Below, in pieces: positions 1-64,000 of a stretch of DNA of 64,000 nucleotides. The stretch is from positions 244,204 to 308,203 of the forward strand of contig CAJNDT010003380.1 of the NCBI GenBank assembly GCA_905221615.1. The letters are read 5' to 3'. The notes beneath the pieces are model-generated. The model was not told where the DNA came from and did no database searches. It saw only the letters and a program-made list of their open reading frames with translations. Both the position numbers and the translations under genes were made by a program. How positions within the stretch are numbered: position 1 is the stretch's first letter; every line of letters begins with the position of its first letter. The DNA comes from Symbiodinium sp. CCMP2592 (Eukaryota > Sar > Dinophyceae > Suessiales > Symbiodiniaceae).

Positions 1-3000
1 AGGCAGATAGGTATTCGCTCGGGCCTAGAATCCAGTCAGGCACTTTTCCGAAACTTGCACACTTGTGTCCCGAGAGGGTGTCAACGAAAATGCAAGCCCA
101 GCCAGCATAAGCATCGACGTTGCCCGATGTCGGAGTAAAGGAGCCGTCCGTGTAGCAAAGAATGCCTGAGTGGCCATCTTGCACGGCCTGCTGTGTGGCT
201 CGGACAGCTCGGGCGTCAAGGTCAGTCTCTTGCCAGAAATCAGGATGATGAATGACTTCATGCCATGATGTGAGAGCAACAGAAGTGTGTCGCAATTGGA
301 AAAGCTGCTGCCACGTAAACCCAAGTGGAGTTTCTCCGAAGAAAACTCCTTGCCCGAGCACGGAACTGCTAGGCTGGGTGTGTTGAGGGATCTGCTCTTG
401 CAGATTGAGCGTAAGTCTGAATGGAGGGTCGCCCTGGTTTTCGACAAGGGTTTCGAGCAAAGTGGCGGCAAGAAAGAACGCCTCAGACGCGGGGTCTGCC
501 ACACATTCCTCCAACAGAGTGCGGAGGTCCTCTTTATCGGGGATATCGCTGCTGCACGCTGGAGTGGGCTCACAAGGTAGAAAGTCTTGAGAGTGACTAT
601 CATCCCCAAGGTGGGAGACCCAAGCACGTGCCGGTGTTGGAATCGGCCTGAAAATGGGAGGAGGTCTCCCAACAGACACACAATCTCCTCCTGCAAAGTA
701 ATGTGAGCCTCTCGAAGACTCTGGCAGAGGTGCACCTAGGTGCACTGCCTGAGCTGGCACAAGGAAGGTGCTCAGGAGTGTGGCAAGTATTAGGGTCTTA
801 CAACCTCCATTGCCTCCTCTACCAGTAGCAATAATGACAAAAGCTACCAAACGGGCAGCAGTGTTGAGTTGTACCGGCAGATGCAAGGAAGCGAAAAGTA
901 AAATCGCCCACACAAGGGAGCTCCCGCTGAGGAGGACAGGGGTGGTACTAAGGCTGCCCGAGGGAGGGCTGTCGGAATTCAAACCTTCGTCCCACGTGAC
1001 TACTCGACTCTGCGGCATTGATGCTGTAGCACAGACAACAGACTCTGTTGACTGTTCTCCGCTTGCTAAAGCCTCATTGGTTCCTGATCCCCCTGTGCCT
1101 GCATCGCCTGTCTGCCTGGTGTCCTGGGAGGCACTTTGCTGTATGGGCATAACATTAGGGAGGCTGGATGTGGCCCCGTCACCGGAGGAATCCGGAGGAG
1201 GCGCACTTGGTGGGGGCACCCAATGGTGAGGGTCCTGTGGCATTCCTTCAAAGAAGGACATTGGGAGGAATATGAGGAAAATGACTTCCCCATCCCAGAC
1301 CCGAACATCCGAATGTAGAACTGATGGAAAGGTGTTGGGCCTATACCAACACAGAACCCATCCGCTAGGGCATCTTCGAATGAACTGGTCCCAGAGACCC
1401 TCTGCACGAAGCCAACCGTCCTCAGAGGAGCGCCAAGAGACTCCTAGGAGCAATGGCCGGCAGTCCAAGAAGAAAGTAATCGGTCTAGCAGCTGAAGGTT
1501 GCTGGCGGGCGGATGGAAATGAGACCGCTATGACACCTTGGACTGTTTTGCCGAGGTGAGAGAAGTCAGAAATGGCCGGATCTGGAGCATGGATAGCCAG
1601 AGCGTTCAGGCTAACTCCAAAGTACCTTGCAATGTCTCTGCGAAGAGACAAGATTCGGCCCGGCTCAACGTGAAAAAGGAACGGCCGCTGATGAGACAGA
1701 ACCCAAGCAAAGTGCCTCTGATCGAGGTTTGGAGTCCAAGAGGGATTCCAGCCAGCAGCGGACTGTAGCATCTCCTCAAATGAGATCGTGGTGAAGTGGC
1801 CGCTGGCCGCAGCAAGGATGATGACAGCATCTCCGTGCGCAAAATCAACTAGCATACCATCTGGGAGGGCCCAAGGCAGGTCGTGGGCATATACCTGATG
1901 GCCTTGGTCAACAGGAAGGCCTGCCAACATGAGCAGGGTTTGGCGAGTTGCACGGTTTGGAGCCTGAGCCGAAAATATGTCACCGGCGGCTCGAGTGCTA
2001 TCAATCACAATGATGGCCCCATTGGGCTCCCAGATAGGCATGGCGAGTACGATTCCAACCCCGTCTTGAGATTGAGGAGAGACCGACAAAATGCGGGGAA
2101 GCTGGAAACAAGGAGTCGGTTCCCGAGCAGCATTCACCAGGTGCATGACCTCCCTCGGCGACACACCAGACCTAAACCTAACCCTTACAATTTCAGGAGA
2201 GAATGCAGGCCCAACCACGACGAAGATTCCGTCGATGAACTCAGGGATCTCATCGCTCGTTGCGGGTCTACCTTCAGAGGCAGAAACCTGTGGGGTGTTG
2301 AACCTTTCTTCTACAGGGGAATCTCCAGATTGCATCGCTTGATCATGTGGATGAGCTCCTTGGGTCTCGGAAGCATGCTGCTGAGCAGGAGGTGCATCAG
2401 AGGAAGCGGGCACAGGGGAAGCACTGTCTGGTGAAGCCCTGGGAAGAAAATCGATATCAAGGTCGGCAAGGTCTAGTCGGCGCAAGACGATGGCAATCAC
2501 CTGTCCTGGTTGCACATGCAGGTACTCTGTGTCTTCAGGGATGCCCAGAAGCACGGGTTTCCAGCCTGACGGAACGTAGCTTGTATGGGTCGCGCACAAG
2601 GCGGCATAGGTCACACGTGACTGAGTCACCCGCACAGCAGTCCAACCTGCATGTAAGGCCCTACCGTCGATCAGGATATCAAACCAATCACTGGGAAGAG
2701 GCCCAAAATCATCGACAGCCAAAACAGTACGACAAGTTAAACCCCTAAGTGCCACATTAGGGATGCGAGGTGCTGCAGGAAACAACCTGAGTCGCCTTCG
2801 ATCTGTGCCTACACATGCAGCGATGTGGATCCTGTAATCAGTGGGTCGATGGGGGTCAGCGATAAAAAGGATGTGCTCATGGGCTGTGGCAAGGCAGTAT
2901 GCAGGAGAGTCTTCAACCACTGGTACCGTGGAGTGGATGCTCCATGAGAACCTGGACATGAGCATCTGCGCCAAAGAGAAAGTAGGCTCCCTGACGGTGT

Positions 3001-4124
3001 GCTGTGGGGCAATGGTGACAGTAAGTCCGGTGTGGACATGGTGCTGTCCTTCACGCGAGAGAGGGAACTGAGAGTCCCCCAGGAAGACCTCAACCCCAAG
3101 ATTAGGTCGTACATCAGCAAGATCAAGCAGGCTGTCAAGCGTCACATAGGCAGGGGATATTGCTGCAAAGACCCGGTGGTCCAGCTTGGAAGTGTCTACA
3201 CACAGAACACAACCATGTGTTGCCCAAAGTGGCAAAGCCAGGAAAAACCCTGAACCCGGACAGGGCTGGGGGTGTGCCGGCACCAAGAGAGGAAAGCGCA
3301 CAGCGTCATCTTGTGCGCGGGCATTGCTTACAGCCGCCTCAGTCTCTTGAATGGTGGCAGGAAGCCGGACGGCAGTCAGGAGTCGCTCGAGTGTGTAGCC
3401 TGGTGCCGCAACTGCAAAATGGACCCGGCGCACTGAGTCATCATCCTCAGACGAGTCTGAGACAGACTCACCTTCACTGGCGATATGCTGCGCATCGTGA
3501 GCCGGCAGGTATCGCCATGGCATGCCTAGTCTGGGTGCCGCATAGCGCAATGCGGCCAAAGAAGCCCGGTCTGATTCGCTGTTAGTGGTTGGTTCTGCCA
3601 ACCACTTGCAGTAACGGACGCCGAAAGAAGCTAGGGCCACAACGAGAGCGGCGGGCAAGATGTGCAGGTTATGCCTGTCGGATGAAAGGGGCGTGGCAGA
3701 CGCGGCTGCAGCCAAAGGCAGGCCCAAAGTAAGGATCAAAATGCCCAAAACCTCTAGTGCGGGGTGGCCAAGTCGAGGGTGAAAAGGGCACATAGTGTTC
3801 TTCCTTCGGATGGGACTGGAAGTAGCACTGGACAGGCTAGCAACATGCTTCCAAACGCAGGAACTGGCTCCACATGGAGGTGGAGTGCGGCTTCGAGAGC
3901 GAGAACGCGCGTCAGCGGCAGGACTTCCTCTGATGCGGTTCCGAGGTCCAATGCGAGGGGGAGTGGGGGGAGACGAGGAAGAGGAGCTGGATTCTTCCTC
4001 TTCATCATCCTCCTCCCCGTCAGGGATATCTGCAGAATCAATGTCAGGAGTGACAGGGTCTGCCAGGGCATCGTGGTAATACTCAATTGTAATCACACAG
4101 CCAGGATGAATCTGTATCCCTGTT
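1..4124 (-). CDS. LINE ORF2, 3' half: PQP modules, membrane segments, RNase H start (runs off the window)
   Basis: The minus-strand frame is open from 4135 to base 1 (about 1,375 codons) with no stop; it is easily missed because it ends at the window edge. In order: the tail of a module (HPGCVITIEYY), an acidic/serine stretch, an SR-rich patch (SRSRSRTPPP), hydrophobic segments near 3760-3720 and 3660-3610, a module with LVPAHPQP near 3270, a second with VSPQSQ near 2065, more hydrophobic segments near 940-740, then RNase H with CYTDGSF near 145-160. The stretch LEECVADPASEAFFLAATLL near 500-435 matches LEECLQHDVRPMFLASTLV of the plus-strand LINE. The frame enters directly from the insert junction, so it has no start codon of its own. 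Confidence 0.85.
4121..4124. repeat. Target-site duplication TGTT, left copy
   Basis: TGTT abuts the left inverted repeat and recurs at 26536-26539 directly after the right one. One copy is needed to restore the LINE reading frame. Confidence 0.65.
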
Positions 4125-4144
4125 CTGTGGTGTTGTTAACGGTC
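4125..4144 (+). repeat. Left terminal inverted repeat of the 22.4-kb insert
   Basis: CTGTGGTGTTGTTAACGGTC. The reverse complement of 26516-26535 is CTGGGGTGTTGTTAGTGGTC, a 17 of 20 match. Weaker similarity continues inward for about 14 bases. Confidence 0.7.
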
Positions 4145-4658
4145 TGCCGGTCTGGTTGTTGTTGTGCTACTCGAAGATGATATGTTCATAAGTCGTCCGA
4201 GCTTTGGTGCGAGGTAGATTGAAGTACATGTTGTAGCATACGTCCATGACTCGATCTGTTTATCAGTTGCGCTTTGTTCCCGCGCACAGCCATAGACTTT
4301 GATGCGAAGTATAATCAATAATCCGAAGTCTTCCCGCGCATAGCCCCCGCGCATAGTATAATCGATTCTTTTCTCACTTGCGCTGTGATCCCGCGCGCAG
4401 TCCCGCACCATTCCATTCGAGGATATGCCCAATCTCCTGAGGGAAAATTACATTTGGGAATTAATTTAAGCTCACCACTTAAAGACACTTAATAGACTAT
4501 CCCAGCCTCGATAATGCATGTCGAAACGGTAATCGGCCATGCATTTCCCAGGGCTGCTCCTTTCTGACTTTCAGAAAGAAATAGCCACTTGGTCCCAGTT
4601 GGCCAGCCTTGGCACCTAGCCAACTCCTTAGTTCGAATGATTAAATGACGAGAGAGAC

Positions 4659-4660
<2 letters not shown>

Positions 4661-4697
<37 letters not shown>
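4661..4697. repeat. (GA)n microsatellite
   Basis: About 18 uninterrupted GA units. The surrounding 4145-5300 shows no other convincing feature. Confidence 0.95.
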
Positions 4698-4700
<3 letters not shown>

Positions 4701-5369
4701 TTCGCTCTTGATTCAGGCCTGGCCTTTGTCGAAAGAAACCTCGCTTTGGATGTAATCCAATAAGAACGACTCGCACCACGGGATCGCGTCATCGTCGGGA
4801 GCCTGGGTCGCTAAGTATACTAAGATAAAGTATTTGATAGCATTTAAGAAGCACAACTGAAACTTATTCAGACTAGCATCTTGTCAAGCACCGGCTTCAA
4901 GCGAAACTTTCGGCTGGTGCCCGTATCAATAACCCTGGGCCGGGAGTCAACGATATTAGGCAGCAGTGCTTCACATATGAAACCCTGGATTGAATACTAG
5001 CGGACTTCGGAATTGAGCTCCACACCATGGCTCGGCATCGTCATGGCCATACTTCAGTAAATATTTCACACCAGCTTTCAAATTTCCTTTGGCTGTTTTC
5101 GTCGTCGGAATCTCCGGCTTGTGCCGGCAACATCTCCTGACTGTATGATATACAAGTGGTCAGACATGTTACAAATGCATAGCTCCACAGCAGAACCTCG
5201 ACAGCACCGACGACAGAAGTGTCTTTGTAGCACATGGTTTCGGGAAGCGAAATTTCCCTTAGTCACCATCACACTTTCCACAGAACAAATCAGACTCACA
5301 GCTGAAGCCTGTGGGTTTAGCCCACTCGGCTGCTACCCCCAATAAAGTGTTGAGCGAGGCACTCGATGC

Positions 5370-6896
5370 CAAACGTGTTTTATAGCCCACCAACCATAAG
5401 CGACGTCGTCGTTGAGGAAGATCAAAGTCCAGGGCATCCAGCACCTGAGAAAGTGCTAGACTTGAATATCCATTGAGCAGCCTTGCTGAATCCCTGGCCT
5501 TGAACCTGACAGTATACAAGCCATTGCATTTCAACCTTGGCCAGTCAGGGTTGCCTACCATTGAAAATTGCCAAGTGGTGCCACTCTCTCAACTTTAAGC
5601 CCCATGCTGAGCACAACACTTCGCAAAAATTTGATTGAAGAAGCTGCGGTGTTTCTTCGAAAGGATCCGCGGCACTGTTTCAAGGATAAAGGCATCCGGT
5701 GTCATTGCTCGGATATTTCCACAAGCCTTGGATTGGAGAGCCTTATGTTATGTTTTAGGGTTTAGGATTTGTGGGCTGGGCACATAGACACGTGAAGCTC
5801 CATCCTGCCTTCAAGAAGAGGCGTCCCCTGGGATCAAAGCGACCTTTGCCCCTTCCGCTTTGTGCAAAGGGTTGGCATGGCACACCGGCACCATATAAGT
5901 GGATATGCTTTTGCAAGCCTCGGTGTATGAATAAAAAACAAACGGCACATGCTCTGCACTGTGGTAGCAATCATCATACACACACACATTTATTATTTCA
6001 CGCGCACACACACACACATACAGACACTCAAACACACACACACACACACACACACTTACACACACTTATTCAAAAGGGTTTCGGGGGCTTGATGTAGGAA
6101 CCTGATTCAGAAGCCGTGGGTCTCGATCAGGGTTTTGTGCTTGAGTCCGAATATATTGGGATTATGGGGCCAGGTTTTCTTTAATCAGGTTCCTGCAGTA
6201 AGGGTTTCAAAGTCCAAGCGACTCGAATTTGCCGCTTCCCCTTCGCCACTGGTAGAACCCCCAGAACAACTGTTGTACAATCCTATGAAACTCTCACAAA
6301 GCTCCACAGACAACCTGTAAACCTGTACATTCTGACCCACATCACCATCTTACATCCCGAAACCTTGAATTAAACCCTTAGCCTTAAGCCCCTAAACCCT
6401 ACATCCTATTTCCGAAGTCCTGGATTCTAAACCGTCAGCCGAAGCATTGACTTAAAACGACTGGCCATGGCCCTTGTCTCTGCAAAGACCTGCGGACCAG
6501 CGGCTGATCGGTCGCTGAGCATCATCAGATAAAATCTCAGGAGAATATAGATTCCCAATGCGATTTCGCAAGATCTTGTTGCTCTCGGATGCATATACCA
6601 ATTTGTGTCGTAGTCCCGCCAACCTGAGATGAGACCATATGCTTCAGAGCATTTACAGCTGCAGCCAGTAGGTACCACGACTAACCCTAATTAACTTAAT
6701 AATGTAATAGTAATTATAAGGTGTAACAATTTAAGTTACACCTTATAATTACTATTACATTATTAAGTTATTAAACCCATAAGTTTATATCCCAAACCAT
6801 AAGTTTATATCCCGAACCCTAAAGTGCAACATGCCACTTGCAGCTGACACTCAGGGGCTCTAGTCCAGCAAAGTCCGAAGCCAGATGTAGAAGCAT
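5370..6896 (-). CDS. C5-cytosine DNA methyltransferase, spliced
   Basis: Transfers a methyl group from SAM to cytosine in DNA. Exons worked out by hand, minus strand: 6859-6896 (motif I-like SDFAGLE, possible start ATG at 6896), 6490-6623 (motif II/III-like LVYASESNKILRNRIGN, then SPEILSDD), 5809-5918 (motif IV GAGVPCQPFAQSGRGKG, holding the catalytic Cys in PCQ, followed by DPRGRLF), about 5590-5726 (motif VI-like PDAFILETVP, with ENV read as ETV but the key Glu kept), and 5370-5444 (motif VIII LDFDLPQRRRRLWLVGYK, the QxRxR signature). Motif order is canonical. Phases agree across the first four exons; the join from the motif VI exon to 5444 is unsettled. Donors are GC at 6858, GT at 6489 and GC at 5808, and every acceptor is AG|G. 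I do not see a clear target-recognition domain or motifs IX-X; coding may continue to about 5040. The catalytic core is therefore present, activity uncertain. Confidence 0.75.
5977..6066. repeat. Interrupted (CA)n microsatellite in a methyltransferase intron
   Basis: Runs of CA separated by short interruptions, between the motif IV exon and the motif II/III exon. Confidence 0.9.
6692..6770. repeat. Perfect 36-bp foldback (hairpin) repeat
   Basis: The arms 6692-6727 and 6735-6770 are exact reverse complements around the 7-base loop AATTTAA. It is AT-rich, lies in a methyltransferase intron, and its exact pairing suggests a young MITE-like insertion. Confidence 0.9.
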
Positions 6897-7199
6897 TGTT
6901 TTGACAGGCGGTAAGACTTAAGATCAAAGCTAGACTGGATCTGCGAGTTGGTTTTTTGAGGTTTAGGATCTAGCCTAGGGGATGGGCTTACGGTTCACTG
7001 GCAGGGTTTTCTTTGTATCTTGAAGCTCATCGATTGAAGACTTGACTTCATCCGACTACAAACTGAATTAACAATGGAGTTTCCTTTTACCTCCAGGTTT
7101 GAGCACATGCAATCAGAATAGATGTGAACAGCCACTGCACGAAGCGACAAGTTCAGGCAATACACAAGCACACACATCAGACTTTCCGCAAGCTCCGGT

Positions 7200-7336
7200 C
7201 TTTCTGAGTAATGCTTTCCAGTGCTTCAGACTCAGCGGCCCAAAATTGGACTATCAGGCATCGCTATGCTATGACATACGACCTAAATTAGCCGAGGCCC
7301 TCGAACATTATTACAAGCCCGATGCTCTCAGATAGC
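7200..7336 (+). pseudogene. Possible stray methyltransferase exon on the plus strand
   Basis: The plus-strand reading around 7220-7330 gives LCYDIRPKLAEALEHYYKPD, which resembles the motif II-III region of C5 methyltransferases (an acidic residue after a short strand, then a basic/leucine stretch and a proline). No PCQ motif follows downstream on this strand, so it would be an isolated exon remnant or chance resemblance. Confidence 0.25.
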
Positions 7337-7366
7337 CCTGGCCACTGCAGCACCAAACAAGGCTGT

Positions 7367-10300
7367 TCACTTCAGCTTCAAGAGACTCTGTGCCAGCGCC
7401 GACGGCTTGGCTTTTGCTTTCTTCTTGGCCTACTTAGGTTTAATAAAGGGGAATTCAACTTCGGGTTTAAAGGCGTTTAGGGTTTATAGCTCCCCGTGCC
7501 TGTGCCTTTGGCTGTCCACGGCCGCGTCCGCGGCCTCCCCGACCCCGGCCACCTTTTCCTCGGCCTTTGCCCTTCTTAATCGTCGGAGCCTGCAATGGCA
7601 AGTCACATAGGTTTAGGTGTGATTAAAAGATTAATGGGTTGGAGTTTAGAGTCAATAAGTCCTCTTCATCATCTTCTTCGGACTCTTCGTCCATGTCTTC
7701 GTCCTCCTCATCATCATCCTCTCCTTCGTCGTTGTCATCCTCTTCCTGGTCCGCTGCCTCTTCCGCCTCCACTTCATCATCGTCCTCACCTTCCTCATCT
7801 TCTTCCGCTTTCTTTTTTTTCGAAGAGGATGACTTCGGCTTTGCAGCCTAGGCTGCAGCAGTAAAGGCCAAAGCCACGGTTTCTTTTCAAGGGTTAAGGG
7901 TTAAATGTCAAGGCTAAGTTATTTTTTAGAGCCCCTTTAAACCTGAAAGCCCCTAAGACGCTTCATCCGAGAACACCCCCCAAGCCCTTGGTCCTGGACA
8001 ACCAATGCAACACTTTAAAACTCAAATTAAAATTTCCAATCCTACATCATCAGAAGCCAACTAGTTTTGCAGTAAAGGCACCGCTTTGCGCTTCTTTCCC
8101 AAGAGCTGAACCAGCCCGGCCTCATAAAGCGGAGAATCCGCCTTTTGAAACTCCCTGAAAACTTGACTTTCAAGTCGTCGATACAATCCTTCTTTGTGAG
8201 CATCATTGAATGTGATGCCCACGAGCTCGGCCCTCCGCTTGATGGCCAGCATACACGTCTTCCCGTCACCGACAGACAAGTCCAGCATGTGATGGATGTT
8301 GTAGGCATGGAAGAACTCTTCAACCTCGATTCATCGAAACTCTACCCCGAAAACCACCGAAGCCCCTAAACCTTTAAACCCCTATAAAACCTGAAGCCTT
8401 AAAGCTTTCAACTCGAGGTTTACAACATCGACGTGACCCCGTGCCTTTGTTTCATCGGCTCTGAATCCAGGCATAGTGAGAGGTTGGATTCAGGGTTTAG
8501 GGGTTCTGGGTTTGAATGTTTATGGGTTATTTATTTAGATTATTCAGATTCACGGATTTGGGATTTTGAGGCTTCGGCCTGACTCTCAAAGAGGTTTTGG
8601 GTTTCTGGGGTTCAGTAGTCTAGGTTTAAAGTTTTGAGGCTTGGAACCAGAAGCTATACCGAGGAGACCCGAAACCTCTCTCAACCCAGAAACTTTCGAG
8701 ATTGAAACTTAAATCCCAAACTATTGCAATTCCATAACCCATCGTTTTAAAAGGGTTCTACAACCCTATTTACAATATTCATGGGATTCACAACGTAGGG
8801 TTTAGCAGCTCCGAGCCCAAGTGGCCCAACTTTAGGGTTAATAGTGTCCAGGGTTATTTAACATTAAGCCCAAGTCTTGATTGCAAGCAAGGAACGGCCG
8901 TCTCCGGGAGAGCATGGTAGGTCATTGGTTCTTTGTCACCGTCTTGGCGGCGTCCTGGTTTGTAGAGTTCAGGGCTTTTGGTTGTGTGGTTTCAATAAAA
9001 TTGTGGTTGCTAGTTGTTGAGCGGGCTGTGGGGCCTTTGTTTTCAGGGTTTTAGTGCTTAGTAGAATATTTGCAACTCATCCTGCAGCTGCATCCTCCTC
9101 GGGTTCATTTTTTCCTCCCACACGGACCATCTGGGATCCATAGATTCTTTTCTTTTCGGCGAAGGTCAAGACCCAAGTTTCATCTTCGTCCTGATGACAG
9201 CACGAATCAACTAAACTTAAATTGGGCTTGACTATACTGTTAAATTAAACTATGGTTTGTCCTCCCACGATGGTGCTTGGATGGGTCCGACGATCTCTCC
9301 GCGTGTTGTGCAGTTGTAGTGGCATCTGTCGCGATATGGAGCCTGCGCCCCGTCATCGCTGGTCACGACGTAGACCCGCTCAGCGTTATAAACGTGATGT
9401 CCACGATCACGTTTCCTGCGGCTCCTCAGGCTGGGCTCTGCGACATGGAGCATGAGGGTAGTCTTGTTTTTGGCGACAGTCTCGCCCTCGCCCCCCTTGA
9501 TGGAGCCGAGCATTGCGGACTGCACACCTGATGGTTGCGGATGAAGAAATATTTAAAGTCGTCCTAAAAATAATCATCCCAGCTAGTAGAGCCAGCAATC
9601 AAAGGGTTTGGTAGGCGGTGATCAAGCCGAACTGACAATGCTTCGATGTCCATCGGAACTGACAATGCTTCGATGCCCATCCGAACTGACGATGCTTCGC
9701 TGTCCATTCCAACTGACAATGCTTCGTAGTCCGCTCCAACTGACAATGCTTCGATGTCCGTTCCAACTGACAATGCTTCGATGTCCGGCCGCAGTGGGCA
9801 ATGGATGTCGGGTCCAATGGACAATGATCGTTGATTGCTGATGATGATTTCATTTCAGGGTAGGGTTTGGGTTTAGGGTGGCTTAGGAACTAAAGAGCTT
9901 CATTATAGTTTAAATTTAAGGCTCAACTTACTTTAATCCCCCACAGACAGGCAACCTTCTCTTCCTCCATCCAGCATTAGGATCACATCTGACGCCGGCA
10001 AGCATCCCTCTGGCGTCAGTCGGCAAGCCAAGGCTGACTGCATCAGCTTCGGCAATCTCCCTTCTCTCAAAGGAGGCATGCGCACACTGGGTTGCGTAGC
10101 CGCTTCTCCACTCAACTTTGAGTCCTGGGATTAAATCAAGCGAACCCTGCTGAAATTTAGGATTCTTTCCCATACCGTCCCGACACCCGAAGCAACTCCT
10201 AACTGCAGCAGGGGTTCGAAGTAGATGGCGACAGACTTGTTGAAGATGATCCTCGTTTAGTATGCAGTTGGCGTCCATTGGAAATGGTTATTTGATTCAG

Positions 10301-13300
10301 GGATTCAATTCGGATAGCAATAATAATAAGTTGCAGTCGGGTATCTGATCTTGCAGGTGCGAGACCTCTCCCTTCCATTCCGGGACTTTGGTTGCTCGAA
10401 GGGCCTTTGTCATTCCCTTGATATTCACATCCTCGTTCACAAGGTACACGTGGGTGCGGACCATCTTCATTGCCTTCTCCTTGAACCTGAGTTTGCAGAA
10501 TTGAGGTCTATGGTTTCAGACTTTCAGGGTTTTTTTAAGGTCTGGGGCTCTGGGGTTTCATACCAGGAACCTGTCGGCCTTTAAAAACCATGTAAGAGCA
10601 CATCATCGGGGAATCAAAACCGCCTCAATTTTAAGCCCCAGCCCCTAAACCTAAACATTCTGGGTTAATAAGTATTATGCCTAATTTTCTTTTCGGCTTT
10701 AGGGTTTAGGGGGCCTAGGGCTTGAGGGTTTAGGGTGCAGGGTTTTGAGTTTTAGGGTCTAGGCCTAAGCTTTTATAGGATTTAAAGTGAATAGGGTTTC
10801 ATGTCGAGCAGCACGAGCAGCTTCCTGGTGGCATCATCGTCCAATTTCGGAGGGGCTTTATTCTTGCCTTCGCCAGGCACTTCCACCTGCAACAGAAGAA
10901 AAGTCATTGTCAAAGACTAAGTTGAATACTCCCAACTTGAAATGATAAGCTCGCAGTGCCCCTTTTCTCATAGCAAAGCCAAGCTCGAAGGAATTATCAA
11001 AATCGACCTTCTATCTAAGGCACCCAGGATTTCACTTCTTCGCTGGCTTCTTCGCGACCTTGCCTTTGGCATTTTCGGTGACTTTGATGCCAGTTTTTTT
11101 TGCTTGGATTCGCAGCTTATCACGTGACTTGATGTTGTCCTTGCCCTTCTTTTTGTCCCTGGTCTTGTCTCCCCTGCCCCGACGGATCTTATCATGGGAA
11201 CCGCTGGCCAGCTCAACATCGGCAGACTCCGCAGAGGAAGAAGGGCTATCATGGGGTCGCGGGACATCCGCGGGTCCAAGGTACTCATACTCGGGTCTCT
11301 TTGGCTTGGGCTTTGGAGGATTTGCCGGAGGATGGCCCGGCGGATGCCGCGGAGGGTTGCCTGGCTCTTCGGGAGGTTTCACCTGCTGCTTGACATTCTC
11401 CACATAAACGGTCAGGAATTCGGGATGCTCATCCCGAAACTTGAAAGTCACGCACCAGCCCGGCGGGATCTTTTCCATGGCTGCCTACGATGAAATCAGT
11501 CGGTCTACCCTATCAATTTCGGGTTCTGGGCTTGAGCAGGTAAAGCCTTGCTAGACATATTATCTGGGACATCTCAAGAATCTTGCCATTCAGGGCAGCC
11601 AGAACTTACACACCCAGTCATCCAAAGACATTGCAAAGTATCCCTCGCTGGCCTTAAGGTGGGCGTGTTTCTCCGCTTCTTCATCCTTCGGCTTCTCTTC
11701 TGTGGCATCATCTGCGAGGTTTTTCTCCATCTCCTGCAGCTCGCCTGCGGCCTGAACTTAGGGGTTTTATAATTATGGGCCCCTTAAATACTTGAGAGGG
11801 TGGGGCTTTGAACCGTCTTCAGGTCCGTTTAAAAGGGTGGGGTTTAGTTTAGGGTTTCGGGTTCAGAAGCTTAGTGGGTTGTCTAAAGTTGTCATACCAA
11901 TATTCGGCAGTCGAGCCTTCTTGCGCTGCTTCTCTTCATCTTCAAAGAGCCTGAGAGTTTATACATATTTTAAATTTGTAGGGATTTAGTTTGCATACAC
12001 GACAAAGGCCAGGTTGTGACTAAGCGTGCAACTCCAAGGCTTCTTGCACCACCTTGTCGATGTCTGCATGATCGGGCCAGTCTGGGGCCTCATGTTACTG
12101 CAAAGGCTATTTTAAACTCTCTAGCCCTCAGCAAAGGACCGGCCTGCTTTCTGTTCTTGAGCAACTGCTTGTAAACAGCAAGGTACGTCTCATTGAAGCA
12201 GCAGTTCTGCGGGGTTGCATGTATCATCGTATGAAACTAACAACTTAGATACACGTTTAGGGGTTTTAGGGTTTAGGGGCGTGAGATTTTGGGGGTTTTA
12301 GGGTTTATGGGTGTTGGGTTTTAAAGGTTTCAGGTTTAGGTGTTTTATAGGGGTTTAACTTTACAGGGTTTAGGAGTTTTGAGGTTTAGGGGTTAGTTCC
12401 ATCGAAGTACAACCCCACTCAGTCCTCGACATGGTCGAAGAAGTGCAGTGCGGACTTGGGCCAGCCTAGGTGCAATAGTGATGCACGACTTCAAATTCAA
12501 ATGCGGACGTGTATGCATAGGCATAGTCCCCCACTGGCTTTCCATGTCAAGTCAACTTTGTCGTCGTTGGCACCACAGTGCCTGTGAGACCAGGTTATCA
12601 TTCAAGAAGGACATTTAAATTGACATTCGGAGTTTCCCAACCCATTCCTGCGATAGGAGTCATGGGACTCGAAGACCTCCATCATCTTGTTTTTGACAGC
12701 CGAATCCCACTGCATCTTCCTAAGTCGTAGCTGGGCTAGTGGAAGCAAACACACACACACACACTGTGTCGTGCAGTCAAGACACGAGCAGCACTGCGTG
12801 AGCAGAAGGTTCTTCAGCTCCAACATGCCGATCATCATCACGGCCGTGCCACCCGGCCAGGAAGAACCCTCGAGGGCTCTCTTGACAAGATATTCGGGCT
12901 TCAGCCAACCATAGAAGTACCCATCCCACCTCGGAATAGATACTTGTCTAGCGCGGGTTGGCTCAGCAAGCATGCTTAAATTTATCGAGCAGCATGGCAT
13001 TGAACACCCAGCGAATGCCCTCTTGCGTTTTCCCTTTGCTCACAAGAATTTGGAGCTTGGAATAATCGTTGAATGGACTTCCGGAGTGTTCATCTGCTTG
13101 CAGCAGCAGGTTGGAGAGCTGGGCATCACGGAGCACCTGGGCATACTTGTTGTTTAGGTTTAGGCTTTTTTTTGGTTGAGGGTGTAGGGTTTAAGGGTTG
13201 AGGGTTTAGGGGTTAAGGGGTTCAGGATTTAAGGGTTTAGGGTGCGACCAGATTGTTTATATTTAGAATCACTACTAAAAGGCGACTTAGGGCATGGTTT

Positions 13301-15094
13301 TAAATTGTGTGTTGTGCAAGTTCAGACTTTCAAGGGTTCAACAGGACTCACTAGTTAGTAGAATCAGGTTGGGGTCGTGGATGCCATCCCAGGCACTCTT
13401 CTGCCCACAGTCACGGCCGTGTCCACAAACGTATCACTCACCTATCCAAATGTCAGATTCATTAGCTGATTGAAACAGGCGTCCAAATCAAAGCTTGCCT
13501 TCTCGGAATCATTGGCATGCTTGAACTTCTGGTCGTACAGCACACAGAAATTTTCAACACCTCGCTAGCACGGGCAAAGCTGGGAACACGATGAATGCAA
13601 TGCAAGACACCTTAAGTCCCAGTGGCTGATTTCTCCATGCGTTCGTTCATGGCGTGCTTTGTGGTTCAGCACAGAGAATATTTTCTGTATGCAAGTCAGA
13701 CCCATGGTCTGAGAATGCTTGATTTTTTCTTGTCTCTTATTCTGGGCCAACCAGAAGACATCGTCGTCCTTTGCAAGCTTGTAGGCGAAGTTCATATGCA
13801 AAATCGCATATCTCCAGGATTCCATGGAATCCTCGTGGCCGATGTCACGATGGATGGCCCTGGCTTGCCATTATTTAAATTAGGGCCGAGGGTTTGAAGG
13901 TAGGCTAAGGGTTCAGTGGCTGATGTTTAGTTGTGAGGAGGGGCTGACTTTATTTTTTCGGGGCTGGGGCTTGTTTTTGGTTGTCAACTGTATAGGCCCT
14001 CTCAGGTTTTGGGGTCCAGGTTCTGTAAAGGAGGCAGATCGAACCGCGCAGAGTGCCCTGAACCGCCCTAAACCCCGGCCCAAAGTTAATTTTAATTCCA
14101 GAGATAGCCCAGACTCAGACAGTGATTGAATCCTGAATGCTCCGGTACATGAATAGGTCCCGTCGTCAAGCCCAACCCAAGCCTGCATCCAAAAAAGCCC
14201 GTCACCCCTTCCATCTCAGGACAATATTATTTGGCCAAGTGGCAGCACGAAGGCAATCCGGTGTTCCAATGGAATGATTGGTTTCACCAGATCATGTTTC
14301 GTCATATCGCTCAGCCATGTAGAAGGCACACAAACTTCAAATGGCTCAGCGAAAACCGCCGCTTCCTTGTAGTGATAGGCCTTTATCTCCTCCACCATAC
14401 TGGCACGGATGGGAACCTGATCATAAGAAAGTACAGTAACAAAGCAACTTCACGTCATGGCTTTCCAAAACTTATCAACACAGGTGACATTGGGATCAAC
14501 ATTGAAGTCGACATCGCAGTTGAAGAAGTTGTTGGCGCATGTATACTCCTCGATAAAAGAACCAAGTGCCGATTTGGCAGCTTTGGCATCGAAGGGAGCC
14601 TTAGCCATTCTTGTAATTAGGGTTTAGGGGATTTGGGTTTTTGGATTTTAGATTTGAGGGTCTAGGTTTTTAAGGCTTTAGGGCTCTAGGGTTTTAGGTC
14701 TGAGGATTCAGGGCTTCATGTTTTTATGGTTTTAGGTTTGAGGGTCTTAAGGATAACCACCTCCCAGGATACATGATGATGCGAACAAGAAACCTGTGAC
14801 CCTCCTTCACCAATCTTCGAAGGGTTCTCGTTCTCGATCCCAGGCCAATATTCTTTGAGTGCTTTCAAAGCATCACTGTAGTTGGAGATGAGCTCTGCAT
14901 TCCAAGAAGCACCTTAAAACTTAGGCTGGTAAAAAAGACTAAGCCAGAGCTCCATTTACTTCCGTTCGAATTCCGAACCGACTTGGGATCACACCGCTTG
15001 GTGCAGAGGCTGATGGTCCGGCGTCGAGGACGTCGGCTTTCGAGGATTGGCGTCTCTTGGGCTGCGCAGCCGCTTTGTCTTTTTTCGGGGCCAT
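7367..15094 (-). CDS. Intron-rich gene with methyltransferase-like motif and acidic, RGG and lysine-rich tails
   Basis: Function not recognised. Start ATG 15094 (MAPKKDKAAAQPKRRQSS). Well-fitting exons: 14974-15094, 14794-14912, 14462-14599, 12972-13136, 11614-11751, 11059-11484, 10801-10886, 10366-10486, 9945-10251, 9262-9527, 9086-9190, 8082-8324, 7662-7847, 7500-7589, 7367-7429 (stop 7367-7369). Phases agree across every listed join from 11751 to 9086 and from 8324 to 7367. Less certain exons lie near 14228-14416, 13611-13859, 13442-13560, 12760-12945, 12605-12735, 12420-12520, 12120-12215 and 11898-11950; 8325-9085 is unresolved. The exon at 8082-8324 carries MLDLSVGDGKTCMLA, like a SAM-binding strand-loop, then a KKRK run. 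Next come a 62-residue exon of mostly Glu/Asp, a GRGKGGRGRGGRGRGRG exon and a lysine-rich end. These tails suggest a nuclear, nucleic-acid-associated protein; that part is inference. Confidence 0.6.
9627..9790. repeat. 27-bp minisatellite, about six copies
   Basis: The unit is of the form CCAACTGACAATGCTTCGATGTC plus four variable bases. It lies in the intron between exons 9945-10251 and 9262-9527. The unit is a multiple of three, so several frames stay open across it; this does not make it coding. Confidence 0.85.
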
Positions 15095-15160
15095 TGGAGC
15101 AAAAGGGACTTAGCTAGGCGAGCAGATTCAGCGTTCACACCCGGCCGCAGCATCAAATTA

Positions 15161-15182
15161 GTTATTATTATTATTATTATTA
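15161..15182. repeat. (TTA)n microsatellite
   Basis: About seven TTA units shortly upstream of the start of the 15.1-kb gene. Confidence 0.85.
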
Positions 15183-15248
15183 TCAAACGAATGCATACAA
15201 CCGTCGGGCTGATCTAAGCCTAGGGCGTTTTACACCCTACCCTTACAT

Positions 15249-15398
15249 CAGTCGCCACCGGTAGCGACTGCTCTAAACCCTCTGTCGGTTTTCAGAAAGC
15301 ACGCTTTCAATCCTACAGGGTATTACCTGGGAGCCATTGAAAGCACGCTTTGCGTTTTCATTGCCTAGGTTTACATCAGTCGCCACCGGTAGCGACTG
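15249..15398. repeat. Two copies of a GTCGCCACCGGTAGCGAC palindrome
   Basis: CAGTCGCCACCGGTAGCGACTG occurs at 15249-15270 and 15377-15398 (shown here are two overlapping halves of an inverted repeat with CAGTCGC/GCGACTG arms). The same CAGTCGCCACCGGT core makes up the tandem array just beyond. Confidence 0.8.
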
Positions 15399-15489
15399 AT
15401 CTAAGGCTAGGGTGTGTTCGTCCCTCCTCTTACATCAGCCAGACCGATATATGCATTAAGTTTTGTTCTAATTATATATATATATAATT

Positions 15490-15924
15490 CCTTAGATCAG
15501 TCGCCACCGGTCCCGAAACCTTTTCTTTAAACCCCTTAGATCAGTCGCCACCGGTACCGAAACCTTTTCTTTCAATCCCTTAGATCAGTCGCCACCGGTC
15601 CCGAAACCTGTTCTTTAAACCCCTTAGATCAGTCGCCACCGGTCCCGAAACCTGTTCTTTAAACCCCTTAGATCAGTCGCCACCGGTCCCGAATTGAATC
15701 CTTTTTCTTTAAATCCCTTAGATCAGTCGCCACCGGTCCCGAATTGAATCCTTTTCTTTAAACCCCTTAGATCAGTCGCCACCGGTCCCGAATTGAATCA
15801 GTTGCCACCGGTCCCGAATTGAATCCTTTCCAAATTAAACCCCTTAGATCAGTCGCCACCGGTCCCGAATCCTTTTCTTTAAACCCCTTAGATCAGTCGC
15901 CACCGGTCTCGAATCCTTTTCTTT
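15490..15924. repeat. Minisatellite with repeated TCAGTCGCCACCGGT boxes
   Basis: About ten units of 44-52 bp, each with CTTAGATCAGTCGCCACCGG followed by TCCCGAA and a CTTT/AAACCCC stretch. Unit length varies through a GAATTGAATCC insertion. It lies about 0.4-0.8 kb upstream of the 15094 start, so a regulatory role is possible but unproven. Confidence 0.85.
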
Positions 15925-16370
15925 TGATGTCCTTGATCCCGAAGCATATGTTCCGAAAACCCCGAACCCCGAACATCCCTCAAACCCCAAAGCCGTCAGA
16001 AACCCTGCGGTTCCCGAGGATGGGGTCCGAGAACTTCCTTCACCGCCGCGGGATCTGACGACGATGGACCACAGGCTGTATTTAAGGTTTCGACTACTGT
16101 GAATGTAAGATAAATGAATAATATTCAATTCTCGGGATTTCTGTAGCTGCTCCTACTCAGACTCTCTGAGGCTTTTAAAGTTCAAATCACTACATAGGGT
16201 TGGCTATAAGGAAGCTTTGGCAACGTGCGTGTACCTAGGTTACGGGTGATCCGGGCTTGCTTTTTTTTTGAGGGCTTAGTATTTAGGATTTCGGTTAGTT
16301 TGGGGTGTAGGTTTAGGTTATTAGGGGGTTAAGGGTTTTCGGTTCAGGGTTTTGGACTCAGGGTTCGGAT

Positions 16371-16415
16371 CGCTACATTGGTTGGATGGGAATAGATGGC
16401 TCGTCGATGAAGAAG
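16371..16415 (+). repeat. Inverted partial copy of the ORF at 16514-16855
   Basis: The plus strand here has CTACATTGGTTGGATGGGAA followed by TGGCTCGTCGATGAAGAAG. The same two blocks occur on the minus strand within 16695-16795, where about 40 extra bases separate them. It is a local inverted duplication with an internal deletion. Confidence 0.7.
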
Positions 16416-16513
16416 TAAAGCTAACTGAGCAATCAAGCCCGAAAATGAAGCCTCGAATTGAAAGTTGAAACCATCCGGTTATTTTCCCTTCCACTGTCAA
16501 AGCACTGCTCAAG

Positions 16514-16855
16514 TCAATCCATTGTGTTCAAATCTATCACAGAAAGACGCAAAGCCTCGAAACACTGGTCTTCGTAGTTCGTTAGCAGAATCTTATTTCC
16601 GACTCTAGCTTCCACAACGAACCAGAGCCACTCACGTCGATAGATCGTGTCCCCGATAGGAGCCGTCATCACCCACGACCATGCATACTGCTGGTGCTCT
16701 TCTTCATCGACGAGCCACAGGTGCCCTGCTTTCTGACTAAGTTTCTGTAACCATTTCTTCCCATCCAACCAATGTAGGGATATTGCATGTATAGTAACCA
16801 GATCGCCATCATACTCATCAGGTCGCAACAGTGAAGCACCACCGAAGTAAACCAT
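16514..16855 (-). CDS. Hypothetical protein or large exon, 113 aa
   Basis: Open from ATG 16855 to a stop at 16514. The composition is protein-like and rich in Trp (HWLDGKKWLQ, HLWLVDEEEHQQ, YAWSWVM, EWLWFVVEARVG). No family recognised. An AG directly precedes the ATG, so it may be an internal exon instead. It lies between the 15.1-kb gene and the zinc-finger gene on the same strand and could belong to either or be separate. Confidence 0.45.
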   Translation of the reverse strand: MVYFGGASLLRPDEYDGDLVTIHAISLHWLDGKKWLQKLSQKAGHLWLVDEEEHQQYAWSWVMTAPIGDTIYRREWLWFVVEARVGNKILLTNYEDQCFEALRLSVIDLNTMD

Positions 16856-17125
16856 GGCTGATTGTAAGAGGCCCGGGTCTTTGCCAAATTAGATCCTCCA
16901 AATCAAACCGAGCATGATATCTGAGATGATGCTAACTTGAAGCTCATAAAGCGAACATGATATCTGAGATGATGCTGCTCTGTTCATAAATCGAATATGA
17001 CATCTGAGATGATGGTAACTTGAAGTTTGGAGTGTGAGTTTGAAATTGATCAGCACAAGCATGCATCGACTAAAGAACTGCGTGCGACAGTCTAAGTAGG
17101 ACCCTTGGCTAGAAAGATAAGCCTT

Positions 17126-17238
17126 GGGTACTGCCCCCATACAGTAACAGTCTATAATAGGGCTACTATTATTTAAGGGCCTGATATATTTATATTATGA
17201 ATGTTATCCGACTGTTACTGAGTGGGGGCAGTACTCAA
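17126..17238. repeat. Foldback element, family GTACNGCCCCCA, copy 1
   Basis: The arms GGGTACTGCCCCCATACAGT and ACTGAGTGGGGGCAGTACTC are near-complementary. The interior shares CAGTCTATAATAGGGCTA (allowing one mismatch) and other blocks with the copy at 56767-56900. Confidence 0.8.
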
Positions 17239-18252
17239 GATAAGCCCGTCTTTTCAGTTTCGTAGGCTGATGCACTAATCCCCGTCATCACCAAAATTAC
17301 ACTGGCCGCGATTTTCGCGGTGATGCACTGATCCCCCTCATCACCTGCCACAATGGCCACGAAGTGTGGCTGACCTCTTAATTTCCACAAATGCTTTGCA
17401 AGCCGTGGATGCGGTGAATTTGAGATGCACATGTGCCAAATCCTCGGAGTTGAGGGTTGAGGGTTTAAGGGTTTAAGATTGCGGATTTAGGGTTTAGGAG
17501 GTTTGGCTTGGGGCTTCCAGTTACATAATTGAACTGCAGTCCAGCTACATCGTCCTTCATCTCTTCCTTCATAATAAAGCAGCACATTCGGGTGCGCTGA
17601 TTCTGCATGGTCTTTGTGCGGCTGCGTGCCTTGGACTACAAAGGCTTAAGAGGCTGGAAGTAATCATGTTAACATATGAAGCCAGAGTTGCAGCAAACGT
17701 CGATCGCTCCATGATTTGTTGCCAACTTTGACAAGCCCTCAGCAGCTTGACGATCAGCGGAAATTTCGCAGAGAATTTGTCAGATGCCCACCAGATCCTC
17801 TGCACCTTCGTGGCACACCTGGGCTGTAAATTGGTGAATGGTTTGTCGCTTTTACTTTGGGACTTGGCAGGGCTCTGATTAACGTTGCGTTATTAGAAGA
17901 AGATTGCCTTGAAACCCGCCCCTTCATCCCAAGCCCCTTGTCCAAAAAAACGAAGCTTCAAAAAACCTTATCGAAGGACCCGAGACATGTTCTTGACGAG
18001 GGCAGCCCGGCAGCAGGAGGTAGAGTGGCTTGGAGGTTCTATTCTTGGGTTGCTTCAAGACTTAGGGTGTGTCATGTAGGGCTCGAAGTCAACATGGTTG
18101 GTTAGGGTAGAGGGTACGGAATCTGGGGGCTTAGGTTTTAAGCAAAGACCCGGAACAGAAGCGAAGGGAAGCCATTTTTTCGATATGCAGCTGTAACCAT
18201 CCCTGACACCAGACCCGAATCCCTGCATGATACCATACGACGAAGTCCCCCT

Positions 18253-18363
18253 ACTTAGACTCTTAAAGGATCATGGGACTTAGTAAGCAGGATTGTAATC
18301 AATAATATTGGTGTACTTACAATCCTGCTTACTAAGTCCCATGATCCTTTTAAGAGTCTAAGT
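18253..18363. repeat. Foldback repeat with 46-bp arms
   Basis: 18253-18298 and 18317-18363 are reverse complements except for one extra T. The core GATCATGGGACTTAGTAAG recurs in weaker form near 23240, which suggests a family. Confidence 0.88.
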
Positions 18364-18444
18364 AATAAACTAGGGTTATAAGTTTTAAGTAGACTTATTA
18401 TAATTACTTTGAAACCATGCCCTCAACCCTCAGACCTTAAGACC

Positions 18445-21400
18445 CTACCGGACTGAAGTAAAACCGCTGACACCTTCGATGAACCATTGAACCGATGAGC
18501 CCAAGCCGAGTGTCTTGTAGGTAATGAAGGCACCCTTCTTGCCGCCACTCGAAAAGTAGAGGGGAGAGGCGATTGCCCTGTCAAGTGGCAACGGAACACT
18601 GGCTCACAATTCTGAACTTGGGTTCTTAGTTTTTCAGGGCTCTGAATTGGAATTCCAAGGGTCGCCCCAGCCAAGAAACAGCGGAAGCAGACGGCTTTGG
18701 ATGGCTGCGTGACGTCAGCGGTGACCGCCACATTGGCTTTGCACCTAAGCTGCAGCTGACTTCAATACAAGCTCAGGGAAGGCCGGGAGTTGGGGGCAGT
18801 GCAGATCTGTCGTGAGGCGCGCCCCCACTGCTTTCACAGAATCTCGTGTCCGCTGTTCTGGCACATCTTTGGCCACGTAGACTTTCATGTCGGCAAAGTC
18901 CATTCGCTCGGAGCCACCTGCAGAAGAAAGTAGTTAGACTTCCCACCGATCCCCGACATTCGATTTAAAACCTTCCAGCATTGGGTTGAAAGCTGGCAGG
19001 ATTATTTACGGGGGTTGATTTCTCAGGGTCTTAGGTCTTAGGCATGCCATCATCGGGTTCAAGGTAGATGGTGTCCTACTATGTAATTGTTCTTAGTCCG
19101 TGGACCACAAATAGAGTTAAACGCTTGGCTCAGGAAAGCCACATGCGACGGCGGCATCTCCTTGGCATTGCAGGCCAGGTACATTAACAGAAACTTCCGA
19201 TTCCTATTCCTCGTCCTACTACATGATTGAGCGGGGCTTCGATCTGCAATCTTCTTCTCATATTCCTTTCGTCGCTTCTTCTCAGACTTGTGGTGGTCTG
19301 AGGCATCGGCCTCAAGCTTCCTTTTCTCTCTGGGGCATTCCGGCACATAGGTGCCAGCTTGAAAGGCAACGATAGCCTTCTTGTGGTGCTTCTGCCGGTT
19401 GAAGCTCAGCTCCTGCTCGTGTTCGGCAGACCACATATCTTCGGCCATTCGCTTCATCCATCGCGGCGAGGGCTTGTCGTCACAGGACGACAACGACACT
19501 GCAGCTTGCACAGCCTGCCGCCGGTTTTTCAAGAATGCAGTCTCGCACTGCATCGGCGATTTCACTTTCGTATTCTTTCGTCGCATACACAATCTTTTCA
19601 CGGACTTAGTTCCACAGGTTTGAGAGCAAGTGAGAGCAAATCATGAGGGCTCGAATTTAAATACTGAGATGACAACTTTTCGGATGTTGCCATATACCAT
19701 GGCCTGGAATCGGAACCATTGCACGAATCATGTCAAATCTCACATAAATTGCTGGCGAAGGGCCCATTCTTGCTGTGCTTGATTGACCAGCCTCAGAATC
19801 ACAAAGACCATTGGCCAGTTTAGTAAATTGGTCACTTGGCTGGGGCTTCATAAATATGGTAAGGTCAGGCAGCTCGTCTTCTTTGTCAAGCGGGTAAGAC
19901 AGTGTCCGGAGTTCGTCATTGACCTTGTCCTTTTGGCAACGTCTCTTCTTCAAGAGCCACTTCGGAAACCTGGGAAGGGATATCGAAGATGTTAACTTAA
20001 TAACCAACTGGCATAAACTTTAAAGCCTTAGACACGGACCCCTAAATGTCTGTCTCCAATAATCAAGCCTAGTCTCCTAGCCTAGCACTAGCACTGAATC
20101 CTGGAAGTATTCTGAAGGGCTGAATCCCACGGCCCGAACCCTCAGCTTTGAACCCTAACCCTAACCCGCCCTAGACCCTAAACCTCGGTATGATTGATTA
20201 TGAGGTTTCAAAAATTTTTGCTCCAGCGATCATGAATCTTATCTTAGATTCCGCCACGGAACGTTCTCTCCACACCGCTGGTGCTAAAGCCCCAACTTTG
20301 TGCACGCAACACAACAGCATGCACAGCATCTACCGGTCGACCGGCTTTTGCATCTTTCATGACCTTAAATTAAAATCAAAGAAATCAGAGTGGCCAATCA
20401 AAAGCCTAGCCTTGCAGGCAAATCCTCGACCCTTATCATAACTCTGAACTTGCCATACACAGACACAGCCCGGGCCCAGCATTCCAGCGCAGGCTTCTTG
20501 GTCGAAGCTCGGATGCCAGCTGCGAGAGGCTTGACATCGAAGAGTTGTGTAGTCAGTGTTTCCTGAGACATGTTGTTGAGACTGACTCAAGCGAAGAATC
20601 AAGACTTTTCTCAGAACAACTTGCATCAGAGTGTCTGCTGGCAGATTCAACACATGTGCCATCCGATCAGCTGCCTCCTGGATGTCGCCAGGGTCTTCAT
20701 CCAGCTGGAGGAGCGTGGTGATGGAGTGGAAACTTTCAAAGGACGGCAACTCGGCCCGGACAACCTCTTTCACCAGGGTGACCCATAGATGCATTCTCGC
20801 AGCCACTTTCCGTAGAAGTTGTTGTGTCAGTTGCTCTTGGCCACCGATTTTTCGAGTATGACCCGGGCCGTCAAAATGCAGAACAATCGGCTCTTTCTTG
20901 AGCAACGTCCTGAAAAGACAAAGTTCTCATATAGAGGACCTAACATTAAGCATAGCTTGTCAGAACTCAACGCAAGCGAGATGCAGCAAGAAATGTCCAT
21001 ATGTCCCTTTGGTTTGCCAGATGCGTCCCTGGCTGAATAGATATGTGATTCGATGAATGAACCTGAGTTGATTGAAATTGGCCGAGGATTCTTCGACTAC
21101 GACGTTTCGTGTGACCGGGCTGCAAACCGTCCGAGCTCCTGCTGCATCTCCACACCATGCAGCTGATCAGTGTCCGCCATACGGACTATCACCATGTGTT
21201 CGTCATGAGCATCCGCCAGTGCCGCGAGTGTCCTCGCAAGTATCGGAGGTATATGATAAGATCACAGAAGAAGCAAGAAGTCTAACTGTAACTTGACACG
21301 ACTAAAGCCAAGGCAGTGCCATCTCTGCATCACATCGATGGAGCAAACCTGCCATCGCCTGACCCTCCGCCTGCAACAGCACATCGTACAGGTTGCTCAA

Positions 21401-24400
21401 TCTGACGACTGGGATTTATGCAGGGTGCCTTTTGTGATCTCTCCATTGCAATCTGCTCAGCCACAATCAACAATGCAGCGAAATGTCGCACCGACCGCCC
21501 GAGCGGCCGCCGAAGGCTTTCGTATCTGCCAGAATTTGAATGAACCGGGGTGACAGGGAGTCTCTCTGAATTAAATATGGGCAAGCATCTGGAGCAACTC
21601 TTGGGTTCCTGGGTTATCTTTGGGCTCTAGGCTTGAGCACTCGGTTTCAAAGCTCATTGTCAGAGTGCCTGAACAATTTAAATATTTCGGGGGTTCAGGG
21701 TTCCAGGAGGTGGGTTTAAAGGGGATATTCAGCGAATGTATGACCCGGGCTGTTTGCAGAGGTCTGTAGGTCAAAGATTGAAAGCATCTTAAAATTAGAG
21801 ATGGCGCACAGAATTCCCGAAGCATCTGAATAAGACCGGCCTGTGCTTTGCAGCACATAACGAAGCCACAGAACCACCATCGTTTTGAACGAGATTCTCG
21901 AAGCGTGCCTGGCGGCGAGGGGCATTTACTCTTTCCACCTGAGATTTATAAAGGGTCCATGGGATTTAGGGGAGTTAGGGCTTGTGGGTTGGTAGCTTGG
22001 AGGCTTCAGGCTTCATGGTTGATTCTACAAGGGCCCTGAAGGATAAGGAACCCCCAAGCCCAAAATAAAACAACTGACAAAACCCAGAACCTCCGAGGAT
22101 GAAATTTGGCATCGAGCCTGAGAGCGGGTGTCAGGGTGATCCTGGACTCGGCGGGGGCAGACATGTTCTCTAAATATTCACCCCTGTAAATCTCTTCACT
22201 ACAAGCTACAAGTTTCAGTCTCTGGGCACCATAAACCTGTTAAAGCCCCTAAAGCCTAAAGCCCTACTCAGCTCGAAACACCCCATGACTAGAACCCCCA
22301 AGCCCAAATCACGAGTCTCTCAACCATGTTTAATAAGAATGTCTTCCGAAACAATCCTACAAACACTTTAATCCCCAAGTCGCGAAAACACAGACAACCA
22401 AGAAACACTGACCCTGAAACACAGCTCGTGCAAGCGAGTCCGCCCAGGAATCATGCAGTAAGTTAAAGGACTACCCCACTAAGCATGAAATGTAGCAAAT
22501 TGTCACAAGCGGAATGACGGACGAGTCGTGAAAAAATCAGTTCATGCAAGCAAGCAGCCCAGTCGTCGTTAAAGGACTAGTTGTGTCGGGCCCCCGTGCA
22601 AGCGCGAATGTTGGCAAATGCATACAGTCGCAAAGAACAAAGTTCACGTAAGCAAGTCCTCCCAGTCCTCATTCATAGGTCTCTTCAGATCACCACAACA
22701 ATGTCATGTATGTAAGCAGACCAGTGTTCATCGACGCCTTCAATGACCGGCTGGCTTAGCTCCTTAAGCCAGCCTTCAGTCATCCCGTCGTCGTGTCAGA
22801 TTGCTACAGCCATGCATGCACAAAAGCGGCAGTAGCCTGTTGCTACCGTTGACACCATCGGCAGGAACGTCGCACTGCCCGTTTGAAGTTTAATAGTCAG
22901 ACATAATAAGAACTTCGTCGTCGTAGTGGTGGTCGTAGCAGCAGCAGAATCAGCTTAGTATCAGAAGTAATTTAGCAGCGGTGGTAGACTATGGTACTGG
23001 TAGTTATGTAATTCCATGACAGATTGGCTTCAAGATTTAAGATCTGGCTTGCTTGATAACTATCAGATCTTTTCGAAATCTGGGGTAAAGTGGATACCTA
23101 GGTACACCTGCAGGCCCCAAAGAGTACCAGAATCAAGCTAGCATGAGAGAGCCCAGACATGTGAGCACCGGAAAGAAAAGCTTCGCGGCAGCTCTTCACC
23201 GTCAGCCCCAAAACCCTCAATAATCGCAAACCCCACTTAGAATCATGGGACCTAGTAAGGGTTTCTTAAGTAGGTTATAATTTAATAACCACAGGGATTT
23301 TAACCCTCATGATCCTGTAGTAAAGAGTGCAGCAAAAGCCCTGGGAAACCTCGTCAGCCTCTAATCTCAAAGACAAGAACACAAGTCATCCTAAGCTTGT
23401 CCTCAGCCCTTCCAACGACCCCAAGCTCTTGGAACCCTGAATAATAATTTAACACCCTATTTAAATCCCAGGTCTCAACCTCAGAAATCTGTTTCGCCAA
23501 TTGGGTCTTGAATGCTTGAATCCTGAGTGAGTTGATTGACGGCTGCATATCTACAAGGTCTGTCCTTTTTGGACATCGGCTGTGTTAGGTCATTGCTCTT
23601 TAAAAATTTAGATTATTGTACCTTCTGCGGCAAAGGTTTTTTTGGTTTATGGGTTTTGGGTTTCAGCTTGATTTCCGGGATCTTATGCTCGGGGATTACA
23701 ACTCAGGGTGATTAAAGATTTATGCGGGGATTTAGGGTTATGTAGTGGTTTAAGACTCCAATGGTTTAGGGCTGATTTCGGATCAGCTGACTTGAGAAGC
23801 CCAGAATAAACCTCTTGAAGACCCGTGAGTAAAGAGTGAAGCAAAAGTCCTGGAAACCCTCGTCTGCCTCTAAGACTAATCTCAAAGAAAAGAACAAAAG
23901 GCACCATCCTAAGCTTGTCCTCAGCCCTTCCAACGACCCTAAGCTCTTGGAACCCCGAAGAATTTATCACCCTATTTAAATCCCAGGTCTCCGAGGGCTT
24001 AGTCCCTGAGAAATCCGTGATAAATACTTATGGAACCAGTCGGCTGTGTTAGGTCATTGGTCATTTAAATTATGGTGCCCACTGCGGCGGCGAAGGGTTT
24101 TTGTTTATGGATTTTGGGTTTGAGTTTGATTACAGGATCTTATGCCGGGGATTACAACTCAGGCGATTAAATAAAGTTAGTGGTTTAAGACTCCAATAGC
24201 TTAGGGCTGGTGATTGGGATTTGGGATCAGCTGAATTCTGAAGCCACTTGTCACTGTTTTGGACGAACATGATTTCATCCTGGAACCTGAACATAAACCA
24301 AAATACAAAGTCCTACTTAGATCCTGTAGTAAGAGCAGCGTACTAGTTTATGTAACTTTAGTCCCGTAATAACCAATCAATCTGGAGTAGGACTGCCGAA

Positions 24401-26169
24401 CATAGGGCCTTGAAGACGGTGCTGTAATGGATGAGCTGGCATGGAGATTTCTTGGAATTGACGAAGAGGTCCATCCTGAATCCAAAATGTTGGGATTTAC
24501 TACGAGTCAGGAGTGTCAGGATGCTTTCTTGCAATCTGATGTTTGAGACGAGGGACACTTGCTTCAAGTAAGGGTCTGCAAAGGTTGTGCGGCTTGCAAC
24601 GCGTCTCATACAATGGGCGAGGTCCCGAGTTATAATCTTCAATCCTGTGAATTTGTCGCCCCCGAACATCATGTTTAATGCCAGCTGCTCATCGCTGGCA
24701 CCATCGGCCGTCATGGCCTCTACCTTTGGGAGGAAGCGCGGCACGAACTTCTTGAAGTCACATCTTCTCTTCTTAGACATCGGAAACTTCCCAGCGGGTT
24801 CAGCAAACTCAGTAATGACTGTTTCGGTAGCCTTGCGTATCGCAAGGGCATGGAGGTGCTCAATTTCTTGGGGCAAGTGAAAGGCCCCAAGAAATCCACT
24901 GCGGTCGTCGAGCTGATCAGAAGCACTCCCATACCGAAGAACAAGCCATCCTTTGGAAACATCTTGTTGAAGGCTGACGGACCTGGCCTGATCCCTTGGC
25001 GGCAAGCATCTGATCCCGGACTAAGACGATCAAGGCTTACATAAATCTGTGAAGCCCTTATAGCCAAGAAGCAGCCAAACAAGGGTCAACTTTCTCGCTG
25101 CCTCGCCCAAGCATGCCAAGACACATCTGCTTTTGAATCGTCCAAATGCCTCAGAGCACACAGGATTTGGTACCTAGTCGGTTCCAAACTTCAAATGACG
25201 AGATGACCAGGGATTCTTAGAAGACCAGTCACATCTTTCTCAAGATCTTCAGAGTAGTCTTGGGCACGCAACTTGCCGATCACTCGTCGAAAGATTGCAG
25301 CAGAAGGAACCTGAGCTGCACAATCTTACAGTAAAATTTCCGCCATCTTTTAACTTGGACTGGCATGATAAATACGGCTGTTGACTGAAACTCACCACGA
25401 ACACGATTTAAGACTCATCAAGAAATCATGGTCAAGGCAACATGGCATGCAACGTCAAGGCGGCCTCCCATGACTTGTGATACGATGCCGCTTGCATGGG
25501 AAGGAGTGCCTCCCACAAAAGAACACTGCTACAGGCTCCCAGCAGGCACATAGCCCATTGCCCTGCTGTCATCCACCTCGAGCTAAGGTGGGTTGGCCTC
25601 AAGAGCCTATGCAAGCACGGCATGATCACGCCCCGGGCCCGGCCAGCGACCCGTGCAGGAAGAGACAATAAAGCTCGTGTCTGCCGTCTGCTTGGTGGGG
25701 CTAAAGCTCGCCGCTACCGGCGGCTGAACAAGATTGATCGCCCATGTGCAACCGAACAGATATCTTATAAGTTGCAGTCGGGCTACGAGGCGGCCTTTGA
25801 AAATCACCCAGGAGGAAGATTCTGAATCATCCTCCTGCATCACAGCCATCCGGTGAGCAAAGCTGCTTTCGTGCCGCACCAGCCAGCTTCGATCAGGGAC
25901 GGTCTGAGATAAGCCACAACTCACGGCTCGACTCGTCGATTCTCCATACTTAGATGTCCTGGTCTGTGCTGCTGTCAAGCGGCATGCGTTTCTCCACATG
26001 CCTTGTTGGAAGACCAGGCATTCTTCAAACCAGCTGCTTTACATTGGCTGCAACCTAAGCCATCCTTGGTCACCACAAGCCAAGGGAAATCGCGCACCCA
26101 GGACGAGCTTCTTCGGCACAGCTCTTGCTGCCAGTGCCATCGCCTGCCGCTCAACAGCGGCATATCCAA
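18445..26169 (-). CDS. Spliced zinc-finger gene resembling hAT-type transposases
   Basis: Exon-like blocks, minus strand: 26045-26169 (WVRDFPWLVV, then GLGCSQCKAAG), about 25860-25990 (RSWLVRHESSFAHRMAV, in another frame), 25190-25310, 24410-24987, 20470-20909, 19850-19969, 19240-19610, 18750-18917 and 18445-18560. The C-x2-C and H-x5-H halves together look like a BED/TTF-type finger. The 24.4-25.0 kb exon has TADGASDEQLA and RDLAHCMRR, spaced like the DGA and CxxH-type motifs of hAT transposases. The 19.9-kb exon has KDKVNDELRTLSY, like the helix after the hAT C-terminal signature. These parallels are inference. The two finger halves are out of frame by one base, and several joins are unproven, so this may be a decayed gene. 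hAT elements make 8-bp target duplications, unlike the 4 bp seen here. Confidence 0.45.
23330..24245. repeat. Tandem direct duplication, unit about 0.45 kb
   Basis: 23330-23805 and 23825-24245 share long blocks in the same order, for example CATCCTAAGCTTGTCCTCAG, then CTGTGTTAGGTCATTG, then GTGGTTTAAGACTCCAAT. Small indels separate them. It lies between exons of the zinc-finger gene. No coding signal. Confidence 0.8.
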
Positions 26170-26515
26170 AGCTCAGCTTCTGAAGCTGAGCTCTAGATAA
26201 TTGTCAAGCTGAATCAGAATCTTGATATGACTTTGTGCTTCGTCACCTTCTCGATTTATGCGTGTCATCTTTGCGCGCTGAGTTTGTTGAGAAACCCACC
26301 GCTACAACTTAGCTTGACTTGCATGGATCATGACATGGCCGCGCAGCACTAGCAGCTGCGGATCAGATTCAGATCGTTCGTTATACACACGATTCGCAGC
26401 CGCGCATCATTCGTTCCACATGACTAAGCACGCAACTTTGATGATCTTTGACAAGTTCCGCGCTGAATTTGTCACCAAGTTACCATGAGATAAGACATGT
26501 CAAACCCAACCGCCC

Positions 26516-26535
26516 GACCACTAACAACACCCCAG
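26516..26535 (-). repeat. Right terminal inverted repeat of the 22.4-kb insert
   Basis: GACCACTAACAACACCCCAG on the plus strand; the inverse matches 4125-4144 at 17 of 20 positions. TGTT follows at 26536-26539. Confidence 0.7.
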
Positions 26536-26539
26536 TGTT
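26536..26539. repeat. Target-site duplication TGTT, right copy
   Basis: Matches 4121-4124. Only four bases are shared, since the flanks diverge outside them. Confidence 0.65.
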
Positions 26540-28764
26540 TCGCCTCCCAGATCAACAGAAGCGCCCCCTGTGATGACTACCTCGTATCCCACCGGCTTGT
26601 GCTGAGAAAACTCCTGAACTAGAGGTCCCAAACGCAATCTGTTGCCTTCGTGGATGCGCCAGTCAAACCCACGAAGCAGGGCGCGTAGGTCAAGGATCAA
26701 AATGATCAAGCCAGTGCTCTCATCGGCTGCTTCAATCCGACGCGGGATGGCTTCCGTCACAACAAAGACTGCCTGACAGCATTGTCCTACATGCGCAAAG
26801 TTGCTGATCTTCGGGGAAGCCGGTCGAAACAAAGTGGCTGAGAGATCGTAATTCAGCTTGGTGCCCACTACCTGCTTGAAGACCGCGCCAGAACGAACCT
26901 GCGTGAGGTCAATTGCATGGACTTTGAGTCCTTCATCCGAGAGCACCCCGAAAGCAGCCGGTGCAGGGCCAGGAAAGGAGGGCATGACAACATCTCTATC
27001 ACCAAGAGTTTCCAGCAAGTTTTCGAGACTGGTCATGAGGCCTAGAGGTGTCCCTGGTGGCAGGATGGTGACCGTGTCTCCTTGCCCGAAGATCAGGGTA
27101 TCTGTTTCCGGGACAAGATATCCTCTGACATAAATTCGGAGCCCTGGCCTTTCTTGCAGCCCAACCTTATCAAGAAAGGCAGCCCTGGCGAGCCTATCTC
27201 CGGAGGTGAAGTGAAAGAGACGCGAATCAATCCGCCTCGAATCAACAAGGACGAAAACGTTCGTTTCCGCCCATAGCGGTGCTGCAAGCACCGTCAGGAA
27301 ACCCAAATCCGGTTGGGGTTTTGCTGGAACAAGGTATTCAAAGAGCAGGGAGAGGCGTTCATCTCGTGCCAAGGCAATCGCCTGTCCTGCAGCATGAACC
27401 GAGCACGGCAGGTTCAGTTCAACTTCAACCTTCTCCGGAGTGTGTGCTGGAGCCAAGACTATGCAGCCAACCGTGCGAGAGGTTGGCACAGATGCTGGGC
27501 GATCAGGGTAAAGGCGGGCGGCCTCACTCGGCCCTGTGGTAAAAGGCAGCTCATCGAAGGTGCTTGCCAAATGCGGCACTTCGGCCGGAATGGGAGCAGT
27601 GCCGGTCGGTTCACATGCATGTGAAGGGTTTGGGTCTAACTCGAACCCAAGAGTTAAGACATCTCCGTTGGATACGGCAAGGCCCTCAACCTGGAGTCTG
27701 GGGTGCTCTGCATAGACTCTAAATCCTGGGGCTACAGAGGTGTCCAAAGACTCGGCAGCCTCACGAAGGGTGAGCAAAGGCGTACTTGTCAGGTGGAAGG
27801 TAATGCCTTGTCCCATTTGCCTGGCATCAAGAAAGACGAAGGTGTCTGACTCTGCCCTGTCAGGAGCCGGAACAGACCGAGGTGTTGCAGCAATGATCTT
27901 GGATACATGGTATCCATCGAAAACAACTTCAAGCCTGGCCTCGGAAACAGGCATCCTAACATTAACATTTATGGGGTATTGGTGCATCTGCGTAGCAATT
28001 ACCTCTTGCAGGCTGTAGTCCGATTCAGTGGAGTATGCCATCAGTTTGGTGCAGTCAGGCCTGATGACAAGCCAGTGGTCGGAATGTTGTTCGAGACGCA
28101 TACACCTGGGGCTGTCTATCCATTCCTCGGGTTGCATTAGGAATCGGTCGATTTCTTGATGCCAACGAGGTGGAAGACCAACACGCATGAAGGTAACGAG
28201 AGTGCCATCTTCGATAGTAGTGACACTAGCAGCATTCAGGACTGTGTCGTCTCCTCCTAGGTAGGCGTCAAAGCGGTCGAAGCCGTGCCGGCTGGCTTCG
28301 TCCTCCAAGTCCTTGAAAGTGAGCTGGGGGTTGACTATGCGCGCATAAGTCGGCCCTCCTAGGTCCCAGAAGTCGAGGATTACTGAAGCCTTCCTAGCGG
28401 GGCTGGTCCAGTCAGGGCAGATAACGAACGTAGCATACCCTTCCTCAGGCTGAGGTCTGACCGGTACCAAGTGGGCTGAGGAGAGCCTGGGCAAAAGGCG
28501 AGATTCCGCTACAGCCTGGCACATGAAAACATCCGTAAGAATTGGTGCTTCAACCGTCAGGGCAAGCTGCTCAGAGACAAAATCAGGTGCCATGAGTAAA
28601 CAGTGAACCGTGCGATTGCCTAGAGCCCCAAAGGCAACCGGAGCGGAACCTGTTACATGCTCACCAGTTATGTCCTCTAGCCGGGCATGCGTCGAAGCCG
28701 TTGCTGATTCCCTGGATGGGAGCGGCAGATTCTCTGGAAACCCTAGTGTGATGTCCGTGCACAT
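26536..28764 (-). CDS. LINE A/B ORF2, 5' half: PQP modules 1 and 2
   Basis: ATG 28764 (MCTDITLGFPENLP) aligns with MLQQAAPMFPES of the plus-strand LINE, and is preceded in both by a hydrophobic stretch and APPxL (AWAAPPGL against VWSAPPELW). The first module has HLVPVRPQPEEG near 28460, the second YLVPAKPQPDLG near 27325 with ILDLRALLRGFDW near 26680. The frame is open from 30945 to a chance stop at 26521 inside the insert; the real coding sequence continues at 4124. The frame also stays open upstream through the whole of ORF1 with no in-frame stop. The protein's role is unknown; in the family it leads into RNase H, endonuclease and reverse transcriptase. Confidence 0.75.
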
Positions 28765-29774
28765 CTCAACAAGGGTTGTTAACCCTGGTGGGGCAGCCCA
28801 AGCTTGCACCGGAAGGCACCCAAAACTGGTCCACGCAAAACAAAACAAAGTCTTCAAGAAGCGCTGCACAAATTGACTAGTTCGTGTCCTGCTTGGGACT
28901 GCACGAGGTTTGCGAGTGCTATGCAGTGTCCAGTCAAGTGACATGAGGCCTAGTCCGCCTAAAGGCCGAATCAGCGTGACCATGTTTGCCTGAACGGAAC
29001 TGGATGTACCGTGGCTGCGAAGGCTGCGACCAGTCAGGACGCGAAGGTGCGCAATGAGCAGTGCCCCAAACAAGAGGCCGTACACAGTGCGAAAGGAAGC
29101 ACAGGATGCTGAGAGCAGCCAAAGGATTGTCGGGCCTGGCGGCCACGAAGCGTCTTGGTCCCCAGACCAAGAGGAGCTTGCCATCACAGGCAAAGTATGG
29201 CAGTGCACTAGAAAACCCGAAGAGAGGTGGGGGCCTAAACCCGAGAGGGTCGGGAGGGGAACATGGGACCGACACAAAGGTGGATCGCTTCCGAGAAAGC
29301 CAAGGGCAGAAATTGCAGTCGGCACAGAAGAAGTATGAAAAACAGCCTGCCTGTCCGTAGCACGCGTCCCAGAGCCACCGATACGCGTTTTTGGCGCATT
29401 TGGACATGCAGGCATGGGAAAAGGAGAGGGATGAGACAAGTCAAAGGGTCTCATGAGGTCCCTCGTAACAACAAGCCAAATCCAGGCTGGCAGGAATGTA
29501 GGGATGAGGTAAGAGAGGGCTGCCCTGTCACCTTTCGTTACTCTCCCAGGGGTCCAGAGAGGCATCGCCTCTCTGGAAGAAAAGCACCAGCTACCGTGAG
29601 ACCGCAGAATTCCACAGATCGCACAGTCCAGTTTCCAGCAAGAGAGACATTGGCCAACAGGAAGCGTTTGCAGAAGGAACTTCTCCCAAGAAGTTCCTAC
29701 TGCAGGTGGTCCTGGTAGCCTGTCGATCCCCGCGGTAACAGGACTTTGCAGCTGGGAATTCTGCCTACTGCTGC

Positions 29775-30839
29775 TCACTCCATGGCCCCAAAGCCAGGGG
29801 ATGGCATTGCTTGCAGATCGTCGTAGTCGTCGTCCACAAAGAGCTGGCCTGTATCGCGGCCTGTCCTTTCGCTCGAAAGGGCCGCTCGGTCCATATTGTC
29901 CACGTCGGGCTTTCGGACATATCCGAAGGGAGCCATAGCTGATCGATACGCTCGCCTCTTTTCGGATAGCTTGTCTGCGAGCGCCGATGGCGCTGTTGCT
30001 CTGTCCTGTGGCAGAGGCTGTCGGGGATCGATGAGGCCCATAGTCTTCCCAGGAGCACCATGTGGGGCCGGTGTAGGCGGCATGGTTGTGATGTAGGGAT
30101 CTCGTGGAGCCGCGGCAGGTGGTGACACTTCCATTGCCGAAGTGGCCGTAGGGGCAGCATTCCCAGTAGGAGACCTGGGAGCCGTAGTCTCTGCTCGAGT
30201 CGGCGTAGTCAAGCCCGGGGGTGCTTTGGCCAAAATCCGTTGCAGCTCCGCACGTGTTTGATCCTCTGTCAGCTCCGGTAAAGCCTCTTCCACACCCGGA
30301 ATTTCCCAATCCAAGGGGGGCGGCGCCGCAGCTGTCGGAACTTTGTGGGTGGCACACAGCTGCACCTGGGAGTAGGCAAACTGAGTCTGCTCCTCCAGGT
30401 CCTTGATCTCGAGGGACAACCGTCGTTGTTCTGCCCTGTGTCGCTCGTATTCTTTCTGGTACGAGCTTCTCATCGAAAGGACCCACGAGTCCCATGCCTG
30501 TCCTTTCTGCAGCATTTCCTTCTGGGTCTTGGCCAGCTTTTGCTCCAGTTTTCTGGCAGCATTCACAGCTCCCTGGACGTCGCGGACAATACCGCGCCCA
30601 CCAGAGGGAGCTGACGGAGCTTGAGGCACTTCCATAACTTCGGCTGACTTCTTCCATGCTGCATCGTACGCCGGAAACGACGGCGTCTGTGGCTTGTCCG
30701 AACGACCGCCACGTGGCGAGGCTTTGTAAGACCCAGGCCACAAGGACCACTTTGCACCATCTTGCTCGTAGCCCTGTCCATATCGTCCTCCTCGGGGCTG
30801 CCATGGTTTCTCGTTGTACTTTTGCCCGCCACGACCCAT
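29775..30839 (-). CDS. LINE A/B ORF1: coiled-coil protein
   Basis: 354 aa from ATG 30839. The N-terminus is Gly/Arg/Tyr-rich (MGRGGQKYNEKPWQPRGGRY). A predicted coiled coil spans roughly residues 95-165 (Arg/Lys/Glu/Gln-rich heptads). A Pro-rich middle follows (MPPTPAPHGAPGKTMG), then an acidic end (DDDYDD) finishing in GAME. The plus-strand LINE has the same layout, with MSPTPAPPGGMPMT and a final GME. LINE ORF1 proteins of this kind coat the element RNA; that role is inferred. ORF2 lies in the -1 frame relative to it. Both ORF1s end in the nine bases ATGGAGTGA. Confidence 0.8.
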   Translation of the reverse strand: MGRGGQKYNEKPWQPRGGRYGQGYEQDGAKWSLWPGSYKASPRGGRSDKPQTPSFPAYDAAWKKSAEVMEVPQAPSAPSGGRGIVRDVQGAVNAARKLEQKLAKTQKEMLQKGQAWDSWVLSMRSSYQKEYERHRAEQRRLSLEIKDLEEQTQFAYSQVQLCATHKVPTAAAPPPLDWEIPGVEEALPELTEDQTRAELQRILAKAPPGLTTPTRAETTAPRSPTGNAAPTATSAMEVSPPAAAPRDPYITTMPPTPAPHGAPGKTMGLIDPRQPLPQDRATAPSALADKLSEKRRAYRSAMAPFGYVRKPDVDNMDRAALSSERTGRDTGQLFVDDDYDDLQAMPSPGFGAME

Positions 30840-31160
30840 CCCCCAGCCGAAAGGTGGTGCTGAGTGATGTGAAGAGAGAACCCGAAGGTCTCTCGCAAGC
30901 GGCCTGAGGCCGGTCTGTCTTCGCCGGTGAAGGCGTTTGCGGCAACGTGAGCGGAATTTCCGCTTAGCACGGTGCCACGCGGGCGATCCTCCAGCCGTGG
31001 CTCAAAACTAGGCGAAGGATGAAAAGGCGTGCGTGTTGCACTGGGGCAGCTAGCGATTCCGTCCCTGCGACGGATATTCTGAACCCTCGATAGCCAGTAA
31101 TCCACACCCTAAACCGTCCTGCTAGGTGCATGGCTCGGCTTCGTAACAGGGGGCGCGGGA

Positions 31161-32346
31161 GGGTTGTGACTACTGATGCCCTGATCACCGATCGTTAGAG
31201 CGTGGGGGCTGATTCCTTGAAGGGGGTCGATAATAGGAGTTTAAAGGCCGCACTTGCAGCTTTAGGAGGTATAGGGTTCCTTGAAGGGTTTCTTTAAGGA
31301 TCCCTTTAAGGGTGTCTACAAGGGGTTTAGTGTTGTGGGCTTTTGGGCTTATGGTGAAAATTTCCGAGCCCGGGCGACTACTGCCACTATGACAGGCACA
31401 GTTGCAGCTGCATTGTTTCACAGTATTAATTGGCTATGCAAAGGTTAGTCCCACCAATATCTGTGTTGGTATTGATTGGCTCCGGTTTCTGTAGGCGGGG
31501 GAAGGGTTCAAGGTTTGGTGCCGAAGCCCTAAAACGATGCCTCGATCTCGCCTACAAGATAGGATCTAAGCTGCAGCCAACACATCTGCAGCCGAAACCA
31601 TGCATGAATGCAAAGGCGGCCATTGCAAATCACAAAACTTGCCAGCATGAGGTCGGGTATAGCACGAGATGTAACGAAAACTCAATCGTCTTGTATTGGG
31701 CGTGAAGCCGTCACCCCCGGACCGACACCGCACACCGACAACTCTACCCTAAACCCTAACCTTGCACCCAACACCCGCAAAACTCCAACCACAATTTAGA
31801 CCTTCAGGGCCCGACAGCAGTAAGCCCTGTACTGAATGCCGAACCCTTCCGTCCTGCTCCTCACGGTGTGAGTCCAGGCGGGCAGCTTGGCCGAAGAGTT
31901 GGCCACTCAACTGTCATGGGGGGATGTGAAGGGGCTTCTGGTGTGATAGGGCTTAATTAGACCGTATAAGGCTTAGAGGTCAAGGTATCCTCGATCTACA
32001 AGAAGCTGAGGTGTGTACAGTGTATTTACATGGACCCTTCGAAATCTCCGAAACATTAAACCCTGTCCCCATCGGGTTTATGCAGGGTTCCGGGTTCAGG
32101 GGTTTAGTTTGTAAACCCTACGATGCGAACCCCTCTTAGGACCTACCGAGTACCCTACTTTCCCAATCATGCCATCGATGCCTATGTGCCCCTTTCCAGA
32201 GGACGGTTTAGGGTTTAGGCTTTAGGGTTTAGGGTTTAGGGCTTACATCGGTCGTGTTCAAAATACTGCAAACCCTGAACCTTAAACCCCAAAGCGTGTG
32301 CAGACCTGTTTGTTCTTAACTCGGTCGTAAAGGAGTCTGGAGGTTC
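31161..32346. other. Non-coding stretch with TTTAGGG-like sequence
   Basis: No convincing gene. Short GGGTTTAGGG runs (for example near 32208-32245) and CCCTAAACCC blocks. It may hold the 5' flank of LINE A/B. Confidence 0.6.
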
Positions 32347-32529
32347 CCTACTTGGAGGTTCATGGTCGTTATAAGGATTCCTTTGAAGGCCCCTTTAAAG
32401 GGATCTATAGGGATGCTTCTATAAGGGTCTAGGGTAGTTATAAGTGGGGATATAAGTCCCCTAATATGGGTTATAACTCTAGTTCTCCTACTTATGATCC
32501 TAGTTATATACCCATGAACCTGCAAGTAG
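32347..32529. repeat. Foldback element, family CTACTTGGAGGTTCATGG, copy 1
   Basis: Starts CCTACTTGGAGGTTCATGG and ends CCCATGAACCTGCAAGTAG, which are near-complementary. The interior has ATAACTCTAGTT and CCTACTTAT blocks shared with the copy at 61371. Confidence 0.8.
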
Positions 32530-32934
32530 TCAAAACCAAATCTGGATGTGGTCAGAAAGTAGCGGGTGCACAGGATTTATCGCAGAAAGACTTACACAAG
32601 GCTGTAGGGCTGTTGGATTAGGGCAGTACCCGTCCAGCGTCTGCACGGCTGTCGGCTGGGTGTCCGGGGCAAGTATAGCATTATGCGGGTTCTTCTTCTG
32701 ACCTTGCCACGTGAAAGATGCTTCCTGGACCCCAAATAACTTACATACCTTCTTTGGGGCTCCTTATTCTGGTTTCCTTCTATAATTCCCTAAAAACGTC
32801 GGTTCTTGGGTTTAAGGTTGGGGCTGGAGACGGATTCGAGTTAGGAAGTTCGCAACAATTCCCTGCTGCTTATCTCGGCAAGCCTGCCCGAGACTGGACA
32901 TCTCTGAAGCAATAGGGTTTAGGATTTAGGGGTT

Positions 32935-33119
32935 TACTTGGAGGTTCATGGGTAGTTACAAATAAAGCTAGAAGTAGGATAAGTGGAGTTACAACCCATA
33001 TTAGGGGACTTATAACTCCGCTTATAATAACTACCCTATACCCTTATCGAATCCGTATAGATCCCTTTAAAGGGGGCCCTCAAGGGAACCTTTATAACTA
33101 CCCATGAACCTCCAAGTAG
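32935..33119. repeat. Foldback element, family CTACTTGGAGGTTCATGG, copy 2
   Basis: Starts TACTTGGAGGTTCATGGGTA and ends TACCCATGAACCTCCAAGTA, a perfect 20-bp terminal inverted repeat. About 185 bp. Confidence 0.85.
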
Positions 33120-33156
33120 GGTGTCAGGCTCAGGCAGCTGTCCCTTCTGCTTTTGC

Positions 33157-33378
33157 TCAGCAAGAGTCGCAGGAACATTCGTACCCTTGAGAAACCACGA
33201 CATCATAGTCTTTTCGGTCCTTGAAGTCCAAGAACTCGATGAAGTAGACACGGGCACAATGCCAGCACAATCGGTCCATTTTCACCAGTTCCCAGAGTTG
33301 TTGAGTTCTTTCCGCAGGAACTTCAGTGATTCGGGCCAGCTCTTCTATCAACTCCTTCTCATTCGTCTTCTCTGTCAT
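33157..33378 (-). CDS. Small hypothetical protein or first exon
   Basis: 73 codons from ATG 33378 (MTEKTNEKELIEELARITEV). An acidic helix-rich N-terminus is followed by RLCWHCARVYFIEF and CSCDSC. No family recognised. Protein-like amino-acid use favours a real coding segment; the downstream foldback element lies next to it, so the 3' end may be spliced or lost. Confidence 0.4.
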   Translation of the reverse strand: MTEKTNEKELIEELARITEVPAERTQQLWELVKMDRLCWHCARVYFIEFLDFKDRKDYDVVVSQGYECSCDSC

Positions 33379-34385
33379 TGCGAGTTGGCAACAGAGCTAG
33401 TCCTCTTTCTGTATGCCCCTAGGTTTTGTTGGCAAGGCTTACCATGGCAACACTGAAACCCATAGCCCTGAGGGTCCATGTACGCATATAGAGATACACG
33501 AGCCTCAAAGTACGTATATAGGGACTACATTAAGGCCAATGTATATATTATATGAGTACATGGGCCCTTAGGGATAGGTTATGGTTCCTAAAGATGTCGC
33601 AACTCAGCGTTCGTAGGGCTCGGGTGCAACTTTCCATATCTGTCTGTCAAAACCCCACACCCGGAAAAAGAGAAACGCCCTAAACTCAAAGCCCTGGCCC
33701 GCGGCGCAGCTGCGCACCTAAACTTGAAACATCCAAGCACGCCGAGCGACCAGCAGTCGGACCAGGATCTTAAGCATCTTGCGATAGGCGAAGAACGATT
33801 ATCTGTGTTTTCCAAACGACGATCACCTTGGGCTCTGCTCCCTTTCAGGTACTGTAGGCTTCAGGCCGTCGTGGTTTCTGGCTTTTCTGACAGCAGGGAC
33901 ACTGGGGGGTATACTGGTATGGGGCTTGGCACTCTGTCCCGCACATTTCGCAGATTCGAAATCCGAAGAATCAGACGTAGGTTCCTAAGAACAGGCCTAA
34001 CCTAGCCGTTGAAAATCGAAAAGCTCGAGCATTCCGTTTGTTGTGGAAAAGTCCACAGCGATAACACCGGGTCTACGAAGGAACAGTGCCAAAAGCATGC
34101 TCCTGCACTCCCCTAAACCTAAACCACACTGTCCAAACCCCAACATCTGCACTGCGGAAACCTCGAGATTCGGGTCAGGTGCGAGACGACAACAGACCGC
34201 TTAATTGAACAATGGACATGATCTAATTACCTCTGTTAGATGGTGGAAAGATTCAGATCCATAATTGTTTTAACTTCTACAGCATACTCCTCCATGGGCC
34301 CTAAACCCCAAAGCCTACACAACCTAAACGGTGCCGAGTCTCTGGGTTCTCAAAGTTCTGCAGGATTGCGTATTGGTCTTCCCAG

Positions 34386-34547
34386 CTACTTGGAGGGTCG
34401 GTGGACTTAGTAAGGAGTCATTATATAGACTTATAGGGACCTTAATAGGGACCCTGATTGGGGTTATGGTACTAAATACTCTATAACATAACTACTTAAC
34501 CCTAAACCCTAAACCCTACTTACTAAGCCCCCCGACCCTCCAAGTAG
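34386..34547. repeat. Foldback element, family CTACTTGGAGGGTCGG, copy 1
   Basis: Starts CTACTTGGAGGGTCGGTGGA and ends CCCCGACCCTCCAAGTAG, with near-perfect arms of about 28 bp. CCCTAAACCC repeats sit inside. A second copy is at 61705-61844. Confidence 0.85.
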
Positions 34548-34678
34548 GTGCCCTGGCTACAGTACGAGACTCTGCACCCATTTCTTCCGGATATCCTTTC
34601 GGGCCTTTAGGGCTTAACCTTAACCCGCCAGGCCCAAACCCTACCTTTTTGGGAAGGTTCCTTCTTGTAGTTTCTAAA

Positions 34679-34787
34679 TGGGAGTTTCCGAAAATTAGGG
34701 GTACCTGATTTAGAATCAGGATCCAACTATTTAGTGTGCTATATTAGAAACCCTAAACCCTAAACCCTATTTTTGGAAACTCCCATA
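34679..34787. repeat. Foldback element, family GGGAGTTTCCGAAAAT
   Basis: Arms ATGGGAGTTTCCGAAAATTA and the near-complement ATTTTTGGAAACTCCCAT. Related starts are near 47920 and 61080. Confidence 0.75.
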
Positions 34788-35527
34788 TCTAAATCCTTTC
34801 GAAGTGAAGGGTTCGAAGGTCAAAGTATGGTTTAGGAGAACACACTCCTCTCTAAGCTTGATGGGGTCTAGGGCTTACCTAGTCCCTGAGAGACCTATCT
34901 TTCTGGTTCCCTAATATCAGATAAGTCCATAATAAACAAAAAGTGTAGGTGATTTGGCAGTGAGATTTGGGGTTACGATAAGATCCTAGACCCTAGGTTC
35001 CCGAAGTCCTAGACCCTAAATGCTACATCCTATACCCCCAAGCCCTAAGCCCTAAATCCTGAGCACCGAAGATCTTGCTCGCCCGTGCCTGTCCTTCTCG
35101 TTGTACTTCGGGGAATCGGAGAAACCCCCAAAACCCTATAAAACTCATACAAAAACAAAACGGGACCGCAATATAGACCTTATTATCAGCACCCCTACAA
35201 GGGGCCCCTAAATAAGGCGCCCTCGAACACCACCATCAAAACAAGTCTAACCCTTACTATAGAAGCCTGAATAATTACCAATACTATTTTAGGGCCCGAA
35301 TCGCCCAACAGCAGGAGCTGTAGGGAAAATCGTAGAGCCCCAGTGCGTACCATCGCACGATTTACGGCGCGCTGAAGAAGCGCAGCCCAGGTTGGCATCG
35401 GCGATTAAGGGCCAACCGCTCAAAGGCCAGACTCAGGGTCAAAAAGGCTCAACGAGCCAACCTTCCTCTACCAGCACGAGCTCTTCGTTTGCTGGAGGCC
35501 CATCACTCGGCGCCACGATACAGCCGA

Positions 35528-36718
35528 ATGGGAGGACCAACATGGCGAGAGGGCCGTGGCGACAGGCAGCGAGGACGTGGAAGCAAGGAGGGATACTGGC
35601 GTGGTGCCTGGTCTCCCAACTGGCCGCGTCCAGCACGGGACAAGGGCACGGAAGCCCGTTTCCCCACATACGACAGTATGGTGGTGGCCCCGGACCCATC
35701 CGGAAGAGGCAGTGGCCGACAGCCGCCGATGGCGGTGGATCCAGAGGATGGGCTTGTGAGTGCAATTCAGGAGGAGGTCAATCTCACGCGACGGGCGGAA
35801 CAGAGAGTCCGCCAGATCACCGCCAACCGCACGAAGCGCGAGAACCAATGGGCGGCGTACTTGGATACGCTGCGGAAAACATACCTCAAGGAGTCCAACA
35901 AGTTCCACAAGGACATGGAGCGTTTGGACGAGGAGCTGCGCATTGCGGTCCAAGCGCAGGAGGACGCTCGAGCGAGCCTGCGTTCACTACACCAACGGGA
36001 AGTGGCGGCGGCATCCGAGGAGAGGGAGAACGATCAATGGGATGCCATGACCCGAGCCTGGCAACAGGAGCGACGAGAGGAGACGGATGCTTCTGCAGTC
36101 ATGCAAAGGGCATTTCGCCCAGGGACTGGAGAGCCGGGGCCCACCGAGGTCCCTTCGCGACGCCTGACTCCGGACATGATGGCATTCTTGCAGGCCTTCG
36201 GTGCTACGTTTCCTGCCGAGGGTGCAGTGCCTGGCAGTGCGGGAATGCACAGAGAACAGGATGCAGCGGCACAGAGATTGCAAGCACCTGCATACAATGC
36301 GATGTCGCCCACTCCTGCCCCGCCCGGCGGCATGCCAATGACAGCAGTCGACTCGACTATGCCGAACCCGGGCGAGATTGGACCCGCACCTTCTTCTCCG
36401 CACTGCCCCGCGGAGCAGGTCGGCATCGATGCAGTTCTGCGGAGCACCAAATCGGAGCAGAGCGAGGGCCATATCAAGCAGAGGCGTCCCATCAAGGCCT
36501 TGCCCACGGGTGTTGTGAAGGGTGCATCCCCTTCCACCACGCAGCTGGCGGCCAAGCTCGAGAAGAAGAGGGCCGAACAGCATGCTCAGGCCGAGAGGGA
36601 GGCGGCAGCGAATGCCGCGGTGACGCCTGGCCAGCGAAGGCCGGCCGAGGTTGTGGACGACGACACCGACGAGGAGCTTGCTACGCCGAGAGAGCCGGCG
36701 CTGGCAGGGATGGAGTGA
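35528..36718 (+). CDS. LINE C ORF1: coiled-coil protein
   Basis: ATG 35528 (MGGPTWREGRGDRQRGRGSK) is chosen because it aligns with the MGRGG start of the A/B copy; the frame is open a little further up but only from TTG. The N-terminus is Arg/Gly-rich. A long Glu/Arg/Lys helix spans about residues 80-200. A Pro-rich middle (MSPTPAPPGGMPMT) and a second charged helix near the end (LAAKLEKKRAEQHAQAERE) follow, then an acidic DDDTDEE patch, ending GME. Presumed RNA-binding/assembly protein of the element. It shares a conserved FPxYD motif (ARFPTYDSM against PSFPAYDAA) with the A/B copy. Confidence 0.85.
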   Translation: MGGPTWREGRGDRQRGRGSKEGYWRGAWSPNWPRPARDKGTEARFPTYDSMVVAPDPSGRGSGRQPPMAVDPEDGLVSAIQEEVNLTRRAEQRVRQITANRTKRENQWAAYLDTLRKTYLKESNKFHKDMERLDEELRIAVQAQEDARASLRSLHQREVAAASEERENDQWDAMTRAWQQERREETDASAVMQRAFRPGTGEPGPTEVPSRRLTPDMMAFLQAFGATFPAEGAVPGSAGMHREQDAAAQRLQAPAYNAMSPTPAPPGGMPMTAVDSTMPNPGEIGPAPSSPHCPAEQVGIDAVLRSTKSEQSEGHIKQRRPIKALPTGVVKGASPSTTQLAAKLEKKRAEQHAQAEREAAANAAVTPGQRRPAEVVDDDTDEELATPREPALAGME

Positions 36719-37659
36719 CGCACATCATCGGTGCTCAGACCTGTGCTGGCGGAGGCGACCAGGATGTTCGGCTGGGGGGCTTGCTGACCCTCGGTCAAGA
36801 ACGCCTGTGTTGCTTACGCGTCACGGACGTCTGTTGCACCGGTGACTCTGAAAGAGGCTTTGAGAAGGATTGTACAGATGTCGGAGTAGCACCGCTCCCG
36901 CAGTCTGGGTGTGTACAGCCTTCTATCGCCTCTGCCATCCTCCTCAGGTCGGGCAAGGCTGTCAGTTGGGACAGGTACTGGGCTTGTAGCTACTCCCAAC
37001 TGATAGCCACGCATGTCTCCTCGCGGTGGCCTTGGACTCACTGGGTTTGTGAGCTCCAAAGTCATCCCCTGCCACATGCACATGGACTTCAATGCGCCTG
37101 TTTTGGCTGCAAGTCCTGTAATGAGTGTCGACCTTTGCAGCTCAGGTGCCAAACAGATGCAGTTAGGGCGCTGGGGTGCCCGTCTGTAAGTGAGGGCCTG
37201 GGAGCTTTGTTTTGCACTGCGGGTTCATGCTTAGTCCCATGGCAAGATTCCGATGGCAGCATCGACCCTCTTCAGGTGAACCTGTGTTTGAGTGTCTTGC
37301 AAGCATTGGGTCTTTTGCTTGGATCGCTTACCCGCACTCTCTTGGTTGCTAGTGGGTTTTCCCTCGTAGCATTGTGTTACATTGCGCTTCGTCGTGGAAG
37401 CCGTTGGCACTCTTTCAGTCGCAGGCATCCTCCGATTGCGTTCTGTATCCGAGCCGCCACCATTTTGGTCAAGGTGGGCCAGCCTCGACAGGAGATTCTT
37501 CACTGGGGCAGGATCCCGCGAGCTCCGAGGGCAACGCCGGCTGTGTGCGGTGGAGCCTGCTTTGGTTTTCGGGTAAAATTTTGGCTCTGGATTCTGTGGC
37601 AACTTCAGACTCCGACACAGGTCTGGTCCGCGCCTCCAGAATTGTGGTCTGAGGTGAGC

Positions 37660-39753
37660 ATGCTGCAACAAGCTGCACCGATGTTTCCCGAGAGCACCCC
37701 TGTTACGCCTGAATGGGATCTCGGCCGTCAGGAGGTATCGGATTTTCTCACTTTGCCGCAACCAAGGAGTTTGCTTGAAGGGTTTAGTCGGGAGCAGTGG
37801 TTAGGGGTTACCGTGTACGCACCGCACTACACGCCCAGGCATTATGCGATCCGTTTTGAGGCTCGGCAGGGAATCGCTTCGCTGCTCAGCAAGGTTCAAC
37901 GGCATGAGCGTGAGTGGCGCCCTTTCTTGCGTCACATGGTCCCGGTTCACCCTCAACCCAACCCAGGATCTGTTGCATTCCTGGCGTGCCCTGAATGCTT
38001 GGATCGTTTTGGCAGGGTCGCAGTTCTTCTCGACCTCTCGCATGTAGGAGGCCAATGCTTTGCTACGACACTGGACAGGGGCATCACCCCGCAGCTACTA
38101 GTTGATCAGTTGCATGAGGATTTCAACTGTGATCCATCGGAAGTAGTTGTATACAATGGTGGCTCCCTGTCCCCAGCACCGGCACATAGTGTGTTGCAGG
38201 TATCTCACGGGTACTTGCTTCGTTTCGCTCGGCGAGATGCGGGTGCCCTGCACTCCCATGCGATCGACGAGCTGGTGCAGCAGGACTTTAACAGGCTCAG
38301 CCTTAGTGAAGTCCCGACAGGGCGTTGTCGTGGTAGCATAGCGGTGTGGTTCCGCGGGGCGCTTCATGTATTACAACCCGAACTTCACCCCGGTTTGGAC
38401 GTTATCAGTGCGGTTGCCGCGCGTTTTCGCATCTCGGCCAGTAGTTTGCAGATTGCCAGCACGAGTGCATTATCAGACTTGGATGTCAGAGGCGATCGCT
38501 GCCCGTCACTTGCTTATGTCACACCCACTCATGATGCAGGGGGTGACACTGACCAAGCCCCGCCGATAGACGTGCGAGGTGTCATTTGTGATTTGCGGCC
38601 TGCAGGATTCGGGGTCTCAGTGATAGATGTTGATCAGGATGCATGGGATGTTTCTGATCTGTATGCCAGCTTAGATGTCCCTTCCTCGATTTCCGAGCGC
38701 TTCACCTTTGAGGAGGTTGAACGACACACAGAACGTCAGTCCTGCGGATTGGCGGTGGTGCGCGCTGCTGCGCGCAATGGGGCCGACGCGGCAGAACAAG
38801 AGTTGCGGATTGGCAGTACATACGGACCAGTCGCCGCCATTGCGCATGGGTCAAGTCTTTTCCAGGTCAGTGAAGTGCAGGGAACTGGGATTCCCAGCGA
38901 TGGTCGGTCAAGCCAACGAAGACCTCCCCTGCTCTCTGAGGAAGAGACCAGTGATAATGACTCCCAGCAGCAGGTCATTGAAGGACAGGTGCTTGTTTTG
39001 GTGCCCGACCGCGCAGGGCTTGTAGTTGAGGTTGAAGCCCCTGCGCCGGCCACAGTCGCAGAACTCTTTTCGAAGGTTGACGAGGAGCGACCGTCGGTTT
39101 TCTATCTGCAATATCCCAATCTAGTTGCTGTGTACCCGCAACCTTCTTCCCAATGGGCCACTCTGCTGGCACTTCCGTGCTGGACTACCGCAGAAGACAT
39201 CGTTGTTATGGATTTGACGGGCATCGATGGCCGTCTTTTCCCGACGCCCTTTCCTCGAATTGCGACATATGATGGCATCTGTGAAATTGCTGGTATCCCG
39301 TCTGATGGTAGTCTTTCCATCTTCGCGTTTGGCAGCACTGTGCCATTGGGACGCGCAGAGGAATTACAGATCTTGCAGCACGGGTGCATCCTTCTTCTGC
39401 CAGTAGGCACTGTGCCTAATGAAGTCGTGTCCTTGCAGGATATGTTGTCCTCGGTGCAAGGATGGGATTGTGACGTCGATGTTCCTCGAGGTCCGGGGGG
39501 ACGACGAGGTAATTATCTCTGCACGGTCCTTGAAGAAGGTGCAAGGCTTTTCCTGCTGCGACCTTTGTATGGTCGGCATTACCTTGAGGTTGTTGCAGAG
39601 GAGTATGGCCTACAGGTGCACTGGACGACAGCACAGGCTACGCGTCCCCCTATTCGTGATGCCTGTCACAAGGGTTTTCGTCTCTGGTGCATTGCCCAAT
39701 GTTCCGGTGCCACCTGCACCGTACCGACCGGGCGATTTTGCCATCGCGCTTGA
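37660..39753 (+). CDS. LINE C ORF2, first part: PQP modules 1 and 2
   Basis: This frame runs open from 35392 to 39753, through all of ORF1 in the -1 frame. ATG 37660 (MLQQAAPMFPEST) is the conservative start; no in-frame ATG exists between the ORF1 stop and it. Just upstream are hydrophobic stretches and VWSAPPELW. Module 1 has VPVHPQPNPGSVAFLACPE near 37940, module 2 VAVYPQPSSQWATLLALP near 39125 with VMDLTGIDGRLF. Then comes a SLQDMLSSVQGWD block near 39430. Homology leaves this frame between about 39640 and 39715 and continues in the next, so the last residues before the 39753 stop are not native. Confidence 0.75.
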   Translation: MLQQAAPMFPESTPVTPEWDLGRQEVSDFLTLPQPRSLLEGFSREQWLGVTVYAPHYTPRHYAIRFEARQGIASLLSKVQRHEREWRPFLRHMVPVHPQPNPGSVAFLACPECLDRFGRVAVLLDLSHVGGQCFATTLDRGITPQLLVDQLHEDFNCDPSEVVVYNGGSLSPAPAHSVLQVSHGYLLRFARRDAGALHSHAIDELVQQDFNRLSLSEVPTGRCRGSIAVWFRGALHVLQPELHPGLDVISAVAARFRISASSLQIASTSALSDLDVRGDRCPSLAYVTPTHDAGGDTDQAPPIDVRGVICDLRPAGFGVSVIDVDQDAWDVSDLYASLDVPSSISERFTFEEVERHTERQSCGLAVVRAAARNGADAAEQELRIGSTYGPVAAIAHGSSLFQVSEVQGTGIPSDGRSSQRRPPLLSEEETSDNDSQQQVIEGQVLVLVPDRAGLVVEVEAPAPATVAELFSKVDEERPSVFYLQYPNLVAVYPQPSSQWATLLALPCWTTAEDIVVMDLTGIDGRLFPTPFPRIATYDGICEIAGIPSDGSLSIFAFGSTVPLGRAEELQILQHGCILLLPVGTVPNEVVSLQDMLSSVQGWDCDVDVPRGPGGRRGNYLCTVLEEGARLFLLRPLYGRHYLEVVAEEYGLQVHWTTAQATRPPIRDACHKGFRLWCIAQCSGATCTVPTGRFCHRA

Positions 39754-42700
39754 TTGTCGCCCTATCCTTCAGGGGTGGCAGCAGTTCTTGGTGCTGGATT
39801 TCCATTGTCTGCATTCGGAGCTTGCACAGCACTACGAAACCTTCGCACCTGAGGGATTCCAAGCACAGATCGAAGGAGCTGCCATGGACAATGATAGATT
39901 GCTTGTTAGTAGGGGTACGGTGTTGACCATCATGTGGGTGCCAGTCACTCCTGACTCGCACCAAGCACCTGCTGAGACCCCCCCTGACATCGAGCTGGTT
40001 TCGGATATTGAACCCCAGCAGGCAGGCAGCTCAGATGAGGCGACATCAGGTCACGGTCGCCCCGGGGCAGACCTTGAGCGACGAGTTGCTGACCGTAGTC
40101 GCTCGCCTGTGAGGCCGCCTGCCGCGCGCGCCATAGGCGCAGCGCTTCTTGTGCAAGCACTACAGGGGTCTGAGGCAGCTGTGACGGCAAGAGGCCCCGA
40201 TTACCAGCCGATCGCGGCACTGGGCGCAGGCGTTGCAGGTGCGCAGCATGGCCGGGCGGAAGCCTTCCGTGGGCGCGCACTGATTCAACGGCCGCCTCCA
40301 GATGTCACTCGTCCGGCCCCGTCTGCCTTCCTAGAACCAGCAGTCGACCCGGCGGCGACTCTGCCTCCATTGCGCGCTACCGCGGTTGTGCCTTTCCTGG
40401 TGTATGCCCTTGACTATTGGCCAGAGCTCGTACAGGTGACTTTGTCCTTTCCGGCTTCTGTCATGCAGGCGTCTGCGACTGTTAGTGAGCACAGGGACTG
40501 GCATTACCGCGAGATTGCGCCAGTCCTTGTGCCTGTCAATCCTCAATCAACTGCAGGGGCCGGGACTTTTCTTGCTGTTCCAGCGTGGGATTCCGAGTTA
40601 GTCCCGGTGCTTGTCGATCGAACTCACCTTGATGGCAGGATACATGCTGCACTACTCGCAACAGTCACGGAGCGTCGCTCTATTCTCAGTGCTGTTGGGC
40701 AGGAGCCTCGTGACGACATTGTTGTTTATGTTCGAGATGAGCCTTTGGCTCTGCGGGACGGGCAAGCCTGCCCCTTGCAACCAGGGGATTTGATCAACAT
40801 TGCCTGGGAGATGCACCCCACCATTGTGCTTGCCTCTCTGTCCGACATGCTCCTCTCCGATGAGGGATGGGACACACAGGTTGTCCTCCCCGGGCACTTT
40901 GATCAAGCGATTCGCATTGTGTCTGATGTCGAAACAGTCACCATGCACTTAGTCCAGGATGGATCCAGCTTGGACAGGCAGGTCTCAGACACACTTCAGA
41001 TTAACTTTGATCTTTGTTTGGTGCATGCTGTGCCCCAAGTTTGGGATCATTGTGTCGATGGGACATACCTTCGGACCGTTGTTGCCGCTTGCCCCGTCTC
41101 TTCGTTTGCCGGACAAGTTGGCGAGGGTGTCGTTCTGCTTGATCTTCGTCCTGTGCGGCAAGGATTCGAATGGCATATCGTCGGTCCGGAGGGTTTCGAC
41201 CTGGAAACCTTTGTGCACCACATGCAGCCGTTGTGCCCTGATGGCTACCTTGTGCAGGTGAGAGGAGGTGAGGTGCAACACACGCACACAGGCACTTACC
41301 TGCAGGTACCCACAGGCGGTGTTCTCACCGTATATTTCATTTCTGGAGATGTTGCCAGCAGCGACACAGACTCCGATGACTCCCGTGGCAATGATGATGA
41401 CGGTCCCCCCTCTGGAGGTGAAGGGACAGGAGCGAACAGTACTTGCTATGAAGCCCCTCTTGCTGGAAGTGAGGCGCCTGAGGATGGCGGTGCCCAGGAT
41501 CAGGGCAACTGCGTTGCTGGAGGCGGCACTTCCACTGGGGGCAGCGAATGTGCTTCGTGGCCTTGCATGCGCGCCCGCATAGTGGCGTTGCTCATTGCTG
41601 TTCTTCTGTGTTTGCCACGACATACGGACTGTGATAGTACACCTCTTGATGGTCGAGTAGTCAAGTGGGGTGTCGGATGTGCACATCATGCCCTTCGTTC
41701 TGGGCCCCGACGCTTCACCCCTGTCCTCCTATCAGGAGATGCAGGCGAATCGCTTGCACAGCTTCATTGTTACATGCCACATAGGATTGCGTGGAGCGTC
41801 CCAGGCTGTATTGGGCTCTGTATGCTTAGGTCCCTTGCCGGTGTGCGTTACCGGCAGGCTGCTGAGAGACATTGCATATCCGCCGATACATGCGAGCGCC
41901 CCTGGGGTCCTAGGTGGGGTGCACCGCGAGTTCTACGCAGGCTGTTTTTCTACATTGTAGGCGCCGAGCTCTTGCTGGGGTGCACCGTCGAAGGCGTCCA
42001 ACATACCTATCCTTCGAGGTTTTCGGCGTCCACCGGGAGCCTCCCGGTGCCACCAGAGGCGCCCTGTGTGTCCGTCGACCTCCATGGGGACTTCCGCCGC
42101 TTGCCGACCCCATGTCGAAGCCATTTTGGCACGCCTGGAGACGTATTCTGCGGTGGCCCGGAGGTCGTTGTAGCTGCAGATGATGATGCATGGAGGGCAG
42201 ATGTGCAAGTCTGGTTCGGAGCAGGGTACATAGGACCAACGCTTCTGGAAGAGTGCCTTCAACACGACGTCCGCCCTATGTTTCTTGCGAGCACCTTGGT
42301 CGAAACGCTCCATGAGCACATGCTTGAGGTTGGAATAGTCCGACCGCATGCGGATGCCGGCCCTGCCGACGACACGATTGCGCAGTCTATCGTTGAAGAT
42401 GCTTCCTGTCCCGATCGTGCACAGATTTGCCCCCGCACTTTAAGTTTGGACACCCTTGTTCCTGCTGAGCGGGACCGCTTGGCCACAGGTAGAGCAGAGG
42501 TGTTTGACTTGACCGAAGGGCAATGTGCGCTGCCATGCAATCTTGAGCAAGTACATGCTCTTTTACGTAAAGTTGACTTGCGTGCGCTGGGAGATGCCCC
42601 AAGTGATGTGCCTAAGCCGGAACGCTTTAGTCACTGGCTTCAGTCCAAGGCAGTTGGTCGGGCCCCGGGACCGCACGAACACCTTGTCATCACTGCGGAC

Positions 42701-45700
42701 GGCTCATACAATCCCGCAACAGGCGATGCAGGATGGGCAGTCGTTCTGAGTGCTAGTACGGCCGATGACCCCACAGGCCAGTTCATTGGATGCATCTTTG
42801 GGCCGGTAGAGCAGCGGGTCGTGCAGGAAGCTACCTCTGCTTATGTAGCTGAGGTTGTTGGTCTCCTGTGGGCTGCCGTTGTCGCACTGAAACTGCCTAC
42901 GCCTGTCGAGGTCATCTTCAGGGCAGATAATCAAGCGGCCTTGGACGGGGTGTGTGGGCAGGCTCAAACGCCTGGAACCGCAGCCTGTCTGGCAGCGCGA
43001 AGCTTTCATTTCGCGCTTGCAATTCCCGGAGCACGCCACCCGCTGTATACGCACGTCAAAGGCCACTCTGGTGACGTGGCAAATGAGTTAGCTGATGGTT
43101 TAGCTAACCTTGGCGCCTCTGGGCGACACTCCACTTGGCCTTTTCTTGTGCCCCTTGACTTTTGGCTGCGCGACCATGCTGCAGCTGCTAGATGGTTGCC
43201 GCACTTTTGCCTCAGCGGAGCAGCGCCGGATGTTATGCCTAAAATGCGTGACAATATGTTTGCGTGGGAGGCGCAGCAGGCGCCAGCTGTTCTCTCTCCG
43301 GAACAGCTGTTGCATCCATTTACGCGTGCGCTGCAGTCACAGAAGCAGGGGGCGATGCGGAAAAGCTTTGATTTTGAGTGCAGATGTGCCTCCTTCAATG
43401 CTCTGTCCTTGCTTCACCCCGATTATGCGGAACGTGGCAAAGGGGATGGCTTGTATGGGGCCGCAGGGCGTGTCGGACTATTGTCCGCTTCGTTCGCTAA
43501 GGCCGGCATTTTCCTGGCAGGAGTCCAGGAGGCAAGGACACCGACAGGCATTTGCAGACACCAACAGTATGTGCGATACTGTGGAGGGGCCAACGACAGA
43601 AATTGCTATGGGGTAGAGTTTTGGGTAGCACATGGCGAGTCCTGGCCGCGACACTCTTTCACAGTATGCCATACTGACCCGTGCAGAATGCTTGGCCTCC
43701 TTGAGTTCTCGGGACTCTCGCTCAGTGTGTTCGTCGGGCATGGGCCCCATCGAGCCCATACCTCTGCCGCCAAGCAGCAGTGGTGGACTGAGTCGTTGCG
43801 CCTCTGCCGTGCTCTTGCCCGATCGGCTGACTGGCTTGTCTTCGTCGATGGCAATTGTAGAGTTGGGTCGGAAACTTCCTCCTTTGTTGGGGGATGGCAG
43901 CCGGACCCGGAGGATGAGGCAGGCTTCGCATTTCACGCCCTGTTGCAACAGCTTCGGGTATGGCTACCGAGCACTTTTGAATTTTGCATGGAAGGGTGTG
44001 GAGGCACTTACCTTCAGCCCATGACTCGCAATTTGCAGAGATGCGACTTCGTCGGACTCCCCACTTCGTGGGCTGACTGGCGGGTACGAACCTTCGTAGA
44101 CCCCGAGATTTCCTCCGGTCACAGCACGCCCGATCACTTTGCTACTGTTGCAGTGTGTCACATTGCGTTGCAGCAGAGCCGAGGGGGCAGCAAGGCCAAA
44201 AGAATTGACCCAGCGGCACTTCGTGATCCCAAGAACCAAGAGAAGATTACTGCTATCCTTCGCGCTGCGCCTGCCGTGCGATGGGAAGTAAATGTAAATG
44301 ATCACGCTGCCGTCCTCGTTGAGTTCCTGTATGAGCAGCTTGCGGATGCGTTTCCCCTGAGTGGGCGCCGACTGCGACGCTCTTTCTTCTCAGAGGAAAC
44401 AGGGGAGGTCCACGCTTTGATTGGCCGCCTCAGGCGGGCGGTACGCAGTAGGACCGTTGCGATGAATCTTACGCGTGTCCGCTGTGCCTTTCTAGCGTGG
44501 AAAGCTGGTGCCGTGTTTGACGACCTCTTCTTTACTGGATGGACCGCCCGCTTAGCCGCAGTTACCCAAACCCTAGTAGCCAGGCTCTCCGAGGCGGGTA
44601 AGGTGCTCAGGCGTCTATGTCGACGGGATAAACGCACTCATGTTGATGCATTGGCAGATGAGATTGAGCGCGCGCCCGCAGGGGATGTCCATGTGGCACT
44701 CAAGCGCTTGTTGCGCCCGCGCAAGTTCCGAAGACAAGGTCACCAGCCGCTGCAGCAGCTTCGGAAGGTCTCAGGAGGCTTCTGTGCATCGCAAGATGAG
44801 GTCAATGAAGAATGGAGGAGGCACTTTGCAGCTCTTGAGGGTGGCGTAGCAGTTTCCACCAAGGAACTAGTACAGTACGGTTTGCAGCAACAGCATGATG
44901 CGCCCCCTATCGAGGTCTTAGGTCACGACGAGGTGCCGGATTTAGTCTCGCTGGCAGGGCACTTTCGCAGTGTCTCGCCGAACAAGGCGTGTGGACCAGA
45001 CTGGATTCCGCCAGCGATTTGCAGAACTTTTGCGTGTCAGATGGCGGTGCTCTTTTATCCAGTTCTGCTCAAGACCCTTGCGTTTGCAGCAGAGCCGGTG
45101 GGAATGAAAGGAGGTACGCTCTACAGGATTCCCAAACCGGGGGCCCCTGATCCTAGCGCAGTCACGGCACAAAGGGCCATTCTGGTACAATCTGTGCTGG
45201 AAAAGGTCCTTCACAAGGCTGTCAGGGGGCTAGCAGTGACGGAATGGGATAGACGTGCACCTGACTTGATGATAGGAGGCCGCAAAGGAAGAAGCTACAT
45301 CCTTGGTTTCTTCTGCACCAGAGCCTTTCTCGAGTTCACCCGACGCAAATCCCTACCAGCTGCGGTCTTGTTTACGGACATCAGTTCAGCATATTACTCG
45401 GTGATTCGTGAGTTGATCACCGGAGGGCGGCTTGAGAACGCAACGGTGCTGGAAATTGCGGAGTCTCTCTCCTTGACTCCGGATGACCTGCAGGCGCTGC
45501 AGGCGCATGTTGCTGATGAGCCTCTGCTGTGTGGCGAGGGTGCGGGGGCGCTTCTTACGGCGCTCACACACGAGCTTCACAGCGGAACTTGGTTCCTGAT
45601 GCACCAGGATGATGCTTTAGTGCATACACGTCGAGGAACTAGGCCGGGCAGTAGCCTAGCAGACGTGTTGTACGGGTTGCTCTTCACCAAGGTGCTGGAA

Positions 45701-47755
45701 CGCAGAGGTGACTTCATGGAGGAAGGATGGAAGCCCCTTATCCCATGGAACGGCAAGCGAGACCTGCGCCCTTACGACGGTCGCTCTTCTCAGCAACAGA
45801 CCGTTGAAGTCCAAGATCTGGTATACGCGGACGATCTCGCCACCTGCATTATTGAGCCCAGAGTCGAACGGCTCCCTGCGGCTGTGCGCAGTGTGGCCAG
45901 TGCGTCAATTGACGTGCTTGCGGGACACGGGCTACGTGCAAACGTCGGGCCCAAGAAGACCGCGGCCCTACTGTCGCCAGTTGGCGAAGGTTCCAAGGCC
46001 GTGCGCAGACAAGTCTTCTCCCGAGGGGGGGGCAAGATGCCTATCCTCAGAGAAAATGGGCCTGGCGTGTGGCTTACCGCAGTGTCCCATTATAAGCATC
46101 TTGGATCCACCGTGTCTTTTGATGGCGCCATGGCAGCAGAAGTCCGATCGCGTCTCCAAGCTGCCAGAGGTTGTTTTAGTGATGGCAAAAGGGATGTTTT
46201 CTGCAGCCCGCGTATCAATCTTTCCCGTAGGGTTGGTTTGTTCAGGGCGCATGTGCTGTCGTCCCTGCTCGCTGGTAGTGGAGGCTGGCCGCAGCTGTGC
46301 AAAAAGGGGTGGAGCTTGTTGGAGACCGGCTTTTACCGCATGCTTCGGCAGATGCTCCGAATCCCTAGGGAGCACGACCAGCGATGGACGTATGCACAGA
46401 TCCTGTCAGCCGTATCCCTCCCTTCTTTGGAGGGGTTACTGGCCCTAGAGCGCCTGCGTTTCCTTGCTCAGCTTGTTCGCAGTGGCCCCAATGCAGTCTT
46501 TGCGCTCTTACAACAGGCGCCGTCGGCGCTTAAGGCATTTCGGACCGCGGAGGCGTGGTTATTGCAGGCTGTAGGGAGCGTAGGTGCGCCAGGCACTTTC
46601 GATGACAGCTGGGATGCATGGTGTGCACTCATTCGGCAGCCGGGCAAGTGGAAGGGTTTGCTAAAGCGTGCGGAGCAATGGCATATTTATAGCATCAAGG
46701 CGCAGGCCAAATACCAGTTGTTCATCCGTGACATTTGGGATCATGCGCCACGTGAGCATGTTGATGTTGGCCAAGTGCAGCATGCCTGTCTGCAGTGCAA
46801 GATAGCATTCAACGATTGCCACGCCTGGTCGGCACACGCAGCCAAGGTTCATCGATACCGTTCCCGGGCGCGTCGCTTTGCGATCGGAGGGAGGTGCCAG
46901 GCATGCGCGATGTCCTTCTCCAACAACATGCAGTATCGGCGTCACTTGCAGGTTTCAGCAATTTGTTGCCAGGCAATTGAGGCTAATTTTGCAGGTTTGT
47001 TTTCAGTTGTGACATTGCAGACTGAGCATTTACAGGGACCTGCAGTCGAAGGGGTTGGTACAGGGCACTTACCACCTCTCGGACCTTTGGTTTCCACTCC
47101 GCTGTTTGCTTGCCTACAGGAAGGCACTTGGCACGCCACGGAACAGATCTTTGAGAAGGTCATTTCTGTTGTGGAGCCTCTCCCCATCCTTAGGAATACG
47201 GTTTCTGCCTGGCTCCTAGGGTTGCAGGAGGGGGAATGCCGGACATTTGCCGAAGATGCTCTTTTGGCACTGCAAGCAGATTTGTGGTGCACGACTGCTT
47301 CCCATACGCGACGGGATAAGGAGGACGTGAATAGTGGTTTCATCCCCGACCTTAAGCCATTTCCACCCGCTGTTTCTGGCCAGGGTCCGCAGCTGCTAGT
47401 AGAGGCTCCCGCTAGTTGCAAGAACCGGCGACAGGTTCGAGTGACTTTCGATTCAGCTCCGATTGCGCCAGAAGTGCCCAGCAATGTGTGCTTAAAGATC
47501 CCATCCCCACCGGTTCCGTGCAGAACCTTCTGGGAACCATTATCCTGCCAGTTACGTGGATTTGTCAAGTTTCATACTTGGCTTGATCATGCCCTGGCTT
47601 GGCTCCGCTTTACTTTACTGACATGTCGGCGAGGTACCCCATGTTACCTGGACTGTCGGTTTGCTAGGGCTTTGGGAGGCGAGTTCGCCGGCTGGCTCGA
47701 AGAATGTGTCCGGCTGTCGCCCGAACCGCGCTCCCTCTCACTCTGTTTCACTTGA
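39419..47755 (+). CDS. LINE C ORF2, main part: module 3, RNase H, APE endonuclease, reverse transcriptase, zinc fingers
   Basis: Homologous coding starts at about 39.7 kb (DFAIALDCRPILQGW); the ATG at 39419 is only where the frame opens. PQ module 3 (VPVNPQSTAGAGTFLAVP) lies near 40535 and a membrane-like IVALLIAVLLCL near 41580. RNase H at 42680-43120 has TADGSYN, AYVAEVVGLLWA, FRADNQAAL and VKGHSGDVANELADGLA, so the catalytic acidic residues are present. The endonuclease at 43370-44165 has SFNAL, VQEAR, VDGNCRVG, CDFVG and STPDH. The reverse transcriptase at 44930-46120 has KACGPDWIP, LFTDISSAYYSV, RRGTRPGSSLADVL, LVYADDLA and a YKHLGS motif. Two fingers follow: C-x2-C-x12-H-x4-H near 46790-46860 and C-x2-C-x12-H-x6-C near 46895-46965. 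A 250-residue tail is unrecognised. All key catalytic motifs look intact. Confidence 0.92.
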   Translation: MKSCPCRICCPRCKDGIVTSMFLEVRGDDEVIISARSLKKVQGFSCCDLCMVGITLRLLQRSMAYRCTGRQHRLRVPLFVMPVTRVFVSGALPNVPVPPAPYRPGDFAIALDCRPILQGWQQFLVLDFHCLHSELAQHYETFAPEGFQAQIEGAAMDNDRLLVSRGTVLTIMWVPVTPDSHQAPAETPPDIELVSDIEPQQAGSSDEATSGHGRPGADLERRVADRSRSPVRPPAARAIGAALLVQALQGSEAAVTARGPDYQPIAALGAGVAGAQHGRAEAFRGRALIQRPPPDVTRPAPSAFLEPAVDPAATLPPLRATAVVPFLVYALDYWPELVQVTLSFPASVMQASATVSEHRDWHYREIAPVLVPVNPQSTAGAGTFLAVPAWDSELVPVLVDRTHLDGRIHAALLATVTERRSILSAVGQEPRDDIVVYVRDEPLALRDGQACPLQPGDLINIAWEMHPTIVLASLSDMLLSDEGWDTQVVLPGHFDQAIRIVSDVETVTMHLVQDGSSLDRQVSDTLQINFDLCLVHAVPQVWDHCVDGTYLRTVVAACPVSSFAGQVGEGVVLLDLRPVRQGFEWHIVGPEGFDLETFVHHMQPLCPDGYLVQVRGGEVQHTHTGTYLQVPTGGVLTVYFISGDVASSDTDSDDSRGNDDDGPPSGGEGTGANSTCYEAPLAGSEAPEDGGAQDQGNCVAGGGTSTGGSECASWPCMRARIVALLIAVLLCLPRHTDCDSTPLDGRVVKWGVGCAHHALRSGPRRFTPVLLSGDAGESLAQLHCYMPHRIAWSVPGCIGLCMLRSLAGVRYRQAAERHCISADTCERPWGPRWGAPRVLRRLFFYIVGAELLLGCTVEGVQHTYPSRFSASTGSLPVPPEAPCVSVDLHGDFRRLPTPCRSHFGTPGDVFCGGPEVVVAADDDAWRADVQVWFGAGYIGPTLLEECLQHDVRPMFLASTLVETLHEHMLEVGIVRPHADAGPADDTIAQSIVEDASCPDRAQICPRTLSLDTLVPAERDRLATGRAEVFDLTEGQCALPCNLEQVHALLRKVDLRALGDAPSDVPKPERFSHWLQSKAVGRAPGPHEHLVITADGSYNPATGDAGWAVVLSASTADDPTGQFIGCIFGPVEQRVVQEATSAYVAEVVGLLWAAVVALKLPTPVEVIFRADNQAALDGVCGQAQTPGTAACLAARSFHFALAIPGARHPLYTHVKGHSGDVANELADGLANLGASGRHSTWPFLVPLDFWLRDHAAAARWLPHFCLSGAAPDVMPKMRDNMFAWEAQQAPAVLSPEQLLHPFTRALQSQKQGAMRKSFDFECRCASFNALSLLHPDYAERGKGDGLYGAAGRVGLLSASFAKAGIFLAGVQEARTPTGICRHQQYVRYCGGANDRNCYGVEFWVAHGESWPRHSFTVCHTDPCRMLGLLEFSGLSLSVFVGHGPHRAHTSAAKQQWWTESLRLCRALARSADWLVFVDGNCRVGSETSSFVGGWQPDPEDEAGFAFHALLQQLRVWLPSTFEFCMEGCGGTYLQPMTRNLQRCDFVGLPTSWADWRVRTFVDPEISSGHSTPDHFATVAVCHIALQQSRGGSKAKRIDPAALRDPKNQEKITAILRAAPAVRWEVNVNDHAAVLVEFLYEQLADAFPLSGRRLRRSFFSEETGEVHALIGRLRRAVRSRTVAMNLTRVRCAFLAWKAGAVFDDLFFTGWTARLAAVTQTLVARLSEAGKVLRRLCRRDKRTHVDALADEIERAPAGDVHVALKRLLRPRKFRRQGHQPLQQLRKVSGGFCASQDEVNEEWRRHFAALEGGVAVSTKELVQYGLQQQHDAPPIEVLGHDEVPDLVSLAGHFRSVSPNKACGPDWIPPAICRTFACQMAVLFYPVLLKTLAFAAEPVGMKGGTLYRIPKPGAPDPSAVTAQRAILVQSVLEKVLHKAVRGLAVTEWDRRAPDLMIGGRKGRSYILGFFCTRAFLEFTRRKSLPAAVLFTDISSAYYSVIRELITGGRLENATVLEIAESLSLTPDDLQALQAHVADEPLLCGEGAGALLTALTHELHSGTWFLMHQDDALVHTRRGTRPGSSLADVLYGLLFTKVLERRGDFMEEGWKPLIPWNGKRDLRPYDGRSSQQQTVEVQDLVYADDLATCIIEPRVERLPAAVRSVASASIDVLAGHGLRANVGPKKTAALLSPVGEGSKAVRRQVFSRGGGKMPILRENGPGVWLTAVSHYKHLGSTVSFDGAMAAEVRSRLQAARGCFSDGKRDVFCSPRINLSRRVGLFRAHVLSSLLAGSGGWPQLCKKGWSLLETGFYRMLRQMLRIPREHDQRWTYAQILSAVSLPSLEGLLALERLRFLAQLVRSGPNAVFALLQQAPSALKAFRTAEAWLLQAVGSVGAPGTFDDSWDAWCALIRQPGKWKGLLKRAEQWHIYSIKAQAKYQLFIRDIWDHAPREHVDVGQVQHACLQCKIAFNDCHAWSAHAAKVHRYRSRARRFAIGGRCQACAMSFSNNMQYRRHLQVSAICCQAIEANFAGLFSVVTLQTEHLQGPAVEGVGTGHLPPLGPLVSTPLFACLQEGTWHATEQIFEKVISVVEPLPILRNTVSAWLLGLQEGECRTFAEDALLALQADLWCTTASHTRRDKEDVNSGFIPDLKPFPPAVSGQGPQLLVEAPASCKNRRQVRVTFDSAPIAPEVPSNVCLKIPSPPVPCRTFWEPLSCQLRGFVKFHTWLDHALAWLRFTLLTCRRGTPCYLDCRFARALGGEFAGWLEECVRLSPEPRSLSLCFT

Positions 47756-49253
47756 ATTCGTTTGTTGCTAGAGGTACGCTCTCGGAGAGTATTGCACCTT
47801 CTGAAGAAGAATACTATTTTGGGCGGATCCGTGTTGCGGTTAAACTAAGAGGAGCCCAAAACCCTATTCTACATAGTAAGCCCCTTGCAATTGCCAAAGC
47901 CTCTACATTAATCTGAGAATTTCCGAAAATAGGGGACCCAAACATAGTACCTTAAATAGTAGGATCCTTATTATAAGGACCCCAAATTAAGGTACCCTTA
48001 ACTATCGGAAGCTCTAAACCCCAAACCCTAAACCCTTTATAGAACCCTTAATTATAGATCCCTTTAAAGGAACCCTTTAAAAGTACCCCAAATTACCGGA
48101 AACTCCCAATCTGAAGCTGTGCTCCCAGGCACCGAAGCCAAAACAGGAAGAGGCGCTCAGCTGAGCGCTCGAGTGAGCCAGAACAGCCACAAGTTTGTTT
48201 GCTTGTTTTTTTTGTTTAAGGGCCTTTTTTTTGCCACAAGGTTAGGGCTTTTAGGATTTTTAGGGTGTGTAGGGCTTTCAGGAATTTTTAGGGTTTAGGG
48301 CTTAGGGTTTTTAGGGTTTAGGGGTTGTAAAGGTTTTTAGGGTTTGGCGATCATAAGTTTAGGGCTTAGGGTTCATAAGCTTAGGGCTTTTAGGGTTTAG
48401 GGTTTAAGGGGAGACACGGAAATAACTAGAACAGCCACAGGTTTAGAGTTCAAAGGGGGCCTAGGGTTTAGGGTTGTAGGGGTTTGAAGGTTTTAGGGTT
48501 TAGGGTTCTAGGGGTTTGAGGGTTTTAGGGTTTTGGATTCTAGGGGTTCAGGGTCTAAAGGGAGTTTAAGGTTTCAAGGGTTTAGGGTTTAAAGGGTTTA
48601 GGGCTCAGGGTTTACGGTTCAGAGGGTTGAGGGCTTAAGGGTTGAGAGGGTTTAGGGTTCTAGGATGCCGGCCGGGTAGCCTAAGAAAAAAAAGGGTTCC
48701 CTTCTTGGCATGAGATAACTTTGTACGGAACCTAGCACTACCAAAAGGGAAAACGGGCCCAGTGGAGAAGGCCCGCAGTTGCAAAGTTTAAGGATTAGCG
48801 ATCAGAAGTTTAGGGTTTAGGGCTTATAAGCGTAGGGTTTAGGGTTTGTAAGTTCAGGGTTTAGGGGGCAGACGCGCTGATAACTTTCGGGTATTGGGCT
48901 TTTTAATCGTCGTGACCTGTCTCCTTGTGCCAAGCAGTCGTTTGGTTGAGGGTTTAGGGTTGCTGCTGGACCGAGAAACCCACATGTTTTCGGGCTCCTT
49001 ATCATGTTTTCCTCAATAAAGGCCCTGCAAAACGGTAGGTTTATTGGGGTGAGGGTAGGTATACACCCTTAATATAGCCATTTTTTATTCATTATATAGC
49101 CCATTATAGGATAGGAGTCCCCATTAAGGGTCCCTAGGGGTCAAACACCCTATTTAGACTACCACACAACCCGAAATGGGATTGTTGAGGTTGTTTGGGG
49201 AGGGAGTCTGCTCTTCATGCAACAGCCGAACTTCTACAACAACACGGTTTAAG
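47756..49253. other. Non-coding stretch dense in degenerate TTTAGGG
   Basis: Long runs of GGGTTTAGGG variants (48240-48660 and 48780-48960). Foldback-like GGAATTTCCGAAAATAGGGG sequence is near 47920. No gene seen. Confidence 0.7.
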
Positions 49254-49286
49254 GTTTAGGGTTTAGGGTTTAGGGTTTAGGGTTTA
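49254..49286. repeat. Telomere-type TTTAGGG array, about five units
   Basis: Uninterrupted GGTTTAG units, plant-type telomere heptamer. Confidence 0.9.
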
Positions 49287-49952
49287 TATACAACCACTGA
49301 AACCATAGTTCGGAGGGCGACGGTTAAGGGCTTTATGTGTGGCATGGGAAATCGGACTGAGTTGTTCGAGCTCGCGGGCACCAGTCTAGGTGATACACTG
49401 TTTGGTCTGGAGTCTGGAGTGTGAGTTTGAGTGCTTCAGTGCTCCGGTTCATGTTTTTAAGGCTCGCTGGTTTTGCCCTAATTAAACCCTAAACCCCTAA
49501 ATCCTAAACCCCGGTTTGAAGTTGCCTTTATGCTACAATGGCCACTGCACAGAAACCCTTCTCTACTTTCTACCATATAGGTACTTTGGGCCCTGTGGGA
49601 GTGGTGTTCATGACGATGATGATGACCCCATCGAAAAACAATAAGAGTAATAATATAATAAAAGCAGTGCTAGCAACAATAAGACTAACAACACTAACAA
49701 CACTATTACCGTTGATAGTAACAACAGGAAAACCTCTTTGGAAACAAGTAGTAAGAAGTAGTAACGGTGTGGTGGTGATGATGATGATCATGTGTATTTA
49801 TGATGATGAGATTGATGCTAATGATAGAGAAGAGGAAGCGGACTACCAGGGCATTAACACAAACACGACCATGGTGATAAAACAGCAGGAAGATTACACG
49901 GTAAAAGCGCGGCAGCTTTTCCATGCTTAGCTCCGAAGTTGTCGTATGTCAC

Positions 49953-50297
49953 CTACTGCTCAACATCCTGCTCAGGCTCTTCTGTCGTGTCGTGTGGCCC
50001 GGCCTCTGACTCAAGAAAACTAGGCCTCGGCGGGAGTCGGAGAAGACGGATCCCAGGTTGCCCAGGAGGCAAATAGTCGTTCGGGTTATACTCCCTGGGT
50101 GCTGGCGGCGGCGCATAGTCGTTCGGATTGTACTGCATGGGCGCCGGCGTGGGCTTGAGTGTGAGAAGTCTCAGGCCAGGAACCAACTCGTTCACGCGGC
50201 GATGCATGTGTGGTGGCATGCGTCCCAACTGATTATAGACCTTTGTGGCATGGTTCAGGTTTCGGCCCTTTAGGGCTTTGGGGCAAAGTAGGACCAC
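49953..50297 (-). CDS. Possible terminal exon of a Pro/Tyr-rich protein
   Basis: Open on the minus strand from an AG|G acceptor-like site near 50298 to a stop at 49953. Contains a repeated peptide (MQYNPNDYAPPPAP, then REYNPNDYLPPGQPG) and an acidic end (TTEEPEQDVEQ). Similar low-complexity exon-like fragments on the same strand are near 52320 (QYDDRRRYDDRRRP) and 54900 (YADADYYQPSGAVNYGQRP), which may belong to one gene. No family recognised. Confidence 0.35.
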   Translation of the reverse strand: MVLLCPKALKGRNLNHATKVYNQLGRMPPHMHRRVNELVPGLRLLTLKPTPAPMQYNPNDYAPPPAPREYNPNDYLPPGQPGIRLLRLPPRPSFLESEAGPHDTTEEPEQDVEQ

Positions 50298-51461
50298 CTA
50301 TACCGGAAATAAAGTAAGTTGAAAAAATTGTATGGTTCAAGTCATGTGGGAGCTGCAATACAGTCGAATACCCTAGGGCTCCACAGTATTCCTCCGTGGG
50401 GTTCATATATAGAACCCTAGAAAGGCAATCCCAAAAAGGAACTACTATGGAGCCTATGGGTACATGCCAGGATGCTGTAGTGGTGGGCTCGTCCTCCAAA
50501 GGCGAAATGTATTGCCGACCGTGCCGATCGAGGTGTGGTTCTTGCTGCACAGCATCATAATGCCTGGCTTTTGGCTTTCATTTGTCGAAAGTTGCTCTTT
50601 AGGGCAGTCTCTTTCTTTCCCCAGCAGTGTGCCAATACTAGCTGCGCTCGTCGATCGTACCTAAATAGTCGCCATTGGAAGTCGTTTCATATTTGAGTTG
50701 ACCCAAGAAAGGAACTACAATGGAGACTATAGACAGAACAGTTGGTTGTGTGACAGCATTCCTCGGCTCTTGTGACAGCGACGCGCCGATTCAACCCTAG
50801 ACCCTGTAACCTAAGGGTCCAAGTACCTAATAATGATATACTCTCCCAAACAGTAACCTACGTAACTACTATCCGAAACCTAAGGACCTAACTGTTGGGT
50901 CCTTGAGACCCTTAGGGCTACAGGGTTTAGGGTTCTAGGAGATAAAGGGGTTTAGGGCTGAAGACTCTATCTAGGTTCCTGAGCAGCCTTGTAACAAGGG
51001 TGCCCTTTTGCATGCTATTCGGTTTTAACAAGGGGACCCTAAAAGGTACTACTCAGGAACCTAATAGACCCTAAGCCCCTATAGACCCCTTATAGAACCC
51101 TTTAAGGAACACTGCTATAAGCCTTAAGAATCCGATTCATCCAGAGTGCCGCCTCTTGTGTGTCGGTTGAGGATAACCCTGCACTGCCCTACGTCTCAAA
51201 AAGCCACACAAACTCTAAACCCTAAACCGGTTTAGGGTTTAGGGTTTAACCCTTAACCCTGCCCTAAACCCGAATCAACTCGTTCTGAGTGGTGCAGTCT
51301 TTTGAGACCAGGCAGGTTATCCCGGAAAGGCCGTGCTATCTGCATAACGTAGAACGTAGAAGGCTAAATGATTGCCAGTACTATTTCTAGAGTTCCCTAT
51401 TATAGCTATGCTATAATGGGCCCCAAAACCCTATTCTAATTATTCAGGCCTCTATACTAAA

Positions 51462-51564
51462 GGGAACTCCAGAAAGTTGGAATATGGATTAATGGTAGGA
51501 TCCCCTATAATTTATCTTAAAGGGGTCACGATAATGATATTCCAACTTTCTGGCTTCTACTGTA
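51462..51564. repeat. Foldback element, family CCAGAAAGTTGGAATAT, copy 1
   Basis: The arms CCAGAAAGTTGGAATAT and ATATTCCAACTTTCTGG are perfect reverse complements. Nearly identical along about 103 bp to 63738-63840. Confidence 0.9.
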
Positions 51565-52321
51565 GCGCTTGGCTATCCCAGGGCTCCAGTCTCCAGTTGC
51601 CAAGCTCCCAACTGCGCCATTTGTAAATTGTCGGGGTTTATTAAGCTTTAGGGATTAGGGTTTGGGGGATTTGGGGTTAAGGTTGATAACACCGTACATG
51701 GATATGTGGGTTGCTGGGTTACATCATATATTGATAGGAGCCTACTGGTTAGGTAATTATAGTACAATATACCCCCCAAACTCCATTCGATTTATCAATG
51801 CCCTCACATTCTGGCCTTCTTCTGTTGCAAGACAAAGAGCTTCTTCGAGTACTACCCAAGCCGAAGCCCTGAAAACCAAGGTTGCTACTCGAGTCCGAAC
51901 CCCTCGCCCTATTTATTACCCCTAAACCCTAAGCCAGGGCCCCTAAACCTTAAACCCTAAAGCCCTGTTAACCCTGAACCAGGATCCTAAACCATACAAT
52001 ACAACACGGGTTTGAGATCCTTGCAAAAAACCCGGACCCTCCCAGACCATACCACAACAGACCACACTATACTCTTCTGCACTGCACAATATTACACTAG
52101 TGGTCCTTATGGCAAATCTTGGCTCATACCCGCAGATGCCTGAAATCAGCCCATGTTAAGGAATCCTCTGTGTAAAGAGATCATGCAACTGCATGTACCT
52201 TCAAGGAAAGCCCGGTGACCACGATTTCCACAATCATAGCCCTGAGCCGCAAAACCCTTAAACGTCAAACCCACAGCCCGGGAAGAGCTAACCAGGAGAA
52301 AGTGGCCGGCGCCGATCGTCG

Positions 52322-53104
52322 TAGCGACGTCGGTCGTCGTATTGCCTGGGCTGGCGCACCGGCGCATTGATTCCGTGCCACAAAGGTCACATACCATGTC
52401 CTCCGACAGCTTGCCAAAACGAAATCAAACTCCCGACGAACTCCGCAACCAACCATGAGATTGGGTCCCTAACCACCCCTGAAACTTTCTATCCTCCCCA
52501 ATCCGAACTGCTGCTTAGATTTCGCCCTCAAGCTACACCTCGCATTCTATCACTCAAACCTGAAACCTTCCGTTCCAACTTCAAGCCTCAAACTCATGAG
52601 CAGCAACGCATTTCGTCGCCACTCTAAAGCTCGGACAACCTACAGTGGTTTTGGGCAGCTCCTCTGCTCGGATTATCGGAATCAAGCCTATCTCGGCTCA
52701 CTAAAGCTCTGGGTTTAGGGAGTGGTTTCAGATCGTGTAACAGCATGTCCCTTCAAGGAAAGCCCCAAGAACAGCGGCCGGGCATAGCGACGTCGGTCGT
52801 CGTATCTCCTGGGCTGGTGCACCGGCGAATTGATTCGGTGCCACAAACGAAATCAACCTCCCGGACGAACTCCGCAACCAACCATGAGATTGGGTCCCTA
52901 ACCACCCCTGAAACTTTCTATTCTCCCCAATCCGAACTGCTGCTTAGATTTCGCCCTCAAGCTACACCTCACATCCTATCACTCAAACCTGAAACCTTTC
53001 GTTCCAACTTCAAGCCTCAAACTCATGAGCAGCAACGCATTTCGTCGCCACTCTAAAGCTCGGACAACCTACAGTGGTTTTGGGCAGCTCCTCTGCCTCG
53101 CATC
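52322..53104. repeat. Tandem direct duplication, unit about 0.35 kb
   Basis: 52322-52680 and 52784-53104 are close to identical; the first copy has an extra 35 bases or so near 52385-52420. A diverged third copy is near 54950-55200. Confidence 0.85.
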
Positions 53105-53469
53105 ATCGGAATCAAGCCTAGCTCTGCTCTGAAGCTGGTTTAGCGACGGTAATATAGGGAGGGTTGTGGGCACATTATGTTATAATTATAATAAGATCCT
53201 AAAATAGTATAGGTAAGCATTTAGGCCCCTATATTAGGGTTTAGCGACAGTACCTCCAAGTGGTTTTGCTCAAATTCTCCATTGAAAGTAGATTTCCGGA
53301 ACTTGGATGATTCCGGTGCAGGAATTGGAACTCCACAGCATGGTTCCTGGACCCTTGTCCCTGACAAGTTAAACCAGCTCAGGTGTTACATGCCCCCCAT
53401 GCCAAGCCCTCTCGGTGGAAGGCAACAGAGATTCAAGTTGCTCGGCAACCAGATCATGGCACATGTATG

Positions 53470-54040
53470 CCAACATACAGAGAGATAAGTAGATAGACAC
53501 ATGACATAGATAGGTAGATGACAGATAGGTAGATACACATGTACATACACATGTACAGCATGTGCCTGTACGTACACCTACACACACTTTTCTATGAGCA
53601 CAGCATGACGCAACATGTTATATTGTAGCATAACAGAAAAGCTTCAAGCATACTCTAAAAATGTAGCATGAAACAATATAATACAGCATGGTATAATATG
53701 ATATAACACCCTATCATGTAATGAAAAATATACAATATAGTATGCTCACATCACATACCGCACAATAGCATGTAATTAATGCAGATGATTACGATATCAT
53801 AAGCATACTACAGCGTAAACATAGGTAGATGCACTTGTATTGACGCACACACAGAGTAAATGTAGGTGCGTACGTAGGTATGTGTGCGTATGTACTTTTG
53901 ACATACATATGTACATGTACCTGCGTAAATACATACATGCACGCAGGCATACATGCATGCATGCACACATACATACATCAATACATACATGCATACATAC
54001 GTACATACCTACATACATACATACACACATCCGTATATGT
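53470..54040. repeat. TACA/TAGA-rich simple sequence
   Basis: Degenerate tetranucleotide runs (ATACATACATAC, GTAGATAGACA). Apparent ORFs here are repeats of Cys/Met/Tyr/Val codons and are not genes. Confidence 0.85.
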
Positions 54041-55079
54041 AATACATGCTTGTGCGCCCGTGTTTGCATGTATACAGACCGATGCAACAAGATGCGTGTA
54101 CCGATACCTACATGCAGGAACTGACGCTGTGAACACTTGAGCAATAACCTAGTTAATCCCTAAACCTAAACCCTAAATCGTTCACGCGTGGTGAGGCCAA
54201 GTAACAATGTGAAATGGAAAGAAGTAGTCGAGGTCGTCGGCACCTGTGGATTGAAGAAGGCTTAGGCCCTCTTTTGCAGCTTGGGGCGTAGTGCTTTTGG
54301 GCTTTTGACTGCTCCTTTTCTGATGTATCGGTTGTGCGAAAGAAACTTAGATGATCAGATGCGCAATTACAGGCTTGGGGCGTACACACTTGGTGTATCT
54401 CATTCCCCCTGAGCGGCGTCTACTACGTCGCAGTGCTTTTCGAGATTCCAACCTCTTGAACCCGAAACTCAATCTCCGTGGAGGTGCGAGGTACTCAGTT
54501 AACTATACGCCTGCAATCGGATACAGCTTGGTTGCAGATCAAACTATAACTTTGAACCTCCAAGCACCGAGCCTAGGCTGAGAGTTCAGAAGTTTGGGGT
54601 TGCGAGTATGGGACAGAATCAGACAAGTACGTGGGTAAACAAACGCCGATCTAATCCAAATCCTTGTTCAACTTCGCCCCCGGCAGAGTTAGCCAAATCA
54701 TGGGACATTCGGTCTCCAGGGAACTTCCTGCTTTCTAGCAACTATCAGAACAGCAGCCATAGAAGGCCACCCGTCACAGAAGTTTCCCAGAAGCAGCTGA
54801 AGCCCTTCCACCAAGTCCTGAATCCTACGTACTTTATAAAGTCTGGAAGAGCAGCAGGAGGAGGCGGACGCCGTGGTCTCTGGCCGTAATTCACCGCACC
54901 ACTGGGCTGGTAGTAATCCGCATCCGCATAATGCCTCTGCTCGAAAGTTGGCACAACAAAACAAAATCAACCTCGCGTGCCGGACGAACTCTGCAGCCAG
55001 CCATGGAGTTGCATCCCTACCTCCTGAAAAGGACTATCGAGCCCCTGATACAATACTTCCATTTCGCCCTCTGTAATTA

Positions 55080-56766
55080 CACCACACATCCTATGAATTG
55101 TATCTAAAAGCAGACCCGCCAAATTCACACGCACTCGAAAGCTCTGGCTTTGGGTTTAACGTCGGGACCTTAAAAGTGGTTTTGCACAGCTTCTCTGCGT
55201 CATCGGAATGAAGCTTTCACTAAGAGTCGATCTGCCCAAGTAGTATATTATATAATTTGGCCTCAAAATAGTCCATAGGATATCTATATCGGTACTTTCG
55301 GAGCAAAGTCTGTGCTACGTAGGTACATGGACCCTTAGTATATTGGAGGTTGGATGACTCCGGTGCAGGATTTAAAACTCTAGCCCTAGGGCCTGCAGAT
55401 CTGAGTTGTCCCTTAAGCCCTTTGAAAGTTATTTGCCATTATGGTTCTCTACAAAATAGTAGGGGAAATTAAAACAGATCCAAGGACAACCCAGAGAAGC
55501 CTTGAGTTTTGGGTTCAGGGCTTACGAGTACAGGCAGTAAAACGACCTGCTGTAAGGTTTTGAGTTTAGCAGATTGCAATCATGGCCGCGCCAAACGCTA
55601 AGCCAAGCCCCTAAATCCTAGCCTAAACCCTATGACGACAACCCTGAATCCAGCATGTATACAACTGAAGTGTGTATGCGTATGTAGGAATATCCAGATG
55701 GAAAAGCAACTAGCTAGCTAGGTAGCTAGCTATATAGATAGCTAGCCAAGCAGATGTCCCTGTCGACGTGCGCAACTAAGCGACAAACATCAAACCGAAA
55801 TGCGGGCCCAAAAACCTCAAAACCCTCAAGCCCGATACACCCCTCGACCGTAAACCCTAAGACCCTAAACCCCAAAACCCTAAAACCCAAACCCCAAAAC
55901 ATCCCAAAACCCTAAAACCCTAAAGCCCTAAACCCTAAACCGAAGCCATTGGCCGATAGTAGGTCGTTGTCGTGGTCGTCTCCTCCTCCTTGCGATCGAG
56001 GCAAGTGGGTATCGCCACGCTGGCGGATCGCTGAGTCGGAGAATATTTGACCATCGCCACCTGGGTGAACAGTCTTTTCGGGTTTAGGGGTTTAGGGCTC
56101 AGGGTTCAGGGTTCAGAATTTCAGGGTTTAGGGTTCCGTCGTTGGCGGGGTTATGGTTCAGGGTCTTTGGGATTTACAGACCCAGAGACCAATACCCCTT
56201 CATCAGACAAGATTCTCTAAGAGAATCTTACCCTAGGGCTCTAAGAACTCATATCTAAAGGCTTTTGGGCCCAACGACCATACCAAACAAGGCCTTTGGG
56301 CAATTTTGAGCCTTGGGGTTACAGTGCTAAGCTGCCAGACTGTAGGCAGACTCAGCGAGCTAGGGCAACTGCTGCTTGCATCATAAGTAGGTTCGACCAC
56401 ACCACTCCAGACCCTAAGCCCTAAACCCCGTGACAAGAATCACATTTAGGATTGGGGATGATGATGAGTGGGTTGCAGTTCAGGTCTTGGAGCGGGTCTC
56501 ATCTGGATGGAGGTGTTTCTCTAAGCCTGATGAAGTCGACGAGTTCAAGGTTTAGGATGTCGGTTTCTGGGATGTGGTCCTAAGCTGTGGGGTTTTCGTG
56601 CAGATCATCTTCTGTCCCCATACATAAGACTGAAGTCAGTAGGTCTATGGAAGATCTTAAACCGCGACGTTCACTTGAAAGCTCTTGGCAACCTAGTGCT
56701 TATGCAGGCTCACAAGTGGACCGTATATGTAGCTCCACCCAGATGTTGAGTGCAGGAGCTTAAGAA
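55080..56766. other. Non-coding stretch
   Basis: No gene seen. CCCTAAACCC runs near 55850-55945, an AGCTAGCTAGGTAGCTAG run near 55705-55745 and GGGTTTAGGG near 56080-56135. Confidence 0.6.
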
Positions 56767-56900
56767 GCTCGAGTTTGGGTACGGCCCCCATACAGTAAGA
56801 GTCTATAATAGGGCTACGATTAAGAGCCTTATATATCTGTACTATGAATTATGAATATTATCCAACTGTTACTGAGTGGGGGCCGTACCCAAGCTCGAGT
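56767..56900. repeat. Foldback element, family GTACNGCCCCCA, copy 2
   Basis: Arms GAGTTTGGGTACGGCCCCCA and TGGGGGCCGTACCCAAGCTC are near-complementary. The interior matches the copy at 17126-17238. Confidence 0.85.
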
Positions 56901-56961
56901 CATTAAGATGCCGGAGAAACAGCGGACTTGGGGTTCAGGGCTTCAGGCTCTGAGCTCTCCT

Positions 56962-57058
56962 GTTGATGATAAAAACCCTGCATTACCTTAAAAGCCCTAC
57001 ATTACGGGAATTACAGTATATTCGTTATTATGGGTGTTGCAGGATTTTTGTCATCAAC
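56962..57058. repeat. Foldback element, family GTTGATGATA, copy 1
   Basis: Arms GTTGATGATAAAAACCCTGC and GCAGGATTTTTGTCATCAAC. CTGCATTACCTTAA is shared with the copy at 60109. Confidence 0.85.
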
Positions 57059-57064
57059 CGTCAC

Positions 57065-59953
57065 AACAATGTCCGTCAGTTTCGAGAGGTCTAACTACCG
57101 AGAAGATCGTAGGAAAGCCCACCGAAAACAGGGCGAAGCCTGCTGAAACTGCTGAAAGCTGCTTCTGCAGCGCGTCTTCTTTGGTTGTGGTTGCTTTCGG
57201 AGCTTTCGGATGGTGGTGGTGTGTTGCAGTGCGATGGCTGTAGCGTTGGTCCAACTACCATCATGCTGCAAGCTTCTTTGTCATCACAATCCCACCGTGC
57301 CTGCTTGTCATGAATTTCTGGTTTCGCAGTCGCAACTGCTGCAGTCTTCGTGTCCGTTTATGAATGCAGGGAGGCCAATCAAACTGAGTTCCGATGCAAG
57401 AGCTTGGAAAAATCATTTCATCCCAAGCATCCATCACCAAATCATGACTCATGACTCGATATCACCACGCTACACTGTAGGGTTTGCAAGTCGCAGACGC
57501 CACGCAGAAACCCTGAATCTGTGACGCTTGGTAGTTAGAGGGCTTCGGGCATCAGTGCTCAAAATCCAAACCGAGGAAACCCTGAAGCCGAGGAAGCTCT
57601 AAGTCCTGAACCAGGGGAGCCTCAAACCCCTAATACAGAGGAATTTAACAATGAGAACAGGGTTTCGGGGAATACTATTCCCCAGTTATCACAACGAACC
57701 TCCAAAACTCTATTCTAATTATTAAGGCCTCTTCGCGAATTGAACCGTAGCCGTCGAGTAGCAGCATTGTGGTCAACTGGATTGGACTCTTGGACGATGC
57801 CCTGTCTTTTATCGAAGCTGAGGCTTGCAACCTAATGCAGGAATCCGATTAAGAAACCTTGTTGCCTACTTGTCGGGTATCACGGGGAACAAAAGCTTAA
57901 TAGGGATTATATAGGGACTATACTACCCAAAAAAGGCTAAAAGGTTACCTACTCTACTACTACTAGTGGTGCCAATTCTTTTGGCAAAGCCTCAAGCGCT
58001 AAACCCCAAAATTGGGACTCGATCAGTGGGATATTGGGACCACTTTGCATCCGTTTGGGGTCCAGTGTTAAGGGTTGGTTTATGCTTTGGGAATTGTAGG
58101 CAGGCATGGCGCACAAGCCCATCTGAGAATTGATTGACAGGTTTTTCCCGAAGCAACATGGCCAAGGGCTCTGCAAAGAGTGCCTTGCTCACTTGAGATC
58201 TTGGCTGGAGGAGGGAGTTGAGCAAGGAGGTCGCCAAAGCCAGAAAACCCAAAGACCCGACAAGCAAGAGCTATGTTGAGGCCAAGGTTCCCAAAACCCC
58301 ACACTCGCAAACCCGCTATGCCATAGACCCCAAAAGCATAACACACACCCAGAAGCCCCTTCAATTTGACCGTAAACCTCAACCACAATAAATGCCTAAA
58401 CCCTCTCAAGGTCCCTATAGCCCAGAACCAACTCTGGAGCTTACAGACTCCACAGGGTTTATGGTTTAGGGGTTTAGGGCCTTGGACCCGCAGTCTCGGG
58501 GCTCATCTCTGAATAAGGGCCCCTAAGGGCATCGCTCTGCAAATTATGTGCACTTGGAGATGCAGATCGGGTTTAGGGTTTAGGGTACTAAACCCAAATC
58601 CCAAAGCGCCTTGACGTAGCTGAGGATGGAGTTAAGACTTGGGCGCCGCGTCCAATCCTGATTCCTCGTCAGCAGTACGGTTCTAGGGTTAAGACTTGTA
58701 CCTTTCTAGGATTAAGACTTCATACGGCTGTTGCGGCTTCTAGCGTTTGCAGGGTCTTGGGCTCGATTCTAGGGATTCTCGGCTATTGAGGGCTGACTGA
58801 GGCAGTTGTCGAGCGTTTTTAGGGTTTCTGGCGCTTAACGGGTGATCATCATTGTGGCTGCTCGCCAGTGTGGCTATGAAGAAGTCTGTGACATTCCCAG
58901 CTCGATGATTTCTACGGACGCTAGTCCAGATGTGGCGTAACTATCAGGACGGTCGCTTGAGTGGTTATACATATATCCCACTTATAAGATATTTGATGTG
59001 GACTTAACAGGTGTGTTTACAAGCGAGTTTTATCTCATTTATATGTTCAACTTAAGTTCTATATCGTGGTCCAAAAACTAAGAAATTTGTGCGTGAAGCT
59101 GAATTGCAAAAGACACTGATTTTGCGTCACCTATGCACAACGAGCAACCTATTTTGTCCGTCTTAGCATGCAGGTCCGTGCAGTCAGAATAGACATTGCA
59201 GGGTCTGACCTTTCAGGATGGCAAGGTAAGCCTGTGAGAAGAGTCTATTCGGAAGACCTTTGTCTCATGCGTGAGAAGGAAAGCACCTCCCCAAGGTCTC
59301 GTGTTTACCCATCGGAGCAGGGACATGCGGAAGATGAAACTGCGGTCAAATCGAAGCTTCGGCCATGACGCCAGGCGAAGCAAAGGCACTGGCCAGGCAC
59401 TGGAAGGGAGCAGTACCAGGTTGAGCCAACAGGAGAGAGCTTGAAAACTGGCAGTCCAAAACCTTCAAATGTGTGTGTATATATTTATATGTATGTATAT
59501 ATATAAGAAGATATTATTTTATACTGTAATATATTATATGATATTGTATTTTGAAACGCCGCGGACACTTCGCGGACACCCTCCTGGCCCGCGGAAACCA
59601 CATCCCGATGCCATGAGGGCTGCGAGTTTTCCCCTTCCATCCGAAGCAGGACAACAGCTCCGAGGATGCAGGTCTTGGATTTCATTCTTTGCATGGGTTC
59701 GCGTGCAAAACTCAAAAAAAACGTAAGATACATACATATCATATATATAAGAAGTATGTAAGTTCAAAATAAGCTCAACATAAGTTCGCTATAACTTGTC
59801 AGGCCCCAACTTATAACTGAGGCAGAAGTCCCACATAATGCGATTAAAAAGCCACTAACTTATAACTCAGTTCTAACTGACATACCTCATTTATGACTCA
59901 GGTGTAACCTGGTCACAAACCGCATTAACTCAAGCGACCGTCCTGGTATCGCG

Positions 59954-59984
<31 letters not shown>

Positions 59985-60108
59985 TCAACAGGACCATGAA
60001 CCCTAAACCCTTAACCGTGCATATTATAGCCAGCCCGGACTCCCATCCGAAGTTTGGGAGCGGGATGCTGTAAAATACTGAGCCTGCTGCTGTAGGGTTT
60101 AGGCGTAA
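57065..60108. other. Non-coding stretch
   Basis: No gene supported. Short ORFs lack protein-like composition. An (AT)n run at about 59953-59976 and scattered TTTAGGG units are the only clear features. Confidence 0.55.
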
Positions 60109-60210
60109 CGGTTGATGATATACATCCTGCATTACCTTAAGGACCCTAAACTATGGGAAATTATGGCACATTCCTTATTATCGGTCATGCAGGATTTATA
60201 TCATCAACCG
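60109..60210. repeat. Foldback element, family GTTGATGATA, copy 2
   Basis: Arms CGGTTGATGATATACATCCT and AGGATTTATATCATCAACCG. About 102 bp. Confidence 0.9.
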
Positions 60211-61224
60211 AAGGACCCTAAACCTATCGAAACTTCTCAGGTGTCACACTGAAAGCAGAACGGAAACATCAGGTTTGCTCTAAACCCGGCTTGTTGGCCG
60301 AAATCTCTTGGACTCTTCGCACGCGACTTTAAAACCAATGTATCTGCTCAGCACGAAGTTCAAGCCCTACCTGTAGCCCCACAATCACACGGCCAGGAAT
60401 CTTAACAAATAGTGGCTTGTGGCGCATCCTGCGTTGCAGGCGACGACATGACAATACCAATAACAAAAAGCTTAAACACTACGTATCCACTGCATGACCC
60501 TAAACCCTAAACCCTCGCTTATATTGGGCTTCAGGTATGATGCCGACTGTCTCCTCGGAGATGCTTCGGAAATCAGCTTGTAGTGAGTCACCACACAGAG
60601 ACCGTGACGGTTCCGGGCCCGGTCCCAGGGTACGAAACCATACGACAGACACCGAAGACATAAGACCATAAACATGCACATGCTAATCCGGAATTCCTGC
60701 ACCCTACAAGCTGCGACACTTACAACCCCCAACAACCTGAACCCCCCCAAAACGCTGAAGACAACTAGCAGCCCCAGCAGATCCCCACATAACGGCCAGC
60801 GGCAGCATTGCTCGGACAAGGTCGTCGACTTTCCTACGGGCACCCGAGCATGGGGAAGCATGTGCGGTCATCTGATTTAGGGTTTATAGGGTTTAGCCTA
60901 GTGATGTCGAAAACAATATAATCTAGACCCTGAACACGATTGGCTTCAAACTTGATCAGACGTTACGGTTGGTTGAACTTGACACAGTGAGTGAGACATG
61001 GCATGACACATAGTAGATCCTTAGGCCTTAAAGTACCTATATGGCCACCCCCTTCATAAGGCTTAAGCTACAGGTACATGGGAGTTTCCGAAAATAGGGG
61101 ACTCTAGTATAGTACCCTACATAGTACCCCTTGTTTTCGGAAGACCCTCACATGGAGCCTTTGGGGAGAAGATATCACCCAAGCGACACTGGGGGATTTG
61201 GGTCTTCCGCGCCAGAAGTATATC

Positions 61225-61354
61225 ATAGGGATCCTTCGGGGTGTAGGGGGAGGGGGGGTAGGGGGCCTTAAGGCCTTAAGGCCCATAATAAGGACTAATA
61301 AGGCCTATTATAGTCCCCTACACCCCTCCCCCCTACACCCCTAAGGATCCCTAT
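61225..61354. repeat. Foldback repeat with G-rich arms
   Basis: ATAGGGATCCTT followed by CGGGGTGTAGGGGGAGGG pairs with CCCTCCCCCCTACACCCC followed by TAAGGATCCCTAT. CCTTAAGGCC palindromes lie in the middle. Confidence 0.8.
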
Positions 61355-61370
61355 GAGTATAGTAGCGAAC

Positions 61371-61489
61371 CCTACTTGGAGGTTCATGGGTAGTTATAAG
61401 CGGGATTATAAGTCCCCTACTATGGCTTATAACTCTAGTTATCCTACTTATAGCCCTACTTATAGCTAGCCATGAACCTCCAAGTAAGG
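61371..61489. repeat. Foldback element, family CTACTTGGAGGTTCATGG, copy 3
   Basis: Starts CCTACTTGGAGGTTCATGGG and ends CCATGAACCTCCAAGTAAGG. About 119 bp, shorter than the two copies at 32-33 kb. Confidence 0.85.
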
Positions 61490-61704
61490 AATCATGCCGG
61501 ATGGCTCTAACCTAGGGGTCTTAAAATTATATGTGCTACTTTTTTGGGGGGGTGCCTCCTTGCTGTAATTAAAGTATAACGGGCCCCATAATTACTCAGG
61601 CCCCTAGGTTAGTGGGATTTTGAGTTTGAGATTTTCCGGTTCTCAGCTCAGATTCGGTTGAAGACCCTGCGCCTTCTCCCGAAACCCAAAACCCCCGACC
61701 CTAC

Positions 61705-61844
61705 CTACTTGGAGGGTCGGGGGACTTAGTAACTGGTTATCTTGGGGACTTATAAGTACCAAAACCCCAATTAGGGTCCTTGTTCGGGTACTCATAAGTC
61801 TACTTGCTACCTATACTTACTAAGTCCCCCGACCCTCCAAGTAG
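61705..61844. repeat. Foldback element, family CTACTTGGAGGGTCGG, copy 2
   Basis: CTACTTGGAGGGTCGGGGGA and TCCCCCGACCCTCCAAGTAG are perfect reverse complements; pairing continues inward through ACTTAGTAA-type sequence. Confidence 0.9.
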
Positions 61845-61904
61845 AGGCTAGTCATATATTAGAATCCCCACAAGGAACCGCTATGGAGCCATGGGTAAAC
61901 ACTA

Positions 61905-62018
61905 CCTAAACCCTAAACCCTAAACCCTAGACCCTAAACCCTAAACCCTAAACCCTAAACCCTGAACCCTAAACCCTAAACCCTAAACCCTAAACCCTAA
62001 ACCTTAAACCCTAAACCC
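61905..62018. repeat. Telomere-type CCCTAAA array, about 16 units
   Basis: Almost uninterrupted CCCTAAA heptamers with two or three single-base variants. It is internal to the window, so this is interstitial and not necessarily a chromosome end. Confidence 0.92.
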
Positions 62019-62834
62019 CGAACTCTGGGTCCGCTGATGTTGAGGTGAAGCTTATTGGTTTAAGGCTTGGGGCTGGGTTAGGTGCATCAGTCTCTGTGGC
62101 TCCAAGTAATAGTATGGTATAGGGTCTTCGGGTTTAGGGTCTAGGGGTTTAAGGCTTAAGGTTTAGGGGATAGTACAGTGTATACTTTTGGGACCCCAAC
62201 ACCTACTACCTACATACTATGTGGGTACTTGGACACTTTGGGGAGGATGGATAACAAGTGCGAAGCTCTTCGAGTCTCTGCTGACCTGCAACGAACACCC
62301 CCAATAAGCAACATAAATAAAAGGTGAAACTTCCAGATTCCTACTAAACTATAAGAGCACAAAAAGTTAAAAGGTTGGGTATTGGTGATCCAAGGTAACG
62401 AACCCTTTCAGGACCAACCCATGCATGGTCCCCGGAGCATTTAGATATCTGGAGCTAGTCTACAATCCCTAAACCCCTAAACCCTAAACCCTTACACCCC
62501 CAAACCTCAAGCTGCAACCAGACCCCAGTCAAATTATTCAGGCTTCGAAAGCCGATGTAGTAACATGTTCTGTAACCCGTTTCGATTTCGAACCCTAAAA
62601 CACAGCTTATGTTGACGGCGAAGATCCCCAAACAGTGGAAAACCAAAACCCTAAACTCCAAACCCCTAGGAGAAGGAAAAACCATGAGGAGACCACCAAG
62701 GATGACCCCCAGGACACCACCAGGAGACTAGTGTTTAGGGCTTAGGGAAGGGACCTGCAGGAAAAGGCCAAACATGACTGCTGCCAAGAGTAGAAGTAGC
62801 CGTCGTATTCTTACTATTATTAGGCTCACTGTAA

Positions 62835-63396
<562 letters not shown>

Positions 63397-63737
63397 GGCA
63401 GAACCTGGTTGGGTGTGGCTATGGCTAAGTGGCTAGAACCCCTTGAACGAAGACACTCGAAAATCCACAGAACGAAAATTACAAAAGAGGGCAAAAGCGT
63501 GTTCCCTAATTGAAATCCACATTGGCACCCTCCGACCAGAATTGCCCATGAACCAAATCCAAACAACTTCAATCCACGACTCAAAAACCCAAAAGCCAAC
63601 GCTCTAGGACTCTGAATCTGAACCCTTAAGCTCGAAAGCCTCAAACCCCTAAACAATCGAGGTACTGTGTGGTCGGGATGTTGCGGTCGGTTTTCGCGTC
63701 GTACCGGATGATCTGGACACTTCAGACTGTATTAAAG

Positions 63738-63840
63738 GAAACTCCAGAAAGTTGGAATATGGATTAATGGTAGGATCCCCTATAACTTACCTTAAAAGGG
63801 GTTACGATAGTGATATTCCAACTTTCTGGCTTCTACTGTA
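63738..63840. repeat. Foldback element, family CCAGAAAGTTGGAATAT, copy 2
   Basis: Nearly identical to 51462-51564, including the TCTGGCTTCTACTGTA flank after the right arm. Confidence 0.9.
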
Positions 63841-64000
63841 AACCCTTAACCCTAAGTCGCCGGTAGTAGCATGTTTCGGTTCATCGTTTCGTGGCGGGGG
63901 TTCAGGGTTTAGGGGTTTAGAGGTTTAGGGTTTAGGTTCAGGGTGTAGGGTGGTTTACCCAAAGGCCCCAAAGTAGTTCCTTTTTGGCATTACCTTATAG

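Follow-up and report, generated by a model that had tools for sequence, protein, structure and literature searches.

The genome of the dinoflagellate Symbiodinium sp. CCMP2592 contains a family of DNA transposons that are large, carry several genes and contain introns; the two complete elements measure 22-31 kb. One of these, of 22.4 kb, lies in the window (the whole 64,000-nt stretch of DNA that was analysed), and it is very probably an autonomous, unusually large, intron-bearing DNA transposon with a hAT-like mechanism and 4-bp target duplications. Cut-and-paste transposons usually have one short gene; an element of 22-31 kb in which three intron-rich genes move together offers dinoflagellate split genes a way of being dispersed as mobile DNA.

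The left TIR of the window element (4125..4157, forward strand) begins with the tip CTGTGGTGTTGTTAACGGTC (4125-4144), which is identical at 17/20 positions to the right tip CTGGGGTGTTGTTAGTGGTC, the reverse complement of 26516-26535. Beyond this 20-bp tip, the match between the left TIR and the right TIR (26503..26535, reverse strand) lengthens to 26/33 bases. The 17/20 inverted repeats had been proposed in the initial annotation and came out correct on recomputation, as did the TGTT on either flank, found at 4121..4124, where it abuts the left TIR, and at 26536..26539, where it abuts the right one. A terminus related to the right TIR is present on two other contigs of the same assembly, C713 and C4940 (see below). 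When the 20-mer of the TIR was searched genome-wide with up to two mismatches, its 24 matches were not above chance (36 for the reversed control).

The insertion interrupts a LINE frame of the minus strand, whose 5′ part, as judged from translation across the insert, lies at 26540..30963 and whose 3′ part lies at 1..4120, the frame running ~5 kb further to the left of the window. Excision of the insert together with one TGTT gives a single open minus-strand LINE frame, which is 2849 aa long within the window and 4498 aa long, without a stop, once the 10 kb to the left of the window are added. Since one 4498-aa frame spans the join, both LINE halves come from one element and not from different subfamilies, a possibility that had been raised against the insertion. 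LINE coding sequence on both sides and its restoration by excision, as initially described, are thereby borne out; comparison by eye of the translations also gives a gapless alignment of the residues across the join with those of the sister LINE, and the LINE frame carries no visible decay since the insertion, in keeping with the recent appearance that had been noted from its stop-free halves. As side observations, 4498 aa is very long for a LINE frame, and in the 2782-aa frame of the sister LINE, residues 1092-1237 are RNase H-like (E=4e-4, below the Pfam cut-off), a position well away from the C terminus. A false join of two loci during assembly would fit the fact that the junctions are known from assembled contigs alone, but is barely credible given the matched TIRs, the duplication, the restored LINE frame and the independent related copies.

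Subterminal repeats common to both ends are an independent sign of transposon ends in the window element, and hAT elements are known to have subterminal repeats of such kind. On the forward strand, CCGCGC is repeated at 4280..4402 on the left (starts 4280, 4334, 4347 and 4391) and at 26339..26463 on the right (starts 26339, 26400 and 26458); CCGCGC and CGCGCA each have four copies in the left 400 bp, three in the right 400 bp and three in the 21.6-kb interior. As a control for this end motif, 400 segments of 22.4 kb were drawn at random from the window plus the adjoining 10 kb on its left: four of the 400 reached 46-54-fold, all four with the same CCGCGC/CGCGCA motif, and the best other motif in the controls, a telomere-like repeat, reached 23-fold against 54-fold. 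The CCGCGC repeats are missing from the outer 400 bp of the C4940 element, where no other hexamer passed the same enrichment test.

This second complete element spans 30,820 bp of C4940 (2334182-2365001). Its TIRs match at 37/39 positions and AAAA is present on either side, within A-rich flanks, so that the length of the duplication is less sure than for TGTT. Genes 1, 2 and 3 are arranged as in the window element, both in order and in relative orientation, with the methyltransferase match (gene 3) stopping ~250 bp before the far end. All 54 translated matches kept between the two elements are collinear and the gaps between them are very unequal, as expected of introns. For genes 1, 2 and 3 (640, 865 and 321 codons, respectively), pN is 0.322, 0.310 and 0.344 and pS is 0.745, 0.739 and 0.782, the matches at 17341-17823, of unsure gene assignment, being counted with gene 2; because selecting matches on protein similarity biases pN downwards, and because pS is saturated, these values speak of long constraint and do not give a precise ratio. 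All three genes look to be under constraint from this comparison, and the related copies point to a three-gene package that is both mobile and inherited as a unit. The three intron-rich genes of the initial annotation are therefore retained, as three supported minus-strand genes with the same set in C4940.

A partial near twin of the C4940 element is found on C275, with identities, in the stretch read, of 99.8% (2535 bp) and 99.4% (1977 bp). This copy stops at exactly the same base as the C4940 element, after which the flanks differ (TATA... versus AAAA...), while its other (left) end is beyond the contig. Most simply, the entire element would have moved recently, introns included, as judged from the part of the C275 copy that was compared, and the presence of near-identical copies at different sites makes current activity open to test. 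Other copies sharing termini and gene content, the search for which had been suggested at the outset, are thus represented by the complete C4940 element and the C275 copy. TIRs, a short duplication and related copies at other sites, the marks of a TIR cut-and-paste element, are together found across the window, C4940 and C275. In addition, C713:369703-369871, at an otherwise unrelated place, resembles the right terminal ~170 bp of the window element (79%), with homology stopping exactly at the predicted tip. A candidate left end on C713 (358475, with matching CGAA) was dropped, as 14/20 matches occur seven times there versus eight times for the reversed pattern, and no match to P0001-P0004, relatives of the element's proteins, was found at E 0.001 in the surrounding 70 kb (5 kb of it N).

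The gene models of the element are computed predictions with approximate limits. Gene 1 (17341..26157, minus strand; outer limits set by homology with C4940) is intron-rich and most likely encodes the element's own remote hAT-like transposase; the conserved blocks at 17341-17823 may be part of gene 1 or of gene 2. A candidate D1 lies in SVSLQQDVSKG and a candidate D2 in TADGASDEQ, both within exon 24402-24994, and a candidate E in STSGVERTF (20250-20354). The predicted structure for the gene-1 family suggests an RNase-H core in which the E follows a long helical stretch, and its best match is hAT Hermes (VIA-align), as obtained with the fold of a relative that has 26% identity to the window protein (10-sequence alignment, mean pLDDT 57.7). 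Plain Foldseek gave no match at E<0.001 for the gene-1 relative, and a PDB sequence search with P0003 gave none; the top Foldseek rows for the P0003 model, MutS at E >=0.006, were judged uninformative. No Pfam hAT family was matched by the gene-1 model (up to E=1) or by the relatives P0001-P0003 and P0005-P0011 (up to E=5), P0009 having a sub-threshold match to zf-C17orf113 (E=0.038).

These results bear on whether the family belongs with hAT or represents a new DDE superfamily that is only distantly hAT-like, marked by its 4-bp duplication and a regular pair of transposase and gene 2, the methyltransferase being one lineage's extra module. Such a superfamily is a tentative proposition, to which we give somewhat less than an even chance. 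It draws on the 4-bp duplications at both complete elements, as against the 5-8 bp reported for hAT groups (PMC12730594), on the lack of any Pfam hAT match and on the recurrence of gene 2 as a partner; conversely, the best structural matches are to hAT Hermes, and the candidate D-D-E arrangement, its E preceded by an extended helical segment, agrees with hAT. Because of the 4-bp duplications (TGTT in the window and AAAA in C4940, shorter than the 8 bp of hAT or the 5-7 bp of its subgroups) and of the missing match to a curated hAT profile, the element is not filed as hAT, and may belong to a separate group close to it.

Gene 2 (7488..15085, minus strand) is also intron-rich, with approximate limits and homology to C4940 down to ~8151, and its end comprises acidic and RG-rich stretches. 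P0004 is its only protein match. No Pfam family was found for the gene-1 and gene-2 models, and PDB sequence searches with P0004 (best E 0.56) and with gene-2 exon 8064-8330 (best E 0.52) returned nothing usable; the fold of the same exon was set aside (mean pLDDT 54.6). The spacer between genes 1 and 2 includes a tandem array of a 44-bp unit (CCTTAGATCAGTCGCCACCGGTCCCGAA...) at 15490-15924, with single related units at 15236 and 15364. Elsewhere in the element, perfect inverted repeats at 6692-6770 (36-nt arms, 7 nt apart) and 18265-18350 (34-nt arms, 18 nt apart) resemble very recent hairpins or tiny foldback insertions.

Gene 2 is a regular partner of gene 1 at many loci. Exon-level searches of the same genome gave at least 51 matches with P0001 and at least 56 with P0004, which collapse, among the matches listed, to 40 gene-1 loci and 37 gene-2 loci. 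Within these listed matches, the 40 gene-1 loci form 24 pairs with gene 2 within 20 kb, versus 0.05 expected by random placement, although several paired loci look like copies of each other, so that the 24 pairs are not 24 independent events. Every pair (24/24) is on the same strand, with gene 1 followed by gene 2 in 12 and the reverse order in 12. Sixteen gene-1 loci and 13 gene-2 loci have no partner among the matches listed, C275 being counted there because its contig begins inside the element. Many of the relatives listed are long uninterrupted frames, the longest reaching 1081 aa (gene 1) and 1015 aa (gene 2). Several uninterrupted copies give equal scores, and those on C191, C485 and C1313, which belong to one lineage, are >99.9% identical over the 3450 bp compared; judging from such similarity, the uninterrupted relatives are apparently separate, recently active lineages. 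Among these multi-copy relatives, C3613 and C3050 have broken-up similarity to each other past the genes, which gave no fixed boundaries. Adjoining uninterrupted gene-1/gene-2 relatives, in two opposite orders, were observed on C5285, C735, C5063, C4912, C763, C5153, C3050, C113, C676, C3002, C3613, C802, C2310, C2856, C3147, C191 and C1313.

It is very unlikely that the genes play no part in movement and are simply host genes that became caught between two unrelated repeats or were picked up on one occasion by a passing transposon. Dinoflagellate host genes are intron-rich, as are these, and the GC content of the insert (0.46-0.50) is that of the ordinary non-LINE DNA of the window, both of which would suit host genes. 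However, in the C4940 element, which is saturated in synonymous divergence from the window element, matched TIRs of its own enclose the three genes in an unchanged order, genes 1 and 2 occur together at 24 places among the matches listed, and gene 1 is predicted to resemble a transposase. The initial view of the three genes as unusual cargo is accordingly abandoned: gene 1 is likely the transposase of the element itself, gene 2 its regular partner, and gene 3 is present in both complete elements.

Gene 3 (4492..6893, minus strand; 5′ limit approximate), an intron-bearing gene with ~370 bp between its 3′ end and the element's left end, is a predicted C5 cytosine DNA methyltransferase that is kept in both complete elements. 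A hand-spliced partial model matches PF00145 at E=5e-18 (66 bits versus a cut-off of 22; profile positions 63-166 of 324), the PDB sequence search returned HaeIII/HhaI methylases, and the motifs PCQ, LETV, PQRRRR, CQGWP and GNAWP are present. PCQ and a QxRxR-type motif are the catalytic motifs considered here; a further one, ENV, is ETV in the window element but has its usual form in C4940, where homologous gene-3 exons are found. The size of ~22 kb, the TIRs and the possession of several genes might also suggest an endogenous DNA virus or a Polinton-like element. This origin is highly improbable, as gene 3 encodes a methyltransferase, gene 1 is transposase-like, and genes 1 and 2 are without a Pfam family in a scan of the gene models alone, which capsid, polymerase or small viral genes could escape.

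For the autonomous hAT-like transposon that we favour, the following mechanism can be proposed. The gene-1 product, a hAT-like DDE transposase, would bind the subterminal repeats and the TIRs, excise the element as DNA and reinsert it at a staggered 4-bp cut. Movement as DNA implies that introns travel along, and introns are indeed carried along in both complete elements, consistent with such movement. The gene-2 product could be an accessory protein that often accompanies such a transposase. As for gene 3, we infer that the methyltransferase, kept by selection, would in its likeliest role methylate the element's own DNA, which may allow the element to blend into the heavily CG-methylated host genome or its ends to be handled properly. 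The CpG observed/expected ratio of the element (0.71) lies inside the range of its surroundings (0.61-0.81), so that depletion speaks neither for nor against self-methylation. A bolder reading would be an undescribed ancient superfamily of giant, intron-rich dinoflagellate DNA transposons, recognizable by 4-bp duplications, by a regular partner protein and by a transposase that is hAT-like but far diverged, of which one lineage keeps a methyltransferase and methylates, perhaps hides, its own copies in a mostly CG-methylated genome; the chances of this being correct are nearly balanced, leaning slightly against. Among the titles and abstract openings listed in a literature search of open-licence PMC papers, none described this element.

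Compared with known systems, the element is like hAT transposons (Hermes, Ac, hobo) in its predicted RNase-H core with a helical stretch, in its candidate D, D and distant E residues, in its imperfect short TIRs and, for the window element, in its subterminal repeats. It is unlike them in its 4-bp instead of 5-8-bp duplication, its size of 22-31 kb, its three intron-rich genes, its regular gene-2 partner and the absence of a Pfam hAT match. Fungal DNA transposons of several groups, including hAT7, carry TET/JBP oxygenases (PMC12730594); these too are DNA transposons, some of them hAT, with an enzyme acting on 5-methylcytosine, but they are fungal and encode an oxygenase, whereas the present element is from a dinoflagellate and encodes a methyltransferase. 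A C5 DNA methyltransferase gene has a precedent in a DNA transposon in Mariner-1_OLpv, a viral Mariner with a transposase, an endonuclease and a C5 methylase (PMC3627910), which differs in having a Mariner-type transposase and residing in a large virus, while the present element is hAT-like, intron-rich and nuclear. In Symbiodinium itself, the genome of which is mostly methylated at CG, the retrotransposons SymbioLINE-Dnmt and SymbioDIRS-Dnmt3 carry methyltransferases under purifying selection (PMC5890265). The present case is likewise a Symbiodinium mobile element with a DNA methyltransferase, but in a TIR DNA transposon: gene 3 does not share an element with a reverse transcriptase, being located within TIRs beside a transposase-like gene, and the LINE is the interrupted target. 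Together with the Symbiodinium and Mariner precedents, the TET/JBP oxygenases of fungal DNA transposons make the carrying of cytosine-modifying enzymes a recurring habit of mobile elements, and the present element, a DNA transposon, is a further instance of the puzzling tendency of Symbiodinium mobile elements to gain DNA methyltransferases repeatedly.
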